Positions 1-64,000 of a stretch of 64,000 bases of DNA are shown here, one piece after another; positions within the stretch are counted from its first letter, which is position 1, and each line of letters starts with the position of its first letter. The notes beneath the pieces are model-generated. The model saw only the letters and a list, made by a program, of their open reading frames with translations. It was not told the origin of the DNA and made no database searches. Origin of the DNA: Buxus sempervirens (taxonomy: Eukaryota; Streptophyta; Magnoliopsida; Buxales; Buxaceae); contig OX387187.1 in assembly GCA_947561395.2 (NCBI GenBank), positions 40,591,829 to 40,655,828 of the forward strand, given 5' to 3'. Made by a program: the position numbers and the translations under genes.

Positions 1-240
1 AGCGCACCCAAAAAGGAAGTGGGCGCGAGCTGAGTGCGAGCTTAGCGCACCCAAAAAGGAAGTGGGCGCGAGCTCAGCGCACCCAAAATGAAGTGGGCGC
101 GAGCTGAGTGCGAGCTCAGCGAACCCAAAAAAAGGAAGTGGGCACGAGCTTAGCGCACCCAAAGTGAAGTGGGCGCGAGCTGAGCGCGAGCTCAGCACAC
201 CCAAAAAAGGTAGGCGCGAGGTGGGCGCGAGCTCAGCGCA
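1..240. repeat. GC-rich minisatellite in LTR
   Basis: Short imperfect tandem units of the type 'agcgcacccaaaa-ggaagtgggcgcgagctgag' repeat about six times. The same class of repeat occurs in opposite orientation at 45995-46255 in the related solo LTR, so this is an LTR-internal minisatellite rather than an independent satellite. The ORF through it (164-364) is a by-product. Confidence 0.75.
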
Positions 241-1731
241 TATGCCTGATTCTCTGTTTTTTTTTCCAAACTCCATTTTCAACTGGTTTTTAAGCTCTGT
301 AAATGCTTTCTGGGGATCGTTAGGCCCCCAGAAGACACCTGAACCCACTTCAAAATTAATCTAACCTTTGCAAACCTACAAATCCGAAAACAAAACACTA
401 ACAGAACATGAATTAACAAAACACGAAGAAGGGAACAGGGGGCTTTACATCGGGTTACAACAGAGATGAGATCACAGGGAACATGCTCCCCTTCGAATCA
501 AACAAGCAATGACAAACAAGATGCTAGAGATGCATGGGAAGCCTGATTTATATATATTTAAACAAAAGAAAAAGGAGAGCTCACCTTGGTTCTAGGTCTT
601 TGTAGAGTAGGCCGGAGGGTTCCTTGGAGCTCACGAGCAGCTGCTGGAGCCTCCTTCTTCTCACACCACCAGCACGACCTCCTTCGGGTTCATCGAGGAA
701 GAAGAGGAAAATAAAGAACGGGGTCGGAGGGGCTTCAGGTGATGTCGAAGATTTTGTTTGTGAAGACAAGGGGGTACACGGAGGGGGTCTCAAACCAGGC
801 AAGGTGGGGAAGAAAGCTCGAGCAGAGCAGCGGGAGCCAATACCCAGAAAAAACCGAACTCGAAAACCTCCAACTAAAAAAATGTCCAACCCCCGAAAAT
901 GAAGGCTGCCGCGGCTTTTATAGAAGAAGAAAGGGGTATCCGCCGACCTTGGCGCCCACTTGCTGTCGCTCGGCGCGAGCAACAAAATCATTGCAAAACA
1001 TTTAATGCGGCCGCGGTTTTGCTTGAAAATCCGAAAATTAAGATATAGTCCCTGGGATATTTGGATTTAATATTATTTTATTCAGATATTTTCATATTGG
1101 TCCCTGGGATCTTTTGAATGTTTGGATATTTACGGATTTGATCCCCGAGATATTTTCCTGCGCAACTCGCCACGTATGCAGCTTTTTGCCACGTGCGCAG
1201 TTTGCCGGTTTTGCTGCTCGGGAATTTTGTCAGCTCATATTTTCTTCATCCGGGCTCCGATCTGGGCAAACTTAGTTGCGTTAGAATCATATCGGAGCCC
1301 TCTATCCAATGGCATCGGGTTAAGCACCCGGATCAGGGTTTATCAGAAAGTCAACTTTCGGCTCCCCTTCAAGTTTGACCGCCCGCAGAACCCTCATTCG
1401 GACTCCGATTCCTGCAAACTCAGTTGCGTTGGAACCGTGTCGGGATTCTCTATCCAATGATATAGAGGTAAGCACCTGGATCGGATTTTAGCAGAAAGTC
1501 AACTTTTGGCTCCGCTCAAGTTTGACCGCCCGCAGAACCCTCATCCAGACTCCGATTCCTGAAAACTCAATTGTGTTGGAACCGTGTCGGGATTCTCTCT
1601 CCAATGATATAAAGCGAGGTGGTCAATTTTCACTTGATCAAAAAGTCAACTTTTTGTCCCCTCGGGATTTGACTTTCTGCCAGGGTTTTCATTTTCAGCA
1701 CTTCCAGGGTTGCAAAAATAAGGTGCTTACA
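1..1731 (-). mobile_element. Gypsy LTR fragment, reverse orientation
   Basis: Read on the minus strand, this begins TGTAAGCACC at 1731 and follows the solo LTR at 43920-47301 closely: the same 5' end, the same repeated block around 'accgtgtcgggattctc', and the same GC-rich 'gcgcgagct' minisatellite. It is cut by the window edge, so only the first part of the LTR is visible and a full element versus a solo LTR cannot be told apart. The five bases after it (CAAAT, 1732-1736) are the presumed target-site copy; the partner lies outside. It sits inside a Copia reverse transcriptase gene, next to the YVDD-type catalytic site. Confidence 0.85.
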
Positions 1732-2375
1732 CAAATGACATAATAGTTGCTAGTAATGATGAGTTCGCAGTGATGATTTAAAGGCTGAAATTGATCATGC
1801 ATTCAAAATTAAAGATCTTGGACTGTTGAAATATTTTCTGGGATTGGAAGTAGCTAGAGCAACTTAAGGAATCACTATCTGTCAACGAAAGTTTGCCTTG
1901 GATATACTTTCAGATACTGGTTTTCTTGGAGCAAAACCTACCATCGCCCCAATGGAACAGAATCTTAAGCTTAACAAGACCAGTGGGTGCCTATTGTCAA
2001 ACCCAACATCTTACAAAAGGCTGGTAGGAAGACTATTGTATTTGACTCTCACAATACCCGATATCTCATATGCTGTTCAAGTTCTTAGCCAATTCATGGA
2101 CAAACATATAGACCTTCACTTAGATGCAATACATAGAGTATTGAGATACATCAAAGGGTCTCCTGCACAAGGGTTATTCTTTCCAGCAGCTTCTTCACTT
2201 CAACTCAAAGGTTTTTCTGATTCAGATTGGGTGAGTTGTCCTGATTCTAGAAAATTCGTTACAGGATATTGTGTATTTTTGGGAGATTCACTAATATCAT
2301 GGAAATCTAAGAATCAAACTGTTGTTTCTAGATCGTCAGCAGAAGCCGAATATCGAGCCATGGCATCTACTTGTT
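1732..2375 (+). pseudogene. Ty1/Copia polyprotein remnant (RT end and RNase H)
   Basis: The reading starts inside the RT catalytic region (N-D-I-I-V-A-S, so the first Asp of YVDD is Asn), shifts frame near 1775, and continues through KIKDLGLLKYFLGLE, an in-frame stop at 1867, and then an open stretch from 1898. That stretch has the Copia linker ([23 protein letters not shown]) and the RNase H end ([20 protein letters not shown]). Homology stops abruptly after AMASTCC. With the LTR inserted upstream, a frameshift, a stop and a missing 3' end, it cannot be functional. Confidence 0.9.
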
Positions 2376-3330
2376 GTAGGAATTTGAGTGTGAACAGAGA
2401 GACAATGGCTCATACCTGCCATATTTGTCAGGGAAGATTTCTAAGATGCAAGTTCACTACCCGCTTGGAAGACAGAAGATTGAAGTGCTGATGGCTATGA
2501 CTGATTTGAAGCACCAGGTCCAAAATTGTTTTATATCAAGAAAACTAAAAACAGCTAGTACAAGCTTCTAGCATAGAAAATTTGCTCTCTGCTTTGGTTG
2601 CAACCTTATCACCCCTCATGGATTTGTACTTTGTTACAGAATTCAAAAAACTTGAAAAGATGATGTGATGGAGCGTAATTTGTGGCATAAAGCTCTCTCC
2701 CATCAGCTGTCCTATGTATGATTTTGGTTATTCTTTAGTGATTAAATATGATAGAACCAAACCTCCAAGCTGAAAATTTAGTTAGATTTGTAGATTCTAA
2801 ACAGATAAGGTGAAGACTTGCTAGTTGTCAAATAATGTTCTTTGTGAGCTTGTTCTTGGAATGGGCTTCGATGAAGAAATAATTTAACAAAAATAAACAA
2901 ATTAGTAGGTAGAAATTGAACAAAGAGTCTAAGTGTGAGGGTAGGATACTACCATGCTTGGAAGTTGACATCTTCTGAATTTTTTAGCAAGCTTGTGGCT
3001 TATAATTCATTATTAGTGGGATAAATATTTGCAGTCAATAGGGATAGATGTCTAAATAATGGTTAATAGTATGAGGTTATTGTATGGAGACTTCCTCCTT
3101 CGGATGCTTATTTAATATGCTTTGATTGTTAGTTTGAAATTGATGAAATAAAGTAAGCAACAACCAGCTTGTCTCATGCTTGTCATAATCTCGCAGGCTG
3201 TCTATTCAAAGTGGGTTAGTTATGAATTAAGATATTAATGTATGCTTTCTTTTCCTTTTTCAGGAGCATTTCCAGAAGCTGGGGATGGAAAATGCAATGG
3301 GTTCATCAGCTGCTACAACTAAATAGGCAG
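2376..3330 (+). other. Possible host exon remnants of unknown gene
   Basis: Just after the Copia break, 'tttgtcag' precedes an open 90-base stretch (about 2432-2520, reading [19 protein letters not shown]) that ends CCAG-gt. Another acceptor-like 'ttttcag' at about 3263 precedes a short stretch reading EHFQKLGMENAMGSSAATTK and then a stop. These look like exons of one plus-strand gene in which the Copia element landed, but I do not recognise the protein and neither piece is long enough to be sure. Confidence 0.3.
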
Positions 3331-4830
3331 GCAATTTACACTGTTTATTGTTTTAATCCTTATGATTACCTGATCATATGATGTATACCTTCTTCTACAA
3401 ATTAATTTGGTACCTACTTTGCACGTGGGAAGAGTCACTATTGTAGCCTATGTTTTATCATTTGATATGATGTGTACAGATGTCCTTATTTCAAACCCTG
3501 AAATTTTTGGCTTTTAATGTGTTGCTTGAAGTGGTATGAATTGAGCTGGCAATGGATCGGGTGATAATTGGGTTTGGTTGACCAGTGCATGCTATAATGC
3601 TACAAAAGCCAATGAATCTTCCTAATTAATGTTCAGATTGGTGGTACCCTGCCATTTAAATCGGGGCTGGTTGGTCTGAGACATAAATTACTAGCTATAG
3701 TAATACTGCAATTTGTAATCAGTTGACTGTAGTTTTACATGCATTTCTGATTGTATGCTGGTCTAGGTGCTTTAATTGTACATTGTTGATGCATTGTGTT
3801 TTTTGTGCGTTCCTTACAAGTATTTTATGTGCATAAACCAAACAATAATCATATTATTTGCTTGGGAGAAAAAAAATTGTTTTTATTTCACACAGATGCT
3901 TCGGTTGTAGAGCCAAGCAAAGATCACTAGTCTTCAAAAGCATAATACCTTTGATGATTATGGAAGCTTTGCACATAACCTTTGATTTAGCTTCTCAATT
4001 GGGGAAAAAAGAAGAAGAGAACTCACTTGGTAGACTGTGCTATCAAAACATCCTACGGCACAAGTTGCATTATAACATAAGCTTAGTTGTTGTTTTCCCT
4101 GCCTTTCCCTCATATGATTATGTTTGTGAAAAATTAATTTATTTACTTAATTATAGGTTTTGCTCCAATATCAGTTGCTAATTTTGGTTTCTGAGTTTCG
4201 GTGTTATCGCTGATGATTCGTCGGCAATAACCTCCGAACAGGACAATATATTTTCCCAACACCCCCACCTTCTTTTACCAGTGTTACTTATTTATTTTTA
4301 CTACCAATTGCTTATCTTCAGAATCTGGGATGCACTGTAGTTCCTACATCACGTCTGCATGCTTCTCGATTGATCGAGCAGTACAAGTCTATTTGAGGAA
4401 GGACGTGTGTTGATTAGAAATTAACGTTTGGTCATTGGGACACCCGATGTATGTCCGTTTCATTACTTATATCTATATCATGTAAAGGTATATTGAATTC
4501 ACTTCTAAGAGCTTGTAATCTAATGATGATATTTTTGTCATCTCCTTCATTATGATTGCTTAATTTGGAGTCATGGTGGAGATTCGTTCCAAAATAACCT
4601 CAAATCTGCAGCTTGATAAATTAAAAACAATGCATTATTAGACTCTGTTTAGATTTTCTTTTAAATCTTTGGGTTGTTATTGGATTAGAGATGTTGGAAC
4701 AGAAAGTCTAGAAATCAAATGTGAACAATGTCCCATAAATCTTGAGATCCATACAACACTTTTTTTGGATACTCCATTGACTTTAATTCTTGCCATTTAA
4801 ACGATATTCAGAGCCGTCATTGTCTATCAT
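3331..4830. other. AT-rich stretch without recognised gene
   Basis: AT-rich DNA with only short, low-complexity reading frames. I see no domain, RNA gene or transposon terminus here. Confidence 0.5.
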
Positions 4831-4834
4831 CAAA

Positions 4835-4847
4835 GGCCCTGATACCA
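4835..4847 (-). other. Initiator-tRNA-Met-type primer-binding site of a retroelement relic
   Basis: On the minus strand the bases read TGGTATCAGGGCC, close to the usual plant PBS TGGTATCAGAGCC. They are preceded (minus strand) by CCTAACAACA, which could be an LTR end in CA. This suggests a minus-strand Copia, TRIM or similar relic whose LTR would extend right from 4851. I could not find the other LTR end. Confidence 0.5.
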
Positions 4848-5119
4848 CTTTGTTGTTAGGATGGAGTTAAACCAACAGAATGGAGGAACAAGGACAGAAA
4901 AGTCAATATAAAAGTGTGCTCTTGATGCAAGAAACACTTAAACGAAAAAGTTGAACTTCTATCACAACTCTAATAACTACATTCTTTATTGTAAAGTTTT
5001 TGGTACAAATTTTGGATGACTTTTGATTGATTTTAAGAGTTATTATAATTCCCAAAGTCATTAAACAATTAATGCATAAACACCATACACAGAAGATTTC
5101 AAAACAGAAATAAAGAGCA

Positions 5120-5480
5120 ATGTTATGTGCTCAACTGTTGCTCCAAAAGCCCTAAGGCTTATAGAGATTTCGTTAGTTAAGCACTTAACATTTAGGACCA
5201 TAACACTCTACCATGTTTCCATGGCTGACGTCCCCCACTCTATCGACATTGACTCGATGGCAGCTCTTTCTTTTTTAGCGGCTTCACTCATTTATCAGTA
5301 TTCAATGATTTAGTACCATGCTCATATATAATAGTGAAGCATTTTAATTTAGCCTATAAGTCGCCCCGTTCATGAATTGAACCAGGGACATGGTGTTTGG
5401 GTCTAATGCAATTTGTTACGTGTGTAACTGTTGCTCCAAAAGACCCAAGGCTTAATGAGGCCTCGTTAGTTAACATCTAA
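5120..5480. repeat. Diverged direct repeat pair
   Basis: The string 'aactgttgctccaaaag', followed by 'aaggctta' and 'cgttagttaa', appears at about 5130 and again at about 5427. The second copy lies beside 'ttgaaccagggac', which in reverse resembles a Pol III B box. The pair may be SINE-like or the remains of one repeat; family unknown. Confidence 0.4.
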
Positions 5481-5939
5481 ACATGCAAGATAATTACACA
5501 TACAAAGATTAATTATAGGCGAACACATGTATTGGATGAAATCATTTGCTATTCCACGTAGACCATCCCACATTTACTATTATTTAATTGGGTCCCATAT
5601 AAAACATTTACAAAGGATGAAAAGCAGTAGCCATAGGATGCCCCATGTGGAAGAATCATACTCCAATAGCAGGAAGCAATTTAGTTAAGAATTATCGCTT
5701 TCATATACCATCATAAGTGTCTAGCTTATACGTATAGTTGAGGTGCCAATGTAGACAGGAAGGTCACTTGAAGTCGTGGCTTCGAGAAGGTCTTGGATGG
5801 CCCGGCTTTCTGGCCCTTTTGAATCCTTCTTACCATTCATTCTTTATGATATCTAGGGCTGTTTGGTTGTTCGTGCTCTTGGCATCCACATCTATTATTC
5901 CTACCCCGTTAAGATTCTTTGCGTCGAGCAGCTCAGCTA

Positions 5940-6616
5940 TCATCTGCGAAAGTAACGGTTAAGTCTATCAAGCTTTAGCAATATTGCATCTTTTATCGAA
6001 GTTGAAATTGAAGAAGAAAGGAAGAAAGAAACATAAGGCTTTGCTTCGAGATTTCTTTTTATGGTTGCAAGGTGCAAAAGGGTGTTGACTTCGTCATCCT
6101 TCCAATTCAGCAGATCCTCCTTGTTGGATATTGAAGCCTTTAACAGTACTTTCATGGCGTTAATTTTTCCATTTTTCACAGCCAGATGAGCAGCAGTCTC
6201 ATCTTCAACCATCAACTCTCCAAGGGAGTCTGGACAAGCCTCGAGTATTTCATCCAAAACACCAACCATTCCCGCTGTAGCAGCCCAATGAAGTGGGGTT
6301 TTCTTATTTCTGCCTTTCAATATACCAACGCTGTGGTCATTCCTCAAGAATTCCCTCACCATCTCCACTGACCCATCAGCAGAAGCCAGATGCACCGGGT
6401 GAGACCACCTTGGTTGAGTTTCCTAACAAATGAGGGCTTCAGACTCGCAAATACCTTTGCAAAACGGATTTGCTTGTTTATTACAACTAAATGTAATGGA
6501 GTATCTGTGAAGGGTATGGCTTCGATCTTGGTCAAAAGATATGGGTCTCGACGAATTGACACATAGAGGTCGTCTATAAGTCCGTTTTCTGCAGCATGGA
6601 CCAAACTCGTGTCCAT
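5940..6616 (-). pseudogene. Ankyrin-repeat gene, 5' part, frameshifted
   Basis: Starts with MDTSLVHAAENGLIDDLYVSI, then typical plant ankyrin units: TPLHLVVINKQIRFAKVFASL, VHLASADGSVEMVREFL, TPLHWAATAGMVGVLDEIL, TAAHLAVKNGKINAMKVLL and NTLLHLATIKRNLEA. The frame changes at about 6395-6400 (ACCCGGTG), where loss of one base separates the two open segments. This is the N-terminal half of a BDA1-like ankyrin/PGG protein. No PGG or membrane exon follows it, and no clear splice donor is seen after the last repeat. It is a relative of the ankyrin pieces at 22459-23148 and 34960-35497, pointing to an old local gene family. Confidence 0.85.
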
Positions 6617-6619
6617 TAT

Positions 6620-9600
6620 TACTTAAAGAGAAGTAAAACAATAGGGTAGCAAGCTTTTTCTTCTCTTTTTTGGCTGCAAAAATGCTTGGAGCTTGGTTGC
6701 AGTTACATAGCTTGATATAATACGTATATAGCTTTTCAAAACATGATTTCTTAATCACTTAGAAGGTATTGATGCCTTGCTTACAAATGGGAGGAATCAT
6801 TAATTGGTATTGGGGAGTTCTTAGATTACCCTTCTTGCATATTTTCGTGTAAAATGTGCATGCAAGGATAGGTAGCCCATTTGGTGTTAGATCTGAAATA
6901 GAAAAGAAACAACCAAGAAAGAGGCAAATAATATTCTTTCAACCCTTTTTAGCAAATTAGTTCAAAAAAATTTTTTTTTTGGCCTTTTAGTCCATTTTCA
7001 AATTTTGTCTCTTTACTTTAAAAGAGTCTCTCTTGGCAATGGGGCAGGTCAATGCAAACTGTATTATAAGATACAAAATAAATGCTTTAAAATGTAATAT
7101 ATATGTTAATAAAGTGTTTGGTTTGGGGAAACATTACTTCCTAACTATAAGGTAGAGAGAGACAATGTTTTTCACTATTATATAACTAAGGCATGTGGTG
7201 TGGTGAAGTTTTAACTCTTAAATCTTACACAAATAACCACAATCAGGGTTAAAGCATTTATGCATAAAATCTTATTATTGAGTTTTATAAATCCCATTGT
7301 TACTGAGATCTTACTATAGAACAAAATGTGCTTGCTGCATGCTAATTGGCGGTTCCCCATACAAAACTGTCTAAGATTATTAATTGTCTTTTATTTTTTT
7401 ATTTCTTGGGGTATTAATTTGGTATAAGATACTAATCTCACATATATATAAGCGTATGACAACAACACATCTTATTACAAAATGAACTTGCTATAAGATA
7501 GCCCCACCAATTAGTAAGGTATATATATAACCGATGATCGGGATAACGGGTTGCTGGTTACAGGCGTGTTTAGTGTCGCACATGATATGTGACATCTCAA
7601 TCCTACATTGGAAACGGATGAATTTCTAATAAGGCATAAGAGTCAGGGAGAATACTTTAACTAGTAAGGCACCTTTTGGAGAAAAAACCATGTGGGTTTA
7701 GGCCCAAAGCGGATAATACCTCGCTAGGTCGGGTCGTTACATAGTAGTTGTCGTAGAGTTTACCATTTTTAATTCTTGTAAGTATTTGAATTCAATTTGA
7801 AGTTTTGAACGGCTCTTCTTCTAAGTATTCACATCCTTTGGAATTGCTAGATGCGATTGGCATCACGTGTGATCAGAGAGAATGGGTTACCTTTCACCTT
7901 TGTCTCTGGTTGTAAGGAGTTCTCTCTACTAACGCTGATATTTTTTTGTGTGGAAGTTCAAGGAGAAGTTTTGGATAAACTTGTCTTAATTTATGTTTTA
8001 AATTTTAATTTTCAATTCATGAGACGATATATATTGAGCTTTTTAATTTTGATTGAAACAGTTACTCCTGGACTTGCTTTGTTAATTAAGCTATAATCTC
8101 CACTAAAAATAGTTTTCACCATAAAACCAAAGGCTTATGTGTTACGACTCAATCTAGTATCAATTTTACAGCACAAACCGAATGCTTATGCTACTTTTCT
8201 TGGTTTTTCTTGGATGGAAACTGTCTCATTGTAATTATTTTGGATTGGTATGGGGTGTTAATGGGTTAGGCCCATCGGATGTAGACCAAATCTTGGGTAG
8301 AGGGTTTCGGTTGCCGGCCGCCCCCAACTAGTCATGAACAGGTAACATGTATTTATATATATTAAGGTCTTTATGAGCTTGTGTGGAATAATCCGTGCTT
8401 TTTTTTCTTTGTTCTCCTTCTTTGGCACTTGAGCTTAGTAGTGATATGTTACTTTTGTGCTGGCAAGTTGTGATATGTCAATTGAGCTAATCACTTGGAA
8501 GATCTTTGCAATTACTTGCTAATATAATGATTTTATGACAAGTTTGTCAACCTTGAGAAACTACATTCACTTGCTACCTCAATTGTTCCCAGGGTCACAC
8601 CTGCAATTGTTCTCAAGTGGGTTCCAGAAAAAAACAGTGGCTTTGCTTTTCATAGCTTCATCATCTTTGGCAACCTGTGTGTATGGGATTTTGGTTGGAC
8701 TTCTAGGTAACTTGGGGATAGTGATGACATCTGGGGTTAGCGTGGAACTTGTTCCACTGATCATAAGGTTAATTTACATTACACCTGGATTTGATTTTTG
8801 GCTCTCTGTAATTTTTTCTGAGATGAGTTGTGAACAACTGGAAACCTCTCCAAGCTTGGTTGGTAAGGGGGTGATCATGTATAGCTTTTGTCTCTTTCCA
8901 CCACTAAGTAACCATTACTCCCTGAAGCTCGCAGGTGGAGGGATTACACAGTAAGTGAGTCGCAAGTGGGATACATATTTCCTCCGTGTCTTTGTGTCAC
9001 ATCGTGTTGTGTGATCTTCAGTCCACTGGCTCTATGATAATTGATGTTCCACTTCTTGGTGAATCTTTATGCAATATTCAACCATCATAATTATTGACCC
9101 ATCATCACTGCTTCTGCGTATGCCACGTGGCATGGCTGGCAGATCAGACGGCCAGGATTGGTTGGTAACCTCCCAGTTGTGGCTGCGTTCACATGGTTCA
9201 TGCACGAAGATCATTATGGTAACTAGTCATGGATATGTATTCTCTAATATTGTATTGTAAGTGCTTGTGCGCCTAATTCCGGGTCCACTTGTGCAAATCC
9301 ATGACACGAAAGGGTGAGGTGGTGAAGGATAAGAACATATGCAGCTAGCACACCATCCTACCTGGTTGAATCTTAGTGATACAACACCAAATTAAACAAC
9401 TTGTTTTGCAGATTAATCCCGTTGTAATTAATGAGCCCATAGATTTAGCTTTTGATTCAAAAACACAAATGGGTTAAGATATGTATATCAATAATAGAGA
9501 GTGAATGTGTAAGTGGGGGAATTTTCCTTATATATGTCAGGCGTTGTGGGTGTAAGACTAAAAGTGAAACAAGAGAAGGAAAATTTGGGCAAGTCAGGGT

Positions 9601-9700
9601 TAATGGGGTTTGTTGCTGTTAATATATTTAATTTTCTTCTAATCAAATGGTCTTATGGAGTCAATTAAGGTGTCTTGTTGTACATATCCAGTGCTTTGGT
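6620..9700. other. Intergenic DNA, no recognised gene
   Basis: About 3 kb, mainly AT-rich. At 7560-7745 lies a module with 'tcctacattggaaacggatg' and 'ggcccaaagcggataatacctcgctaggtcgggtcgtt', a style seen in dispersed plant repeats; I would call it a repeat relic. The open stretches at 8535-8954 (+) and 8579-8764 (-) overlap on opposite strands and match no family I know. Confidence 0.45.
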
Positions 9701-9751
9701 CTGCCTTTAATTTGGGCCCCTCAGGGATGAAAGTATTGTGACTCCCTCAGC

Positions 9752-9759
9752 TATAAATA
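9752..9759 (+). promoter_or_regulatory. TATA box of the expansin-like gene
   Basis: TATAAATA lies 103 bases upstream of the ATG in an otherwise unremarkable AT-rich leader. The spacing fits a plant Pol II promoter with a short 5' UTR. Confidence 0.65.
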
Positions 9760-9861
9760 TGGCTTCAGTTTGTATGTTCCCTCGACCGCAACCTTCCTCG
9801 ATCTCCATCAGTAGTTTTAGAGGATTTTTTTCATTAATCGACTTGTAAAGACCTATTAGAC

Positions 9862-11121
9862 ATGGGTCTGGAACATAGCTTTGTCTCCTCTTGTGTTATG
9901 TGTTTTCTTGTTCTCTTTCCAGTGTTATGTAGGTCTCAGGACCCCTTTGTGTACTCTAGAGCTACTTACTACGGTAGCCCTGATAACTATGGAACCCCAA
10001 GTATGCTCTCTCTCTCTCTCTCTCTCTCTCCCTCTCACACATCTCTATTATGTATTACGTCAATGTATTTTTATATATGCCAGTTAAGATTGAATAGATA
10101 TAACGTTTTGAAATGAATCAGCCGGGGCATGTGGATATGGAAAATTTGGAAGAAACGTTAATGATGGACAAGTTTCTGGCGTTTCAAGGCTGTACAAGAA
10201 TGGCACAGGCTGCGGTGCATGCTACCAGGTCCATATATGTCCCTTACAAAGCTATATAAGCTACTGTTTGAAGTTACCGAAAAAAAAAAAAAAAGCTACT
10301 GTTTGAAACTTTCAACGCAACAATGATGAAAGCCATGAAGCCTCCCTCACGTTTCAATCATTTGTCATTATTCATAAATCAGGTTAGGTGCAAGATACCG
10401 AAATTATGCACTGAAGAGGGGGCGAACATCGTGGTTACAGACCATGGCGTAAGTGACCGCACCGACTTCATCCTAAGCGTCCGAGCCTACGCAAAGTTGG
10501 CGCATCCTAAGTTGGCCTCAAAACTCATGACTTACGGTGTAGTTGACGTTGAGTATAAGAGGTAACATCTTCTTCTTCATACATTCACATTTATAACAGG
10601 CAGGTTCTGGCGTAAAACCCAACATGGAGGAGCATTAACATCCTTTAATTTTTGACTGGTTCTTGTTGGTGCCATGCAGTGTCCCATGCCAGTACCCAGG
10701 TCACAACCTTCAGCTAAAGGTCCATGAACACAGTAGGTATCCTGAATATCTAGCCCTTGTTATGCTATTTCAAGCTGGCCAGAAGGAGATCACAGCGGTT
10801 GAACTGTGGCAGGTAATAACAAGCTAGCCATGAGACCTTCTCTAGTTCTCTGTGAGTTTGTCATTAATGGCGTAAATAAGTTTGCTTTGTTTGTGTTTGG
10901 ATTGTTGTTTTCTGGTGCAGGAGGAATATCAGAAATGGAGGCCAATGGGCAGGGCCTATGGTGCAGTCTGGGACACGCATAATACACCAAGGGGTGCACT
11001 CAGCGTCAGACTCCTAGTGGGTGGTTACGTTGAAGGAGAAAAGTGGGTGCAGCTGAGGAGTGTGATCCCTAGTTATTGGAAGGCCGGGGTTGCCTATGAC
11101 TCAGCCTTTCAGCTTGATTAA
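9862..11121 (+). CDS. EXLB1: Expansin-like B protein, five exons
   Basis: Exons at 9862-10000, 10122-10228, 10383-10561, 10680-10812 and 10921-11121 have GT-AG borders and join in frame to 252 codons, the usual size for this family. Residues 1-26 are a secretion signal. The rest covers the six-stranded beta-barrel domain (ATYYGSPDNYGTP, GACGYGKFGRNVNDGQVSGVS, GCGACYQVRC, VVTDHG) and the C-terminal grass-pollen-allergen-like domain (WRPMGRAYGAVWDTHN, PRGALSVRLLVGGYVEGEKWV). Expansin-like B proteins are secreted to the cell wall; wall-loosening activity is assumed by family and not shown for most members. No frameshift or early stop is present. It is the only intact host gene seen. Its 3' flank is the left end of the local duplication. 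Confidence 0.95.
10007..10030. repeat. (CT)n microsatellite in expansin intron 1
   Basis: Pure CT run a few bases after the first splice donor. Confidence 0.9.
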
Positions 11122-11159
11122 GTTCAGGACTTCCAACTTCTACAGCTCTTCTATAGAAG

Positions 11160-11165
11160 AATAAA
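11160..11165 (+). terminator. Polyadenylation signal candidate
   Basis: AATAAA lies about 40 bases after the expansin stop codon. A second AATAAA-rich stretch at about 11306 lies inside the segment that was later duplicated. Confidence 0.5.
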
Positions 11166-11524
11166 ACCTTCTTATATATTAATCAGTTCTTGTTAGTTAG
11201 TATGTCATTTTAAGTCTAGTTTTTATGTCACATAGAGCAAGTGATAGCTGTATCTTTTGCTCAATATATAATGAGACTGTGTACTTTGTTTGCTCAGATA
11301 TTGAGAATAAAATAAAGTTTCCCTTTTGTATATGGTTTCATTAAATGATAATTAAATGAAGCACTAAGTGGCAGCTAGCCCTGCACCTTGTCATGTGGGA
11401 AAAAAACACATTCTTGCTTTTGCAATGACCTAATCCTTCCATGGATGGTACCATGAAACGCAGGAGAGGAAATGCATTCGAATCGCATACATGCGTTCTC
11501 TTTTTTACATGTTAAAGCAAAGTT

Positions 11525-13651
11525 TTGTTTTTTTTGGAAAGTAAGTCTAAATTGTGTATTATATAAACAAAGATTTACAATTGTAGCTCATACAGCCGAA
11601 GGCAAGACCAACATGGAAGTTGGATACAACTAACCGAATTGGCTAGGGGTACTACAGCTCTATACAACAAAGTGTGACATTCCACTATGGGATAGCAAGC
11701 TATGCAAGTGTCCAAGGCAACCTCAAATTAACAAGAACTTGTCGATGTCGTGGTGAATCGACTAAGACGATGGCTTCAGTGGATACTTTATCTACAATAT
11801 CAGCAACAATTTTGTGAAGTAACCATGAGTGAGGGTGATAGCAATTCTGAAATACCTGGCGGTTACATTCTCACCAAATATGGTAGACTCCAATGGTGAG
11901 TGAGAGCTTGACCAGGTTCATATATGGTTGACAGGCTGCAAGTCTTGACTTCCCCCATGTGATCCATTCATTCCACGACCTAGTTCTTCTTGGTAAGAAG
12001 CTCATGGTTAAGAGAGAGGACCAAATGAGATTGCTGTATGTGCAGTTGAAGAATAGGTGGTCGTGGGTTTCAGACTTACTCTCTACACAGCACACAAGTG
12101 TCAACTTGAGTTATTCTCCATGCCTTTAGCTTGTCTCGAGTTAGTAGCTTGTGATGGATAGCCATCCAAGTGGTGAAGGATGCTTTCGGTATATGCCATT
12201 GGAACCATATGAGTCTGTGCCAAGCCAACTTCTAACGAGGCAAGTTAAGGGCTTGGTATGTAGACTTGATAGTGAAGAGACCTGTATTTGTTAACTTCCA
12301 AATGACCGTATCTTCTTTGGTAGCTTTTGGTGGTGGTAGCTCATGTAGATGCCCCCATATCTGTGAGATATATAGTGGTAGGAGGAACATCCCAGCTGTT
12401 GCTATGGATTATACTATCGGCTTCAATAGACCTACCAAGACCAGAATCATAAATAACTCTTGGGCGGTACCTTTGGAAGAGAGGACCATCTGGGTTCCAG
12501 TTATCAAACCATAAGGAAGTGGTTTTGCCGTTGAAAACTCTTGATTTGATGTAGGTAGAGGCAGAATTGCGAGCTTTCAAGATTTTTCTCCAGCACCATG
12601 AGTAGCTACTAGGAATGGCAATTGACCAAAAATTCCTATTTCTTAGTAGAGTGGCATGTACCCATTCGGACCATAAGCTAATAGGTTTGTTGGCTAATAG
12701 CCAAACAAACTTCAATATTGCTGATTTGTTCCATAGAGCAAGGTTGCGTAAGCCTAACCCGCCTTCTTGTTTTGAGAACATACAACTTCTCACTTAATAG
12801 GAATGAGATTCTTTGTGAGGCTTGGTCTGGACCAAAGAAATCTTCTATAAAGTCGATTTAGCATGTTAATGATACTCTTTGGAAGGATGAAGGTGGAAGG
12901 CCAATGTACCTTGATAGGGAAGAGGACAGTTTTCACAAGAAGCTGCCTCCCTGCATAAGATAGACATCTACCTTGACAAGCTTGCATCTTACCTTGAACT
13001 CGATGTATGAGAGGCTCACAATCCTTGGACTTTAGTTTTGTTGAGATGAGTGGCAGTCCAAGATATCTTATTGGAAGAGAGCCCTTTTTAAAACCAATAG
13101 TATTTGCAAGGGAATCCCTAGATTCATCATCAAGTCCAGTGGAGAAGAATAGACTTTTGTCCTTGCTGATATCCATACCAAAAATGTTTAGGAATATTTG
13201 CAAAGCCCTTGATATACACTGAACTGAACCATAATCTCCATTAGCAAAGAGTAGCAAATCATCAGCAAAGCTCAAGAGTTTAATCTTGTTCTTTTTGCAT
13301 TTAGAGTGGAATGTAAAGCCGATTGTAGTTTCTTCTTCTAGAGTTCGATTGAAGACCTCCATGATAAGGACAAAGAGATGAGGGGATAAAGGGTCACCTT
13401 GGCATAGACCTTTGGCCCCTTTGAAGAAACCACATAGATTTCCATTGATCATGATTGAGAAAGCTGGAGAAGAGATGCATTCCATGACCCATTGAGTGAA
13501 TAGTGAAGGGAAGCTCATAGCTTGTAGCATTCTGTGGATGCACTTCCAAGATATGAAATCAAAGGCCTTCCTCAAGTCAATTTTAAGAACACAATTAGGC
13601 TTGGCTCCCTTAAGATGATATTTGTAGAGCAATTCATGAGCCAAAAGGAAT
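11525..13651 (-). mobile_element. 5'-truncated non-LTR retrotransposon (LINE)
   Basis: Flanked by the 13-base target-site duplication TTAAAGCAAAGTT (11512-11524 and 13652-13664), with a T-run at its plus-strand left end corresponding to the poly-A tail. Minus-strand segments read as an RT (13644-12790: KIDLRKAFDFISW, CQGDPLSPHLF, LLSFADDLLLFA), the post-RT region (12793-12341: SKQEGGLGLRNLALWNKSAI) and a zinc-finger RVT end (12104-11871: HDHLFFNCTYSNLIW). The endonuclease part is missing and frames are broken between the segments, so it is dead on arrival and later mutated. Confidence 0.93.
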
Positions 13652-16600
13652 TTAAAGCAAAGTTATTGGAATCAATCAATAAAAATAAATAAATAAGGGA
13701 TTTATATAAAAGGAGAATTAGACTTGAGAACCCGCCGGAACCAACAGTTTTTCACTTGCATAGTTCATATGGGCTCATGATCGATCCTAGCAAGGAAGGT
13801 GATGCATAGTGACTAGTTTATGGGCCGAGCTTAACAAGGCACATACCTACTTTGGGGCATATCCAAGCCCAGATCAGCCCGGTTTTCGGGCCTCACACTT
13901 AAACTCAAGCATCACCCTAAAATAGAAACCAGAGCCCGGCCCAGTTAAGTCCCTTTTCTGCATTTTTAAAATTTTTTGCGTTCTTATTGGAAAAATACTT
14001 AGAAATATTCCTACTTATATTTCAATAAATTAAACAAAAAAAAAACTAAGATAAAAATAATAAAATGAATTAGTAATGTAACAAAACTAATTTAAGATAT
14101 ACATATAAACATTTAACTAGTTTTACACATGCAATGGCATTCAAAACCGGGCTAGGTCTAGATAGGCCAGGCTTTAATATACCTAGTTCAAGCCTGGTTT
14201 AAACAGGGACGGACTCATCAGGCCTAGAGTTGCCACCCCAACAATAATGTATGTATCTAGTCAAATGTACATGCAAATAGAGTCAATATTAAGTTCTCAG
14301 TAAGCATATAAAGGCCCGCATTTATTTATCCAAATCAATCAACAAGAGTAGAGTTGTAAGTAGGGCGGGTTGGGTTGGGTTATGAGAGTTCGGGTGCAAC
14401 CCAATCTAGGATTTACTAGCTCAAACTCGTCATTGACCTGCCTTAACCCAAACTCACTAAACCCAAACCCAACCCAAACATTGTTGTTTGAGTTTGAGTT
14501 GGGTTGGGGTTGACCCAAACAAAATGTAAGATTTTGAATTTTTTTACAATTTTTGTTATAATTACAAAATGTTAGAATATCATTCATTAAATTGTCTATC
14601 AACATGCTTTTATGTTCGTTTATTATAAATTCAAATATTACAAATTCCTCTTGATTTGTCCCTTGAATTTGGGAAAAAAAAACTTAATTAATTTATTTCT
14701 TTAAAAATTTTAAAATATAATACTAGCTCACTATATTTATGGTTTTGCACAATTTTTCTTGTAAAGTATGTGCTCCCAAATATCACATTCATTGTAACAT
14801 ATATGTATATTTATGTGAGTGTAAAATTATTTATTTGACAAAAATTCATAAACTTGTTATCACATGTTAATAATTTATGTTTAATAGTTGATTGCATGTA
14901 ACATACACCATTTCAATTCTAGTATCTTATGGCCTAAACCACAAAATTGCTAGAATTGGTATGTCGGGTGACAAGTAAATCCGAGTCTTAATTAAAATTT
15001 AAGACAATAAATCCGAATTCATTGATCTATGAACACTACCAATAATCTGATACCAACAGATAATACATGCTCATCAAATATATCAGAGTGCAGTAAATCA
15101 AATGATGATAAAGCGGAAAACTTAATAGTATATCTAACTCGAAATCATAATCTCAGAATGTAAAACCACTGAAATAAAATACAGATAAATACAATAAATG
15201 AGGATAACTGCTATACCTCTAAATATGGATACCCGAAACCAACTGCTAAAACTTTGGAATCTGCACAGTCTATATATAATAAACTAAATGAGATCGGAGA
15301 TCCCAGTAAGCAATCATATGATAAATTAAATACACATGCAGATATATTTCAAATCATAATACATCACAAGTAATCAAGTGCAAGTGAGACAACCCTGTAT
15401 CCCACTAAAAAAATATGAATTCACAACAAGGTTCAAAAGAATTACAATAATCATCAACTGGAATATAGCAAATCATTTCATAATTTAAAACTGAAGCAAT
15501 CCAATCAATCCGATAAACCGTATAATATTATATCACAAGACTAATCAAAGTAATGTCCAGCCGGAACTATAGACATCGGCCAGGAGTACAACTATAGTAT
15601 TCAGACTGGGATGCAAAGTCCTTGGATCACAAGATCACCACACACAACACATTTCGGGTAAATCCCCTTCTACCGGGAAGTACCAATCACATCGCTCACA
15701 CTGCCAAGAGGAATCAAACATCTCGACTGGCTCTGTCAAGAGGAATCACATCTCGACTGACTCACATCACAAAATAAATAAAAACATGTCGGGAGGAATC
15801 CTCAACTCAACCAGCTTCGTCGCTCCAATCAGTACAACTCCCTCTACTGCCATACTGATGAGCCCTCACACACTCAAGTTTTAATTATCTTTTTAAGCAT
15901 CCACACAAACTACTCAATATCCAAAACATAATAAGGATCTCTCTTAAGATCAAATAGCGAAATTCATGTAGCACTTACTAACCAGTAAATTGCAAACCCA
16001 CTCTTGATAAATTAAACTTATGGCAGGGTAAAACAAATTTAATAAGAGTGCAATATGCACAAATCAAAACTATAAACGCTCAAGTGTGTGTCATCTTATT
16101 CAAATATGCATATTTTCTCAAAATAATAATATTATAATATAAATGCAATTTAGGAATCATGCTAGTGGAATTCATATAAAATATTTAATAACAAGGATAA
16201 ACATCATTGTTCGAAATTTAGTATACTCATATAAGTGATAAAATCCGATTTAGGACTCGCTGATGCAAATAAATGAAACATGCATTCACACAACCATTCA
16301 TGTACAAGTCCCCTAATTTTAATAAATTGACCAAAATTCTCTTTCATGCACTATGTTAAATTTTACCTAAATTACAATTTTTCTCTTTACTTTTATTAAA
16401 TTGACCTTATCCTATTTTTAAAGTAATTTATAAATCCTAAAAATCACTTTTAAACACTGTTCCTTGAATTTTGATTTTTTTCTCTCAAAATGTGACTAAA
16501 ATGTAATTATTTATTGGGGTTTAAACTTATTTGTTGAATTTAACTAAAATCTGAACTAAAACTTAATTCTTTAAGTTCTGTACACTAATTTATCAATAAC

Positions 16601-16659
16601 TTTCTCATTTATAACTGTTTTCAGATTACTCTATAAATTTTGTACTGAAACTTAAACAC

Positions 16660-17095
16660 GTTTCAAATTCGACGGCACTGTTACTTCATTTTTTATTTTT
16701 TATTTTTGATCAAATGTGCTACTTTGAGGATTTTTGTAGATCAACCCAGGAAGCCTCTGAACCTAAAATCAGTTCCTACGTGTTCTATACCTGGAAAACT
16801 AATTTTGGAGCTATTAATATGAGATTTATAATACTTATGCATAGATTTGAAGACATCTAAATACCTCCTAAAAACCATTTGCAACTACACTGTTATTCAT
16901 TTTTTGTGATTAAATGGCCGATTTTGAGGATTTTTCTACATCAATCCAGGAAATCTATTAACCTAAAATCAGTTCCTACGTATTCTATATCTAGCAAACT
17001 AATTTTGGAGCTATTAATCTGAGATTTATAATACATATGTATAGATTTGAAGACATCTAAATACCTCCCAAAAACCATCTGCAACTGTTATAGAA
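16660..17095. repeat. Diverged tandem repeat inside the outer LTR
   Basis: Two units of about 190 bases: 'gaggatttttgtagatcaacccaggaagcctc' at 16726 and 'gaggatttttctacatcaatccaggaaatct' at 16924, both followed by 'cctaaaatcagttcctacg', 'attttggagctattaat' and 'agacatctaaatacctcc'. They belong to the LTR that was later split at 17096. Confidence 0.7.
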
Positions 17096-18486
17096 TGTGA
17101 CGCCCCGGACCCGGACATGTTCATTAAAGGTATATGCCGGTTCCTTGACATCAGGTGAGGTCCCAGAAACGCATTCCTACGTTTTAAAAACTAACCAAAG
17201 CACTTATCTTCTAATCCTAAAATTTTCGAAAAATCGGCTATATAACGCCTGTATTTACAAGAATGGGCTAAGCCCTCAAACCAATACCTGATAAACACAA
17301 ACCATATATATAATATACATCATTTAACAAAACTAAACCATTCCACATTTACAAGTTTGCAGTAAAGATCACTAAGGTTTTCACTTTCTTTCTTTCTTTC
17401 TCATTTACAATTTATACAAGGTCAAAAAAAAGACGACTACAAAATACTGCCCAACCCTATCCAGGATAATAATAATCCTCGGGGTTGTAGTCGTCATCCG
17501 GTTCGTTAGTTCGGCCTACCCCAGTTTGAGCTCGCTCTGCAGATTTATCTGAAAACAAAACCGGTAAAAACAAAACACGCTTGAGACTAACGTCTCAGTA
17601 AGCAACATAATGCATGAGAAGAACATTTTATGCAGTTTTAACATTAAAGTAGCATGACAATGTAATATACAATCAAACTCTGGCAAGTCATGCTAAACCC
17701 ATATCAATATCATGTAATGACAATACCTTGAATTCTGTGGACTCATAAAACCGATAAAATCATATTAATCCAAACCACAATCTCAGCAAAATCTCAAGTA
17801 ACAACAATGTTTTAATTCTCTTGCCCAATTCGCCCCCTCACGACTTATAGGGAAGGATCTAGCTAGGATCGCTCTTCCCAAGCGGATCACTCAAGCATGA
17901 GACATGCATGAGCTGGCAAGTACAACCCAGTCCAACCATAGCAAGTTAGTGATCCTCTTTCAGACCATCGAGTTAGTGATCTCTATTAGACCATCGAGTT
18001 AGTGATCTCACTGAGACCATCTAGTTGACTTTATGGGTTGCTGTGGCACATTCTGAGGAGGATGCAAGTTCACAACCCCCGGCCCCTCATGAGCTAGGGT
18101 GAACTGCTGTCCTCAACCCCCCAGTTACAAGAATCCAAGCTCCCAATGAAAACTAATAACAATAAATCATAGCACCGAAAAAAGGGAAAAGTGAAAGGTG
18201 GTGGATGGCTATTCATTGCTCTTCTACCGAATAAAAGGAAGGAAAAGATGCCAAGTTGGCTTTAATGACCAGTATTCCCAAAACATTCATGCCGATTATT
18301 TTACAATTAGATATATATCTTATTCTATGGAATAACAGTTTAGGAACTAGGATTATACTTGGTTAGCATGTGCTGGTGTGAAGCATTTTTCCTTAAATCA
18401 AGGCCTTAGCTCACTTGACTGCAAAATCTAAATATTAGGTTCAAGATTAAAAGGCTTACTTTTCTGGTTGTAGGGACTTGTTTCTG

Positions 18487-18576
18487 CATACATGCCAATT
18501 GCTGCAGTTCTGATAAGCCTTGAAATTTCAGATGTGATATTCTCCTATGCTGCTAAACTTGGTATGTTTAAAGTAC
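18487..18576 (+). other. Candidate captured exon inside a solo LTR
   Basis: 'ggttgtag' precedes an open stretch reading GLVSAYMPIAAVLISLEIS and then DVIFSYAAKL, followed by 'ggtatgtt', a good donor. A second small candidate lies at about 18747-18777 (after 'tgtgcag'; LALEAVKIYK-like). The surrounding 18185-18975 lacks LTR texture. I do not recognise the protein. This would be a host gene piece with introns retained, carried in the LTR. Confidence 0.35.
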
Positions 18577-19049
18577 TTCTCCATTAACTCAAGATCCTTA
18601 TACATTATTTGTTTCTTTACTTAAAAATTATTGTTTTTGAGTATTTCTACTAATCTTGTATTATCAGGTGTGTTTTCCTAATCTGGTATTATCAAGTGTG
18701 TTTTCCCATGGGTTTACCCTTTTCTGCTCATCCGGTAACTTGTGCAGTTGCACTAGAAGCAGTGAAGATTTACAAGTATTCTACTAGGCTGTTTTTCTAT
18801 TAAACATGAAATGAGTGGTCAGAAATTGCTATTGAGGAATTAAACTATACTTCTTGGCTCTTTAGCTCATAAATATGCTCATGAATCATGAGACAAACCC
18901 AATATCTTACCTTTTTGATTTTGTGCTTTTTAAAATTTGAATAACCAAAAAAACCTCAGGCTGCCAAGTATGGAAGCAAGGGTTCCAGTCTAACAACCAT
19001 TTTAATCTAATACATGCTTGGATCAAAACAGAATTTCAGCGAAACAGAA

Positions 19050-19260
19050 ACACTACAAAAGTCGACAGAAACATAATCCCAACAGACATCGACAGAAACA
19101 GCACCCAACAGACATTGACAGAAACAGAAATCCAACAGAAATTGACAGAAACATAATCCCAACAGACATCGACAGAAACAGCACCCAACAGACATTGACA
19201 GAAACAGAAATCCAACAGACATCAACAGAAACAAAAATAACCAGAACCAAACAGTAATCA
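19050..19260. repeat. Minisatellite, unit about 21 bases
   Basis: Repeats of 'acagacatcgacagaaacagca' and 'acagaaattgacagaaacataat' in an alternating order. The higher-order unit, about 84 bases, occurs twice (19070 and 19154). It lies inside the solo LTR. Confidence 0.85.
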
Positions 19261-20773
19261 AATGGAAATTTATCAAAACAGAATTCCATCGCAAACTCAA
19301 CGGCAGTCAAATGAGCAAACAGAAATCAGAAAAAACCCAACGAAAATTGATGAAATCGAATAAACGATGCTACTTACTGATTTTCGCTAAGATCCACGCC
19401 CACTCTCTCTATTTTCCTCTTCCTCTTCTCTTTTCCTTCTTCTCCTGCTCGTTTCCTCTCTTCCTCCACTCGTTTTCCTTCTTCCACGATTTCTTCTCCT
19501 CTTCTCTTCCACTCAAGTTCTTCCTCTCTTCCCACAAACGACCAAGAGGAAACGATTGCTTCCTCTTTCTTATTCTTCTTCTTCTCCAACGATTTTGATT
19601 TCCCCTTTCCACGATTTCCCTTCTCTTGCTTCCTTCTTCTAACCCCAACGAACCAAGCAACCCAAAAAAACCCCAAATGCCCAAAACTCGTCAATTGCCC
19701 CTTTTTTTTTTGTTTTTTTTTTTTCTTACCATTTAACCCTTGACCCATTTGAACCAATTGAATTTAAACTAAACCAAACCTCATTGAACCACTAAACTAA
19801 TCAAACCCTTTAAACCACTAAACTACATAAACCAATTCAACCAAATTAATTTTTTTTCTCTATTTATTCTTATTTAATAATTTTAAATCTTAATTCCAAT
19901 TTCTAAAAATTCTGGGGTTTTACATAGAAAACCAGAAATAAAGCATCCGTATGTGATTTCAAACTTCAACAAAGCCTCAAATTAATCAACTAAAATCAAA
20001 TGAGTACAATACCTAGACATTCAGCAACCAAAATACCTACTTTAAATCAAAATAAATTGATGACTTACCCCATGGTGCAGAAATCAGCAACCACCTTGAA
20101 GGAAATTGATAAGCTGTAAGCACAGCTGAACCTAACCCAACACCAAGAAGAGGCAACACCAAGAAGAATCAAAACCCTAGAGCTAAAGAATCTGGTAGAA
20201 CACAGAAAAAGGAATAGAGGAACAGAGGATTCGTGAACACTTGTTCTCTATTCAGCAGAATTCGACACCTATACTATTAGAAGTAATCTAGTGTATCGCC
20301 CTTACACCAGTCCCTCCTAATCACTTAACAATTCCTCCTACAAACCACTGACTTACAAAAGGTGCACTAAGGTCCACACCCAAAGACCCTAAGACCATAC
20401 TTTAAACCCTTTATCTAACTCAACTGAAGTTAAACACTTTTAAAGCTAATTAAATCCCAATAAAATCAATTACAAATCCAATAAATACAAATAAATTCAT
20501 AATAAATTGTTAAAAATCATTAGAATTCATCAATATCAATTAGGAATCATCTTGCATATAATTAATTATATGTCAAGTAATTACTAATCCACTGAAATAA
20601 TCATGACCCTTAATTATCATGAATCTTATAAATTAGAATTTTAATTAATAGAAAACATTTTAATTAGTCTAAGTACCAAATTAGAAAATTTTAGGATGTT
20701 AAATTTCACAAATATAGTGACAATATAAAATGAAAAGAAATCAATGATACATATATATACAAATAAATATTCA

Positions 20774-20776
<3 letters not shown>

Positions 20777-20819
<43 letters not shown>
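20777..20819. repeat. (AT)n microsatellite
   Basis: Uninterrupted AT dinucleotides inside the hAT right arm. Confidence 0.95.
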
Positions 20820-20821
<2 letters not shown>

Positions 20822-21125
20822 AATTTTATACATATATCTATATGAGAGTGTGTACATAAAGTCAACATTAACTTTGGGCTTTTCGGGCTTTTTGGGTTGT
20901 ATAGCTTGAACCAAAGCCCAACCCAAACTCAACTTCAGGCTAGAAATGAAACCCAACCCAAACCCAAACCCAAACTCAATGCTCACTTCAAGCTCTTATT
21001 CAGGTTGGGTTGGGCGGGCTTTGGGTGGTCCAGCTAGATTTACAGCTCTAAACAAGAGTTCTATTTTATTCACAGCCAATCACATATATAATAGAGTGGC
21101 ATACAATAGAGAGGCAGCAATAAAT

Positions 21126-21245
21126 TTAGGGAACAAACCTATTGAGTACGATCAAGATGAGCCTAAGGGCACACGCGAAGATAACCATGATCTCAGCCCC
21201 CAACCACACAAACCAAAAGCTTGGAATGTGAAAGCCAAGGCATTA
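21126..21245 (-). pseudogene. Truncated ankyrin/PGG gene 3' end (duplication copy A)
   Basis: The minus strand matches the last 40 or so codons of the ankyrin gene at 22459-23148 (HIPSFWFVWLRAEI... to NRFVP and stop). It breaks off at 21245, where expansin 3'-flank sequence begins. This junction marks the boundary between the two duplication copies. Without upstream exons it cannot be expressed as a gene. Confidence 0.85.
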
Positions 21246-22580
21246 TTGTGTACTTTGTTTGCTCATAGGTTGAGAATAAAATAAAGTTTCCCTTTTGTAT
21301 ATGGGTTCATTAAATGATAATCAAATGAAGCACTAAGTGGCAGCCCTGCAACTTGTCATGTGGGAAAAAACCATTCTTCCATCACTAATTGAGACTCACA
21401 TACATGCGTTGTGTTTTTTATACGTTAAAAGCAAATTTATTAGAATCAATCAATTTAAAATAAATAAAAAATGGATTTATATAAAAAGGAAAGAATTAGA
21501 CTTGAGAACCGGAACCAATAGCTTTTAAGTCGTATAGTTCGTATGGGCACATGAAGGCTATTGACAGGGAAGGTGATGCATAGTGGCTAGTTCATGGGCT
21601 GGGATTAAAAAGGCACATGCCTACTTTGGGGCTTATCCAAGCCCAGATCAGCCCAGTTTTCGGGCCTTACACCCAAACTCAAACACCACCCTAAAATAAA
21701 AATAGAAACCTGAGCCTGCCCAGTCAAGTCCATTTTTGCCATTTTTAAAAATTTTTTGCGATCTTATTGGAAAAACACTCGGAAATATTCCTACTTACGT
21801 ATATTTAAAGGTTTCTTATGCTTATCTATACTATTAGTAAAGAGAAGAATAGGGAATATTCTTTGATTCTGGTTCTCCTTTTTTTTGCCCCAAAAATTGT
21901 AAAAAGAATCCCAACATATAACCACCATTTCTTCCACTTTTAAATTGAAACCCCCTACTTCTATGCTAGCTACTTCTACTATCTAGAATTATTTACCTAT
22001 TGGTTTAAAATCTAGATAGTTGCAACTATTCCCTCCCTTACGTGCAGTTTTGCACGTGCACCCTACTAGTATTTCAATAAATTAAGCAAAAAAAAAAAAA
22101 ACTACGATAAAAATTATAAAATGTAATAAAACTAATTTAAGATATGCATACAAACACATTACACTAGTTTTGCACATGTAATGACATTCAAAATTGGGCT
22201 GGGTCTAGATAGGCTAGACTTTAATATGCCTAGCTAGCCCAAGCTCTTAAACAGGGCCGGGCTTGTTAGGACAAGAATTGCCACCCCTACAGTAATGTAC
22301 GTATTTAGTCAAATGTACATGCAGATATATAGAATCAATAATAAGCTCTCAGTAAACATATAAAAGCCCGAATTTAGTTATAGATAGATCAACGAGAGTT
22401 CTGTTTAATTTATTCACAACCAATCACATAGAGTGCCATACAATAAAGAGGCAAGAAATTACGGGACAAACCTATTGAGTACGATCAAGATGAGCTTAAG
22501 GGCACAAGTGAAGATGATCATGATCTCAGCCCTCAACCACACAAACCAGAAACTTGGGATGTGAAAGCTAAGGCATTTTA
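21246..22580. repeat. Tandem duplication, copy B
   Basis: Starts 'gtgtactttgtttgctcataggttgag', as in the expansin 3' flank at 11277, and then follows copy A through the 'aaggtgatgcatagtgg' and 'cccagatcagcccagttttcgggcc' blocks to the ankyrin 3' end. It lacks the LINE and hAT found in copy A, so those insertions came after the duplication, but it holds its own Helitron. Confidence 0.85.
21825..22069 (+). mobile_element. Short non-autonomous Helitron
   Basis: Begins TCTATACTATTAGTAAAG and ends with a hairpin (ACGTGCA-GTTT-TGCACGT) followed by CACCCTACTAG, i.e. the 5'-TC, 3' hairpin and CTAG of plant Helitrons. It is inserted between A and T without a target-site duplication. Copy A at about 14005-14012 reads 'acttatatttc' with nothing inserted, an independent empty site. 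Confidence 0.8.
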
Positions 22581-23148
22581 TTACGAATCTTGGCATGATC
22601 TGAGCCATAGTGAAGCCATAACATATGAATACTATAAACCAGAAAAATAAGAAAAGATCTCGCAAAGGAAGCAACCATATGGTCAGTAGGATTGCAACCA
22701 TTGTCCCAACAAAGCCAACCGTGTTGACCATCAAGTCCGGCACAAGCAGTAGGCATTGAGGGCGACACACAACATCGCTGCAGGAAGTTGCACCCAAGTC
22801 TCCGAGATTCAGAATGGCCTCATCATGCTTCAACACAACTTGGAAGAAGCCGATGGCAAAAGCTGTACTGATCATCAAAAGGATATTTCTTGTCTCCAAT
22901 GACCACCCAAAGAGCCCTGCCTTTGAGGTCCTCCTAAGCGCTTGGTGAAACAAATTTGGTGTCTTGTGATTTTCTAAATCACCATCTGTAGCAGCACCAG
23001 CACACAAAATGATCCCCAAAATTTCTCTATCTTGGGATGCCCTTACATTTTCTATCAACATGTCCAATGCAGTGAAACCTTTGTTGTTCCTATTATTTAC
23101 CTCAGCTGCGCTAGATGAGGTACTGTTGGTGAGCAAGAACTCTAGTGT
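22459..23148 (-). pseudogene. Ankyrin/PGG gene, last exon
   Basis: On the minus strand an acceptor 'ttgtggtgcatgcag' precedes TLEFLLTNSTSS at 23148, and the frame stays open to TAA at 22459. It shows a final ankyrin unit (NNRNNKGFTALDMLIENV), a linker, a degenerate PGG-type segment beginning at TRNILLMISTAFAIGFFQVVL, and three further hydrophobic helices (NTVGFVGTMVAILLTIWLLPL, FLFFWFIVFICYGFTMAQI, IIFTCALKLILIVLNRF). The classical PPGG motif is absent. In this family (BDA1/ACD6-like) the protein sits in membranes and acts in defence or salicylate signalling. Its 5' exons lie about 12 kb away at 34960-35497, beyond a LINE and a CACTA insertion, and are broken. Confidence 0.85.
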
Positions 23149-23264
23149 CTGCATGCACCACAAATTTACTTTTGGTTCTTAAGATGAAACTGATTAATAC
23201 AAAACCAAAAACCAACACTAATAGTTTTACTAACATTTCTTAGGCTCACACTTTGGATTGTTAA

Positions 23265-23683
23265 GTGGAGCAGTGCTTCTAGGGTTTTTTGTGATTAGTG
23301 TATTCCACTTAAATAAAAGGGTGCGTTCTATAAGACAACAATTAGACCGGCTATATATGTTGTATGGACTAGAATGTTGGGCAACAAAGAACCAATATGT
23401 TCAAAAGATAAGTATTACCGAGATAAGGAAGCTAAAATGGACTTATGGCAAAACTAAAAAAAGACAAAATAAGAAACAAAGACATTTTAAAGTGATTATG
23501 CATAGCATGCATCAGGGATAAAATGGAGGAGAGTGTGGTTTTTTGTCATGTAAAGCGGAGACCCGAAAGATGCACTTGTAAGAAGGTGTGTGAGAATATG
23601 CATATTGAAGGACCTAAGAGAGTAAGAGGTAGACCTAAAAAGATATGGATAGAATCTATAAAACAAGACTTACAAAAACGTGG
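23265..23683 (+). mobile_element. LINE 3' fragment, left part
   Basis: Reads as the end of a plant LINE RT: LYMLYGLECWATKNQYVQKI, EIRKLKW, HVKRRPE, RVRGRPKKIWIESIKQDL. It is cut by the CACTA insertion and resumes at 33908. The 15-base repeat ACTTTGGATTGTTAA (23250-23264 and 34015-34029) flanks the combined fragment and is its target-site duplication, so this LINE arrived as a heavily 5'-truncated copy of about 530 bases. Confidence 0.9.
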
Positions 23684-23699
23684 ATTCACTACAAAAATG

Positions 23700-24112
23700 G
23701 GATTTTTACCGGTGGTAATCTACCGCCGGTAAAACTCGAATTACCACCGTTAAAGCTTTAACGGTGGTAAAACCTACCGCCGCTTAATACCTAGCCGCTA
23801 AACCAATCAGCGACATTCTCAATGGCGGTACAAAATTTACTGCCGGTAATTCCGAGAAATAGCCACGACCCTTTGGCGGCGGTAATTACCGCTGGAACAA
23901 TTCGTTTTACTAGCACTAATTACTGCCACTTAATAGGAAAATATGAGCTACAGAAATTATTTCCGCCGCTAATACATAGTATCCGCGGCGGTAATTACCA
24001 CCGCTGAAAAACTCACATGATCCCATTTATTTATTAGCGGCGGTAATTACCGCCGCTGAAAACGTTTAGTGTCTTTAGTGGCAGCTTCTACTGCCGCTAA
24101 AGACCTATACCT
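23700..24112. repeat. CACTA left subterminal repeats
   Basis: At least ten copies of TTACCGCCGG/GCGGCGGTAA-type motifs in both orientations. The stretch 24037-24056 (GCGGCGGTAATTACCGCCGC) is a perfect palindrome. In CACTA elements such subterminal motifs are bound by the TNPA-type protein; that is family knowledge, not shown here. Confidence 0.88.
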
Positions 24113-24717
24113 GCATAAATAAAATCTATAATTAGTGCTGTAGAAAATCCTGTAAAATACCTGATTTCGTGGCAAATTTTATAATAAATAAAACAAGAGA
24201 ATTACAAAAACAAATTGAATTAGAAGATATTCCAATACAATTAAAGTACTACAAACATGCATGTCATATAAATAAAAGTAAATTGGTGGTTTCCATTAAC
24301 AAGTGAGATTGTAACTCGTATCAATTTAATAGCCCTGAATGAAAATAGCAATGAATCATGCATCTGTAATATAATAATTTTCAATTCTAAAATTATAAGT
24401 AGACAAATCAATTTAGCCAAGAAAAAATATATATAGGACCGAAGCTATCTTGTGTTACTCACCTCAAATAATAAGAGTGTCTAGCTAAAATCCTGAGGAG
24501 GACTGTCATTTGCAGAAGTTTCGCCAGGAGGCTATACATTGTAACAAAGATCATTAAGTGTAGTATTTAAATATAAAGTTGATATGATCTTGTGCTATAT
24601 GTATTTTTTGAGGCATTTATATAATACCTGTGTTTGAATATTATTCATCATTAGGTTTCTAAATTCTGCAAATTCTCTGGCATTCTATGCAACAATTGCT
24701 TCAATTATTTCTCGTTG
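24113..24717. other. CACTA internal noncoding DNA
   Basis: AT-rich stretch between the left subterminal repeats and the TNP1-type gene. It would hold the 3' UTR of the minus-strand transposase transcripts. No other feature seen. Confidence 0.5.
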
Positions 24718-26411
24718 TCACTTCTCCTCTTCTAGCCACTCTTCCGTACGTTGCAATTGTTCTCGCATCCTATTAAACTCATCAATATCAACATACCGAG
24801 ATGATGTACTCGAGGATGTGCTACCCCACAGCCTAGTGGGAGTGTGGCCTAGCCCACAACACTGCACCCTGCCATGTGTATCATGCCCCATGACTTGAGT
24901 ATATACATCATCTTTGGTAGTCGAATATGGCGTATCTTGTTCCATGATAGTTCGCATTTGATCCTGGAAAAAATATTTATGTAATCATTGAGTTATCAAA
25001 ATAGCTAGATGCTAATAAATTTAATCGTATTGTACCATTACACCTACAATAAGAGGAAATAACTTACTATCTTGTCAGCCACTTCATCATTGATTGGCGT
25101 GCCATCTTTTCGAGTATGCATTTTTATAAAAGTCTCAGCATAGCCCGCTAATCCCTAATGAAAAAAGTATGGTGTTAATTCATTATAAATCATTTAAACA
25201 TCCACAAGTAGATATTAATACAATTGACCTGATTAAAAAAATGAAGTGCAAAGAAAGTGATAAATAAAGAAAAAAATAATACCAATTTCGACAGTATCTC
25301 CCCTAAAAATAGAGCATTGTCCATACCAAATTGGTCTAAAATAAAGCCATTGAAGCTGAAAACAAAAAAAGAGCGCAAACATTGCATTCATACACAATCC
25401 TCATTCACATAAACATTTAATCTTATCATACGTACATATCATTTTAACTGCAGTGCTATTATTTTCCTTGGAATAACTTTTAAGACCAAACATGTACCAA
25501 CTCGTTGTCATTCCCTTTTCATTATTCATGCTACTATGAAACTAATTAACACATTAGTTGATCAATGTTCTAAATGAAACATTACATTTTCAGTGCAAGA
25601 AAATAGAAAAGCTACTATACAACTTAGAAGAGGTAAATCTATTTATAATATTATATCAAGACATTCATAAGTGGCCATTTGTTATACCTGTTCGTTTCTG
25701 ACCCTGGCAAAGCTCTTTGTCCCAACCGTATGATTAAGTGTCTGGTTGGCATGATTAGTTTTATTCCTTGTTGATTCATTATGCAACATATAATCATACA
25801 AAGTCAATAAACAAGGATGCAGTAGCTTTAGAAGACATATTAACTAATTAACAAATTACCTGTGCGCTTTGCAAGTTCCAGTACTCTACTATAATTGCCC
25901 ACTGCTCCTCCACCACATCTGGTGGGCGATGAGTTATACGTTTAGCATTTGTTTCGCATGGATTGTAATGGTTCAGCTTCAAATCGGACTTATAGTCCCT
26001 CCATTTTTTATTAATTGATTGCATGATAACATCCCGTAACATATCTTCAACCTCAAACTTTTCCTACGGTGTATAACAAATTGAATTTTAAAAGTTAACA
26101 CCAATTCACTAAATATGTGAACATTTTGAGCAATGAACTACATTAAAATATAGATTATTTACCTTTATAAGTGACCACACTCGATCCTTCTCCCTATCTG
26201 TAACTTCTCGCTAGCCAAAGCGGTTTAAGGGTATAATACGTCCATCGCATGCCAGTGTCCCACAAAAACTAACCAACTTGGAGGCATTTGGTCTAATTAG
26301 CTGCCCCAATTCATTTACATCAATACTGAACTTTTCTCTAGATTGAAGTTTTAGTAAATCAAGGCATTTAGTAGGGCCTCTACCCCTCCTAGCTGCTCCA
26401 CTCTCTGCCAT
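24718..26411 (-). pseudogene. CACTA second transposase gene (Transposase_24 / TNP1-like)
   Basis: Spliced minus-strand gene. A first exon from 26411 (MAESGAARRGRGPTKCLDLL to WSLIK) contains a TAG at 26211. Then come EKFEVEDMLRDVIMQSINKKW to EEQWAIIVEYWNLQSAQ (about 26066-25862), TLNHTVGTKSFARVRNEQ (about 25744-25688), GLAGYAETFIKMHTRKDGTP (about 25155-25069) and a last exon ending in a coiled-coil tail RMREQLQRTEEWLEEEK (24966-24718). The order matches plant Transposase_24 proteins, the partner of TNP2 thought to bind element ends. One nonsense codon is seen; otherwise exon borders are good. Confidence 0.8.
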
Positions 26412-26670
26412 CTAATAAAATACACTATATGCTGTCGAAAATGAAATCATACAAGTCAATAACAAGCTAAACAGATAGAGGCATTGATTGTTAGTTAGTT
26501 TAATAAGAGAAAACATTGTGTCGTATACTACACAATTCAAGACAAAAAATGAAGTGCAAAGTGAAGCATTTCTGTAAATTTCTCGAATACAATTCAAATA
26601 CATTTCATTCCTGGTCATCATCAGAATCCGATCCCTATTCGTCATGAACAAGATCACTAGAAGATGCGAG

Positions 26671-29600
26671 CTATTCTGTGCTCGTATGAGAATGAGCATC
26701 AACTGTTGTGCCAGGTAAGTCTTCCCTTGCCCAACTCAACCCATCAACCTCTTCTTCATTATTTGTTACAAGTTGGGTAGCAAATGGCTCGCAATCAATG
26801 GGTTGATCATCATTCGTGATCAATTCAAACAAGTCCCTTGGCTTAGTCTTCACAACAACATTCCACTCTTCATCGATTGGATCCACCAAAAAGAAAACTT
26901 GCTCAGCTTGAGATGCGAACACAAACGGATCATCCATGACGTGTTGACCAGTATATAATAACCGTTTGAAGTTCACAAGCGTGAACCCTAATTCATCTGT
27001 CTTAATGCCTCTTCCTTGTGTCATGATATCAACCCAATCACACTTAAACAGCACATGTCTAAGCTGCTCTAAATATGCCAATTCGAGCACGTCAGTCAGA
27101 TGCCTGTAAAAATACATGTAACTTGTTATTGGATTTTTATCTTTCATACTAGCGTAGCTAGTAGTGCTTGCTTTTACCACAACACCGCTATTCTGACTCT
27201 TTGAGAATTTCTCTTTCTCCATCGTGCAAAAACGATATCCATTACTTATATATCCTTTGAATCTTTTTGCTATTGATTGTGGCCCCTGTGACAACAAGAT
27301 AATGTCCTCAGAGACAGTACTATTTGATACATTTAGTGTCTTGACCTATAAATAAGGGGCCAAGTAGGTTAAGAAATGCAATATTAAACAACACATGTGG
27401 AGCTGTAACTCTATAAATGAAATAAGGTTTTCTTACATGTTCTTTAAACCACTGCATGAATTCATTATTATGTTTCTTCTGTATGTCATGTTCCCTTGTC
27501 CTTGGAGTTAACATCTTAAGAAGGCTAAGATGGCGCCTGTAATGTAAAATACAATGATTAATTAATTCAAAGAATATGAAAATATTGTAATATAGAAACC
27601 AATGGATAAGGTAAGCAAGTAACTTCTTACTTTCGAAAACTTTCAACCCTATGGTCATTGAAAAGCACATAACAATGTGCTTGTGCCCACTCAATATTGG
27701 ATAGTTTATATGGTTGGGCACTTCCAATTGCAATTTTATCATAGTTTCTTTGTGGCCGATTAGTTCTTGATTCTACGTTAGATAAGTATCGGGAATAGAA
27801 TATCATACATTATTCCGCAATATGCCCTTCTGCAATTGACCCCTCTGGTTGTGCTCAATTGCGCACATATGACTTTAGGGTGTACAAGTACCTATTATGA
27901 CAAACAAAAAATCTTCCATCAAGATGATTCGACGACGAAATACAAGGAAACACATTTAATAAGGCTGTTGTAATACGTACCTTTCAATTTGATACATCCA
28001 ACGATATTGGATAGGCCCCTCTTCCATAGCTTCTGCAGCTAAGTGAATTGGCAAATACACCATAATATCAAAGAACGAGGGGGGAAAATCCTCTCCATTT
28101 GGCATAATACTTGTGCAATACTATCTTGAAGGCGCTTCAAGTCATCAACTTCAAAAACTTTGGAGCACAATTGATGAAAAACGTTGCTCAACTCTATCAA
28201 TACGGATGCTACATTCTTTGGCAAAACTTTTTGAATAGCAAGAGGCAATAGTTGATGCAGCAACACATGGAAATCATGACTTTTAAGACCAAATGTCTTC
28301 CGTTCTTTACTACTCACCCGTTTAGCAATGTTGGACGAATAACCATCTGGAACCTTTATACTTTTTAGCACTTTTCAAAATATATATTGTTCTTGTTTGT
28401 CTGGTGAGAAGCATGTAGTCGGCAAACATGCTTTCTTTCTACCTGGTAACATCTGTGGATGAAGTGCGTGTCTAATACCCATGTCAACCAAATCCAAGCG
28501 CGCCTTAAAGTTGTCCTTCATTTTTCCATCAATATTTAACAATGTACCAAGTATACTATCACAAACATTCTTCTCAATATGCATCACGTCCAAATTATGT
28601 TTCAACATAATATCCCTCCAATATGGAAATTCAAAAAATATGCTCTTTTTCTTCCAATTAAAGGGCATCGCTCCTTTACCAGTGTTTTTAGAGTACTTCT
28701 TACTGGTATGCTTCCAGAATACATGTAAACTACCTGTTAAGTGATCGAGAATATCCCACCAGATTAATGGTGTTGGAGCTTCCCTTGTGTCTGTGGTACC
28801 ATCGAAGGATTGTTTCTGCTTTCGAAACTTATGATCAAGAGGTAGGAATCGATGATGACCCATATAACAATGCTTTCGGCTATGACGCAAATACTTAGAA
28901 CACATGTCTTTATGACAAGAAGGGCATGCAAGTTTCCCTTTAGTGCTCCAACCCGGAAGCATAGCATACCCAGGGAAATCACTAATCGTCCAAATTAACC
29001 ATGCATGCAGAGTGACGACCTCCTTTCTTGACGCATCATATGTCTCAACCCCAGAAACCCATAGGTCTGTTAACTCTTCTATAAAAGGGCACAAGTACAC
29101 ATCAATATCATTTCCAGGCCCCTTCGGCCTTGGTATGAGTAAAGAAAGGATCATGTTTGGTTGTTTCATGCACAACCACGGTGGCAAGTTATATGGAATC
29201 AAAATAACTAGCTAAGTGCTGTGGGTGATACTCATTGTTCTAAATGGATTGAAGCCATCAGATGCTAAGCCCAGTCTAACATACGAGGATCAGAACTGAA
29301 CTCACTATTCATAACATCAAAATATTTCCAAGTCGTAGAATCTGCAGGATGCCTTAATTTATCATCATCAGTATGACCATCTACATGCCATCTCATATCA
29401 TCGGCAATCTTGAAAGACATATACAATCTTTGAAGACGCGGCTTCAAAGGAAAGTGCCTTAATATCTTTGCTACCTTTTTCTTTCCCTTTTTATTGGAAT
29501 GACTGTCTTCGGATTTCCATCTAGAAGTACCACAAATATCACACTTTTGTTTTTCACTAGTTTCATTCCAATATAGCATACAGTCATTTGGGCACGCATC

Positions 29601-30330
29601 TATTTTGTTATAATTAAGACCCAGATCTGATATCATCGTCTTAACATGTGAACTTGTTTCTGGCAATTTTGACACAGATGGAAATGTCTCTCTCAACAAC
29701 TTAAGCATCAAACTCAATGACTTATTGCTCCATCCACTTAGGCACTTTATATGAAATATTTTAACAATGAACGTCAATTTCGTATGGCTTTTACACCCCG
29801 GGTATAACTCTTCCCCAGCATCATGGAACAGTTTCTCAAACTTAGTATTATCCTCTTTTGGGGTATCATTTGATGGCCTATGTGAAGAATTCGCAGATAC
29901 GTCCATTTCATCCTGCACCCCATAAGCTTCTTTAACCATGAGCCGAACTTCATCACCCATAAATTGTGCATCATCTACTATGGGATTATAATGGGGGGTT
30001 GTGAATCGAGAATATCCTCCCCATGATAGTACCATTTTGTGTAGTTTTGGTCAGATCCATTGCAAATCATGTGTTCGTATGCGACTTCTTGACTCTAGTA
30101 CAACACATTATTACATTTCGGATAAGGACACTTCAACAACCCATTAATAGTTGCCCCGCAAGAACATGCGAATTTGATGAAACCCATGACTCCATCTTGA
30201 TAATCTTGACTAGCCCTATTCCATCCATAGTAAACGTAACCTATTTAGTTAATAAATATAGATACACACCCTTCATCAAAACATTAAGAAATTAACATAA
30301 TAAATACCTAGATCTTCTCATCGACCTTCG
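26671..30330 (-). pseudogene. CACTA main transposase gene (TNP2-like), decayed
   Basis: Domains in order on the minus strand: transposase-associated zinc region (about 30330-30050: FIKFACSCGATINGLLKCPYPKC), then 30035-29265 (CPNDCMLYWNETSEKQKCDICG, PRLQRLYMSFKIADDMRWH), Transposase_21 core (29202-28375: PGYAMLPGWSTKGKLACPSC, DIMLKHNLDVMHIEKNVCDS), DUF4218 (28371-28039) and, after 27742-27320, a DUF4216 part (27297-26671: FKCDWVDIMTQGRGIKTDELG, QVFFLVDPIDEEWNVV). Stops at about 29203-29260 and several frame shifts break the chain. TNP2 normally catalyses excision; this copy very likely does not. Confidence 0.88.
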
Positions 30331-31792
30331 ATCCATCTATTAGTATGTTGTGAAAGCATTTACCCGCCACTTTTGAATAAGATTACTTTCTGCAAAACAT
30401 ACTCTATAAATGAATCTAGCTAATAGCAAACGGTACTTAGGTTAGTTTTAAAATTTATGCTTGGTTTTACCCATTTAGGAATACCAGGTACATTACTTGT
30501 TTGTCATAAGATTCATATATTTCTCCACGAATTTCGGCAGCATTTCTGTGCAGTTCTTCAAATACGTAAAGTTTTCTGACGTAAAGTCAATAAAACTACA
30601 TATTTGAAGAACAAAGAGATGCAACCAAAATTATAATTAGAGATATATATAAATCACATGTCAACAAGTAACATAATTGATATCCCCAAACTGTCAATCT
30701 GACAATCCAAGATATTACATGTGCAAATCTATGCCTTCATATTTAAATACTAGGAGTTATTGCAAACTTACTGCAAAGATGCAATATCTTCGAAGTACAA
30801 AAAATAGGATGGGCATAGTTACACATGTAACCTCTCAGACGGGTATTTGAATTGTTCCCACTTTTTTTATGAGATAAATAAATATATAAACAATAACCAG
30901 GTTAACCCAAAAATAGAATAAAGAACTGCTAATCATAATATCAATGCTATTAAAGAGCATTAGAACAGAAATATAAAAACAAGGAACTTAATGAGATAAA
31001 TAAGGAAAAAAAATACAAATTTCGGCAGCATCTCCCCTAAAAATAGAGCATTGTCCAGGCCAAATTGGTCTAAAATAATAATGGTTTAACCTGGAAACAA
31101 AAGAAGAGTCAAAATATTGCATTCATATACAATCCAAAAATAGCATCCACATCCATATCCACCACGATATTCATCATAACAAAATAATCTAATAATTTGG
31201 GAAATCAAATACATATTCATCACAAGCGCATTGTAAGTGGACACAAGCGTGACGCAAGCACATTGTACGTGAACACAAGCGCAACATTAAAATGACACAA
31301 GCATGTTAAATTAAGCACACAAAGAAATAATCTAAGCAGATATAAAATTAGCAAATTGAATATTGAAACTATAAACTAAAACACAGACAAATTAATCATC
31401 TAATCAGATCAAATAGATCAATAAATGAGATCAACTGAAGGGACTTTCCAAATACCAGTTAGTTCCCCTAGGTTGCTTTCAATTGCAGTCGGATGATAAT
31501 CCGAAAGCTATTCCTCGGCAGAGCCCGGTAGGCAGTACTTGTTGAACATAGGTACAGATCTCAAGCCAGGGGGCGTCTGTTGATCTATCTCAGTACTTCT
31601 AGAGTCCCTAAAAGGCGGCAAAGCCAACCATGACGTGATCTTGAGAAATTGAACTTATCGATCTAATCTTTTGATTTTTGAAAGAAATTGAAGACAGCAA
31701 AACGAATACCAAAAATCACAATGCATATCATATGCCATGGCCTAAATACTTACAGCATGGCATATTATAGATACTAGAGAATAAATACTTAC
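30331..31792. other. CACTA upstream region, no gene recognised
   Basis: AT-rich DNA 5' of the TNP2-like gene. It contains one copy (about 31015-31095) of an 80-base module also found at 25275 and 32105, and short 'cacaagcg' repeats at 31225-31310 that recur at 32295-32350. Confidence 0.5.
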
Positions 31793-31918
31793 CCGTTCTA
31801 GAGGCAAAAAAAAGGTAGAAGCACTTGATGATTTGCTCCCAGCTTTCAGAGCCACAGCCCTTCCTTGCCAATCAATGACTGGGGAACCACTTGACCCTCC
31901 TTTACTTCCTGATGCAGC
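31793..31918 (-). pseudogene. DEG7: Captured exon of DEG7-like serine protease
   Basis: A 126-base exon with its own splice signals (acceptor 'tttttacag', donor CGG-GTAAGT) reads [20 protein letters not shown], then [14 protein letters not shown] and FFLPLER. This closely resembles the trypsin-type active-site exon of plant protease Do-like 7; the GGSSGSP segment holds the catalytic serine. No other protease exon is nearby. It is a single exon captured by the CACTA element and reads in the same direction as the transposase genes, so it could be spliced into element transcripts. Confidence 0.85.
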
Positions 31919-32099
31919 CTGTAAAAACAAAAAAGAAAAATGTTGAAACAAAAAAGAAAACCCAGATAACAACCAAGACTTTACGAAAATGCAACTAGTA
32001 CATGAAGGATAAGAAATTCACGTTTTTATCATGAAGAAGGAATTCTAGATTCCTAGATTAATAAAGAAATGCAGGGAAGCCATTTAAGTTACAAATAAA

Positions 32100-33459
32100 A
32101 GAAAAAATACAAATTTCGGCAGCATCTCCCCTAAAAATAGAGTATTGTCCAGACCAAATTGGTCTAAAATAATAATGGTTTAACCTGGAAGCAAAAAAAG
32201 AGTTGAAACCAAAAATAGCATCCACATCCATATCCACCACAATATTCATCATAAGAAAAGATTATAATAATTTGGGAAATCAAATACATATTCATCACAA
32301 GTGCATTGTAAGTGGACACAAGCGTGACAAGCACATTGTACGTGGACTTCATCGCAAATAAAACTACACACAATAATTAATATATTACTTATAAAACATA
32401 TATTATTATATGAACATATCTATAACTAATAATATATAAATTAAATCAAAACATATAGATTGGAGTCAAGTTCAATTCAAGAAATTAAGGTAGAATTTGA
32501 CAAACTTGAACCCATCTTTATGAGAGTCGAAGACTCTACTAATCTTAAACCAGCTCTAGGCCCTATCAATTCGGTTCAAGGTAATTAAGCTAGACCGATC
32601 CAATTGTATTATACATTGTTGATTAAAATATATAAGGTATTATATAGTAATATGTGGATTAAGGGAACATAGAAAGATTCCTTTCCGTTCAATCTTACGC
32701 TCCTTCCGAGTCTCTGCAATTTCGTGTCTCAAACATTTTCAAGCTTTGTGGTTGTCTTCTTCATTTTGTGGCTTCTCTGAATTTGGATAAAGCTTAAGAA
32801 AACGTAAAAGACAAAAATAACCGAATTTCTTTTTCCTGCCTGCCTTTCTTGTTTCTTCATCATCAAGACAAGGCATCATCGAACCTTGTTCACCGGTTTC
32901 AACTGCTTTTTGGATTCGATTCATTTCGATTATGTAATCATTTTATTCCTTTTAATTGAAAAGGAGAAGGAACGATCTCTCGGGATTTCAAGTTCCGCCA
33001 AGTTGTGGATGGTCTCTTCGAAATTAGGTTTTGGAAGTTTTATGGGGAGTTCTATCCTTTTTGAGATATATATATCTAAATAGACGAGAAAAACAATGTG
33101 AAATACAGGAAGTAGCAGTGGAGGTGGTCGGCGGAGGCACGAAACTCGTCACAGCCATCCTCCTCCACCACCGTCACAACCTATACGACCTGAATTTACG
33201 GGGAACCAGTATGTGTTTGCTGCCACAGCCCCTCATACAGTCATAACTCGCAATGCATAAGCAATATATAAGAAACACTGCAAACAGCGAGGACATACTT
33301 GCGAACGGCGACGGAGAAGACGGATGGCGATGGCAGCTTGGCGACGAAGAACGGCTACGGCGACGAGCAAACGGCGGCAGCAAGCAAACCTCCGCAAGAA
33401 CAGAAGAAAATTTCACGCAGAGAAGAAAACCCCAGTTCGCGCGAATTGGGGATTTATAC
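32100..33459. other. CACTA right internal region
   Basis: Starts with a repeat of the 31015-31330 sequence (32105-32355), so the captured exon is flanked by direct copies. The rest is AT-rich with no recognised gene. 32640-33250 may carry the element promoter and leader for the minus-strand genes, but no motif decides this. Confidence 0.5.
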
Positions 33460-33900
33460 CCTTTTAGTGGTGGTAATAAGTTACCACTGCTAAAACCCCA
33501 GTTCACGCGAAATCGCAAATGGATTCTAACCTTTTAGCAGCGGTAATAAGTTACTGCCGCTAAAACCCCAGTTCACGCAAATGGATTCTAACCTTTTTAG
33601 CGGCGGTAATAAGTTACCACCGCTAAAACCCCAGTTCGCGTATTGGGGATTATAACCTTTTTGCGGCAATAACTTATATTATTTTACCCAGCGGTGGTTT
33701 GCATTATTACCGACAGCGCTATCGCCGGTAAAAAGACGCGCCAAACTTCAAGTTCGCGCCATTCTTTTTAGTGGCGGTAGAAATTTACAGCCGCTAAAGA
33801 CTTGTTTCAATGGCGACACGCGGTCTCCCACTGCTTAAATTTATTTAAGGGCTTTTAGCGGCGATATTTGGCTACCGCCGCTAAAACCCTGCTTTTTTGT
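33460..33900. repeat. CACTA right subterminal repeats
   Basis: Tandem units of about 75 bases ('tttagcggcggtaataagttaccaccgctaaaaccccagttcgcg') occur four times, followed by further GCGGC/GCCGC motifs up to the terminal repeat. Confidence 0.88.
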
Positions 33901-33907
33901 AGTGATT

Positions 33908-34014
33908 AAAGAAAGATATGATTTTTTATAGAGCGGGATGGAGAGACAAAATTTGTGTTGTTTAGCCCACTATGGTGGGGACTGGCTAATGATGATGATG
34001 ATGATGATGATGAT
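33908..34014 (+). mobile_element. LINE 3' fragment, right part with (GAT)n tail
   Basis: Continues the LINE from 23683: 'agagcgggatggagagacaaaatttgtg', 'tagcccactatggtggggactggctaat', and eight GAT repeats (33991-34014). This is the usual tail of this plant LINE group. The target-site duplication follows directly at 34015. Confidence 0.9.
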
Positions 34015-34029
34015 ACTTTGGATTGTTAA

Positions 34030-34949
34030 CACTTGGCTCAATTCAGAAAGTATAATTAGTTAAGTGTATTAGTTCCAAATCTACAAAAGTGAAATGTATA
34101 TAAGTTTAATGAAAATAAGAATTAAAATTTTCAAACCAAAGTATTAGACTTAGTAACATTATTTTATTTTTACAAGTATACAAAATTTATAACTATATTA
34201 TAACCACTCAAACTTGGCTGACTCCTTAACCATATGAGCCTTTTTTTAAAAGTTCAGGGTTGGCTCATGAAGCCAATTATTAAGCTCGATCAAGATCATC
34301 TCATATGAGCGAGTACTAATTAGATTAGCTGATCTAGCTCAGCTTCTTGTTGAGTTGATGGGATTTGAAATCACAAGTGCATCAGAGAGGGAGCAATGAC
34401 TCTTAGATCTCTAGTCATCCTTTTGTATCAGTTTCAAAATTGAATCGAAGACTGATGTACATACCTACCCTATTGAATTGGTAAGCTTTCCCCTAAATTT
34501 AAAATTCCCTTAGCTATTCATGACTATATGTATCCGTCTCATTAGAGATTGATGCAAGGGGACGACTAAAGATCTGAAAAGAATTGCTCTCATTAAAAAC
34601 GTGATTCACTACCCTCCGGTGACCACTGCCCAGCGTTCGACAGAATGGTGACTGGAGACATAGGTCTCCACTCACATTCTCTTAGGTTATTACCATGCAA
34701 TTGTAGAGGATGTGAACCCTATTTAATGATTTAGCTAGATGACTATCATGAATCTAAATCGTACATTATCAGTGTTATTATTGGTTAGCCAAGTAAGAAC
34801 CTCAAGAAATTCGTCTTTACAGTAATCTCTCTCATGAGATTTCTTAGCTTTTTAAAGTATCTGTACCAATCGTGCCTGTCATGCATAAATTTGAGTGCTT
34901 AAACATTAAATTGAAAAGGATAAAAAAAAGAAGAATAAGCATTTACGCG
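34030..34949. other. Ankyrin-gene intron DNA
   Basis: AT-rich DNA between the inserted LINE and the 5' ankyrin exons. With 23149-23249 it would be the original intron of the split ankyrin gene. No other feature seen. Confidence 0.5.
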
Positions 34950-34959
34950 TGTAAAAAAG

Positions 34960-35497
34960 AAGGCTAGTGTTCAGGGTTGTGACCTGGAGTTGTTTCTTGG
35001 AGACAGCCAAATGCACCGTAGTGTTTCCTTCATTGTCTCCTAGATTGAGCAGTTCGGTTTGATCGACTCGTCTCAGCTCTTCCACAGCAGCTTTAACCGT
35101 ATGATGACAGTTACTCTCTACTGCAAGGTGCAGGAACGTCTGCACCTTGTCTGTTAAAGCTCTAGCAGATTCTAGACATGCTCATATAAGCATACCCAGA
35201 ACACCCACGTTGCCTTTGGCAACAGCAACTTGAAGGGGAATTCTAGACTCCTCGTCCTTTGCAAGGCAATATTCACCATGATTTTCCATAGACAAAAGCA
35301 CTTTCATAATTTGGCTGTGGTTTACTGCAGCAGCCAAGTGATAGGGAGCATAACCATGTATGTCTGGCTGTCCAGCAAGCTCAGGCAGACCTTGATGAAT
35401 GCCAGATTCTATCGCTTAACTGCAATTGAAACTGGGTTTTCCCAATTTGTTAGTGCAACATCATGCAAAATCTCTAGATTTGATGCTGGGTTGGCCA
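34960..35497 (-). pseudogene. Ankyrin gene 5' exons, broken
   Basis: Minus strand: a plausible start at 35497 (MANPASNLEILHDVALTNWE), then AVKR and a stop with frame change, then ankyrin units (HGYAPYHLAAAVNHSQIMKVLL, RIPLQVAVAKGNVGVLGML), a TGA, and FLHLAVESNCHHTVKAAV, NTTVHLAVSKKQLQ ending at a GT donor near 34980. It pairs with the PGG exon at 22459-23148 as the same gene. At least one frame break and two stops show it is a pseudogene, whatever the order of the insertions. Confidence 0.8.
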
Positions 35498-35939
35498 TTT
35501 TGATATGAGAAATTGTTTCTTGTAGAAAGTAACAGATCGCTAGCTGGAGAGGAGAGCCAACAATCTTCTAAGATCGTTACTCCTAAATAAGATATATGGG
35601 ACAGTATTGAGAAAGATCGGATTAATTATTTTGTCAGTTTTTTTTTCATTTGGATTTGTATTTAAGAAACAAAGACCAGAGTTAAATTTACAAAATATGG
35701 CATTGATATTTAGAGGAAGGTGTCAAGAAAGACCAGATTATTATTATTATTATTTTCTGTTGGTTAAGACTTAAGAGACATGCAGCGACAACCTTCTTCA
35801 TTTGTACTAAATTAAGCAATAAGCCTGGTTTCTCTCGTTTTCACACTTTTGACTTAGTTCGTGGAAGTTGTACCCTAAATACCTACTTTCAAATTGGTGC
35901 ATTCAACTTAAAAAAAATGCACCGATCATAGTATAATTT

Positions 35940-36976
35940 TAGGTGTAGTACCTTTCTGAGTCAATCATGCACCCAAGCCACAAAACAAAACAAAATCTCG
36001 TGAAACCTGTTGGAACTGAAAATAGACTTTTCAAGGAAAACACAGAGATAGAAATGACTTGAAATGGATTAAAAATGAGCAAATGGTGCTCAATCAAAGT
36101 GGCTAGTTCAGCAATCTGGACTGAACTAACCTGCCGACTTTGAACAGGTGGTATCAAAAATTGGCTTCATAAAAATTGATGAAAATTTCCAGATATAAAC
36201 TAGACAGTCTCATCTATCACATGTCTTTGGAATCACTCAAAAATTCATCCGGATGATGAAGTTATGAGCATTCTAAGACATGCTACAGATGTTGTCCTGT
36301 TTTGAAAAACCTTGAACAAGAGACCAAAACCAATGCAAGTGATCTCGACCAAAATAGCTTGAAAATCATCAAAACAATCTCATGAAGTCCTAAAAATTCA
36401 ATCTAAGGCCAAGAATCTCAGATTTTCCATATGGAACATAGAGAATCCAAAATCTAGCCTATACTAAAAAAAACAGTGAAAAGAAGTGTGTGATACTGAA
36501 AATCACATTTCTTGGAGCAAACAAAGATCAAATGCTATAGAGAGCATTGATCATAATGTTTTCTCCAGATTCAAAATAATCACTTCAGAAAAGCAACCAT
36601 AGGTGCAAAATAATCACTCCATGTTCTTCATCACATAAGGGTTCTAGTCTAAAGGATCCATTCCATCTTCTTTTTCCTCAGGCTCTCTCTTCACGTTTTA
36701 CGACTAGAGAGGATTCCCATGTTTGTTTGTTAAGAATGGCTGAAATTGAATTAAGGCTTAAAACCCCATACTCAGAGCTGTTTGGCTTCAACCGCACCTA
36801 CCCTGCGGTTGCAGTGAAAAGTGCAAGAAACCGCATACTCAGAGTGGTTTTAAGTCAGAAGCAGATTTTCGGATTTTTTATTTTTCCAATTAACTTTATT
36901 AGCTTGATTACTTGCCCAAACTCATTGTTCACCATTGGGTGGCTTCTGGATTGCCCCAAATTAGGCATTTGACACA
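35940..36976 (-). mobile_element. Diverged LTR related to the 37339 LTR family
   Basis: On the minus strand the blocks 'gtcgtaaaacgtgaag', 'ctcataacttcatcatccggatgaattttt', 'gagtgattcc' and 'gactgtctagtttatatct' occur in the same order as in the LTR at 37339-39625 (where they read 'gccgtaaaacgtgaag', 'cgctcataacttcatcgtccgaatgaatttt', 'gcagtctagtttatgtct'). TG at 36976 (minus) and a CA at about 35943 are possible ends. No clean target-site duplication found. Confidence 0.55.
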
Positions 36977-37338
36977 TTAAATGCTTGAAAAGATGCATGT
37001 ATTCAATGTGACTTGTATAATTGATAAAAAAATATGCAACACATATGTACAGAAAAAATCGTTCTCATGTCTTTAACAGAAGCCAAGAAAAGAAATACAA
37101 ATTTGCCTTCAAGAGCAAGAAATGATTACAACTTCGCCTTCTTAGGCTTGAAAAGCAAGATGAAATTCTTCAACTAAAATCAGAAAAAGGAAGCCTTCTG
37201 TAGCAGCACCTCTTGGATGTCATTTTCCTTCCATCTTCCTGCAAAAATAGGATTAGTAGCATTCATACAAAGGAGGGCATATGTTCCCACCAAAATTGGA
37301 CACCCAATGCATGGAATTTGGACTTTGGGTTGCCTCCT
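36977..37338. other. Short unassigned stretch
   Basis: Between the diverged LTR and the big element. A minus-strand frame (RRQPKVQIPCIGCPILVGTY) is open to the LTR border but matches nothing I know. Confidence 0.4.
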
Positions 37339-37428
37339 TGTAGACACCCCAAATTGCACAAACAATCATCAAAAATCATTATCTCCTTGAAAGCCAGCAC
37401 AGAAATTGAAGAAAATGAATTTTTACCT

Positions 37429-37570
37429 GTATCCGGCAACTCAGGCCGGATACAAGCAGGCCTCTTCGTATTCGGTGACAAGTACCGGATACAAGCAGTG
37501 CTTAGTGTATCCGGTATTCTATACCGGATACCTTAAGGCCCTTGTGTATCCGGTCTGACATACCGGATAC
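37429..37570. promoter_or_regulatory. Palindrome cluster 1 (LTR), 4 units at 39-bp steps
   Basis: Units of 25 bases, GTATCCGG-N9-CCGGATAC, start at 37429, 37468, 37507 and 37546. Three have perfect 8-base arms; the second has GTATTCGG on the left. Spacers are 14 bases. The cluster lies in the U3 part, about 155 bases before the LTR TATA box. Confidence 0.9.
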
Positions 37571-37725
37571 ATAAGTTTTGCTCAAAATTAGGGTTTTCTG
37601 AGAGAAATCACTTGTTACCATCATGTCCCTCATTTAATGAGGGGAAATATCGGAAACAACCCTAGGGTTAAGGTTGGGGGGTTCTAGACATTAAGTTGTG
37701 TCTACCAATGACCTTAGCCTTTGCC

Positions 37726-37733
37726 TATAAATA
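37726..37733 (+). promoter_or_regulatory. LTR TATA box
   Basis: TATAAATA in 'ttgcctataaatagg', conserved at 60106-60113 in the related solo LTR. Confidence 0.75.
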
Positions 37734-39627
37734 GGTGTCTCCTCTTCAAGCAAATGGCCAAGTTTTGGAGATCGAAGAACTTCGAGTGAAGAAGGGAACC
37801 GCTGCCGGATTGCTTCCAGAACCCCAGGTAAGCCTCAACCCTCATTTATTTTCTCTATTTAATTTATTAGATCTAGATCTCTTCTTCTACCTTTCTGTAG
37901 AATAAAGCCTCTTTTTGTGTGTGGAAATCCTTCCCCGGCTCAAAGTATCTCAAGACTCCCGCTAGCCGTAAAACGTGAAGGCGGGATCTAGGAGAAACGA
38001 GACTGGGGATTGACCCTAGTGCTAAAACCCATGTAGCATAAGGCTTTTTGAATGATTGAAAACCGTTCTATAATCAAAGTACCCTTGATTATCTCGAAGA
38101 ATCGTGTTTAACGGGGAGAGAGAACAGAGGGAAACGATAATGGAACGGAACCCTAGGCTATTTTAGAACCTCATTTTGATGGAGATATATGCATGCTATG
38201 TTGTTCTATTGATCTTATATGGTTTCTCACATTTGCACATACATAGCACCGTTTTGACGGGATAGGCTCATATTTGGGGTTTATTACATTCATTGTGATA
38301 AATCTCAAATAAATGGCCTCAATCAAATTCTGGAATGTTTTAAATGTTTTTCAAAAGTTTTACATTCATCTCACACGAATCTCACACACTTGATCACAGT
38401 TTTGAGTCGGTTTTACTCAAAAGTGGCCTAACTGGACAGCACCTGTACCCTTACTTCAGACGCTCATAACTTCATCGTCCGAATGAATTTTGGAGCGATT
38501 CTAGAACCATAGGAAAGGTGAGGCAGTCTAGTTTATGTCTACCAAATTTCATAAATTTCTATCAAACGGATTTTTGACACCTTTCAGTCGAAGTTGAGTG
38601 GACAGTTCAGGTTCAAATACAGAACTTGTCACTTCGACGGAGCGTCATGTGTTCGTTTTAAGTCAGATTCGAGTGATTTTTGTTTCTGAGTACTCCCTTA
38701 TGAGTCTATTTTCAAATCCAGTTGGTTTCATAATTTTTGGATTCCATTTGAATTATTGGTAGCCGATTTATTCAGAACTGTTCATTTGTACTTTTCTGGG
38801 TAAATCTGTGATCTTCGGGGCCTGTTCGGGAGACCACCCAAGGCACATCCGAAGGGATTTTTATATGAGGCTAGTTTCTTTTGAAATATGGCCATACAGA
38901 CTTCAATCACACCAAATTTCGTGGATTTTTATGGAGTGGAGTTTTCTATGCAATTTCCCAAAGTTGCCCACTTATCACTTTTAAAAATCCCGAGCAGCAA
39001 CTTCAAAGGAGCATAACTCCTAGGATTTTTATCAGAATGAAGTGAAATTTTGCATGAGACCCTTATTTACTATAATCTTTCAAATGGATTTGGTTTGATT
39101 TGATTTAAAATTATATTTGGATGATTTCAAGACAAATGGCATGACTTTTCACCGAATTCTCCGGATTTGATTCAACTTGGTTTTTGAATAACTTGTACTT
39201 TGATTTCCATCTTTTTGTGATATTCCAGAAATGATATTGACATAAGAGAGGATCTAGAATCCATTTAGATCTTCACGTGAAAATATCATACATTGGTCAT
39301 TTTTCAAGGTTTTCTATGATTTTAGCAAGCTTTCTTATTTTTGCATGAACATACACTTGGCTACCACTTCGTGTGGATGAATGGGGGTGCCTAACACCTT
39401 CCCCCGTTCATAATCTAATCCCCTTACCCATCTCTGGATTTGATTTTCAAGTAGGGTTATTTTTTATCCTAGAATGTTTCTTTTGTCTCTTGTTTTGCTT
39501 ATTTTTTATCCTTTGGTGTCCATTCTCACCCCAAAATTATGAATGGTGGCGACTCTCCTATTTTTGCGTTGAGCCCGTATGTTGATGGAGGGATGATCAT
39601 TCCGGTGATTTTTCCATGTCTCACAAC

Positions 39628-39645
39628 TGGTGACTCTGCTGGGGA
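39628..39645 (+). other. Primer-binding site
   Basis: TGGTGACTCTGCTGGGGA begins with TGG two bases after the LTR end, as required for pairing with a tRNA 3' CCA end. PBS sequences of this kind are found in Tat/Ogre elements; the tRNA species was not verified. Confidence 0.75.
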
Positions 39646-41151
39646 TGTGTGGATTTAAGCCATTTTTTTGTATATTCATGCTTTTTACTTACTTTTGAAG
39701 GCTTGCTATTTGTTTATTTTGCTTGTGTATGTTGAATTTCAAATTTAATGTGTATGATTAGAAAGTTCACATGTATAAAGGCATGGGCATGTTGCTTGAT
39801 TTTTGCTTAAAGGAAAAACCCATATTGTTATATGACTTTGCTATATTATGTGATTAGCATATGTTATTTTGGGGTTTCAATGCCATGAGCTAAAAAAATA
39901 AAATAAAATATATACAATATGTGAAATCTGGATTTTGTGTTTCTCTTGGGTATTCAAGCATGTTTCCCATGAATAAAGCTATTTTCTTGCTTAATGTTTG
40001 TTTTATGCCATGTTTTGGATTTGGGGGTATATGATGACATGATTTGAGCATGAAAACAATGGGCAAAAATCTGTAAATACAGTAGCCATTAGGATGGTTT
40101 TCAAGCATGTTTTCCCTCATTAAAACACTTTTGTATCATGTCAAGTAGTTGCTAAATTTTTAGGCATTAATTTGGGGTATAAGGGAAGCACTTTTGAGCA
40201 TGAAAATTCTGGAAATTTTAGTGTATATTTGGGGGATTTCAAGCATGTTTTATCTCATTGAAACACTTTTGAACCATGGCAAGTAGTGCTAAAATTTTAG
40301 GCTCCAATTTGGGTAGAAACGGTACACTTTGAGCATGAAAAAGAGCATGAAATCTGGAATTTTAGGAATGCTTTTGGGTTTCAAGCATGCTTACATGAGT
40401 TAATTGTTTTTTGTACAAATATCATGTTTTGTATACTACTTTTTGGGCATGTAGTATTTTTTGTGCATATTTAGTTGTTTTGGTGCTTGCTTGCTTGTAT
40501 TTAGCTTCATTATTTTGTCATATATGCCTTGGCTTGGGATGAATGCATGGCTACGAAAAAGAGTGGCAAGGGGCTGGGACGTTGTGAATGTTACCACAAT
40601 TTTAAATTGCACTTGAGCGCTTGAAACGATTTGCACAGCCTACCCTTTACCTATTAGGAAGTTGAACCATGAATGTGTATAGCGTGGCACACCGAGGTCG
40701 TGACTTCGGAAAGCGAAAGTGAAAACATTTACCTTAGAATCTGGGTCAATGATGTGATGACAATGGGATCTGTGATTCGATTCCGGGCATCACTAGACTT
40801 GAGTTCTAAGTTGCCAATTAAGCCAAAACCCAAAAACCATACGCTTGAAGGTGGAGAAACACATTTTCAACTAAAAGCACACAATTGCGTTTGGGGAATT
40901 GGGTGTAAATGTGGAAAGGCCGTTTGCATGTTTTACAGGCCAAGGTATAATATGAATACCATATTGAATGAAGGTAATACAAGGTGGCAAGGTAAAGCCA
41001 TGTTCTTTTCCTAAATTTGGGGAATTTTGCAAGTATGATGTCCAAGCCCAATTTGGGGCAAGTTTTGAAGGTCAAGATAAGGTGAACACCAAGTGGGAAT
41101 GAAAAAAAACAAACCCGGTGAAAAAAAAGAGTCAAAATGGCCATTTCGGCA
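39646..41151 (+). other. Element leader, noncoding, with diverged repeats
   Basis: Between the PBS and cluster 2. From about 39930 to 40400 a unit of roughly 130 bases with 'tttcaagcatgttt', 'cacttttga' and 'gagcatgaaaa' recurs three to four times. The frame at 40673-41014 has no recognised domain. Confidence 0.55.
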
Positions 41152-41293
41152 GTAACCGGCAACTCAGGCCGGTTACGAATAACCTTGTGCATATCCGGTA
41201 TATAATGCCGGATACAAAGGGCTATGCGTGTATCCGGTCATTGTGACCGGATACGTTAAGCCATACCCTTATCCGGTCATTAATGCCGGATAC
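41152..41293. promoter_or_regulatory. Palindrome cluster 2 (leader), 4 units at 39-bp steps
   Basis: Units start at 41152, 41191, 41230 and 41269. The first has changed arms on both sides, GTAACCGG and CCGGTTAC, so pairing is kept by a compensating change. The third is perfect; the second and fourth differ only in the outermost base. No TATA box is apparent next to it on either strand. Confidence 0.9.
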
Positions 41294-41584
41294 ATGCAGA
41301 AACTCAATAAATTGGCTTTTTCAGCCCGAATTTTCAGAATAAAAATGCCTAAACACTGTGTATAATCCTTAGGCACCCCAAAGAAAATATAAAAATGTGA
41401 AAAAAAAATAAAATAAAACAAATAAAAAAAATGTATATTCATTTAGGATTAAACCTAAGGTTGAAACTCAAAGAATGAGCTAAGGTGTCATTTTTTTTTA
41501 CATCAATTCAATTCAAACATGTGTCAATCAAGCTTTAGAACTTGAAAATCATCTAAAATGCATCAAATTTCAAAAAAATAAAAC

Positions 41585-43210
41585 CCTTGATTGGTCTCCT
41601 TTTTACCAATCAAATCAAATCAAAAATTGGGACCTTGGAAGCCCTAAAATATTCCATAAAAACCCTTGGTTGGTCTCCTTTTTACCAATCAAGTCAAAAA
41701 AAGTGGGACCTCTGCAACCCTAGAATATTCCACGAACCCTTGATTGGTCTCCTTTTTACCAATCAAGTCAAAAAAAAGTGGGACCTCTGGAAGCCCTAGA
41801 ATATTCCATGAACCCTTGATTGGTCTCCTTCTTACCAATCAAATCAAATCAAAAATTGGGACCTTTGGAAGCCCTAAAATATTCCATAAAAACTCTTGAT
41901 TGGTCTCCTTTTTATCAATCAAGTAAAAAAAAGTGGGACCTCTGGAAGCCCTAGAATATTCCATGAACCCTTGATTGGTCTCCTTTTTACCAATCAAATC
42001 AAATAAAAAATTGGGACCCTTGGAAGCCCTAAAATATTCCATAAAAAACCCTTGATTGGTCTCCTCTTTACCAATCAAGTCAAAAAAAAGTGGGACCTCT
42101 AGAAGCCCTAGAATATTCCATGAACCCTTGATTGGTCTCCTTTTTACCAATCAAATCAAATCAAAAATTGGGACCCTTGGAAGCCCTAAAATATTCCATA
42201 AAAACCCTTGAGTGGTCTCCTTTTTACCAATCAAGTCAAAAAAAGTGGGACCTATGGAAGCCCTAGAATATTCCATGAACCCTTGATTGGTCTCCTTTTT
42301 ACCAATCAAATCAAATCAAAAATTGGGACCCTTGGAAGCCCTAAAATATTCCATAAAAACCCTTGATTGGTCTCCTTTTTACCAATCAAGTCAAAAAAAG
42401 TGGGACCTCTGGAAGCCCTAGAATATTCCATGAACCCTTGATTGGTCTCCTTTTTACCAATCAAATCAAATCAAAAATTGGGACCCTTGGAAGCCCTAAA
42501 ATATTCCATAAAAACCCTTGATTGGTCTCCTCTTTACCAATCAAGTCAAAAAAAGTGGGACCTCTGGAAGCCCTAGAATATTCCATGAACCCTTGATTGG
42601 TCTCCTTTTTACCAATCAAATCAAATCAAAAATTGGGACCCTTGGAAGCCCTAAAATATTCCATAAAAACCCTTGATTGGTGTCCTTTTTACCAATCAAG
42701 TCAAAAAAAGTGGGACCTCTAGAAGCCCTAGAATATTCCATGAACCCTTGATTGGTCTCCTTTTTACCAATCAAATCAAATCAAAAATTGGGACCTTTGC
42801 AAGCCCTAAAATATTCCATAAAAACCCTTGATTGGTCTCCTTTTTACCAATCAAGTCACAAAAAAGTGGGACCTCTGGAAGCCCTAGAATATTCCATAAA
42901 AACCCTTGATTGGTCTCCTTTTTACCAATCAAATCAAATCAAAAATTGGGACCCTTGGAAGCCCTATTATATTCCCTATTAACCCTTGATTGGTCTCCTT
43001 TTTACCAATCAAGTCAAAAAAAGTGGGACCTCTGGAAGCCCTAGAATATTCCATGAACCCTTGATTGGTCTCCTTTTTACCAATCAAATCAAATCAAAAA
43101 TTGGGACCCTTGGAAGCCCTAAAATATTCCATAAAAACCCTTGGTTTGTCTCCTTTTTATCAATCAAGTCAAAAAAAAAGTGGGACCTCTGGAAGCCCTA
43201 GAATATTCCA
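41585..43210. repeat. CCAAT-dyad satellite, dimeric higher-order repeat
   Basis: About 21 monomers of 75-80 bases, each with TTGATTGG-N11-CCAATCAA. Two monomer types mostly alternate: one with 'aaatcaaatcaaaaattgggaccc' and 'aaaatattccataaaa', the other with 'aagtcaaaaaaagtgggacctct' and 'agaatattccatgaa'. This makes a dimer of about 156 bases. The array sits in the element leader, between cluster 2 and gag. Confidence 0.93.
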
Positions 43211-43378
43211 AAACAAAAAAAACAAAAAAAACAAAAAAAACAAAAAAAACAAAAAAAACAAAAAAAACAAAAAAAACAAAAAAAACAAAAAAAACAAAAA
43301 AAACAAAAAAACAAAAAAAAAAAAAACAAAAAAAAACAAAAAAAACCAAAAAAACCAAAAAAACAAAAAGAAAAAAAA
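43211..43378. repeat. (CAAAAAAA)n simple repeat
   Basis: A-rich run with C every eight bases, decaying into longer A runs. The frames through it are artefacts. Confidence 0.95.
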
Positions 43379-43544
43379 ATCTGGATTGGTGTTCACCTAA
43401 CCTACTGGTTTACATGTATAGGGGCGTGACTCAAGTTAAATGGAAGCTAACATGTTCTGTTCATTTTTTTCCCCAGGTACATTTACTTGCAACCCAAGTA
43501 CACTTGCAATCATTGCTCCAGTAACCAGATCTAAAGCCCGCACC

Positions 43545-43919
43545 ATGAACACTGAAGAGAACCAAGCCCAAGCCACCGTACCTACTCAGGACTTTGCTCA
43601 GCTGCAAGAGCAGGTGGCCAGTCTGGCCAAGATGCTGGGAGACTTACTGGCGGCTCAGGCCCAACAGGCTCAAGCCCAAAATCAAGCATCGACTTCTCAT
43701 CAGGCACTACCACCGCAAGCCTACATGCTGCCTCCGGCTCAACCCATGCCTGAGCCCGTTTCTGAACCAGTCCCTGAACCCATTCTGATCAGGGAAAATG
43801 CAGCAGAATCTGAGAAAGAGCTGGAGAAAGAAAAGGCTAGGGAAGAAATGGAAAAGAAAATGCTGCTCAAGATAGAAAGCATCCAGGCAGAGCTGAAGGA
43901 GGTGAGGGGGGGAAGCAGC
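43545..43919 (+). pseudogene. gag: gag, N-terminal part
   Basis: Begins MNTEENQAQATVPTQDFAQL; an upstream in-frame GTG/ATG-like stretch to 43440 is less likely. It has a coiled-coil-prone segment (QLQEQVASLAKMLGDLLAAQ), a Pro/Gln-rich middle, and a charged helix (EKELEKEKAREEMEKKMLLK). It is cut in the codons for GGSS by a solo LTR and resumes at 47307 in the same frame once the LTR and one GCAGC copy are removed. In the particle, Gag forms the shell around the RNA. Confidence 0.85.
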
Positions 43920-44039
43920 TGTAAGCACCTCATTTTTGCGCTCCTAGAAAAACCAGAAATGCAAACCCTGGACAGAAAGTCAAACCCTAAGGGGTGAAAA
44001 GTTGACTTTTTGATCAAATGAAATTGGCCACCTTGCTTT

Positions 44040-44545
44040 ATCTCAATCAATAGAGAATCTCGACACGGTTCCAACGCAACTGGGTTTGCAGGAATCGGGG
44101 TCCGGATGAAGGTTCTGCGGGCGGTCAAACTTAAGGAAAAGCCGAGAGTTGACTTTTTCTCGAATTCCGTGCCAAGTACCTAGCTTTATACCATTGGATA
44201 GAGAATCTCGACACGGTTCCAACGCAACTGAGTTTGCAGGAATCGGGGTCCGGATGAAGGTTCTGCGGGCGGTGAAACTTGAGCAAAGCCAAAAGTTGAC
44301 TTTCTGCTAAAATCCGATCCAGAGACCTACCCCTAGGTCATTGGATAGAGAATCTCAACACGGTTCTAACGCAACCGAGTTTGCAGGAATCGGGGTCCGA
44401 ATGAAGGTTCTGCGGGCGGTCAAACTTGAGCAGAGCCAAAAGTTGACTTTCTGCTAAAATCCGATCCGGAGGCCTACCCCTAGGTCATGGGATGGAGGGC
44501 TCCGATACGATTCTAATGAAACTAAGTTTGCCCAGATCGGAGTCT
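44040..44545. repeat. LTR subrepeats, four units of about 145 bp
   Basis: 'atagagaatctcgacacggttccaacgcaac', 'gtttgcaggaatcggggtcc' and 'gttctgcgggcggt' recur at about 44050, 44205 and 44345; a diverged fourth copy lies at about 44480. The window-left relative shows three such units. Confidence 0.9.
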
Positions 44546-44896
44546 GGATGAAGGAAATATGAGCTGACGAAATTCCCGGGCAGCAAAACCGGCAATCTGC
44601 GCACGTGGCAAAAAGCTGCACACGTGGCGAGTGGTGCAGGAAAATATCTCGGGGATTAAATCCGTAAATATCCAAACATACGAAATATCCCAGGGACTAA
44701 ATCCGTGAAAATCCGAGAATATCGGATTAAATCAAAAATTGCCAGGGACTAAATCCGATTTTTTTAGATTTTTACGTCCGGCGAGCGGCGGCATTAAATG
44801 ATTTTCATCATTATGCCACTCGCGCGGACGTGGCGAGCGGCATGCGCTCACCTGGAGCTGGGCGCCAGTGTGGGCGCATCCCTTTTTTTTCTCTCT

Positions 44897-44904
44897 TATA
44901 TAAG
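44897..44904 (+). promoter_or_regulatory. TATA box of the solo LTR
   Basis: TATATAAG in 'ctcttatataagccgcgc', followed by the probable transcribed region of this LTR. Confidence 0.6.
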
Positions 44905-45994
44905 CCGCGCGGCATTTCGCGCACAGGGGTTGGAAGATTTTTCGAAAAAAAAACTAAGTCTTCGGAGTTTTTGAAGGTTCGACGGGTTTTTGGTTTTGTT
45001 TTCTTCTTCCTTCACCCGAAGCCCCCCCCCCCCCCCCCCCTTTTTCTCTTCACCCCGGCTTTCCTCCCCGAAAACCCCAAGCTCCCCACCCTCCTTTGGT
45101 TCTCCTCCAGTCCACCCAAGCAAGTGGAAGCTTGCTACTGTTGGTGCGGTAAAGAGGAGGCTCCGGCCGCTGTCCGACTTCAAGGAGGCTCCCCCACTCA
45201 GCTCCAGAACTCAAGAACCACCAGGTAAACATCCCTGTTACTTTGGGTTATACATATATGAGCATGTGATGTTTTTTTCGTAAGCCGATCTTATTCGGTG
45301 GTATGAGGCCACAGCCATGAAACCATGTTTTTTTGTTCACCTCCATCTGATGAAGACCACCAAGTAAGGAAGAGGAAGATGCGTGTGTTGCTCGCGCCGA
45401 AAAGGGAGCATGTTCCCAAGTTCCCTTCATCCATTGTACCCCTGTAAACCCCCCTCCTCATTCCCTTCTTCGGATGTTAAGGTGCATGCTTGAAGGTCTA
45501 GTCGTGGATGGGAGTACATGTAATGTCTGCATGTGGTTCCTTTTGTTTTTTAATTGCTAGGGTTGCTAACATGCTGCTTGTGCACCCTTGAGCATGCTCC
45601 CATCACCCCCCCCCCCTCCTTTTTCAAGCTGTTAATGCATCTGTACCAGTTTTTTATCGGGTTTGTTTTCTTTCTTCTAAAAGATTTTGGGTTGTGGGAT
45701 GAAGCATGAAGCATGTTTAGATTAATTTCCATACAAGTTTAAGTGCCTTCTGGGGAGTGGTCGAAGCCCGGGGAAGTGTCCTGGGCATATTATTCGTGAA
45801 GTATTTTGAATGCATGTTTGTATTGTGAGTTTTCCGGGTTTTCAAAACTTGAAATAAAATGTGTTTAGCTTAAATCCAAAATTAGTTGGGAGGTGTTCTG
45901 GGCAAGTTGGGAGGCTAGTGGAACAGTTACAGACCGAAAAAAATCGGCCAGAGTTGGAGATCTCAAAAAAACAGAGAGTTGAAAATCGCAGTGA

Positions 45995-46255
45995 GCTGCC
46001 GCCCACCTGGCGCTCACCTAGGAGGTGGGCGCCCCTTTCATCTCACTTCCCGCCGAGCTGGCGCCCACCTGGCGCTCAGCTCGCGCCCACCAAAAACCAA
46101 GTGAAAATTCTGGCGCCCTTCTCGCGCCCATCTCGCGCTCACCTCCCGCCCAGCTCGCGCTCACCTGGTATCGGATGAGCGCCAGGTCAAAATTTCGCCC
46201 GGTTCTAGCGCCCATCTGGCGCCCACCTAGCGCTCACTTCAGGAGGTGAGCGCCA
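45995..46255. repeat. GC-rich minisatellite 'gcgcccacctggcgctca'
   Basis: Imperfect units of about 18-30 bases with 'ggcgcccacc' and 'gcgctcacct', the counterpart of 1-240 in opposite orientation. Confidence 0.85.
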
Positions 46256-47306
46256 GGTCCAAAACAGGCCGAATTGTTATTTTTTTTGAAAATTCCAAAA
46301 ATACCCTTGGACCCAGCACAATGAGCCAGTTTTTTTTCTGACAGAGTGTCCATCTTGTGTTTTTTTGGTAATTATTGCTAGATGTGAATGCCATTTACGA
46401 ACCGAACCAAATAAACCAATAGGGTTTCTGGGCCCCCGGTCCAACTTGACTTCCAGTGGGCCTTCCAACGGGGCCCACCCAGCCCAATAAACACCAAAGC
46501 ATGCCATTAAATAACTTAAGTAAAATGAACAATTTGAACTGGGCGGGCCAAACCCAATGCGGCCCACCCGAGACCAAGGGCAAGGGCCTACCGGGCCCGC
46601 CAAAGCCCACCAACCAAACCAAGGAAGGGTGCAAACCCTAATTTCTGGTAACTTGGGCTTACAAGCCCAGATTTGGACTACGGGCCCCAAGCCCAGTGTC
46701 CAGCTCACTTTGGCAGATTAAAAAGATAAATCTAATAAAAATACTTGGCCACCATGTGGGCCCACCTTAGGGGCCCACAAACCAGTCCGGCCCACTTGTG
46801 CATGAAAAACACTTAATCTTCAAAGCTTAACTTAAAGTAAAATATGTTGAACTAACCAAAGCCCAAAAGACCTCTCAGGCTAGACTGAGGTCCACAAGGG
46901 TACACGGGCTTCACTAAGCCCACCAAGGATACCGTGGGCCTTCCAACAGGGCCCACCCAACCAGACCCAGATCACCTAATTAAACAAGATAAAAGCAATT
47001 AAAGGGACCCACACCACTCAGGTGGTCCCGCCAGACTTAACCAAACTGCATATCGGATTAGGAATCGGGTGAGACCAATGGAAGCTGACTCAAACCAGGG
47101 AACCCACGGGACCCGTCATCCGACGGGGTGGACCGGGGTGTCTACGAACTTCCCCAGACCACAACCGAGAACAGACTTAGAATCTCAAGCCGCAGACCGA
47201 AAGCCCTAATAGACAGGATTAGGCACCCAGGTGTCCGCCTGCACCCCATCAGGCGGTGGCGACTCCGAATTACCCCGTGCCGAGTTTCCCACCCGCGCAC
47301 AGCAGC

Positions 47307-48610
47307 CATGGAGGCACCACCTTTGAAGATCTGTGCATGTATCCTGACATATGTCTACCGGCCAAGTTCAGGTGCCCGAACTTCGACAAATTTGATGGCA
47401 CGGGCTGCCCATTGAGCCACTTGAAGTTATACTGCGGGGCCTTGTGCCAATTTGGCCGGGATGACGGCATACTGATCCAACTCTTCCAAAGGAGTCTGAC
47501 CGGGTCAGCTCTTCGGTGGTTCGCTACAGTGGACCACGGAAGGATCAGGAGGTGGAAGGACCTAGCCGATGCCTTCTTAGACCAATATAAATTTAACTCT
47601 GAGATCGTGCCAGACCGGTACGACATGATGAGGATGAACAAGGGGAAAGATGAGCAGGTACGACAGTACGCCAAGAGGTGGAGAGAGGCCGCCTCTCAGG
47701 TTAGGCCACCTATGCAAGAGCCGGAGATGATCTCCACATTCATGGGCACACTGGGGCAGCCCTTCTACAACCATTTGGTGGGCCAGATCACCACCAACTT
47801 TGTAGCCCTGGTACAAGTGGCAGACCGGATCGAAGAAGGGGTCAGGTCAGGAAGGCTGATAGACTATTCTACTCTGACTGGGCAGTCTGATTCCTCTGCC
47901 TCCATGGCCCAGAAGAAAGGGGCTGGATTCAAGAAGACAGGGGCTCGAAAAGAAGGGGAGGTGAACCTGGTCTAGGCTCCTCCAGCCAAGAAGCCACTTC
48001 ATGTGAACATCTCAGCACCCCAACAGGCCCAGCAGGCCCAGCAATCGTACCAAACCTCGCTGAATGTCAATTTCACCCCCTCCGTACCAGCTAACCCAAG
48101 GAGGACCTTTACCAGGGAGGAAAGAGAGGCCTGGTTAGCAAATAGAAAGAACCGGGTTTTCACTCCTCTCCCAATATCTCTTTCCCAACTGCTGCCAACT
48201 TTGCTGAAGGGTGAATACCTGACTCGGAAAGAGCCCAACCCGAATGCCACCAGGGGAAGAAATTTTGACACGTCGGTCACCTGTGACTTCCACATGGGTG
48301 CACCGGGGCATTCTACAGATACCTGCTGGGTATTGAAGCATGCGGTCCAGGACTTGTTGGAACAGAAGGCCTTAGTGTTCAACACTGCTGCACCGGCCCC
48401 GTCCGGAAATGATATTGGGCAGAACCCTCTGCCGTACCACAATGGGGAAGGCCCATCCAACTCCATCACTACCATATCCACCACGAGAAGGGCCTTTGAC
48501 CCATCTCAGCTTATAGCACCCGTGGGGACTACAGTCCAAGTCCATTTCTTCCAAGAGGAGGAGAAGGAGGAGGAGATCAACATGGTCTCCCAAAAAAAAC
48601 AATACAGCTG
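47307..48610 (+). pseudogene. gag: gag, central and C-terminal part
   Basis: Continues in frame after the solo LTR: HGGTTFEDLCMYPDICLPAK, then the retrotransposon gag core (LYCGALCQFGRDDGILIQLF, SLTGSALRWFATVDHGRIRR, DAFLDQYKFNSEIVPDRYDM, VRQYAKRWREAASQVRPP). A TAG at 47973-47975 interrupts the frame, which stays open again to 48614. A zinc-knuckle-like stretch (CDFHMGAPGHSTDTCWVLKH) follows, as in Tat/Ogre elements. The A8 run at about 48591 causes a frame change. Functional only if the stop were suppressed and the shift corrected. Confidence 0.88.
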
Positions 48611-49200
48611 CTGAGGACATAAGTTCCTCTTTAAACCGGGTCTCATCTCTTATGACCCAGATGAATACTGCAAGGCCCCCATTGGTCTTCAATTGCAGTC
48701 CACCCATCTATTCACCATCCAAGCCGTCCAAGGCTCCACTGGTCATCAACCTTGACCCCACCACTACTTCCATCACTTCTTCTGTCCCCCCAAAATCTAA
48801 ACTTCAGCCCTTGGTTGTAAATGTGCAGCCAGCCCAAACTATCCCTAAACCGGCCCATACATCCCGGTCCAAACTCCAGCCACTAGTGGTTAACATCCCT
48901 AAATTAGCCTATTCTAAGGCCGCTGTACCATGGAATTACAGCGAGGGAATCACGGCTACGGTTCCAGTGGTTAGGAACCCGAACCAGGAGGAGGTGAACC
49001 TCATGACGAGGTCAGGGAGATGTGCAGGGGGTGAAGAGAAAGAGAAAGAGACAGAAGTAGAAAAAGAAAAAAAAGAAAATGAAGAAAAAAGAAAACAAAA
49101 AGGAAAAAACAAAGTGGGAGAAAACACCCCCCAGGGTGCATAACATGAGGCAGCAGACCTCATAAAAATAATCAAAAAAAAGTGAATTCAATCTTGTGGA
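48611..49200 (+). pseudogene. gag-pro linker
   Basis: Open at 48652-49143 (ARPPLVFNCSPPIY, KSKLQPLVVNVQPAQTIPKP, MTRSGRCAGG) with a highly charged, low-complexity end. TAA at 49141, then a frame change at the A run near 49175 where NLVDQLNKVPAQISIL begins. Linker regions of this type join gag to protease in Ogre-like elements. Confidence 0.75.
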
Positions 49201-49960
49201 TCAGTTGAACAAGGTCCCGGCCCAGATTTCAATACTGGGCCTTCTGTTGAATTCTGAAAAGCACAGGGACGCATTGTTAAGGGTGCTACAGAGTGCACAT
49301 GTATCCCAGTCAATTGATCCAGACCAGCTTGGTAAAATGCTTGGTCAAATCTTGTCACATAATGTGATAAGTTTCTCTGAAGGTGAGATCAGCCCAGGTG
49401 GGTGTTATCATGTTGACCCTTTGCACATCACAGTGCTTTGTAAGGGCTGCATGATCGCACGGGTTTTAATTGAAAACGAGTCGGCATTAAACGTTTGCCC
49501 GTTAATCACTTTTACCAAGCTGGGTCTAGACCAGTCAAGGATCAAACAAAATGGGTGGATAGTGAGGGCTTTCGATAGCTCCAAGACCCACTCCCTAGGG
49601 GAGATTGAACTGCCGGTCACAATTGGGCCGAATATCTTTAACATCACGTTTGAGGTGATGGATATACCCGCAGCATTCAATCTGCTCCTAGGAAGGCCGT
49701 GGATACACTCGGCTAGGGCAATACCATCCACGCTCCACCAAAGAGTGAAGTACATAAGAGGGCAAAGGGTGATAACTGTTCTAGCCGAAAACTTGGTGCC
49801 GCCCATCGTGTCACCTGATGTACCCTTGATAAATGTAGACCTGACTGTCGACAAGATTGCATTCCACTCATTTCAATTTGAGGCGGTCAATTACATACCT
49901 GGGGGTGTGACAAAAAGAAGGAAAAGGGGACCACTGCAGAAAAAATGGTCAAGAAAGTGA
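49196..49960 (+). pseudogene. Aspartic protease region, catalytic site changed
   Basis: Contains the conserved lead-in (VDQLNKVPAQISILGLLLNS) and the protease core: CMIARVLIENESALNVCPL, LGEIELPVTIGPNIFNITF, FNLLLGRPWIHSARAIPSTL. In this family the catalytic site normally reads D-N/T-G-S; here it is E-N-E-S, so the nucleophile Asp is Glu and the Gly is Glu. That alone should stop polyprotein processing. The frame shifts again near 49915-49930. Confidence 0.85.
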
Positions 49961-50012
49961 TGGAGAAATACCACTTTCACCCGGGAAAGGCCTGGGGATC
50001 AATCTGCAGGGG

Positions 50013-50639
50013 ATGGTGGAGCCAATCACGGCTAAGAAACTGATCCCCAAGGTAGGGTTGGGCTTCAAGCCCAGAGGCTGGAGAAGAATGAAACATGAAG
50101 AAGGGGAGAGCAGAAGCAAAGGAAAACTCCTGCATCTGAGGGTGAACTTTCCAAAACCCTCCTATATAATCCAAATTTCTCCTCCCATGGACCAGTCCAA
50201 GCCTCCATACCACAACCTCAACCCATTTCAAAAGCCTTTTGTTTCAGCTCTACAACCCTATAACCCATCTCCAATATTGGGAGCAGCAGATGGGCCTGGG
50301 CCACAGCCCGAGCAGCAGGTGGACTTTTCTGAAGATGTTGGTGCATTCTTCGCCATGACTGAGGGCGAAAAGACAGGGGCAGACATGGAACTGCCGTTTA
50401 TTGACTGGGCCGCAGTAAAGATTCCGGAAGAGGTCCTTTCTGGATTGGGCCCCGTAGCAGAAAAGGGCAGTACCCACCCAGTGATGATGGCATCGGATGC
50501 TGGGCTTGAGGAGCAGGCTTTCCCTATTTCCCCTGCTCCCCAAAATTTTGTACTGAACAATTGGGAGGAAACTCCCCTTACCTTTGAAGCAGCGTCTGTG
50601 TGGCAAACTGACGCGGCTTCCAAAAAAAAACTCCAATAG
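50013..50639 (+). pseudogene. pro-RT linker
   Basis: Open stretch with GKGLGINLQGM-like lead-in, GLGFKPRGWRRMKHEEGESR, then proline-rich and acidic low complexity (VDFSEDVGAFFAMTEGEKTG). No enzyme domain. The frame passes into the RT segment through the A9 run at 50620-50628. Confidence 0.7.
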
Positions 50640-52138
50640 TGGAATGCCATTTCCCTGAAGGTTCTAATGGGCCTTCGTCTTCAGGGGAATTATGTTTAGA
50701 AGGCCCACAAAAAACCCAAAAAGATTTTTCTATTTTTGCTAGAAAATTTAAATTTTTCAAAAAGGTCCAAACCACTTATGAACCATATAATCAGACCGAA
50801 TTGGACCAGGTTGAATATGACTTCGACCTTGAGCTCGACTGTGATCTCATGGGGGTCGAAGAAGAGACCGAGGTCGAAGAAGAAGATGTTCCAAAAGAAA
50901 TTGAATACCAATTAGAACGTCATGAAAATGGGGTCCAACCTAATATTGAGGAGACCATATCCATAAATCTTGGGACCGAAGAGGACCCAAAAATTGTGAA
51001 AATCGGGTCATGCTTGTCTGATGTGCAGAAAAATGAAATGTCACAGTTCTTGGCAGATTACAAGGATGTGTTTGCTTGGTCGTATCGGGACATGCCGAGG
51101 TTGGACACTGACATGGTGGTGCACAAGTTGCCAATTTTGCCAGGGGTTAAGCCGATTAAGCAGAAGCTAAGAAGATTGAAGCCAGAATGGACCTTGAAGG
51201 TCAAGGACGAAGTGGTCAAACAATTTCAAGCCGGATTTTTGGCAGTCTCTACGTACCCTGAGTGGTTCGCAAACATAGTGCCGGTACCAAAGAAGGACGG
51301 GAAAGTCAGAATGTGCGTGGACTACAGAGATTTGAATAAGGCAAGCCCAAAAGACGATTTTCCGCTTCCACACATCGACATTCTGGTCGATAATACTGTG
51401 GTACATAGCCTATTCTCCTTCATGGATGGCTTCTCAGGATATAATCAGATCAAGATGGCTAAGGAAGATCAAGAAAAAACAGCATTTATCACACCTTGGG
51501 GCACATTCCACTATACAGTCATGCCATTTGGGCTCAAGAACGCTGGGGCAACATATCAGCGGGCCATGACAGCACTATTTCTTGACATGATCCACAAAGA
51601 GATGGAGGTCTATGTGGACGATATGATTGCCAAATCATGCAAAGAGGAGGACCACTTGATCAACCTGAAGAAAGTGTTTGATCGTCTCAGGAAGTACAGT
51701 TTACGGCTTAACCCGGCTAAATGCGTCTTTGGGGCTACATCAGGGAAGTTACTGGGGTTTATAGTTAGCCGAAGAGGAATTGAAATTGACCCGGCAAAAG
51801 CCAAGGCCATAATTGAAATGCCAGCACCCAGAACCGAGAAGGAGGTTCGTGGTTTTCTCGGGAGGATTCAATACATAAGCCGGTTCATAGCACAGCTCAC
51901 TGCTATCTGTGAACCAATTTTCAAACTTTTGAGGAAAGATAACCTGACGGTCTGGAATGACGACTGCCAGCAGGCATTTGACACAATAAAGAAGTATTTG
52001 CTGAACCCACCTGTGCTAGTGCCACCAACTCCAGGAAGACCACTGATCCTGTACTTGTCAGTGTTGGAAACATCGATGGGATGCGTCTTGGGGCAGCATG
52101 ATGAGACTGGTAGAAAAGAAAGGGCCATTTCTATCTGA
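50639..52138 (+). CDS. pol: Gypsy reverse transcriptase, open segment
   Basis: Single open segment of 499 codons; it has no start of its own and is part of a polyprotein. RT motifs in order: KQKLRRLKPEW, WFANIVPVPKKDGKVRMCVD, YRDLNKASPKDDFPLPHID, FMDGFSGYNQIKMAKEDQEK, FITPWGTFHYTVMPFGLKNA, and the catalytic YVDDMI, intact. It continues through LGFIVSRRGIEIDPAKAKAI and GFLGRIQYISRFIAQLT to the start of the first RNase H, ending at a frame shift at about 52125. RT copies element RNA into DNA in cytoplasmic particles. Confidence 0.93.
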   Translation: MECHFPEGSNGPSSSGELCLEGPQKTQKDFSIFARKFKFFKKVQTTYEPYNQTELDQVEYDFDLELDCDLMGVEEETEVEEEDVPKEIEYQLERHENGVQPNIEETISINLGTEEDPKIVKIGSCLSDVQKNEMSQFLADYKDVFAWSYRDMPRLDTDMVVHKLPILPGVKPIKQKLRRLKPEWTLKVKDEVVKQFQAGFLAVSTYPEWFANIVPVPKKDGKVRMCVDYRDLNKASPKDDFPLPHIDILVDNTVVHSLFSFMDGFSGYNQIKMAKEDQEKTAFITPWGTFHYTVMPFGLKNAGATYQRAMTALFLDMIHKEMEVYVDDMIAKSCKEEDHLINLKKVFDRLRKYSLRLNPAKCVFGATSGKLLGFIVSRRGIEIDPAKAKAIIEMPAPRTEKEVRGFLGRIQYISRFIAQLTAICEPIFKLLRKDNLTVWNDDCQQAFDTIKKYLLNPPVLVPPTPGRPLILYLSVLETSMGCVLGQHDETGRKERAISI

Positions 52139-52431
52139 GTAAAAAATTCACAGAATATGAAGCCAAGTACTCACCATTGGAAAAAACTTGCTGTGCTCTA
52201 GTGTGGGCCACTCAGAGGCTAAGGCATTACTTCCTTAGTCACTCCACACTATTGATATCCCGGATGGACCCGCTGAAGTATTTATTTGAGAAACCGGCAC
52301 TGACTGGCAGGACGGCAAAGTAGTAACTACTACTGTCCGAGTTTGACCTCACGTACATCACCCAGAAGGCGATAAAGGGGCAAGCCATAGCTGATCACCT
52401 GGCTGCACATCCTCTGCCAGAATATCAACCC
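52139..52431 (+). pseudogene. First (Gypsy-type) RNase H, degenerate
   Basis: Reading on after the frame shift gives YLSKKFTEYEAKYSPLEKTC, RLRHYFLSHSTLLISRMDPL, then two consecutive stops (TAG TAA at 52321-52326) and FDLTYITQKAIKGQAIADHL. The arrangement, a decayed RNase H followed by a second one, is a Tat-lineage hallmark. Confidence 0.8.
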
Positions 52432-54225
52432 TTGAAGACCAACTTCCCAGATGAGGCAATCCTATACACTGAAGAGGAGGACAGTGACAGTTCTTGGCAG
52501 ATGTTCTTTGATGGGGCCGCCAATATGAATGGGAACGGAATAGGGGCAGTCTTGGTTAAACCAGATGGTTCACATATCCCAATTGCAATAAAGCTGAGAT
52601 TCCAGTGCACCAATAACATAGCAGAATATGAGGCATGCATAATTGGATTGCAAGCAGCCATGGATCATGGAGTAGAGGAACTTGACGTATACGGGGATTC
52701 GAGTCTTATCATCTTCCAAACAACTGGTGAGTGGAAAACCAAGGATCACAAATTGATCCCCTATCACCAGTATTTGGAAGAAATAAGCACAAATTTCACT
52801 CGAATTTCCTTCAACTATATGCCAAGGGCCAAGAATCAGTTTGCGGATGCTCTAGCAACCTTGGCTTCAATGGTCAGCATACCAGAAGGAGTAGACATCA
52901 GACCGCTGGAAATTGAGGTTAGAGATGAACCGGCTTACTGTCTCGTTCTAGAGGGAGCACCAAAAGAAGAAGCACCGTGGTTTCGAGATATCAAAAATTT
53001 TTTGAACAATCGGAGTCTGCCAGAAAATGCCACTGCTACTGAGAAGAGAACAATACAGAGGTTGGCAGGTCAGTTTCTGCTAAGTGGTGGACATGTGTAC
53101 AAAAGGTCGCATAACGACATTCTGCTCAGATGTGTAGCCAAGACGGAATCGGAAAGACTGATTGAAACTGTACATGGAGGAGTTTGTGGGCCCCATATGA
53201 GTGGGCACATGTTGGCAAAGAAGATCTTGAGATTGGGCTACTACTGGACGACAATGGAGCATGATTGCTGTATACATGTCAGAAGGTGCCACCAATGTCA
53301 GATATATGCAGATAATAAGCATGCACCCTCGGGTGAGTTACACAACATGACATCCCCATGGCCCTTCTCTATGTGGGGCATAGATGTTATTGGCATGATT
53401 TCACATAAGGCATCGAACGGGCACAGATTCATCCTGGTGGCGATTGACTACTTCACTAAATGGGTAGAGGTAGCTTCATATGCAAACATCACAAGCAACC
53501 ATGTTATTAAGTTTTTGAAGCACAATATCATTTGTCGCTATGGACTTCCTAGTGCCATAGTATCAGACAATGCTTCAAATATTAAGAACAAGGACATGAA
53601 GAAAATGTGTGAGCAGTTTCAGATCACCCACCACAAGTCAGCTCCGTACAGGCCAAAGATGAATGGGGCAGTGGAAGCAGCAAACAAGAACATAAAGAAA
53701 ATCATCCAGAAGATGGTAGTGAGCTACAAGGATTGGCATGAAATGCTGCCACTTGCTCTACATGCCTACAGAACCTCGATTCGGACCTCAACCGGGGCAA
53801 CCCCGTATTCCCTAGTCTATGGGATGGAAGCAGTCTTGCCAGTGGAAGTAGAAATCCCATCACTCAGAGTGCTCATGGAAGCTGAACTGGAAGAAGCCGA
53901 ATGGGTACAGTCAAGACATGATCAACTCAACCTGATAGAAGAAAAGCGGTTAAAAGCACTATGTCATGGCCAGTTGTACCAAAGGAGAATGGCCCGGGCC
54001 TACAATAAGAAAGTGAGGTCCAGAACTTTCCAGGAAGGAAACTTAGTGCTAAAGAAAATCTTACCATTTTTTGGAAGACCCTCGTGGTAAGTTCAAGCCC
54101 AATTGGGAAGGGCCATATGTCGTCAAGAAGGTCCTGTCAGGGGGTGCACTCATCTTAGCAGAAATGGATGGGTCAGATTTTCCTGAGCCAATTAACTCCG
54201 ATGCAGTAAAAAGGTATTTTCCTTG
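52432..54225 (+). CDS. pol: Archaeal-type RNase H and integrase, open segment
   Basis: RNase H: WQMFFDGAANMNGNGIGAVL, NIAEYEACIIGLQAAM, DVYGDSSLI, NQFADALATLASM; all four acidic positions are present. Integrase: zinc region HGGVCGPHMSGH and CHQCQIYAD, then the DDE core WGIDVIG, IVSDNASN and NGAVEAANKN, all intact. The frame ends at 54090 because of one extra T in the T6 run near 54066; without it the chain reads on through GKFKPNWEGPYVV to AVKRYFP and TGA at 54225. No chromodomain follows. Integrase inserts the DNA copy into the genome. Confidence 0.92.
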
Positions 54226-55168
54226 AGTGAATATTTCTAGGAAATGATCCGAGGCCATTTTTCTTTATTTCCTTCAAAATTTGAATCCCTAGTATAGCCA
54301 AATTGAGCCGGTTCCTTTCTTTGATAAACCCAAACCGGATTTACAGTCAAATTGGGGCAAAGCCAATTGGGGCAAAGTTATAAAAAAAAAGAAGAGGAAA
54401 AGTAATGAAAAATGGCAAATAAAAGCCAAGCGTGAAAAAAGATGCAAAAAATGCAATTTGGGGGAAAAGGGTTAAATTCATCATGACTGTAAGTCCGGTT
54501 GACCTATTTCCACACTTGAAAATTTTTGGGCCTTTAATACCCTTTCTTTCATAAACTGAGCCTAGCCTTTATTTCGTCCTATTTTTAAGCCCTCGGTGAT
54601 CTTAGTTTATTCATTCAAATAATAGAGTAAGATTGGTGATGACGGAATGCAGAAGCCGGCCCTAGTGAAAACCGTAACTGGCGCTAGGGGCAATATTGGC
54701 AAAAAGGCAAAAAGGGAAAAAGAAAAAAAATGAAGAAAAATCAGAGGTTGAGTTGATCATGGAGTCTGAGCCTGAAGCAAAGTTGGCATGAGCAGAATGG
54801 GGTCAGCTTTGGCATTCGGGGATGACTCTAAAGGTCCTAAGATGGACGATTTTGATCCCTCATTATTTTGTGGACTACCCTTTTCATTATTTAACCTGGT
54901 TCTAATTCCTTTAATTATAGGTGATTAAGTGCATGGACCAAATTTCAAAAATAAAAAAATATAAAAAACAGAAAAATTATACTTTGGCCAGTGATGAGAA
55001 ATCAAATACTTTTCATAAAACCTTTGTTTTTACAAGCATCTGAGCATTCTGAGGCCAATAATATAAAAATTTTATTTTGAATTAAATCCCTTGTCTTTCC
55101 ACTATTGGAGTTTGCTTTGGTACAAAGGTAAAAAAAAATTAATAAAAAAATGTATGCAGGAAATAAAG
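54226..55168. other. Junction between convergent sense and antisense genes
   Basis: About 940 bases between the integrase stop and the stop of the antisense DUF7745 gene. AT-rich, with a short direct repeat 'caattggggcaaag' at 54347-54375. It should hold the 3' ends of both transcription units. Confidence 0.6.
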
Positions 55169-56891
55169 CTAGTCTCTGTCTCCTAGCCGCTCCTCAAGCT
55201 CCCAAATCCGAGCTGCCTGAGCTGCAATGACTCCTGAAGCCCCCTCTGCAGAGGGATCACTCAAGAAGGAAATGACCTCATCTGAAAGGGCCTGCCTGAT
55301 CCGCATACTCCTAAGGCTGGCCAAAGTATCCTGGTACTTCTGCCGGATCATATGGACCTCGAAGCGACGGGCCTGCCTCTGCTCCTCCAGCTTCTCTTCC
55401 ACGGCAGTACGGCGTGAGATCTGCTCCTCAAGCTGCCTCTCCAGATAAATGCCCTGTATCCTGAGCTCCTGGGCCTCCCGTACCCATATCTGCTGAAGCC
55501 GCTTATGAGAAGCCCGCTCAGACTTTAGAATGTCCTCATAGGTGGGAGCCAAGACTACAGGAGGATCTTCGGGTACCGGGGCCTGAGTCTGTATCTGCTC
55601 CTTGATCCAAAAGAGATAATCCTTCACATGGGCTTCTGAGAAGATTGGACCATGCATGAAGCGAACATAGGACCACTCCTTCATCAACCAGGCATTCAGC
55701 TTCATAGAAAGGGGCCCAAGACGATCCTCATATCCACATGGGATGATAATCCCCTGGGTCGCACGGAACTGACGAAGGACCCACAGAGGAAGATACAACA
55801 CTGCATGCTTCAGGCCCGCTAGGATCAGAAAGTTGCGGTCACGGAAGCTAATCACTGTCTCTGCATTGGGCTGATAAGTGCCAGGCCATCTCACCTGGTC
55901 CTCCTGAAGTGAGCCCAAGAAAGTGAACCAACCCTGTTTGCCCCCTGGAATATCGGGGCACCCCCTGTTGCTCATCAAGAAGGGGACTTTCAGACTCGGG
56001 AAGAAGTGTCGATTGATTTCTTCAATCTGGTTCAAATGATCAAGTAGCCAAAGCTGCAAAGGAAGAGAGATATGTCAGCACATTGCAAAAAAATAAAAAA
56101 ACAAAAAAGCAAGAAAAAAGCAAAAAAGGCAAAAAGAAAGCCAAAAAGCAAAAAAAAAAAAGAAATTAAAAAAAAATTTTTACCTGCAGGATCTGGGCAC
56201 ATGCTAGGAAGCGTTTCGACTTCCTATTGTAACAGTCAGTCAAGGCTTGATACATCCCAGCCAAAATCATAGGGGCCAACCTCTCCCGCTCCCTAACCTG
56301 GCATATCACTGAGATCAAGGCCAAGTCCACCTCGTCATCCTCCCGTGGGAAAAGTAACTGGTTGACCACAATCAGGGTCAAGGCGTTGAACCAGGCCTCC
56401 TTATTTTCCCCCCTCAAAAGCTTCTCAGTCAAAAAAGCCTTAGATAGGGTCAAAAGGGTGTCAGAATCCCCTAAATCCTTCTTCCCTATGCCCAAGAATG
56501 TAGAAGCTTCTTTTTTGTAACTGGGCCTAAGAGGTGGATTCACCACCTTCTCATCAAACCTCAAGCCCAGGATGGTTTCCACCTCCTCAATGGTTGGGGT
56601 CATTTCATGGGTCCCAAAACGGAAAAGGTTGAGGTCGGGTACCCAATGACCAATCATGGCCTCTATAATCTCCCACTTGAAGGGAACCTTGGGAATAAGC
56701 AGGGTGTGGCCTAGATTAGTAGTATCCCATCTCCTCTCCTCATCTAGGGTCATAGAGTTAACCCACCTTGTGTAAAAGGAATCCACAGGGTTGTACCTAG
56801 TGAGATTTGGGGGTTTTGATCTGAAAGGTTGTTTTGCAGGGGAGGCAGTGTAGACAGACAGTAATGGGGCAGAAAATGATCCGGATTCCAT
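55169..56891 (-). CDS. Antisense DUF7745 protein, two exons, intact
   Basis: Exon 1 56891-56184 and exon 2 56053-55169 join across a 130-base intron (donor CAG-GTAAAA, acceptor 'ctttgcag') into 530 residues without stops. Start chosen at MESGSFSAPL; an upstream in-frame ATG at 56984 would add a hydrophobic run and lies nearly at the TATA box. Domain DUF7745 spans about residues 45-420: FKWEIIEAMIGHWVPDLNLF, TPTIEEVETILGLRF, VVNQLLFPREDDEVDLALI, GWFTFLGSLQEDQVRW, YLPLWVLRQFRATQGI. A coiled coil with Glu/Arg/Gln follows (about 435-525). DUF7745 proteins accompany plant-mobile-domain-like proteins in plant repeats; function unknown. It lies head to tail behind the PMD gene. Confidence 0.85.
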
Positions 56892-57000
56892 TGGATGTGA
56901 TGGGAGCAAGCTAGAACTCAAGAGAAGGAAGAAAAAGGCGAAAAAGGGGGTTTCTAAACTCAAAAACTCGTAAAAAATGCTCAAATCCCGAGGCTGGTTG

Positions 57001-57008
57001 CATTTATA
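57001..57008 (-). promoter_or_regulatory. TATA box of the antisense DUF7745 gene
   Basis: Minus strand reads GCTATAAATGC, 110 bases upstream of the chosen ATG and 12 bases downstream (gene sense) of palindrome cluster 3. Confidence 0.75.
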
Positions 57009-57020
57009 GCATCTTTTAAT

Positions 57021-57162
57021 GTATCCGATAACTCAGACCGGATACAAAAGGCTTTATTAATATCCGGTTAAGTATACCGGATACAAAAGAGGCCATGAGT
57101 AGCCGGTATGTTATACCGGATACAAAGACCAATCAATGTATCCGGTATATCAGACCGGATAC
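57021..57162. promoter_or_regulatory. Palindrome cluster 3 (DUF7745 promoter), 4 units
   Basis: Units start at 57021, 57060, 57099 and 57138, exactly 39 bases apart. The last is perfect; the others carry one arm mismatch each. The unit next to the TATA box has the core TAACTCAGA, like the first units of clusters 1, 2 and 5. Confidence 0.9.
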
Positions 57163-59807
57163 AAAGAAAAAATGCAAAAAAAAAGAGCTAAGGATGAAAA
57201 ATCCGAATTTTTTACCTGTTTTACCTGTGTACAAGTCATAATTGCATAAAATTAAAAACAAAAGATGTGCAAGACAAGAGAGAATGAATCAAAGCTTTTT
57301 TTCATATATATATGTAAGTTTTTTGTACAATGATGATGGAAAAGACATAAAAATCCTAATCTACTACTCTTGTGCAGGATCATCCCCGCGCCCTCTACCA
57401 CGCGCTCTACGGCCTCTCCCTCGAGACGGTCGGCGCCTATAATAGGACAGGAGGCGCTCCGCCATATAGCGCGGTCTCCGTCCTATGAAGGACTGAAGCT
57501 GGTACTCGACGCAGTAATCCGACGTGTCGGGAGAAGGGACAGGAACAGAATCGGAGGAAGCCTCGGGCTCAGCAGGTACGGGCTCAACTGGACCCTCAGC
57601 TACAACAGTCTCTGCTCCCGCATGTCCAGAAGGCCCAGCAGCAGAAGAAGGGCCAGGAGCAGAAATGTCTGTGCCAAATGGAGAAAAATCAGGAATTGAG
57701 AGACTAAGATGAACAAAAGAGAAGAAGCTAAGGAAAACATACCAGGGATATCTACAGCAGGCACTAGGGGATCCGGATCCACCGGGTCAGCAGCAGGGAC
57801 CTCCTCCGGCTCAGGAACCATCACTGGAGATGAAGGAACAGCCGGGGCATCCGCAGAAGCAGCTGGGGCATCAGTAGGTGGAACATCACCAGGATCAGCA
57901 GCTGGGACATCCATAGGATCCGTAGCCCGAGCAGGAGACGGGTCAGGAATGAGGAAATCATGCTCGAAGGCAACATCCTGATCTGGGACCGAGCCCTGCA
58001 CAAGTCAAACAAGCATATCAGAATATCAGAAACAGGAAAATGAAAGAAACGAAAATATAAGAAGGCCAGATACCTGTCTAGCCTGGAGCTCAGCAACCAA
58101 GGCCTCCAGCTCCCTGATCCGGGCATCCTGCTGGGCCAAGACCGCATCATGCTCAGAGATCATATCATCGATCGCGGCCCGCTGGCTCTCGAACCGGTCC
58201 CGAATGATGTTCAGCTCGTGTACCTGCCAACAAGAACAGAAGTAGGGTCAGAAATACATAAGGGAAGAAAAGATGAAGATATGAAAAGTACAAGACTTAC
58301 TGTGTCCTCATGAATCCGGATACGGATCCCGCCGATCTCTGTCTCCCCGGCACGAGTGGGTCGATCCATCAAGCATCCTATAGATACCCGCTGGAACCAC
58401 TCGTCGTAATCTCCAGCTACTGTGAGCCCCTCTGCATCCAGGAAGTGATCAAACTGATCAACATCAAAGCCTGGGAGGAGTGTGTCGGGACCCACAGGAG
58501 GAGGAGGGACGGGGATGCGAAGTGCGCCAGTGTGCTGGAAGTACAGGCGCTCTCCCAAGTACATCACCCTACCAAGCCTCCCAAGGAAGCACTGGTAGGG
58601 CTGACGTCGTCGATCTCTATCGAAGGCATCCTGTACCGCCATCTCACGGGCCACTCCGACGTCCACGTCATCAAATCGAGACAGGAGGAGCTGCAAAAAA
58701 GAGAAATAATCAGGTACAGTCAAGATACAGAAAAAGAAATAAAAAGGAAAAAGGATAAAAGGTTTACATCAGGTCGGCGGGCACGGTCCAAGTGCACCCG
58801 AGCGGTGCAGGGCTGACTCCTATCAGCATCCCGGACCTGGGCCGACCATCGCAAAGCCACTGGGAAATCTGCGACCTCAGGTACCGGGGATGGGCGGAAG
58901 AAAGTCATGTAGGTGTACATGAACACCTGGCAAAAGAAAAATCGGTCAGGAAAAGATAAAGCCTAAAGAGTTAAACCAAATAGATGAATTCAATACCTGT
59001 AGAATCTGCCAGAAAAACCGGCTGCTGACTCCATCGCCTCTCGGAGATGCTAAGCCTCGAACCGCTCGGCACAGCCCGGCCAGGATGGTCCCATAGATGA
59101 GTCGGCCCCATGCCAGCTGACGGGTCTGACGAAGATCTCTCAAAGCGTCCAAGAAAAGTGGGCTGACACCGGTGGTATCCTCCGGGAAAAAAGCAGCTCA
59201 CAAGCATCAACAAGAAAACATGCCGGAAGATAGGCACAAAATCTGCATCCTCCACGGAGATGGTCACATGTCTCCCGTCGTAATGACGAGCCAGGCTCTC
59301 TCGCAGCCAGCTGATGGAAAGACGACCACTCCGCCCATCCCAAGCAGCAGGTGGCAAGGCCGGATATCCCAGAAGGAGGCCAATGTCCTCCGCAGAAGGT
59401 CGCTCCAAGACAATGGTCCGCCCCGTCAAGGGAATACCGGTGATCATCACAAAATCTGAGGGGCGGATCCCTAGCTCCACGTCCGGAAGATGGAATGACT
59501 GGGTCTCCGGGAAATATCTCTCCATCATGGCGAAGATGAGCGGACGATCGGCTCTGAAGGATGGGATGCTAAGGAAGTGGTCCAGATGACACCTCCCAAA
59601 CTCCCGCCTGAGTGCCAGGGAAAGCGACTGAGCTAACTCACTAAATCTCCCCCAACTACCCCGCAGATGGGAAGAATAATATGGAAGCGGCACATCTGCC
59701 CTGATGCACATAGAGGGTGTAGACACCCCAAATTGCACAAACAATCATCAAAAATCATTATCTCCTGGAAAGCCAGCACAGAATTTGAAGAAAATAAACT
59801 TTTACCT

Positions 59808-59949
59808 GTATCCGGATTGAGTATCCGGATGCAAGTATCCTTTCCCGTATCCGGATACTCATACCGGATACATGTGAGCCTTAGCGTATCCGGTACCATG
59901 TACCGGATACCTTAAGGCCCTTTGTTATCCGGTCTGATATACCGGATAC
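59808..59949. promoter_or_regulatory. Palindrome cluster 4 (solo LTR), 4 units
   Basis: Units start at 59808, 59847, 59886 and 59925, again 39 bases apart. The second and third are perfect; the first ends CCGGATGC and the fourth differs in the outermost base. Confidence 0.9.
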
Positions 59950-60105
59950 CTTAAGTTTGCTCAAAATTAGGGTTTTCCGAGAGCTTTTCACTTTTACCAC
60001 CATGTCCCTCATTAAATGAGGGGAAATCACGGAAATAACCTTAGGGTTTAGGTTGGAGGGGTTCTAGACATTAATTTGTGTCTACCAATGACCTTAGCCC
60101 TTGCC

Positions 60106-60113
60106 TATAAATA
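60106..60113 (+). promoter_or_regulatory. TATA box of the solo LTR
   Basis: TATAAATA, at the same place as in the 5' LTR. Confidence 0.7.
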
Positions 60114-62414
60114 GGAGCCTCCTCCTTGAGCAAAGACACACAACTCTTGTTTTGAATTCTCGCAAAGAAGAACTCCAAGAGAAGAAGAAAACCGCTGTGG
60201 AATCGCCTCCAGCACTCAGGTAAGCCTCAACTTTTCTTTTTATTTTCTGTCTTTACATTCCTAGATCTAGATCTCTTCTTCTACCTTTCTGTAGTGTAAA
60301 GCCTTGTTTGTATGTGTGGAAATCCTTCCCCGACTCAAAGTATCTCAAGACTCCCCTAACCGTAAAACGTGAAGGCGGATCTAGAAGAAACGAGACTGGG
60401 GATTGACCCTAGTGCTAGAACCTATGTAGCATAAGGCCTTTTGGATTGATTGTAAACCGTTCCATATTCAAAGTACCCTTGATTATCTTAAAGAGAACAG
60501 AGGGAAACGATAATGGAACGGAACCCTAGGCTATGCTAGAACCTATTTTGTTGAATCTATATGCATGTTGTATTGATCTTGTTTGGGTTTTTACACTTGC
60601 ACATACATATCATTATTTTGGCGGGATAGGTTCATATTTGGGGTTTATTGCATTTATTGTGATAAAACTCCAATAAATGGCCTCAATCAAATTCTGGAGT
60701 GTTTTTAAATGTTTTTCAAAGGTTTTGGATTCATCTCACACGAATCACACACTTTTTGTCAATTTTCGGATTTGGTTTTCTTCAAGAGTGGCTTAACTTG
60801 ACAGCACCTGTACCCTTACTTCGGACGCCCATAACTTCATCATCCGGATGAATTTTGGGGTGATTCTAGAACCGTGGGAAAGGTGAGGCCGTCTAGTTTA
60901 TGTCCACCAAATTTCATGAATTTTGATCTAGCGGATTTTTGACACCTCTCTGTCGAAGTTGAGTGGACAGTTCAGGTTCAAGTACAGAACTTGTCACTTC
61001 GACGGACCGCCATGTGTTCGTTTTAAGTCCGATTCAAGTGATTTTTATTTCTGAGTACTCCTTTTTGAGTCTATTTTCAAATCCAGTTGGTTTCATAATT
61101 TTTGGATTCCATTTGAATTATTGGTAGCCGATTTACTCAGAACTGCTCATTTGCATTTTTCTGGGTAAATCTGTGATCTTCGGGGCCTGTTCGGGAGACC
61201 ACCCAAGGCACATCCGAAGGGATTTTTGTATGAGGCTAGTTTCTGTTGAAAGATGGCCATATAGACTTCAATCACACCAAATTTCGTGGACTTTTATGTA
61301 GTGGAGTTTTCTAGACAATTTTCCAAAGTTGCCCACTTACCACTTTTAAAACTCCCCAGCAGCAACTTCAAAGGAGCGTAACTCCTAGATTTTTCATCGG
61401 AATGAAGTGAAATTTTGCATGAGACTCTTATTTACCCTAATCTTTCAAATGGATTTGGTTTGGTTCAATTTAGAATTGGATTTGAATGATTTCAAGGCAA
61501 ATAGCATACTTTTTACCGAATTTGATTTAACTTGGTTTGGAGCAACTTGTGCTTTGATTTCCACCTCTTTAATGTTCCAGAAATGATATTGACATAAAAT
61601 GAGAACCCAAAATTCATTTGGATTCTCATGTGAAGATATCATACATTTGACCTTTTTTCAAAGTTTCTCATGATTTTTAGCAAGCTTTCTTACTTTGTTT
61701 TCGCATGAACATACACTTGGCAACCACTTCGTGTGGATGAATGGGGGTGCCTAACACCTTCCCCCGTTCATAATCTAATCCCCTTACCCATCTCTGGATT
61801 TGATTTTCAAGTAGGATTATTTTTATCCTAGAATGTTTCTTTTGTCTCTTTTTTTCTTATTTTTGAATCTTTTGGTGTCCATTCTCACCCCAAAATCATG
61901 AATGGTGGCGACTCTCCCAATTTTTGCGTTGAGCCCGTGTGTTGACGGAGGGATGATCACTCCGGTGATTTTTTCCCATGTCTCACAGAGGGGTGGCTAT
62001 CCAAGCCACGGAGGAGCTCTGTATCATGCATAGAGGCCCTCAACTCCTCAGAGACCCCTGCCAGAGCTACAGCAGTACCCTCCTGAGCTACACCTCCGGC
62101 TCTGCCTCGGCCTCGACCATGGCCTCTCTCGTCCTCAAGGGCCTGACCCTGAACTCTGCCTCTGCCTCAGCCTCGACCCCGAGCCGGTGCAACCACGGGC
62201 TAAATTTAAAGAGAAAGGTGTGAGGATTGGTGTAGGAAAAGAATAAAAGGCGGAAAAGAAGAACTGGAAAGCCTACCTCGGCAGAGCTCTCCCTGGAGAC
62301 ATCTAATGGCTCAGACAAGGTAGCGCTGGAGCTCGCCTCTGTCCGAGCCCGCGAACTAGAGGGCTGATCAGCAGGGTCAGCCTCCTCTCTAACTCGGGAA
62401 CGACTCCTAGCCAT

Positions 62415-63265
62415 CTACACAGGGAAGTGTTTTATGAATTTCAGTTTAAATTTATGAAATTTTTCTTTGCTTATAGTTCCCGTTCAGTTTTACATGATTT
62501 TTCCAGATCATCGTGAATCGTGCCCGAGGGTATTTTATCTGTTTCAGGCCAAAGTATTAGAAAATGTTTGGTATTTTTGTCCAATTAACAAGATATTCTA
62601 TTTCTAAGATATTTCTGTAAAGCTTAATATTTTCTTAATTTGCTTTCAGGGTTACCAGACGTAATCAGAAAAACAATGTGCAGAGCAAAGTCCATTCAAG
62701 AACAAATAATGGATGCATCGCCTCTATTGGAAAAGTGTTAAAGTGAAAAGTCCAAGCGGGTTGCAAAAAGAAAAAAAAATCCAGCATGCAATTAACAGTT
62801 CCATAAGTACCATCGGCAGGCAGTCCTAAGGATTGCACAAGCCACAATTATATAAGCAGCTCCAAGAAGTGGCAAGATAAAATTAAAAGTCAAAGAAAAT
62901 TTCAGAAAAACAGAAAAAATCATGGCATTAAGTCTGAGAATTCTATCATAGGCTATATGGGAAATCATGCCAGGAGCAATGCAGTTGTGAATCAGCACTA
63001 ACAAGGAATCCAAACCAGTTGCAGGGATTATCAGAAATACAAAACTATAGTTCTCGGTATACAGTGGGAAGTCAAACATACCAAAGAGGAAATTTTCCAA
63101 TTACCAATAAGGTTTGCTCGGAGAGATGAACTGCTGGTTAACCAAGGACAAATCCAATCAACAATAATCCAACATGATCAGAGCAAAAACATGCTTGGAT
63201 TCAATGGAATTATGCAAGAAAAAGAGAAAAAAAAAACATGCTTGACTGGGTCGGATTGCCCTTAC
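62415..63265 (-). other. Predicted 5'-leader intron of the PMD gene
   Basis: On the minus strand a donor (CAACCA-GTAAGG, gt at 63265) and an acceptor ('cttccctgtgtag') directly before the ATG at 62414 bound an 851-base AT-rich stretch with no coding content. Large leader introns next to the ATG are common in highly expressed plant genes. This is inference from splice signals only. Confidence 0.5.
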
Positions 63266-63587
63266 TGGTTGAGCAGCAAAGAAGGGAATCGGGTTGGTGA
63301 AGAATCAGTCACAGGCAATCACCGGAGATCAACACCCCACACTGAGTTGATAAAGTCGTCGGAAATCAAAAAAATTTGAAGAAAGCCGAGCTAGGGCTCA
63401 GTCGCGGCAATGAGGGAAGGTCGCCGGAATCGCAGAGTGTCGCCGGCAGCAATAGGAGACGCCGGAGCTATTGGATGTCGCCCGAAAAGAAGGACGAGTC
63501 GTCGGGTGTCGAAGGAAAGAAGAGAGTAGCCGGTCTTTGTAATCGGGGAAGAAAGAAGAGAAGGGGAAAAGTCGCGGTCGCGCGCGA
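63266..63587 (-). other. Probable transcribed 5' leader exon of the PMD gene
   Basis: GC-rich, pyrimidine-biased on the minus strand ('ctcttctttcttcccc', 'tccggcgacc'), directly downstream of the TATA box and upstream of the leader-intron donor. The plus-strand frame at 63376-63594 is the shadow of this leader. Confidence 0.5.
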
Positions 63588-63588
63588 C

Positions 63589-63596
63589 TTATAAAA
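63589..63596 (-). promoter_or_regulatory. TATA box of the antisense PMD gene
   Basis: Minus strand reads AGCTTTTATAAGTCGCG, six bases downstream (gene sense) of palindrome cluster 5. Confidence 0.65.
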
Positions 63597-63602
63597 GCTT
63601 GG

Positions 63603-63666
63603 GTATCCGGTCACTCAGACCGGATACAAGCGAGTGCATGCTTATCCGGATACACATACCGGATAC
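63603..63666. promoter_or_regulatory. Palindrome cluster 5 (PMD promoter), 2 units
   Basis: Units start at 63603 and 63642, 39 bases apart. The first is perfect with core TCACTCAGA, the second differs only in the outermost base. A-rich simple sequence follows where further units would be expected. Confidence 0.9.
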
Positions 63667-63778
63667 CAAAGGAAAAAAGAAAAAAAAAACAGAAAAAAAA
63701 ACAGAAAAGAAAAAAAAAAGAAAAAAAAAGAAAAAAAAAGGAAAAAGAAAAAAAAGAAAAGAAAAGAAAAAAAAGAGC
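63667..63778. repeat. A-rich simple repeat
   Basis: 'gaaaaaaaaa' units; the frames through it are artefacts. Confidence 0.9.
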
Positions 63779-63825
63779 AAACTTGTGCTATAAGTCTTAC
63801 TATTTTCTCAAAATCCCTATTTTGC

Positions 63826-64000
63826 CTTAAAATCCACCTCGCAGCCACGAGAGCTCAGTGGAATTTAGGGCAACCTTGGGAAATGTGCTGGTCCAAAGGA
63901 TGATGTCCACTCAACTTTTAACTTGGTTTGATAAAAACATCAGTTTTCAAAAATCCTATTTTTGGGCTTAAAATCCACTTCATAGCCACGAGAGCTCAGT
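63826..64000. repeat. Direct repeat at window end
   Basis: 'cttaaaatccacctcgcagccacgagagctcagt' at about 63826 recurs as 'cttaaaatccacttcatagccacgagagctcagt' at about 63968, a unit of about 141 bases. It may be the start of a longer tandem array belonging to the big element. Confidence 0.75.

Follow-up and report, generated by a model that had tools for sequence, protein, structure and literature searches.

Phased palindromic arrays mark the LTR, leader and antisense genes of a Tat/Ogre-type retroelement in Buxus sempervirens and probably form a cis-regulatory module

The U3 region of HTLV-1, a retroelement with an antisense gene, carries Tax-responsive 21-bp repeats upstream of its TATA box, although as an animal retrovirus it offers an analogy only. 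Plant retroelements provide a closer precedent in the repeated motifs (RM) of Ty1/copia Sireviruses, which are dyad-symmetric palindromic boxes forming CpG islands, share a CGG-CCG core in 12 of 13 elements, and are called Sirevirus-specific relative to other Ty1/copia elements (Bousios et al. 2010, PMC2829016). Other systems share individual features. In VANDAL DNA transposons, element-encoded VANC proteins read short, fast-evolving tandem motifs in the element's non-coding parts (PMC5735166), while Retand, of the Tat lineage, has tandem arrays as well as antisense ORFs, which lie past pol and ahead of the 3' LTR, and a regulatory role has been proposed (PMC11963269). Proteins with a PMD domain have been tied to a promoter motif through the DOWN motif of MAIN/MAIL1/PP7L targets (PMC7156037, PMC9899485). 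The role and expression of the antisense genes of giant plant retroelements remain an open question (PMC7264820, PMC11963269).

We analyzed a 64,000-nucleotide stretch of the Buxus sempervirens genome (the window) containing clusters of palindromes with the core TATCCGG-N9-CCGGATA. As in Sirevirus RM, these are dyad-symmetric boxes with a CGG-CCG core that form clusters ahead of the LTR's TATA box and recur before additional genes (ENV in Sireviruses, antisense genes A and B here); the Citrus Sirevirus RM AATCCGGCTWRCCGGATT has ATCCGG/CCGGAT in common with the units described here. In contrast to RM, whose arms stand closer together, the units here have an N9 between their arms and follow one another at a constant 39 bp, whereas the available text of PMC2829016 states no fixed step, and arrays lie before antisense genes, 11-12 bp from the TATA box at gene A, and in the leader. 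The host element is also of Ty3/gypsy type, with reverse transcriptase and RNase H preceding integrase, and hence of a different superfamily, such that the arrays are similar to RM in working without being a member of that class. They are a strictly phased Ty3/gypsy variant of Sirevirus-like boxes that also stands before antisense genes. The first-pass annotation knew of no described module of this kind in Tat/Ogre elements, and the literature searched gave no description of such arrays there either (the letter search with GTATCCGG, CCGGATAC and TATCCGGATA being a weak one); the kind as such has the Sirevirus precedent. The remaining systems are more distant. VANC motifs belong to a DNA transposon and have a demonstrated reader protein, whereas the present arrays are known from sequence alone, and the main text of PMC5735166 does not mention palindromes. 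Retand carries a TRP28 domain in place of DUF7745/PMD, and no palindromic arrays were found in the available text of PMC11963269. The DOWN motif was rejected as the same site, as CATGCAGTTT is unrelated and found in host genes (PMC7156037, PMC9899485). DUF7745 was not found in the literature searched.

We classify the host as a Tat/Ogre-type Ty3/gypsy element from its domain order, size and general features (Table 1). The order RVT_1, RT_RNaseH_2, RVT_3, rve places reverse transcriptase and RNase H before integrase and includes a second RNase H; dual RNase H is reported for the Tat family as a whole (PMC9289625). Just past the window lies the 3' LTR that belongs to the element itself (L033:184-2470), 97.8% identical to the 5' LTR, with CTCCT flanking the outer ends of both. 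Positions 59718-61987 were considered for this role and rejected, because the true 3' LTR lies at the location above and GAGGG flanks mark a sibling insertion. The first-pass annotation had assigned the clusters to five places of one retroelement; four of the five belong to this element, while the cluster at 59808 lies in the sibling's solo LTR, within a PMD gene.

Table 1. Coordinates of the element, its antisense genes and the palindrome clusters in the window
Feature	Position	Strand	Basis or remark
5' LTR, Tat/Ogre-type element	37339..39625	+	blastn self-comparison and comparison with L033; CTCCT immediately before
Cluster C1	37429..37570	+	four 25-bp palindromes, 39-bp steps, in 5' LTR, 155 bp before LTR TATA box
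LTR TATA box (TATAAAT)	37726..37732	+	sequence
Putative primer binding site (TGGTGACTCTGCTGGGGA)	39628..39645	+	adjoins 5' LTR end; read from sequence
Cluster C2	41152..41293	+	four palindromes in 5' leader
gag domain ORF (PF03732)	47223..47972	+	domain search
Two ORFs: reverse transcriptase + RNase H, then second RNase H (RVT_3) + integrase	50612..54087	+	
Gene A, DUF7745/PMD-related	55169..56891	-	exon 1 56891-56184, exon 2 from about 56053; one intron by inspection
Gene A TATA box	57003..57008	-	12 bp after last C3 unit
Cluster C3	57021..57162	-	four palindromes directly upstream of gene A TATA box
Gene B, PMD gene with introns	57364..62414	-	extent by inspection; interrupted by solo LTR
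Solo LTR of sibling copy	59718..61987	+	85.9% to 5' LTR; GAGGG both sides; inside gene B
Cluster C4	59808..59949	+	four palindromes, inside sibling's solo LTR
Cluster C5	63603..63666	-	two palindromes directly upstream of TATA-like TTTTATAAG and gene B

All 18 units reported for the window, in five clusters, were recovered at their noted coordinates, and every step within a cluster is 39 bp, as first described. Allowing up to three mismatches, the core matches the window 19 times, whereas shuffled sequence gives 0.77 matches on average and never more than 4, which rules out a chance origin of the units. Of the 18 units in arrays, 13 carry the core without a mismatch. The one match outside the arrays (55327) stands alone, has two mismatches, and lies in exon 2 of the DUF7745 gene. 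The true 3' LTR has its own four-unit cluster. Regular spacing in other copies, on which the case for selected sites had been made to depend, is found for the most part: steps in a sample with 114 distinct units, which takes in other copies, are 39 bp in 149 cases, 38 bp in 14, and only rarely 13 bp (2), 26 bp (2), 59 bp (1) or 103 bp (1).

To a large extent, the same phasing is seen genome-wide. We counted 28,399 exact motifs in the 676.5-Mb genome, within elements or not, compared to 5 for the reversed control (9-base loops only). From a right arm to the next left arm, a gap of 16, equivalent to the 39-bp step, is found 17,900 times (control 0), whereas gaps of 1-15 are found 443 times (control 49) and gaps of 17-21 only 30 times (control 35). 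The arrays are not confined to one family, as had been asked of them, since a second LTR type that has little match to the window's LTR outside the arrays carries them too. Pattern scans of viral contigs returned seven stretches, each with one exact unit and none with a neighbor at 39 bp, and, in a second scan, no matches; viral contigs searched with the reverse transcriptase and with gene A held no relatives. Scanning other genome contigs gave two bacterial loci, one with a single exact unit and a neighboring half-site (L008) and one that is a 13-bp tandem repeat (L009), both of which we read as unrelated to the arrays.

The arrays also keep fixed distances to TATA boxes. In fetched stretches, LTR arrays of the window's type lie 155-156 bp before the TATA box in 17 of 18 cases, with one at 167 bp, while the array in stretch L031 lies 11 bp before its TATA box. 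At gene A the distance is 11-12 bp in all 26 copies examined (20 picked from 150 listed and 6 from a separate TATA scan). Genome-wide, where gaps of 13-22 were counted, CCGGATA-N13-TATAAA occurs 1,780 times (876+904; control 22), compared to 106 for gaps 14-22 pooled (control 247). Leader arrays have no consistent TATA box (one within 260 bp in 2 of 7), and TATAWAW was absent within 260 bp of all seven gene B arrays searched, although the TATA-like TTTTATAAG could be read at gene B arrays in 3 of 6 elements.

Comparison of six elements indicates which parts of a unit are held constant. Lineage-variable columns number 0/56 in arms, 20/36 in loops, 23/42 in spacers, 2/8 at the outermost bases, and 96/684 in the rest of the region, while differences arising after insertion number 4, 1, 1, 1 and 15, respectively. 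Arms and loops differ in this respect (Fisher test, 4e-4), although array columns change in linked blocks, so that Fisher values overstate independence, and CpG columns alone give no significant difference (0:1 versus 11:6, p 0.39). Within one element, units differ from each other by 4-8% in arms, 54-60% in loops, and 66-71% in the 14 bases after the unit, and are therefore not recent copies of each other. Across elements, loops and spacers are position-specific, while the arms at those array positions are alike. An ordinary minisatellite is rejected by the low divergence of the arms relative to the loops and by the absence of lineage-variable arm columns. The earlier view that these are selected sites and not a drifting minisatellite is supported by the conservation of arms that do mutate after insertion, the genome-wide step, and the fixed TATA distances. 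Its description of kept arms around a varying N9 stands for the arms and most of the loop, but the outermost N9 bases pair in 14 of 18 window units and in 73 of the 114 sampled units. Whole units are also found inverted at the same place, namely ATACTCAAT in E1 and E2 versus ATTGAGTAT in E4 and the solo LTR; the distal gene A unit reads TCTGATATA in 8 of 21 copies and TATATCAGA in 5 of 21.

We propose that the clusters are probably a phased, dyad-symmetric cis-regulatory module that the Tat/Ogre-type element uses repeatedly: in its leader, at its LTR promoter and, on the antisense strand, at the promoter of gene A and immediately ahead of gene B. A unit would comprise two inverted half-sites (TATCCGG plus a less strictly paired next base) around a 7-nt variable center. 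Units are stacked at the 39-bp step, and the one closest to gene A lies 11-12 bp from that gene's TATA box. Most likely, a dimeric DNA-binding protein would occupy each palindrome and neighboring dimers would touch, such that the array may serve as a proximal promoter or enhancer element, putting the genomic-RNA promoter and the antisense accessory genes under joint control. What is observed is the layout, the phasing, the tie to the TATA boxes of the LTR and gene A, and the conservation pattern; we infer that double-stranded DNA is read, by a protein dimer, activating rather than repressing. The constant spacing is in part inherited from ancestral arrays; moreover, at 3.7 helical turns a 39-bp step would set successive dimers on different faces of the helix, which counts against the model. 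For the reader itself we lean toward a host factor over an element-encoded protein, because comparable boxes are found in the second LTR type here and, outside this element group, in Sireviruses.

In one version of the proposed cis-regulatory module, conceivable if unlikely, the reader would be encoded by the element itself: the DUF7745/PMD product of gene A, of gene B, or of both would bind the arrays and, by VANC-like trans-activation or anti-silencing, regulate the LTR together with the promoter from which it is expressed. Three intact copies of gene A give a dN/dS of 0.08-0.09, which indicates strong purifying selection, and an array stands in the gene's own promoter in every copy examined; MAIN and MAIL1, as PMD proteins, are needed to express promoter-motif genes (PMC7156037, PMC9899485), and VANC21 binds a short motif tandemly repeated in its own element family (PMC5735166). 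However, Pfam domains in exon 1 of gene A were limited to DUF7745 and PMD, with no known DNA-binding domain, and the motif proposed for MAIN/MAIL1 differs. Similar arrays are present in other LTRs, which were looked at without regard to PMD genes, and in Sireviruses, for which the available text of PMC2829016 mentions no PMD gene. A protein search with gene A gave 967 candidates, none at E 0.001 or better. A self-contained circuit, in which the antisense PMD/DUF7745 proteins bind a phased palindromic operator at the LTR, the leader and both accessory genes, is on balance doubtful; if true, the element would regulate itself or counter silencing much as complex retroviruses and VANC do, and PMD proteins, which the host uses for silencing too, would gain a defined DNA target.

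Alternatively, the arrays may act in the transcript as RNA hairpins, for instance in packaging, stability or small-RNA generation, which we consider improbable. Folded as RNA, the 142-nt C1 array reaches -81 kcal/mol (z -11), and C2, C3 and C5 give z values of -9.3, -8.3 and -3.9, but any palindrome gives a strong fold. In the 114 distinct units, matching at pairs 4/22 and 9/17 exceeds that of shuffled columns, as it does at pair 8/18 in 48 distinct units (L031 and L054-L063), although some of the symmetric changes are transitions of the CpG type, which decay would be expected to produce. Similarly, the paired change TAACCGG/CCGGTTA, carried by the first C2 unit, occurs 1,045 times genome-wide compared to 545 single changes and approximately 58 doubles expected by independence, but it stems mostly from one lineage (the first unit of the leader array). 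Paired arm changes are not required by the dimer model and fit a hairpin too, and palindromes in maize Sirevirus LTRs are small-RNA hotspots (PMC5311732). Against a role in the transcript, their distance of 11-12 bp from the TATA box would place gene A arrays upstream of, and outside, the gene A mRNA. Finally, it is very improbable that the arrays are functionless tandem palindromes that reverse transcription has homogenized through template switching or gene conversion, as hypervariable loops and spacers changing in blocks and units inverted in place, suggestive of exchange at the arms, might indicate, since exchange leaves the fixed TATA distances unexplained, arms are alike where loops and spacers are position-specific, and arms that mutate after insertion show no lineage changes.

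The arrays provide one conserved, countable DNA code that marks the LTR and gene A promoters, adjoins gene B, and sits in the leader, and they are a ready probe for finding the reader protein. The contrast between frozen arms and hypervariable loops shows how selected sites in transposons can be distinguished from minisatellites. The likeness to Sirevirus boxes, including the ATCCGG/CCGGAT of Citrus, suggests that two retrotransposon superfamilies may have converged on, or may share, one reader class.

All 18 palindromic units reported in the first-pass annotation are present in the window, and every step within a cluster is exactly 39 bp. Thirteen of the 18 match the core, TATCCGG-N9-CCGGATA, exactly; the unit at 41152 carries a paired change on both arms (TAACCGG/CCGGTTA). 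At up to three mismatches, the core matches the window 19 times, compared with a mean of 0.77 in window shuffles. Genome-wide, there are 28,399 exact copies of the motif and 5 of its reversed control. Counts of gaps from one right arm to the following left arm, covering 1-21 bp, give 17,900 at gap 16 (the 39-bp step; control 0), 443 at gaps 1-15 (control 49; 38-bp step in 42 of 50 places listed) and 30 at gaps 17-21 (control 35). Common descent accounts for part of this constancy. In a bacterial (Lachnospiraceae) contig, L009:391-510, a TATCCGGATATTT-type 13-bp tandem repeat also fits the pattern, which we read as coincidence.

The window contains a Tat/Ogre-type Ty3/gypsy element with two antisense genes, A and B. 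The LTR inside gene B was rejected as the element's own 3' LTR, given its position and its GAGGG flanks, so the earlier assignment of all five clusters to one retroelement fails for C4. The element's own 3' LTR starts at base 184 of the sequence directly following the window (L033), is 97.8% identical to the 5' LTR and has a palindrome cluster whose loops differ from those of C1 by one base; the whole element is bordered by CTCCT on either side. The palindrome-like match in the second exon of gene A recurs with 2-3 mismatches at a similar position in each of five other elements and is probably coding sequence.

Features of the window, including palindromic clusters C1-C5
Feature	Position	Strand	Remarks
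C1	37429..37570		in 5' LTR
C2	41152..41293		in 5' leader
C3	57021..57162		upstream of gene A
C4	59808..59949		in LTR inside gene B
C5	63603..63666		ahead of gene B
5' LTR	37339-39625	+	
Putative primer binding site	adjoins 5' LTR	+	
gag domain, RT, second RNase H, integrase		+	followed by the two - strand genes
Gene A	about 56891 to 55169	-	exon 1: DUF7745 E 3e-18, PMD E 9e-13 (Pfam)
Gene B	about 62414 to 57364	-	PMD match 1.4e-8, score 34.8, just under Pfam cut-off 34.9
LTR inside gene B	59718-61987		GAGGG on both sides
Single palindrome-like match	55327-55349		second exon of gene A
G-patch domain (PF01585)	49911-50636		directly ahead of RT ORF; domain reported from plant LTR elements (PMC9289625)
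Tandem array, 155-bp unit	41580-43216		5' leader; unrelated to palindromes
A-rich tract	about 43210-43380		after 155-bp array
Tandem repeat, ~148 bp	43997-44700		pre-gag region
Inverted relative of ~148-bp repeat	970-1731		75-90% alike; left end of window
CACTA-type transposon remains	26674-30050	-	Transposase_21, DUF4216

The arrays in C1 and C4 lie 155-156 bp upstream of a TATA box. Of the 18 fetched arrays belonging to this LTR type, 17 share that distance; in the other it is 167 bp. At gene A the TATA box is 12 bp from C3, and the spacing is 11-12 bp in all 26 copies compared (the window, five more elements and 20 copies that we picked among the 150 listed). C5 directly precedes a TATA-like TTTTATAAG; by reading, such sequence accompanies gene B arrays in three of six elements, whereas a stricter scan found a TATA box near none of seven. 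The leader arrays are inconsistent, with a TATA box within 260 bp in two of seven. Genome-wide counts, covering gaps of 13 and 14-22 bp, gave 1,780 occurrences of CCGGATA-N13-TATAAA (reversed control 22) and 106 for gaps 14-22 summed (control 247). A ~9.7-kb derivative of the family (L014 and L015; C1:3385807-3395460, C1 here being a coordinate label) has LTR, gene B and leader arrays with no gene A array between them, and is likely a non-autonomous copy that retained its arrays.

The first-pass annotation had asked whether the pattern is confined to this family; it also occurs in another LTR type, seen in L031, a stretch fetched for the motif, and in nine (L054-L062) of another ten places; the remaining one, L063, is a C2-like leader array. 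In seven of these nine, two units are followed by a gap and three more units, with a 39-bp spacing kept inside both groups; fewer units rise above threshold in L055 and L061. Outside the arrays the ten places show little or no similarity to the window, except for short stretches in L060 and L061 and the leader array of L063. L031 is probably a Tat relative, since it is 78% identical to the window's pre-gag region across 941 bp and gives weak gag hits, under the Pfam cut-off. Its TATA box lies 11 bp past the last unit; the 12-13 bp seen in L054-L063 reflects how these places were chosen and is no evidence on that distance, as this non-random sample was picked for differing sequence between array and TATA (from the first 100 listed places of two scans, nine from one and L061 from the other).

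For six elements with both LTRs available, roughly 860 bases from the LTR start were aligned (826 ungapped columns), and lineage-variable columns number 0/56 in arms, 20/36 in loops, 23/42 in spacers, 2/8 at outermost bases and 96/684 elsewhere; loop variability exceeds that of the remaining LTR sequence (p 2e-8). Comparing each element's own two LTRs, whose differences date from after insertion, gives counts of 4, 1, 1, 1 and 15, respectively. Arms thus mutate once inserted and stay unchanged in spreading lineages (Fisher tests, arms versus loops 4e-4, arms versus rest 6e-4, values that are optimistic because array columns change in blocks). With CpG columns only, this test gives no significant difference (0:1 versus 11:6, p 0.39), and the variable share is 0/16 versus 11/40 (p 0.02). 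The ranking is the same in 21 gene A promoters, where mean pairwise difference is 0.027 in arms, 0.135 in loops, 0.184 in spacers and 0.194 at outermost bases (upstream flank 0.087, 5' UTR 0.038, TATA box 0).

Among 114 distinct units, pair 9/17, which adjoins the core, matches in 73 (56 for shuffled columns) and pair 4/22 in 110 (99), the latter excess mostly from one lineage; inner pairs show no excess over shuffled columns. The TAACCGG/CCGGTTA double change occurs 1,045 times genome-wide and the single change 545 times, where independence predicts 58 doubles. Among the 48 distinct units that L031 and L054-L063 supply, pair 8/18 co-varies as well (39 versus 31, p 0.003). Whole units are inverted at homologous places, namely the first LTR unit and the distal unit at gene A, which among 21 copies is TCTGATATA eight times and TATATCAGA five times. 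Such inversions fit units being read through their dyad symmetry, with the arms as points of exchange.

Together, the fixed TATA distance, conserved arms with a free centre, dyad symmetry, occurrence in both orientations and fixed step fit sites for a dimeric protein, and each array would be a series of such sites in double-stranded promoter DNA; that a protein binds at all, which one it would be and in which direction it would regulate are inferences. The main rival is that the arrays form RNA hairpins, as the fold z of -11 for C1 would suggest. A protein reader may be encoded by the element itself, making the arrays self-regulatory: gene A's own promoter carries an array, and dN/dS of 0.08-0.09 among three intact of six copies points to strong purifying selection on the gene. 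We give a slight preference to a host reader, since boxes of a similar kind are also found in another LTR type and in Sireviruses.

According to PMC2829016, Sirevirus repeated motifs are palindromes located in LTRs upstream of TATA and also before ENV; the CGG-CCG core is present for 12 of the 13 elements, and the motifs are termed Sirevirus-specific relative to other Ty1/copia elements. The Citrus motif given there has ATCCGG/CCGGAT in common with the window units. Maize Sirevirus LTR palindromes are described in PMC5311732 as variable and as small-RNA hotspots. Given this precedent, the window arrays are a variant in another superfamily and not a new kind. As far as our literature searches show, what is new is the strict 39-bp phase, the placement of arrays ahead of antisense accessory genes, where gene A keeps a constant TATA distance, and the evidence for selection from comparing copies.
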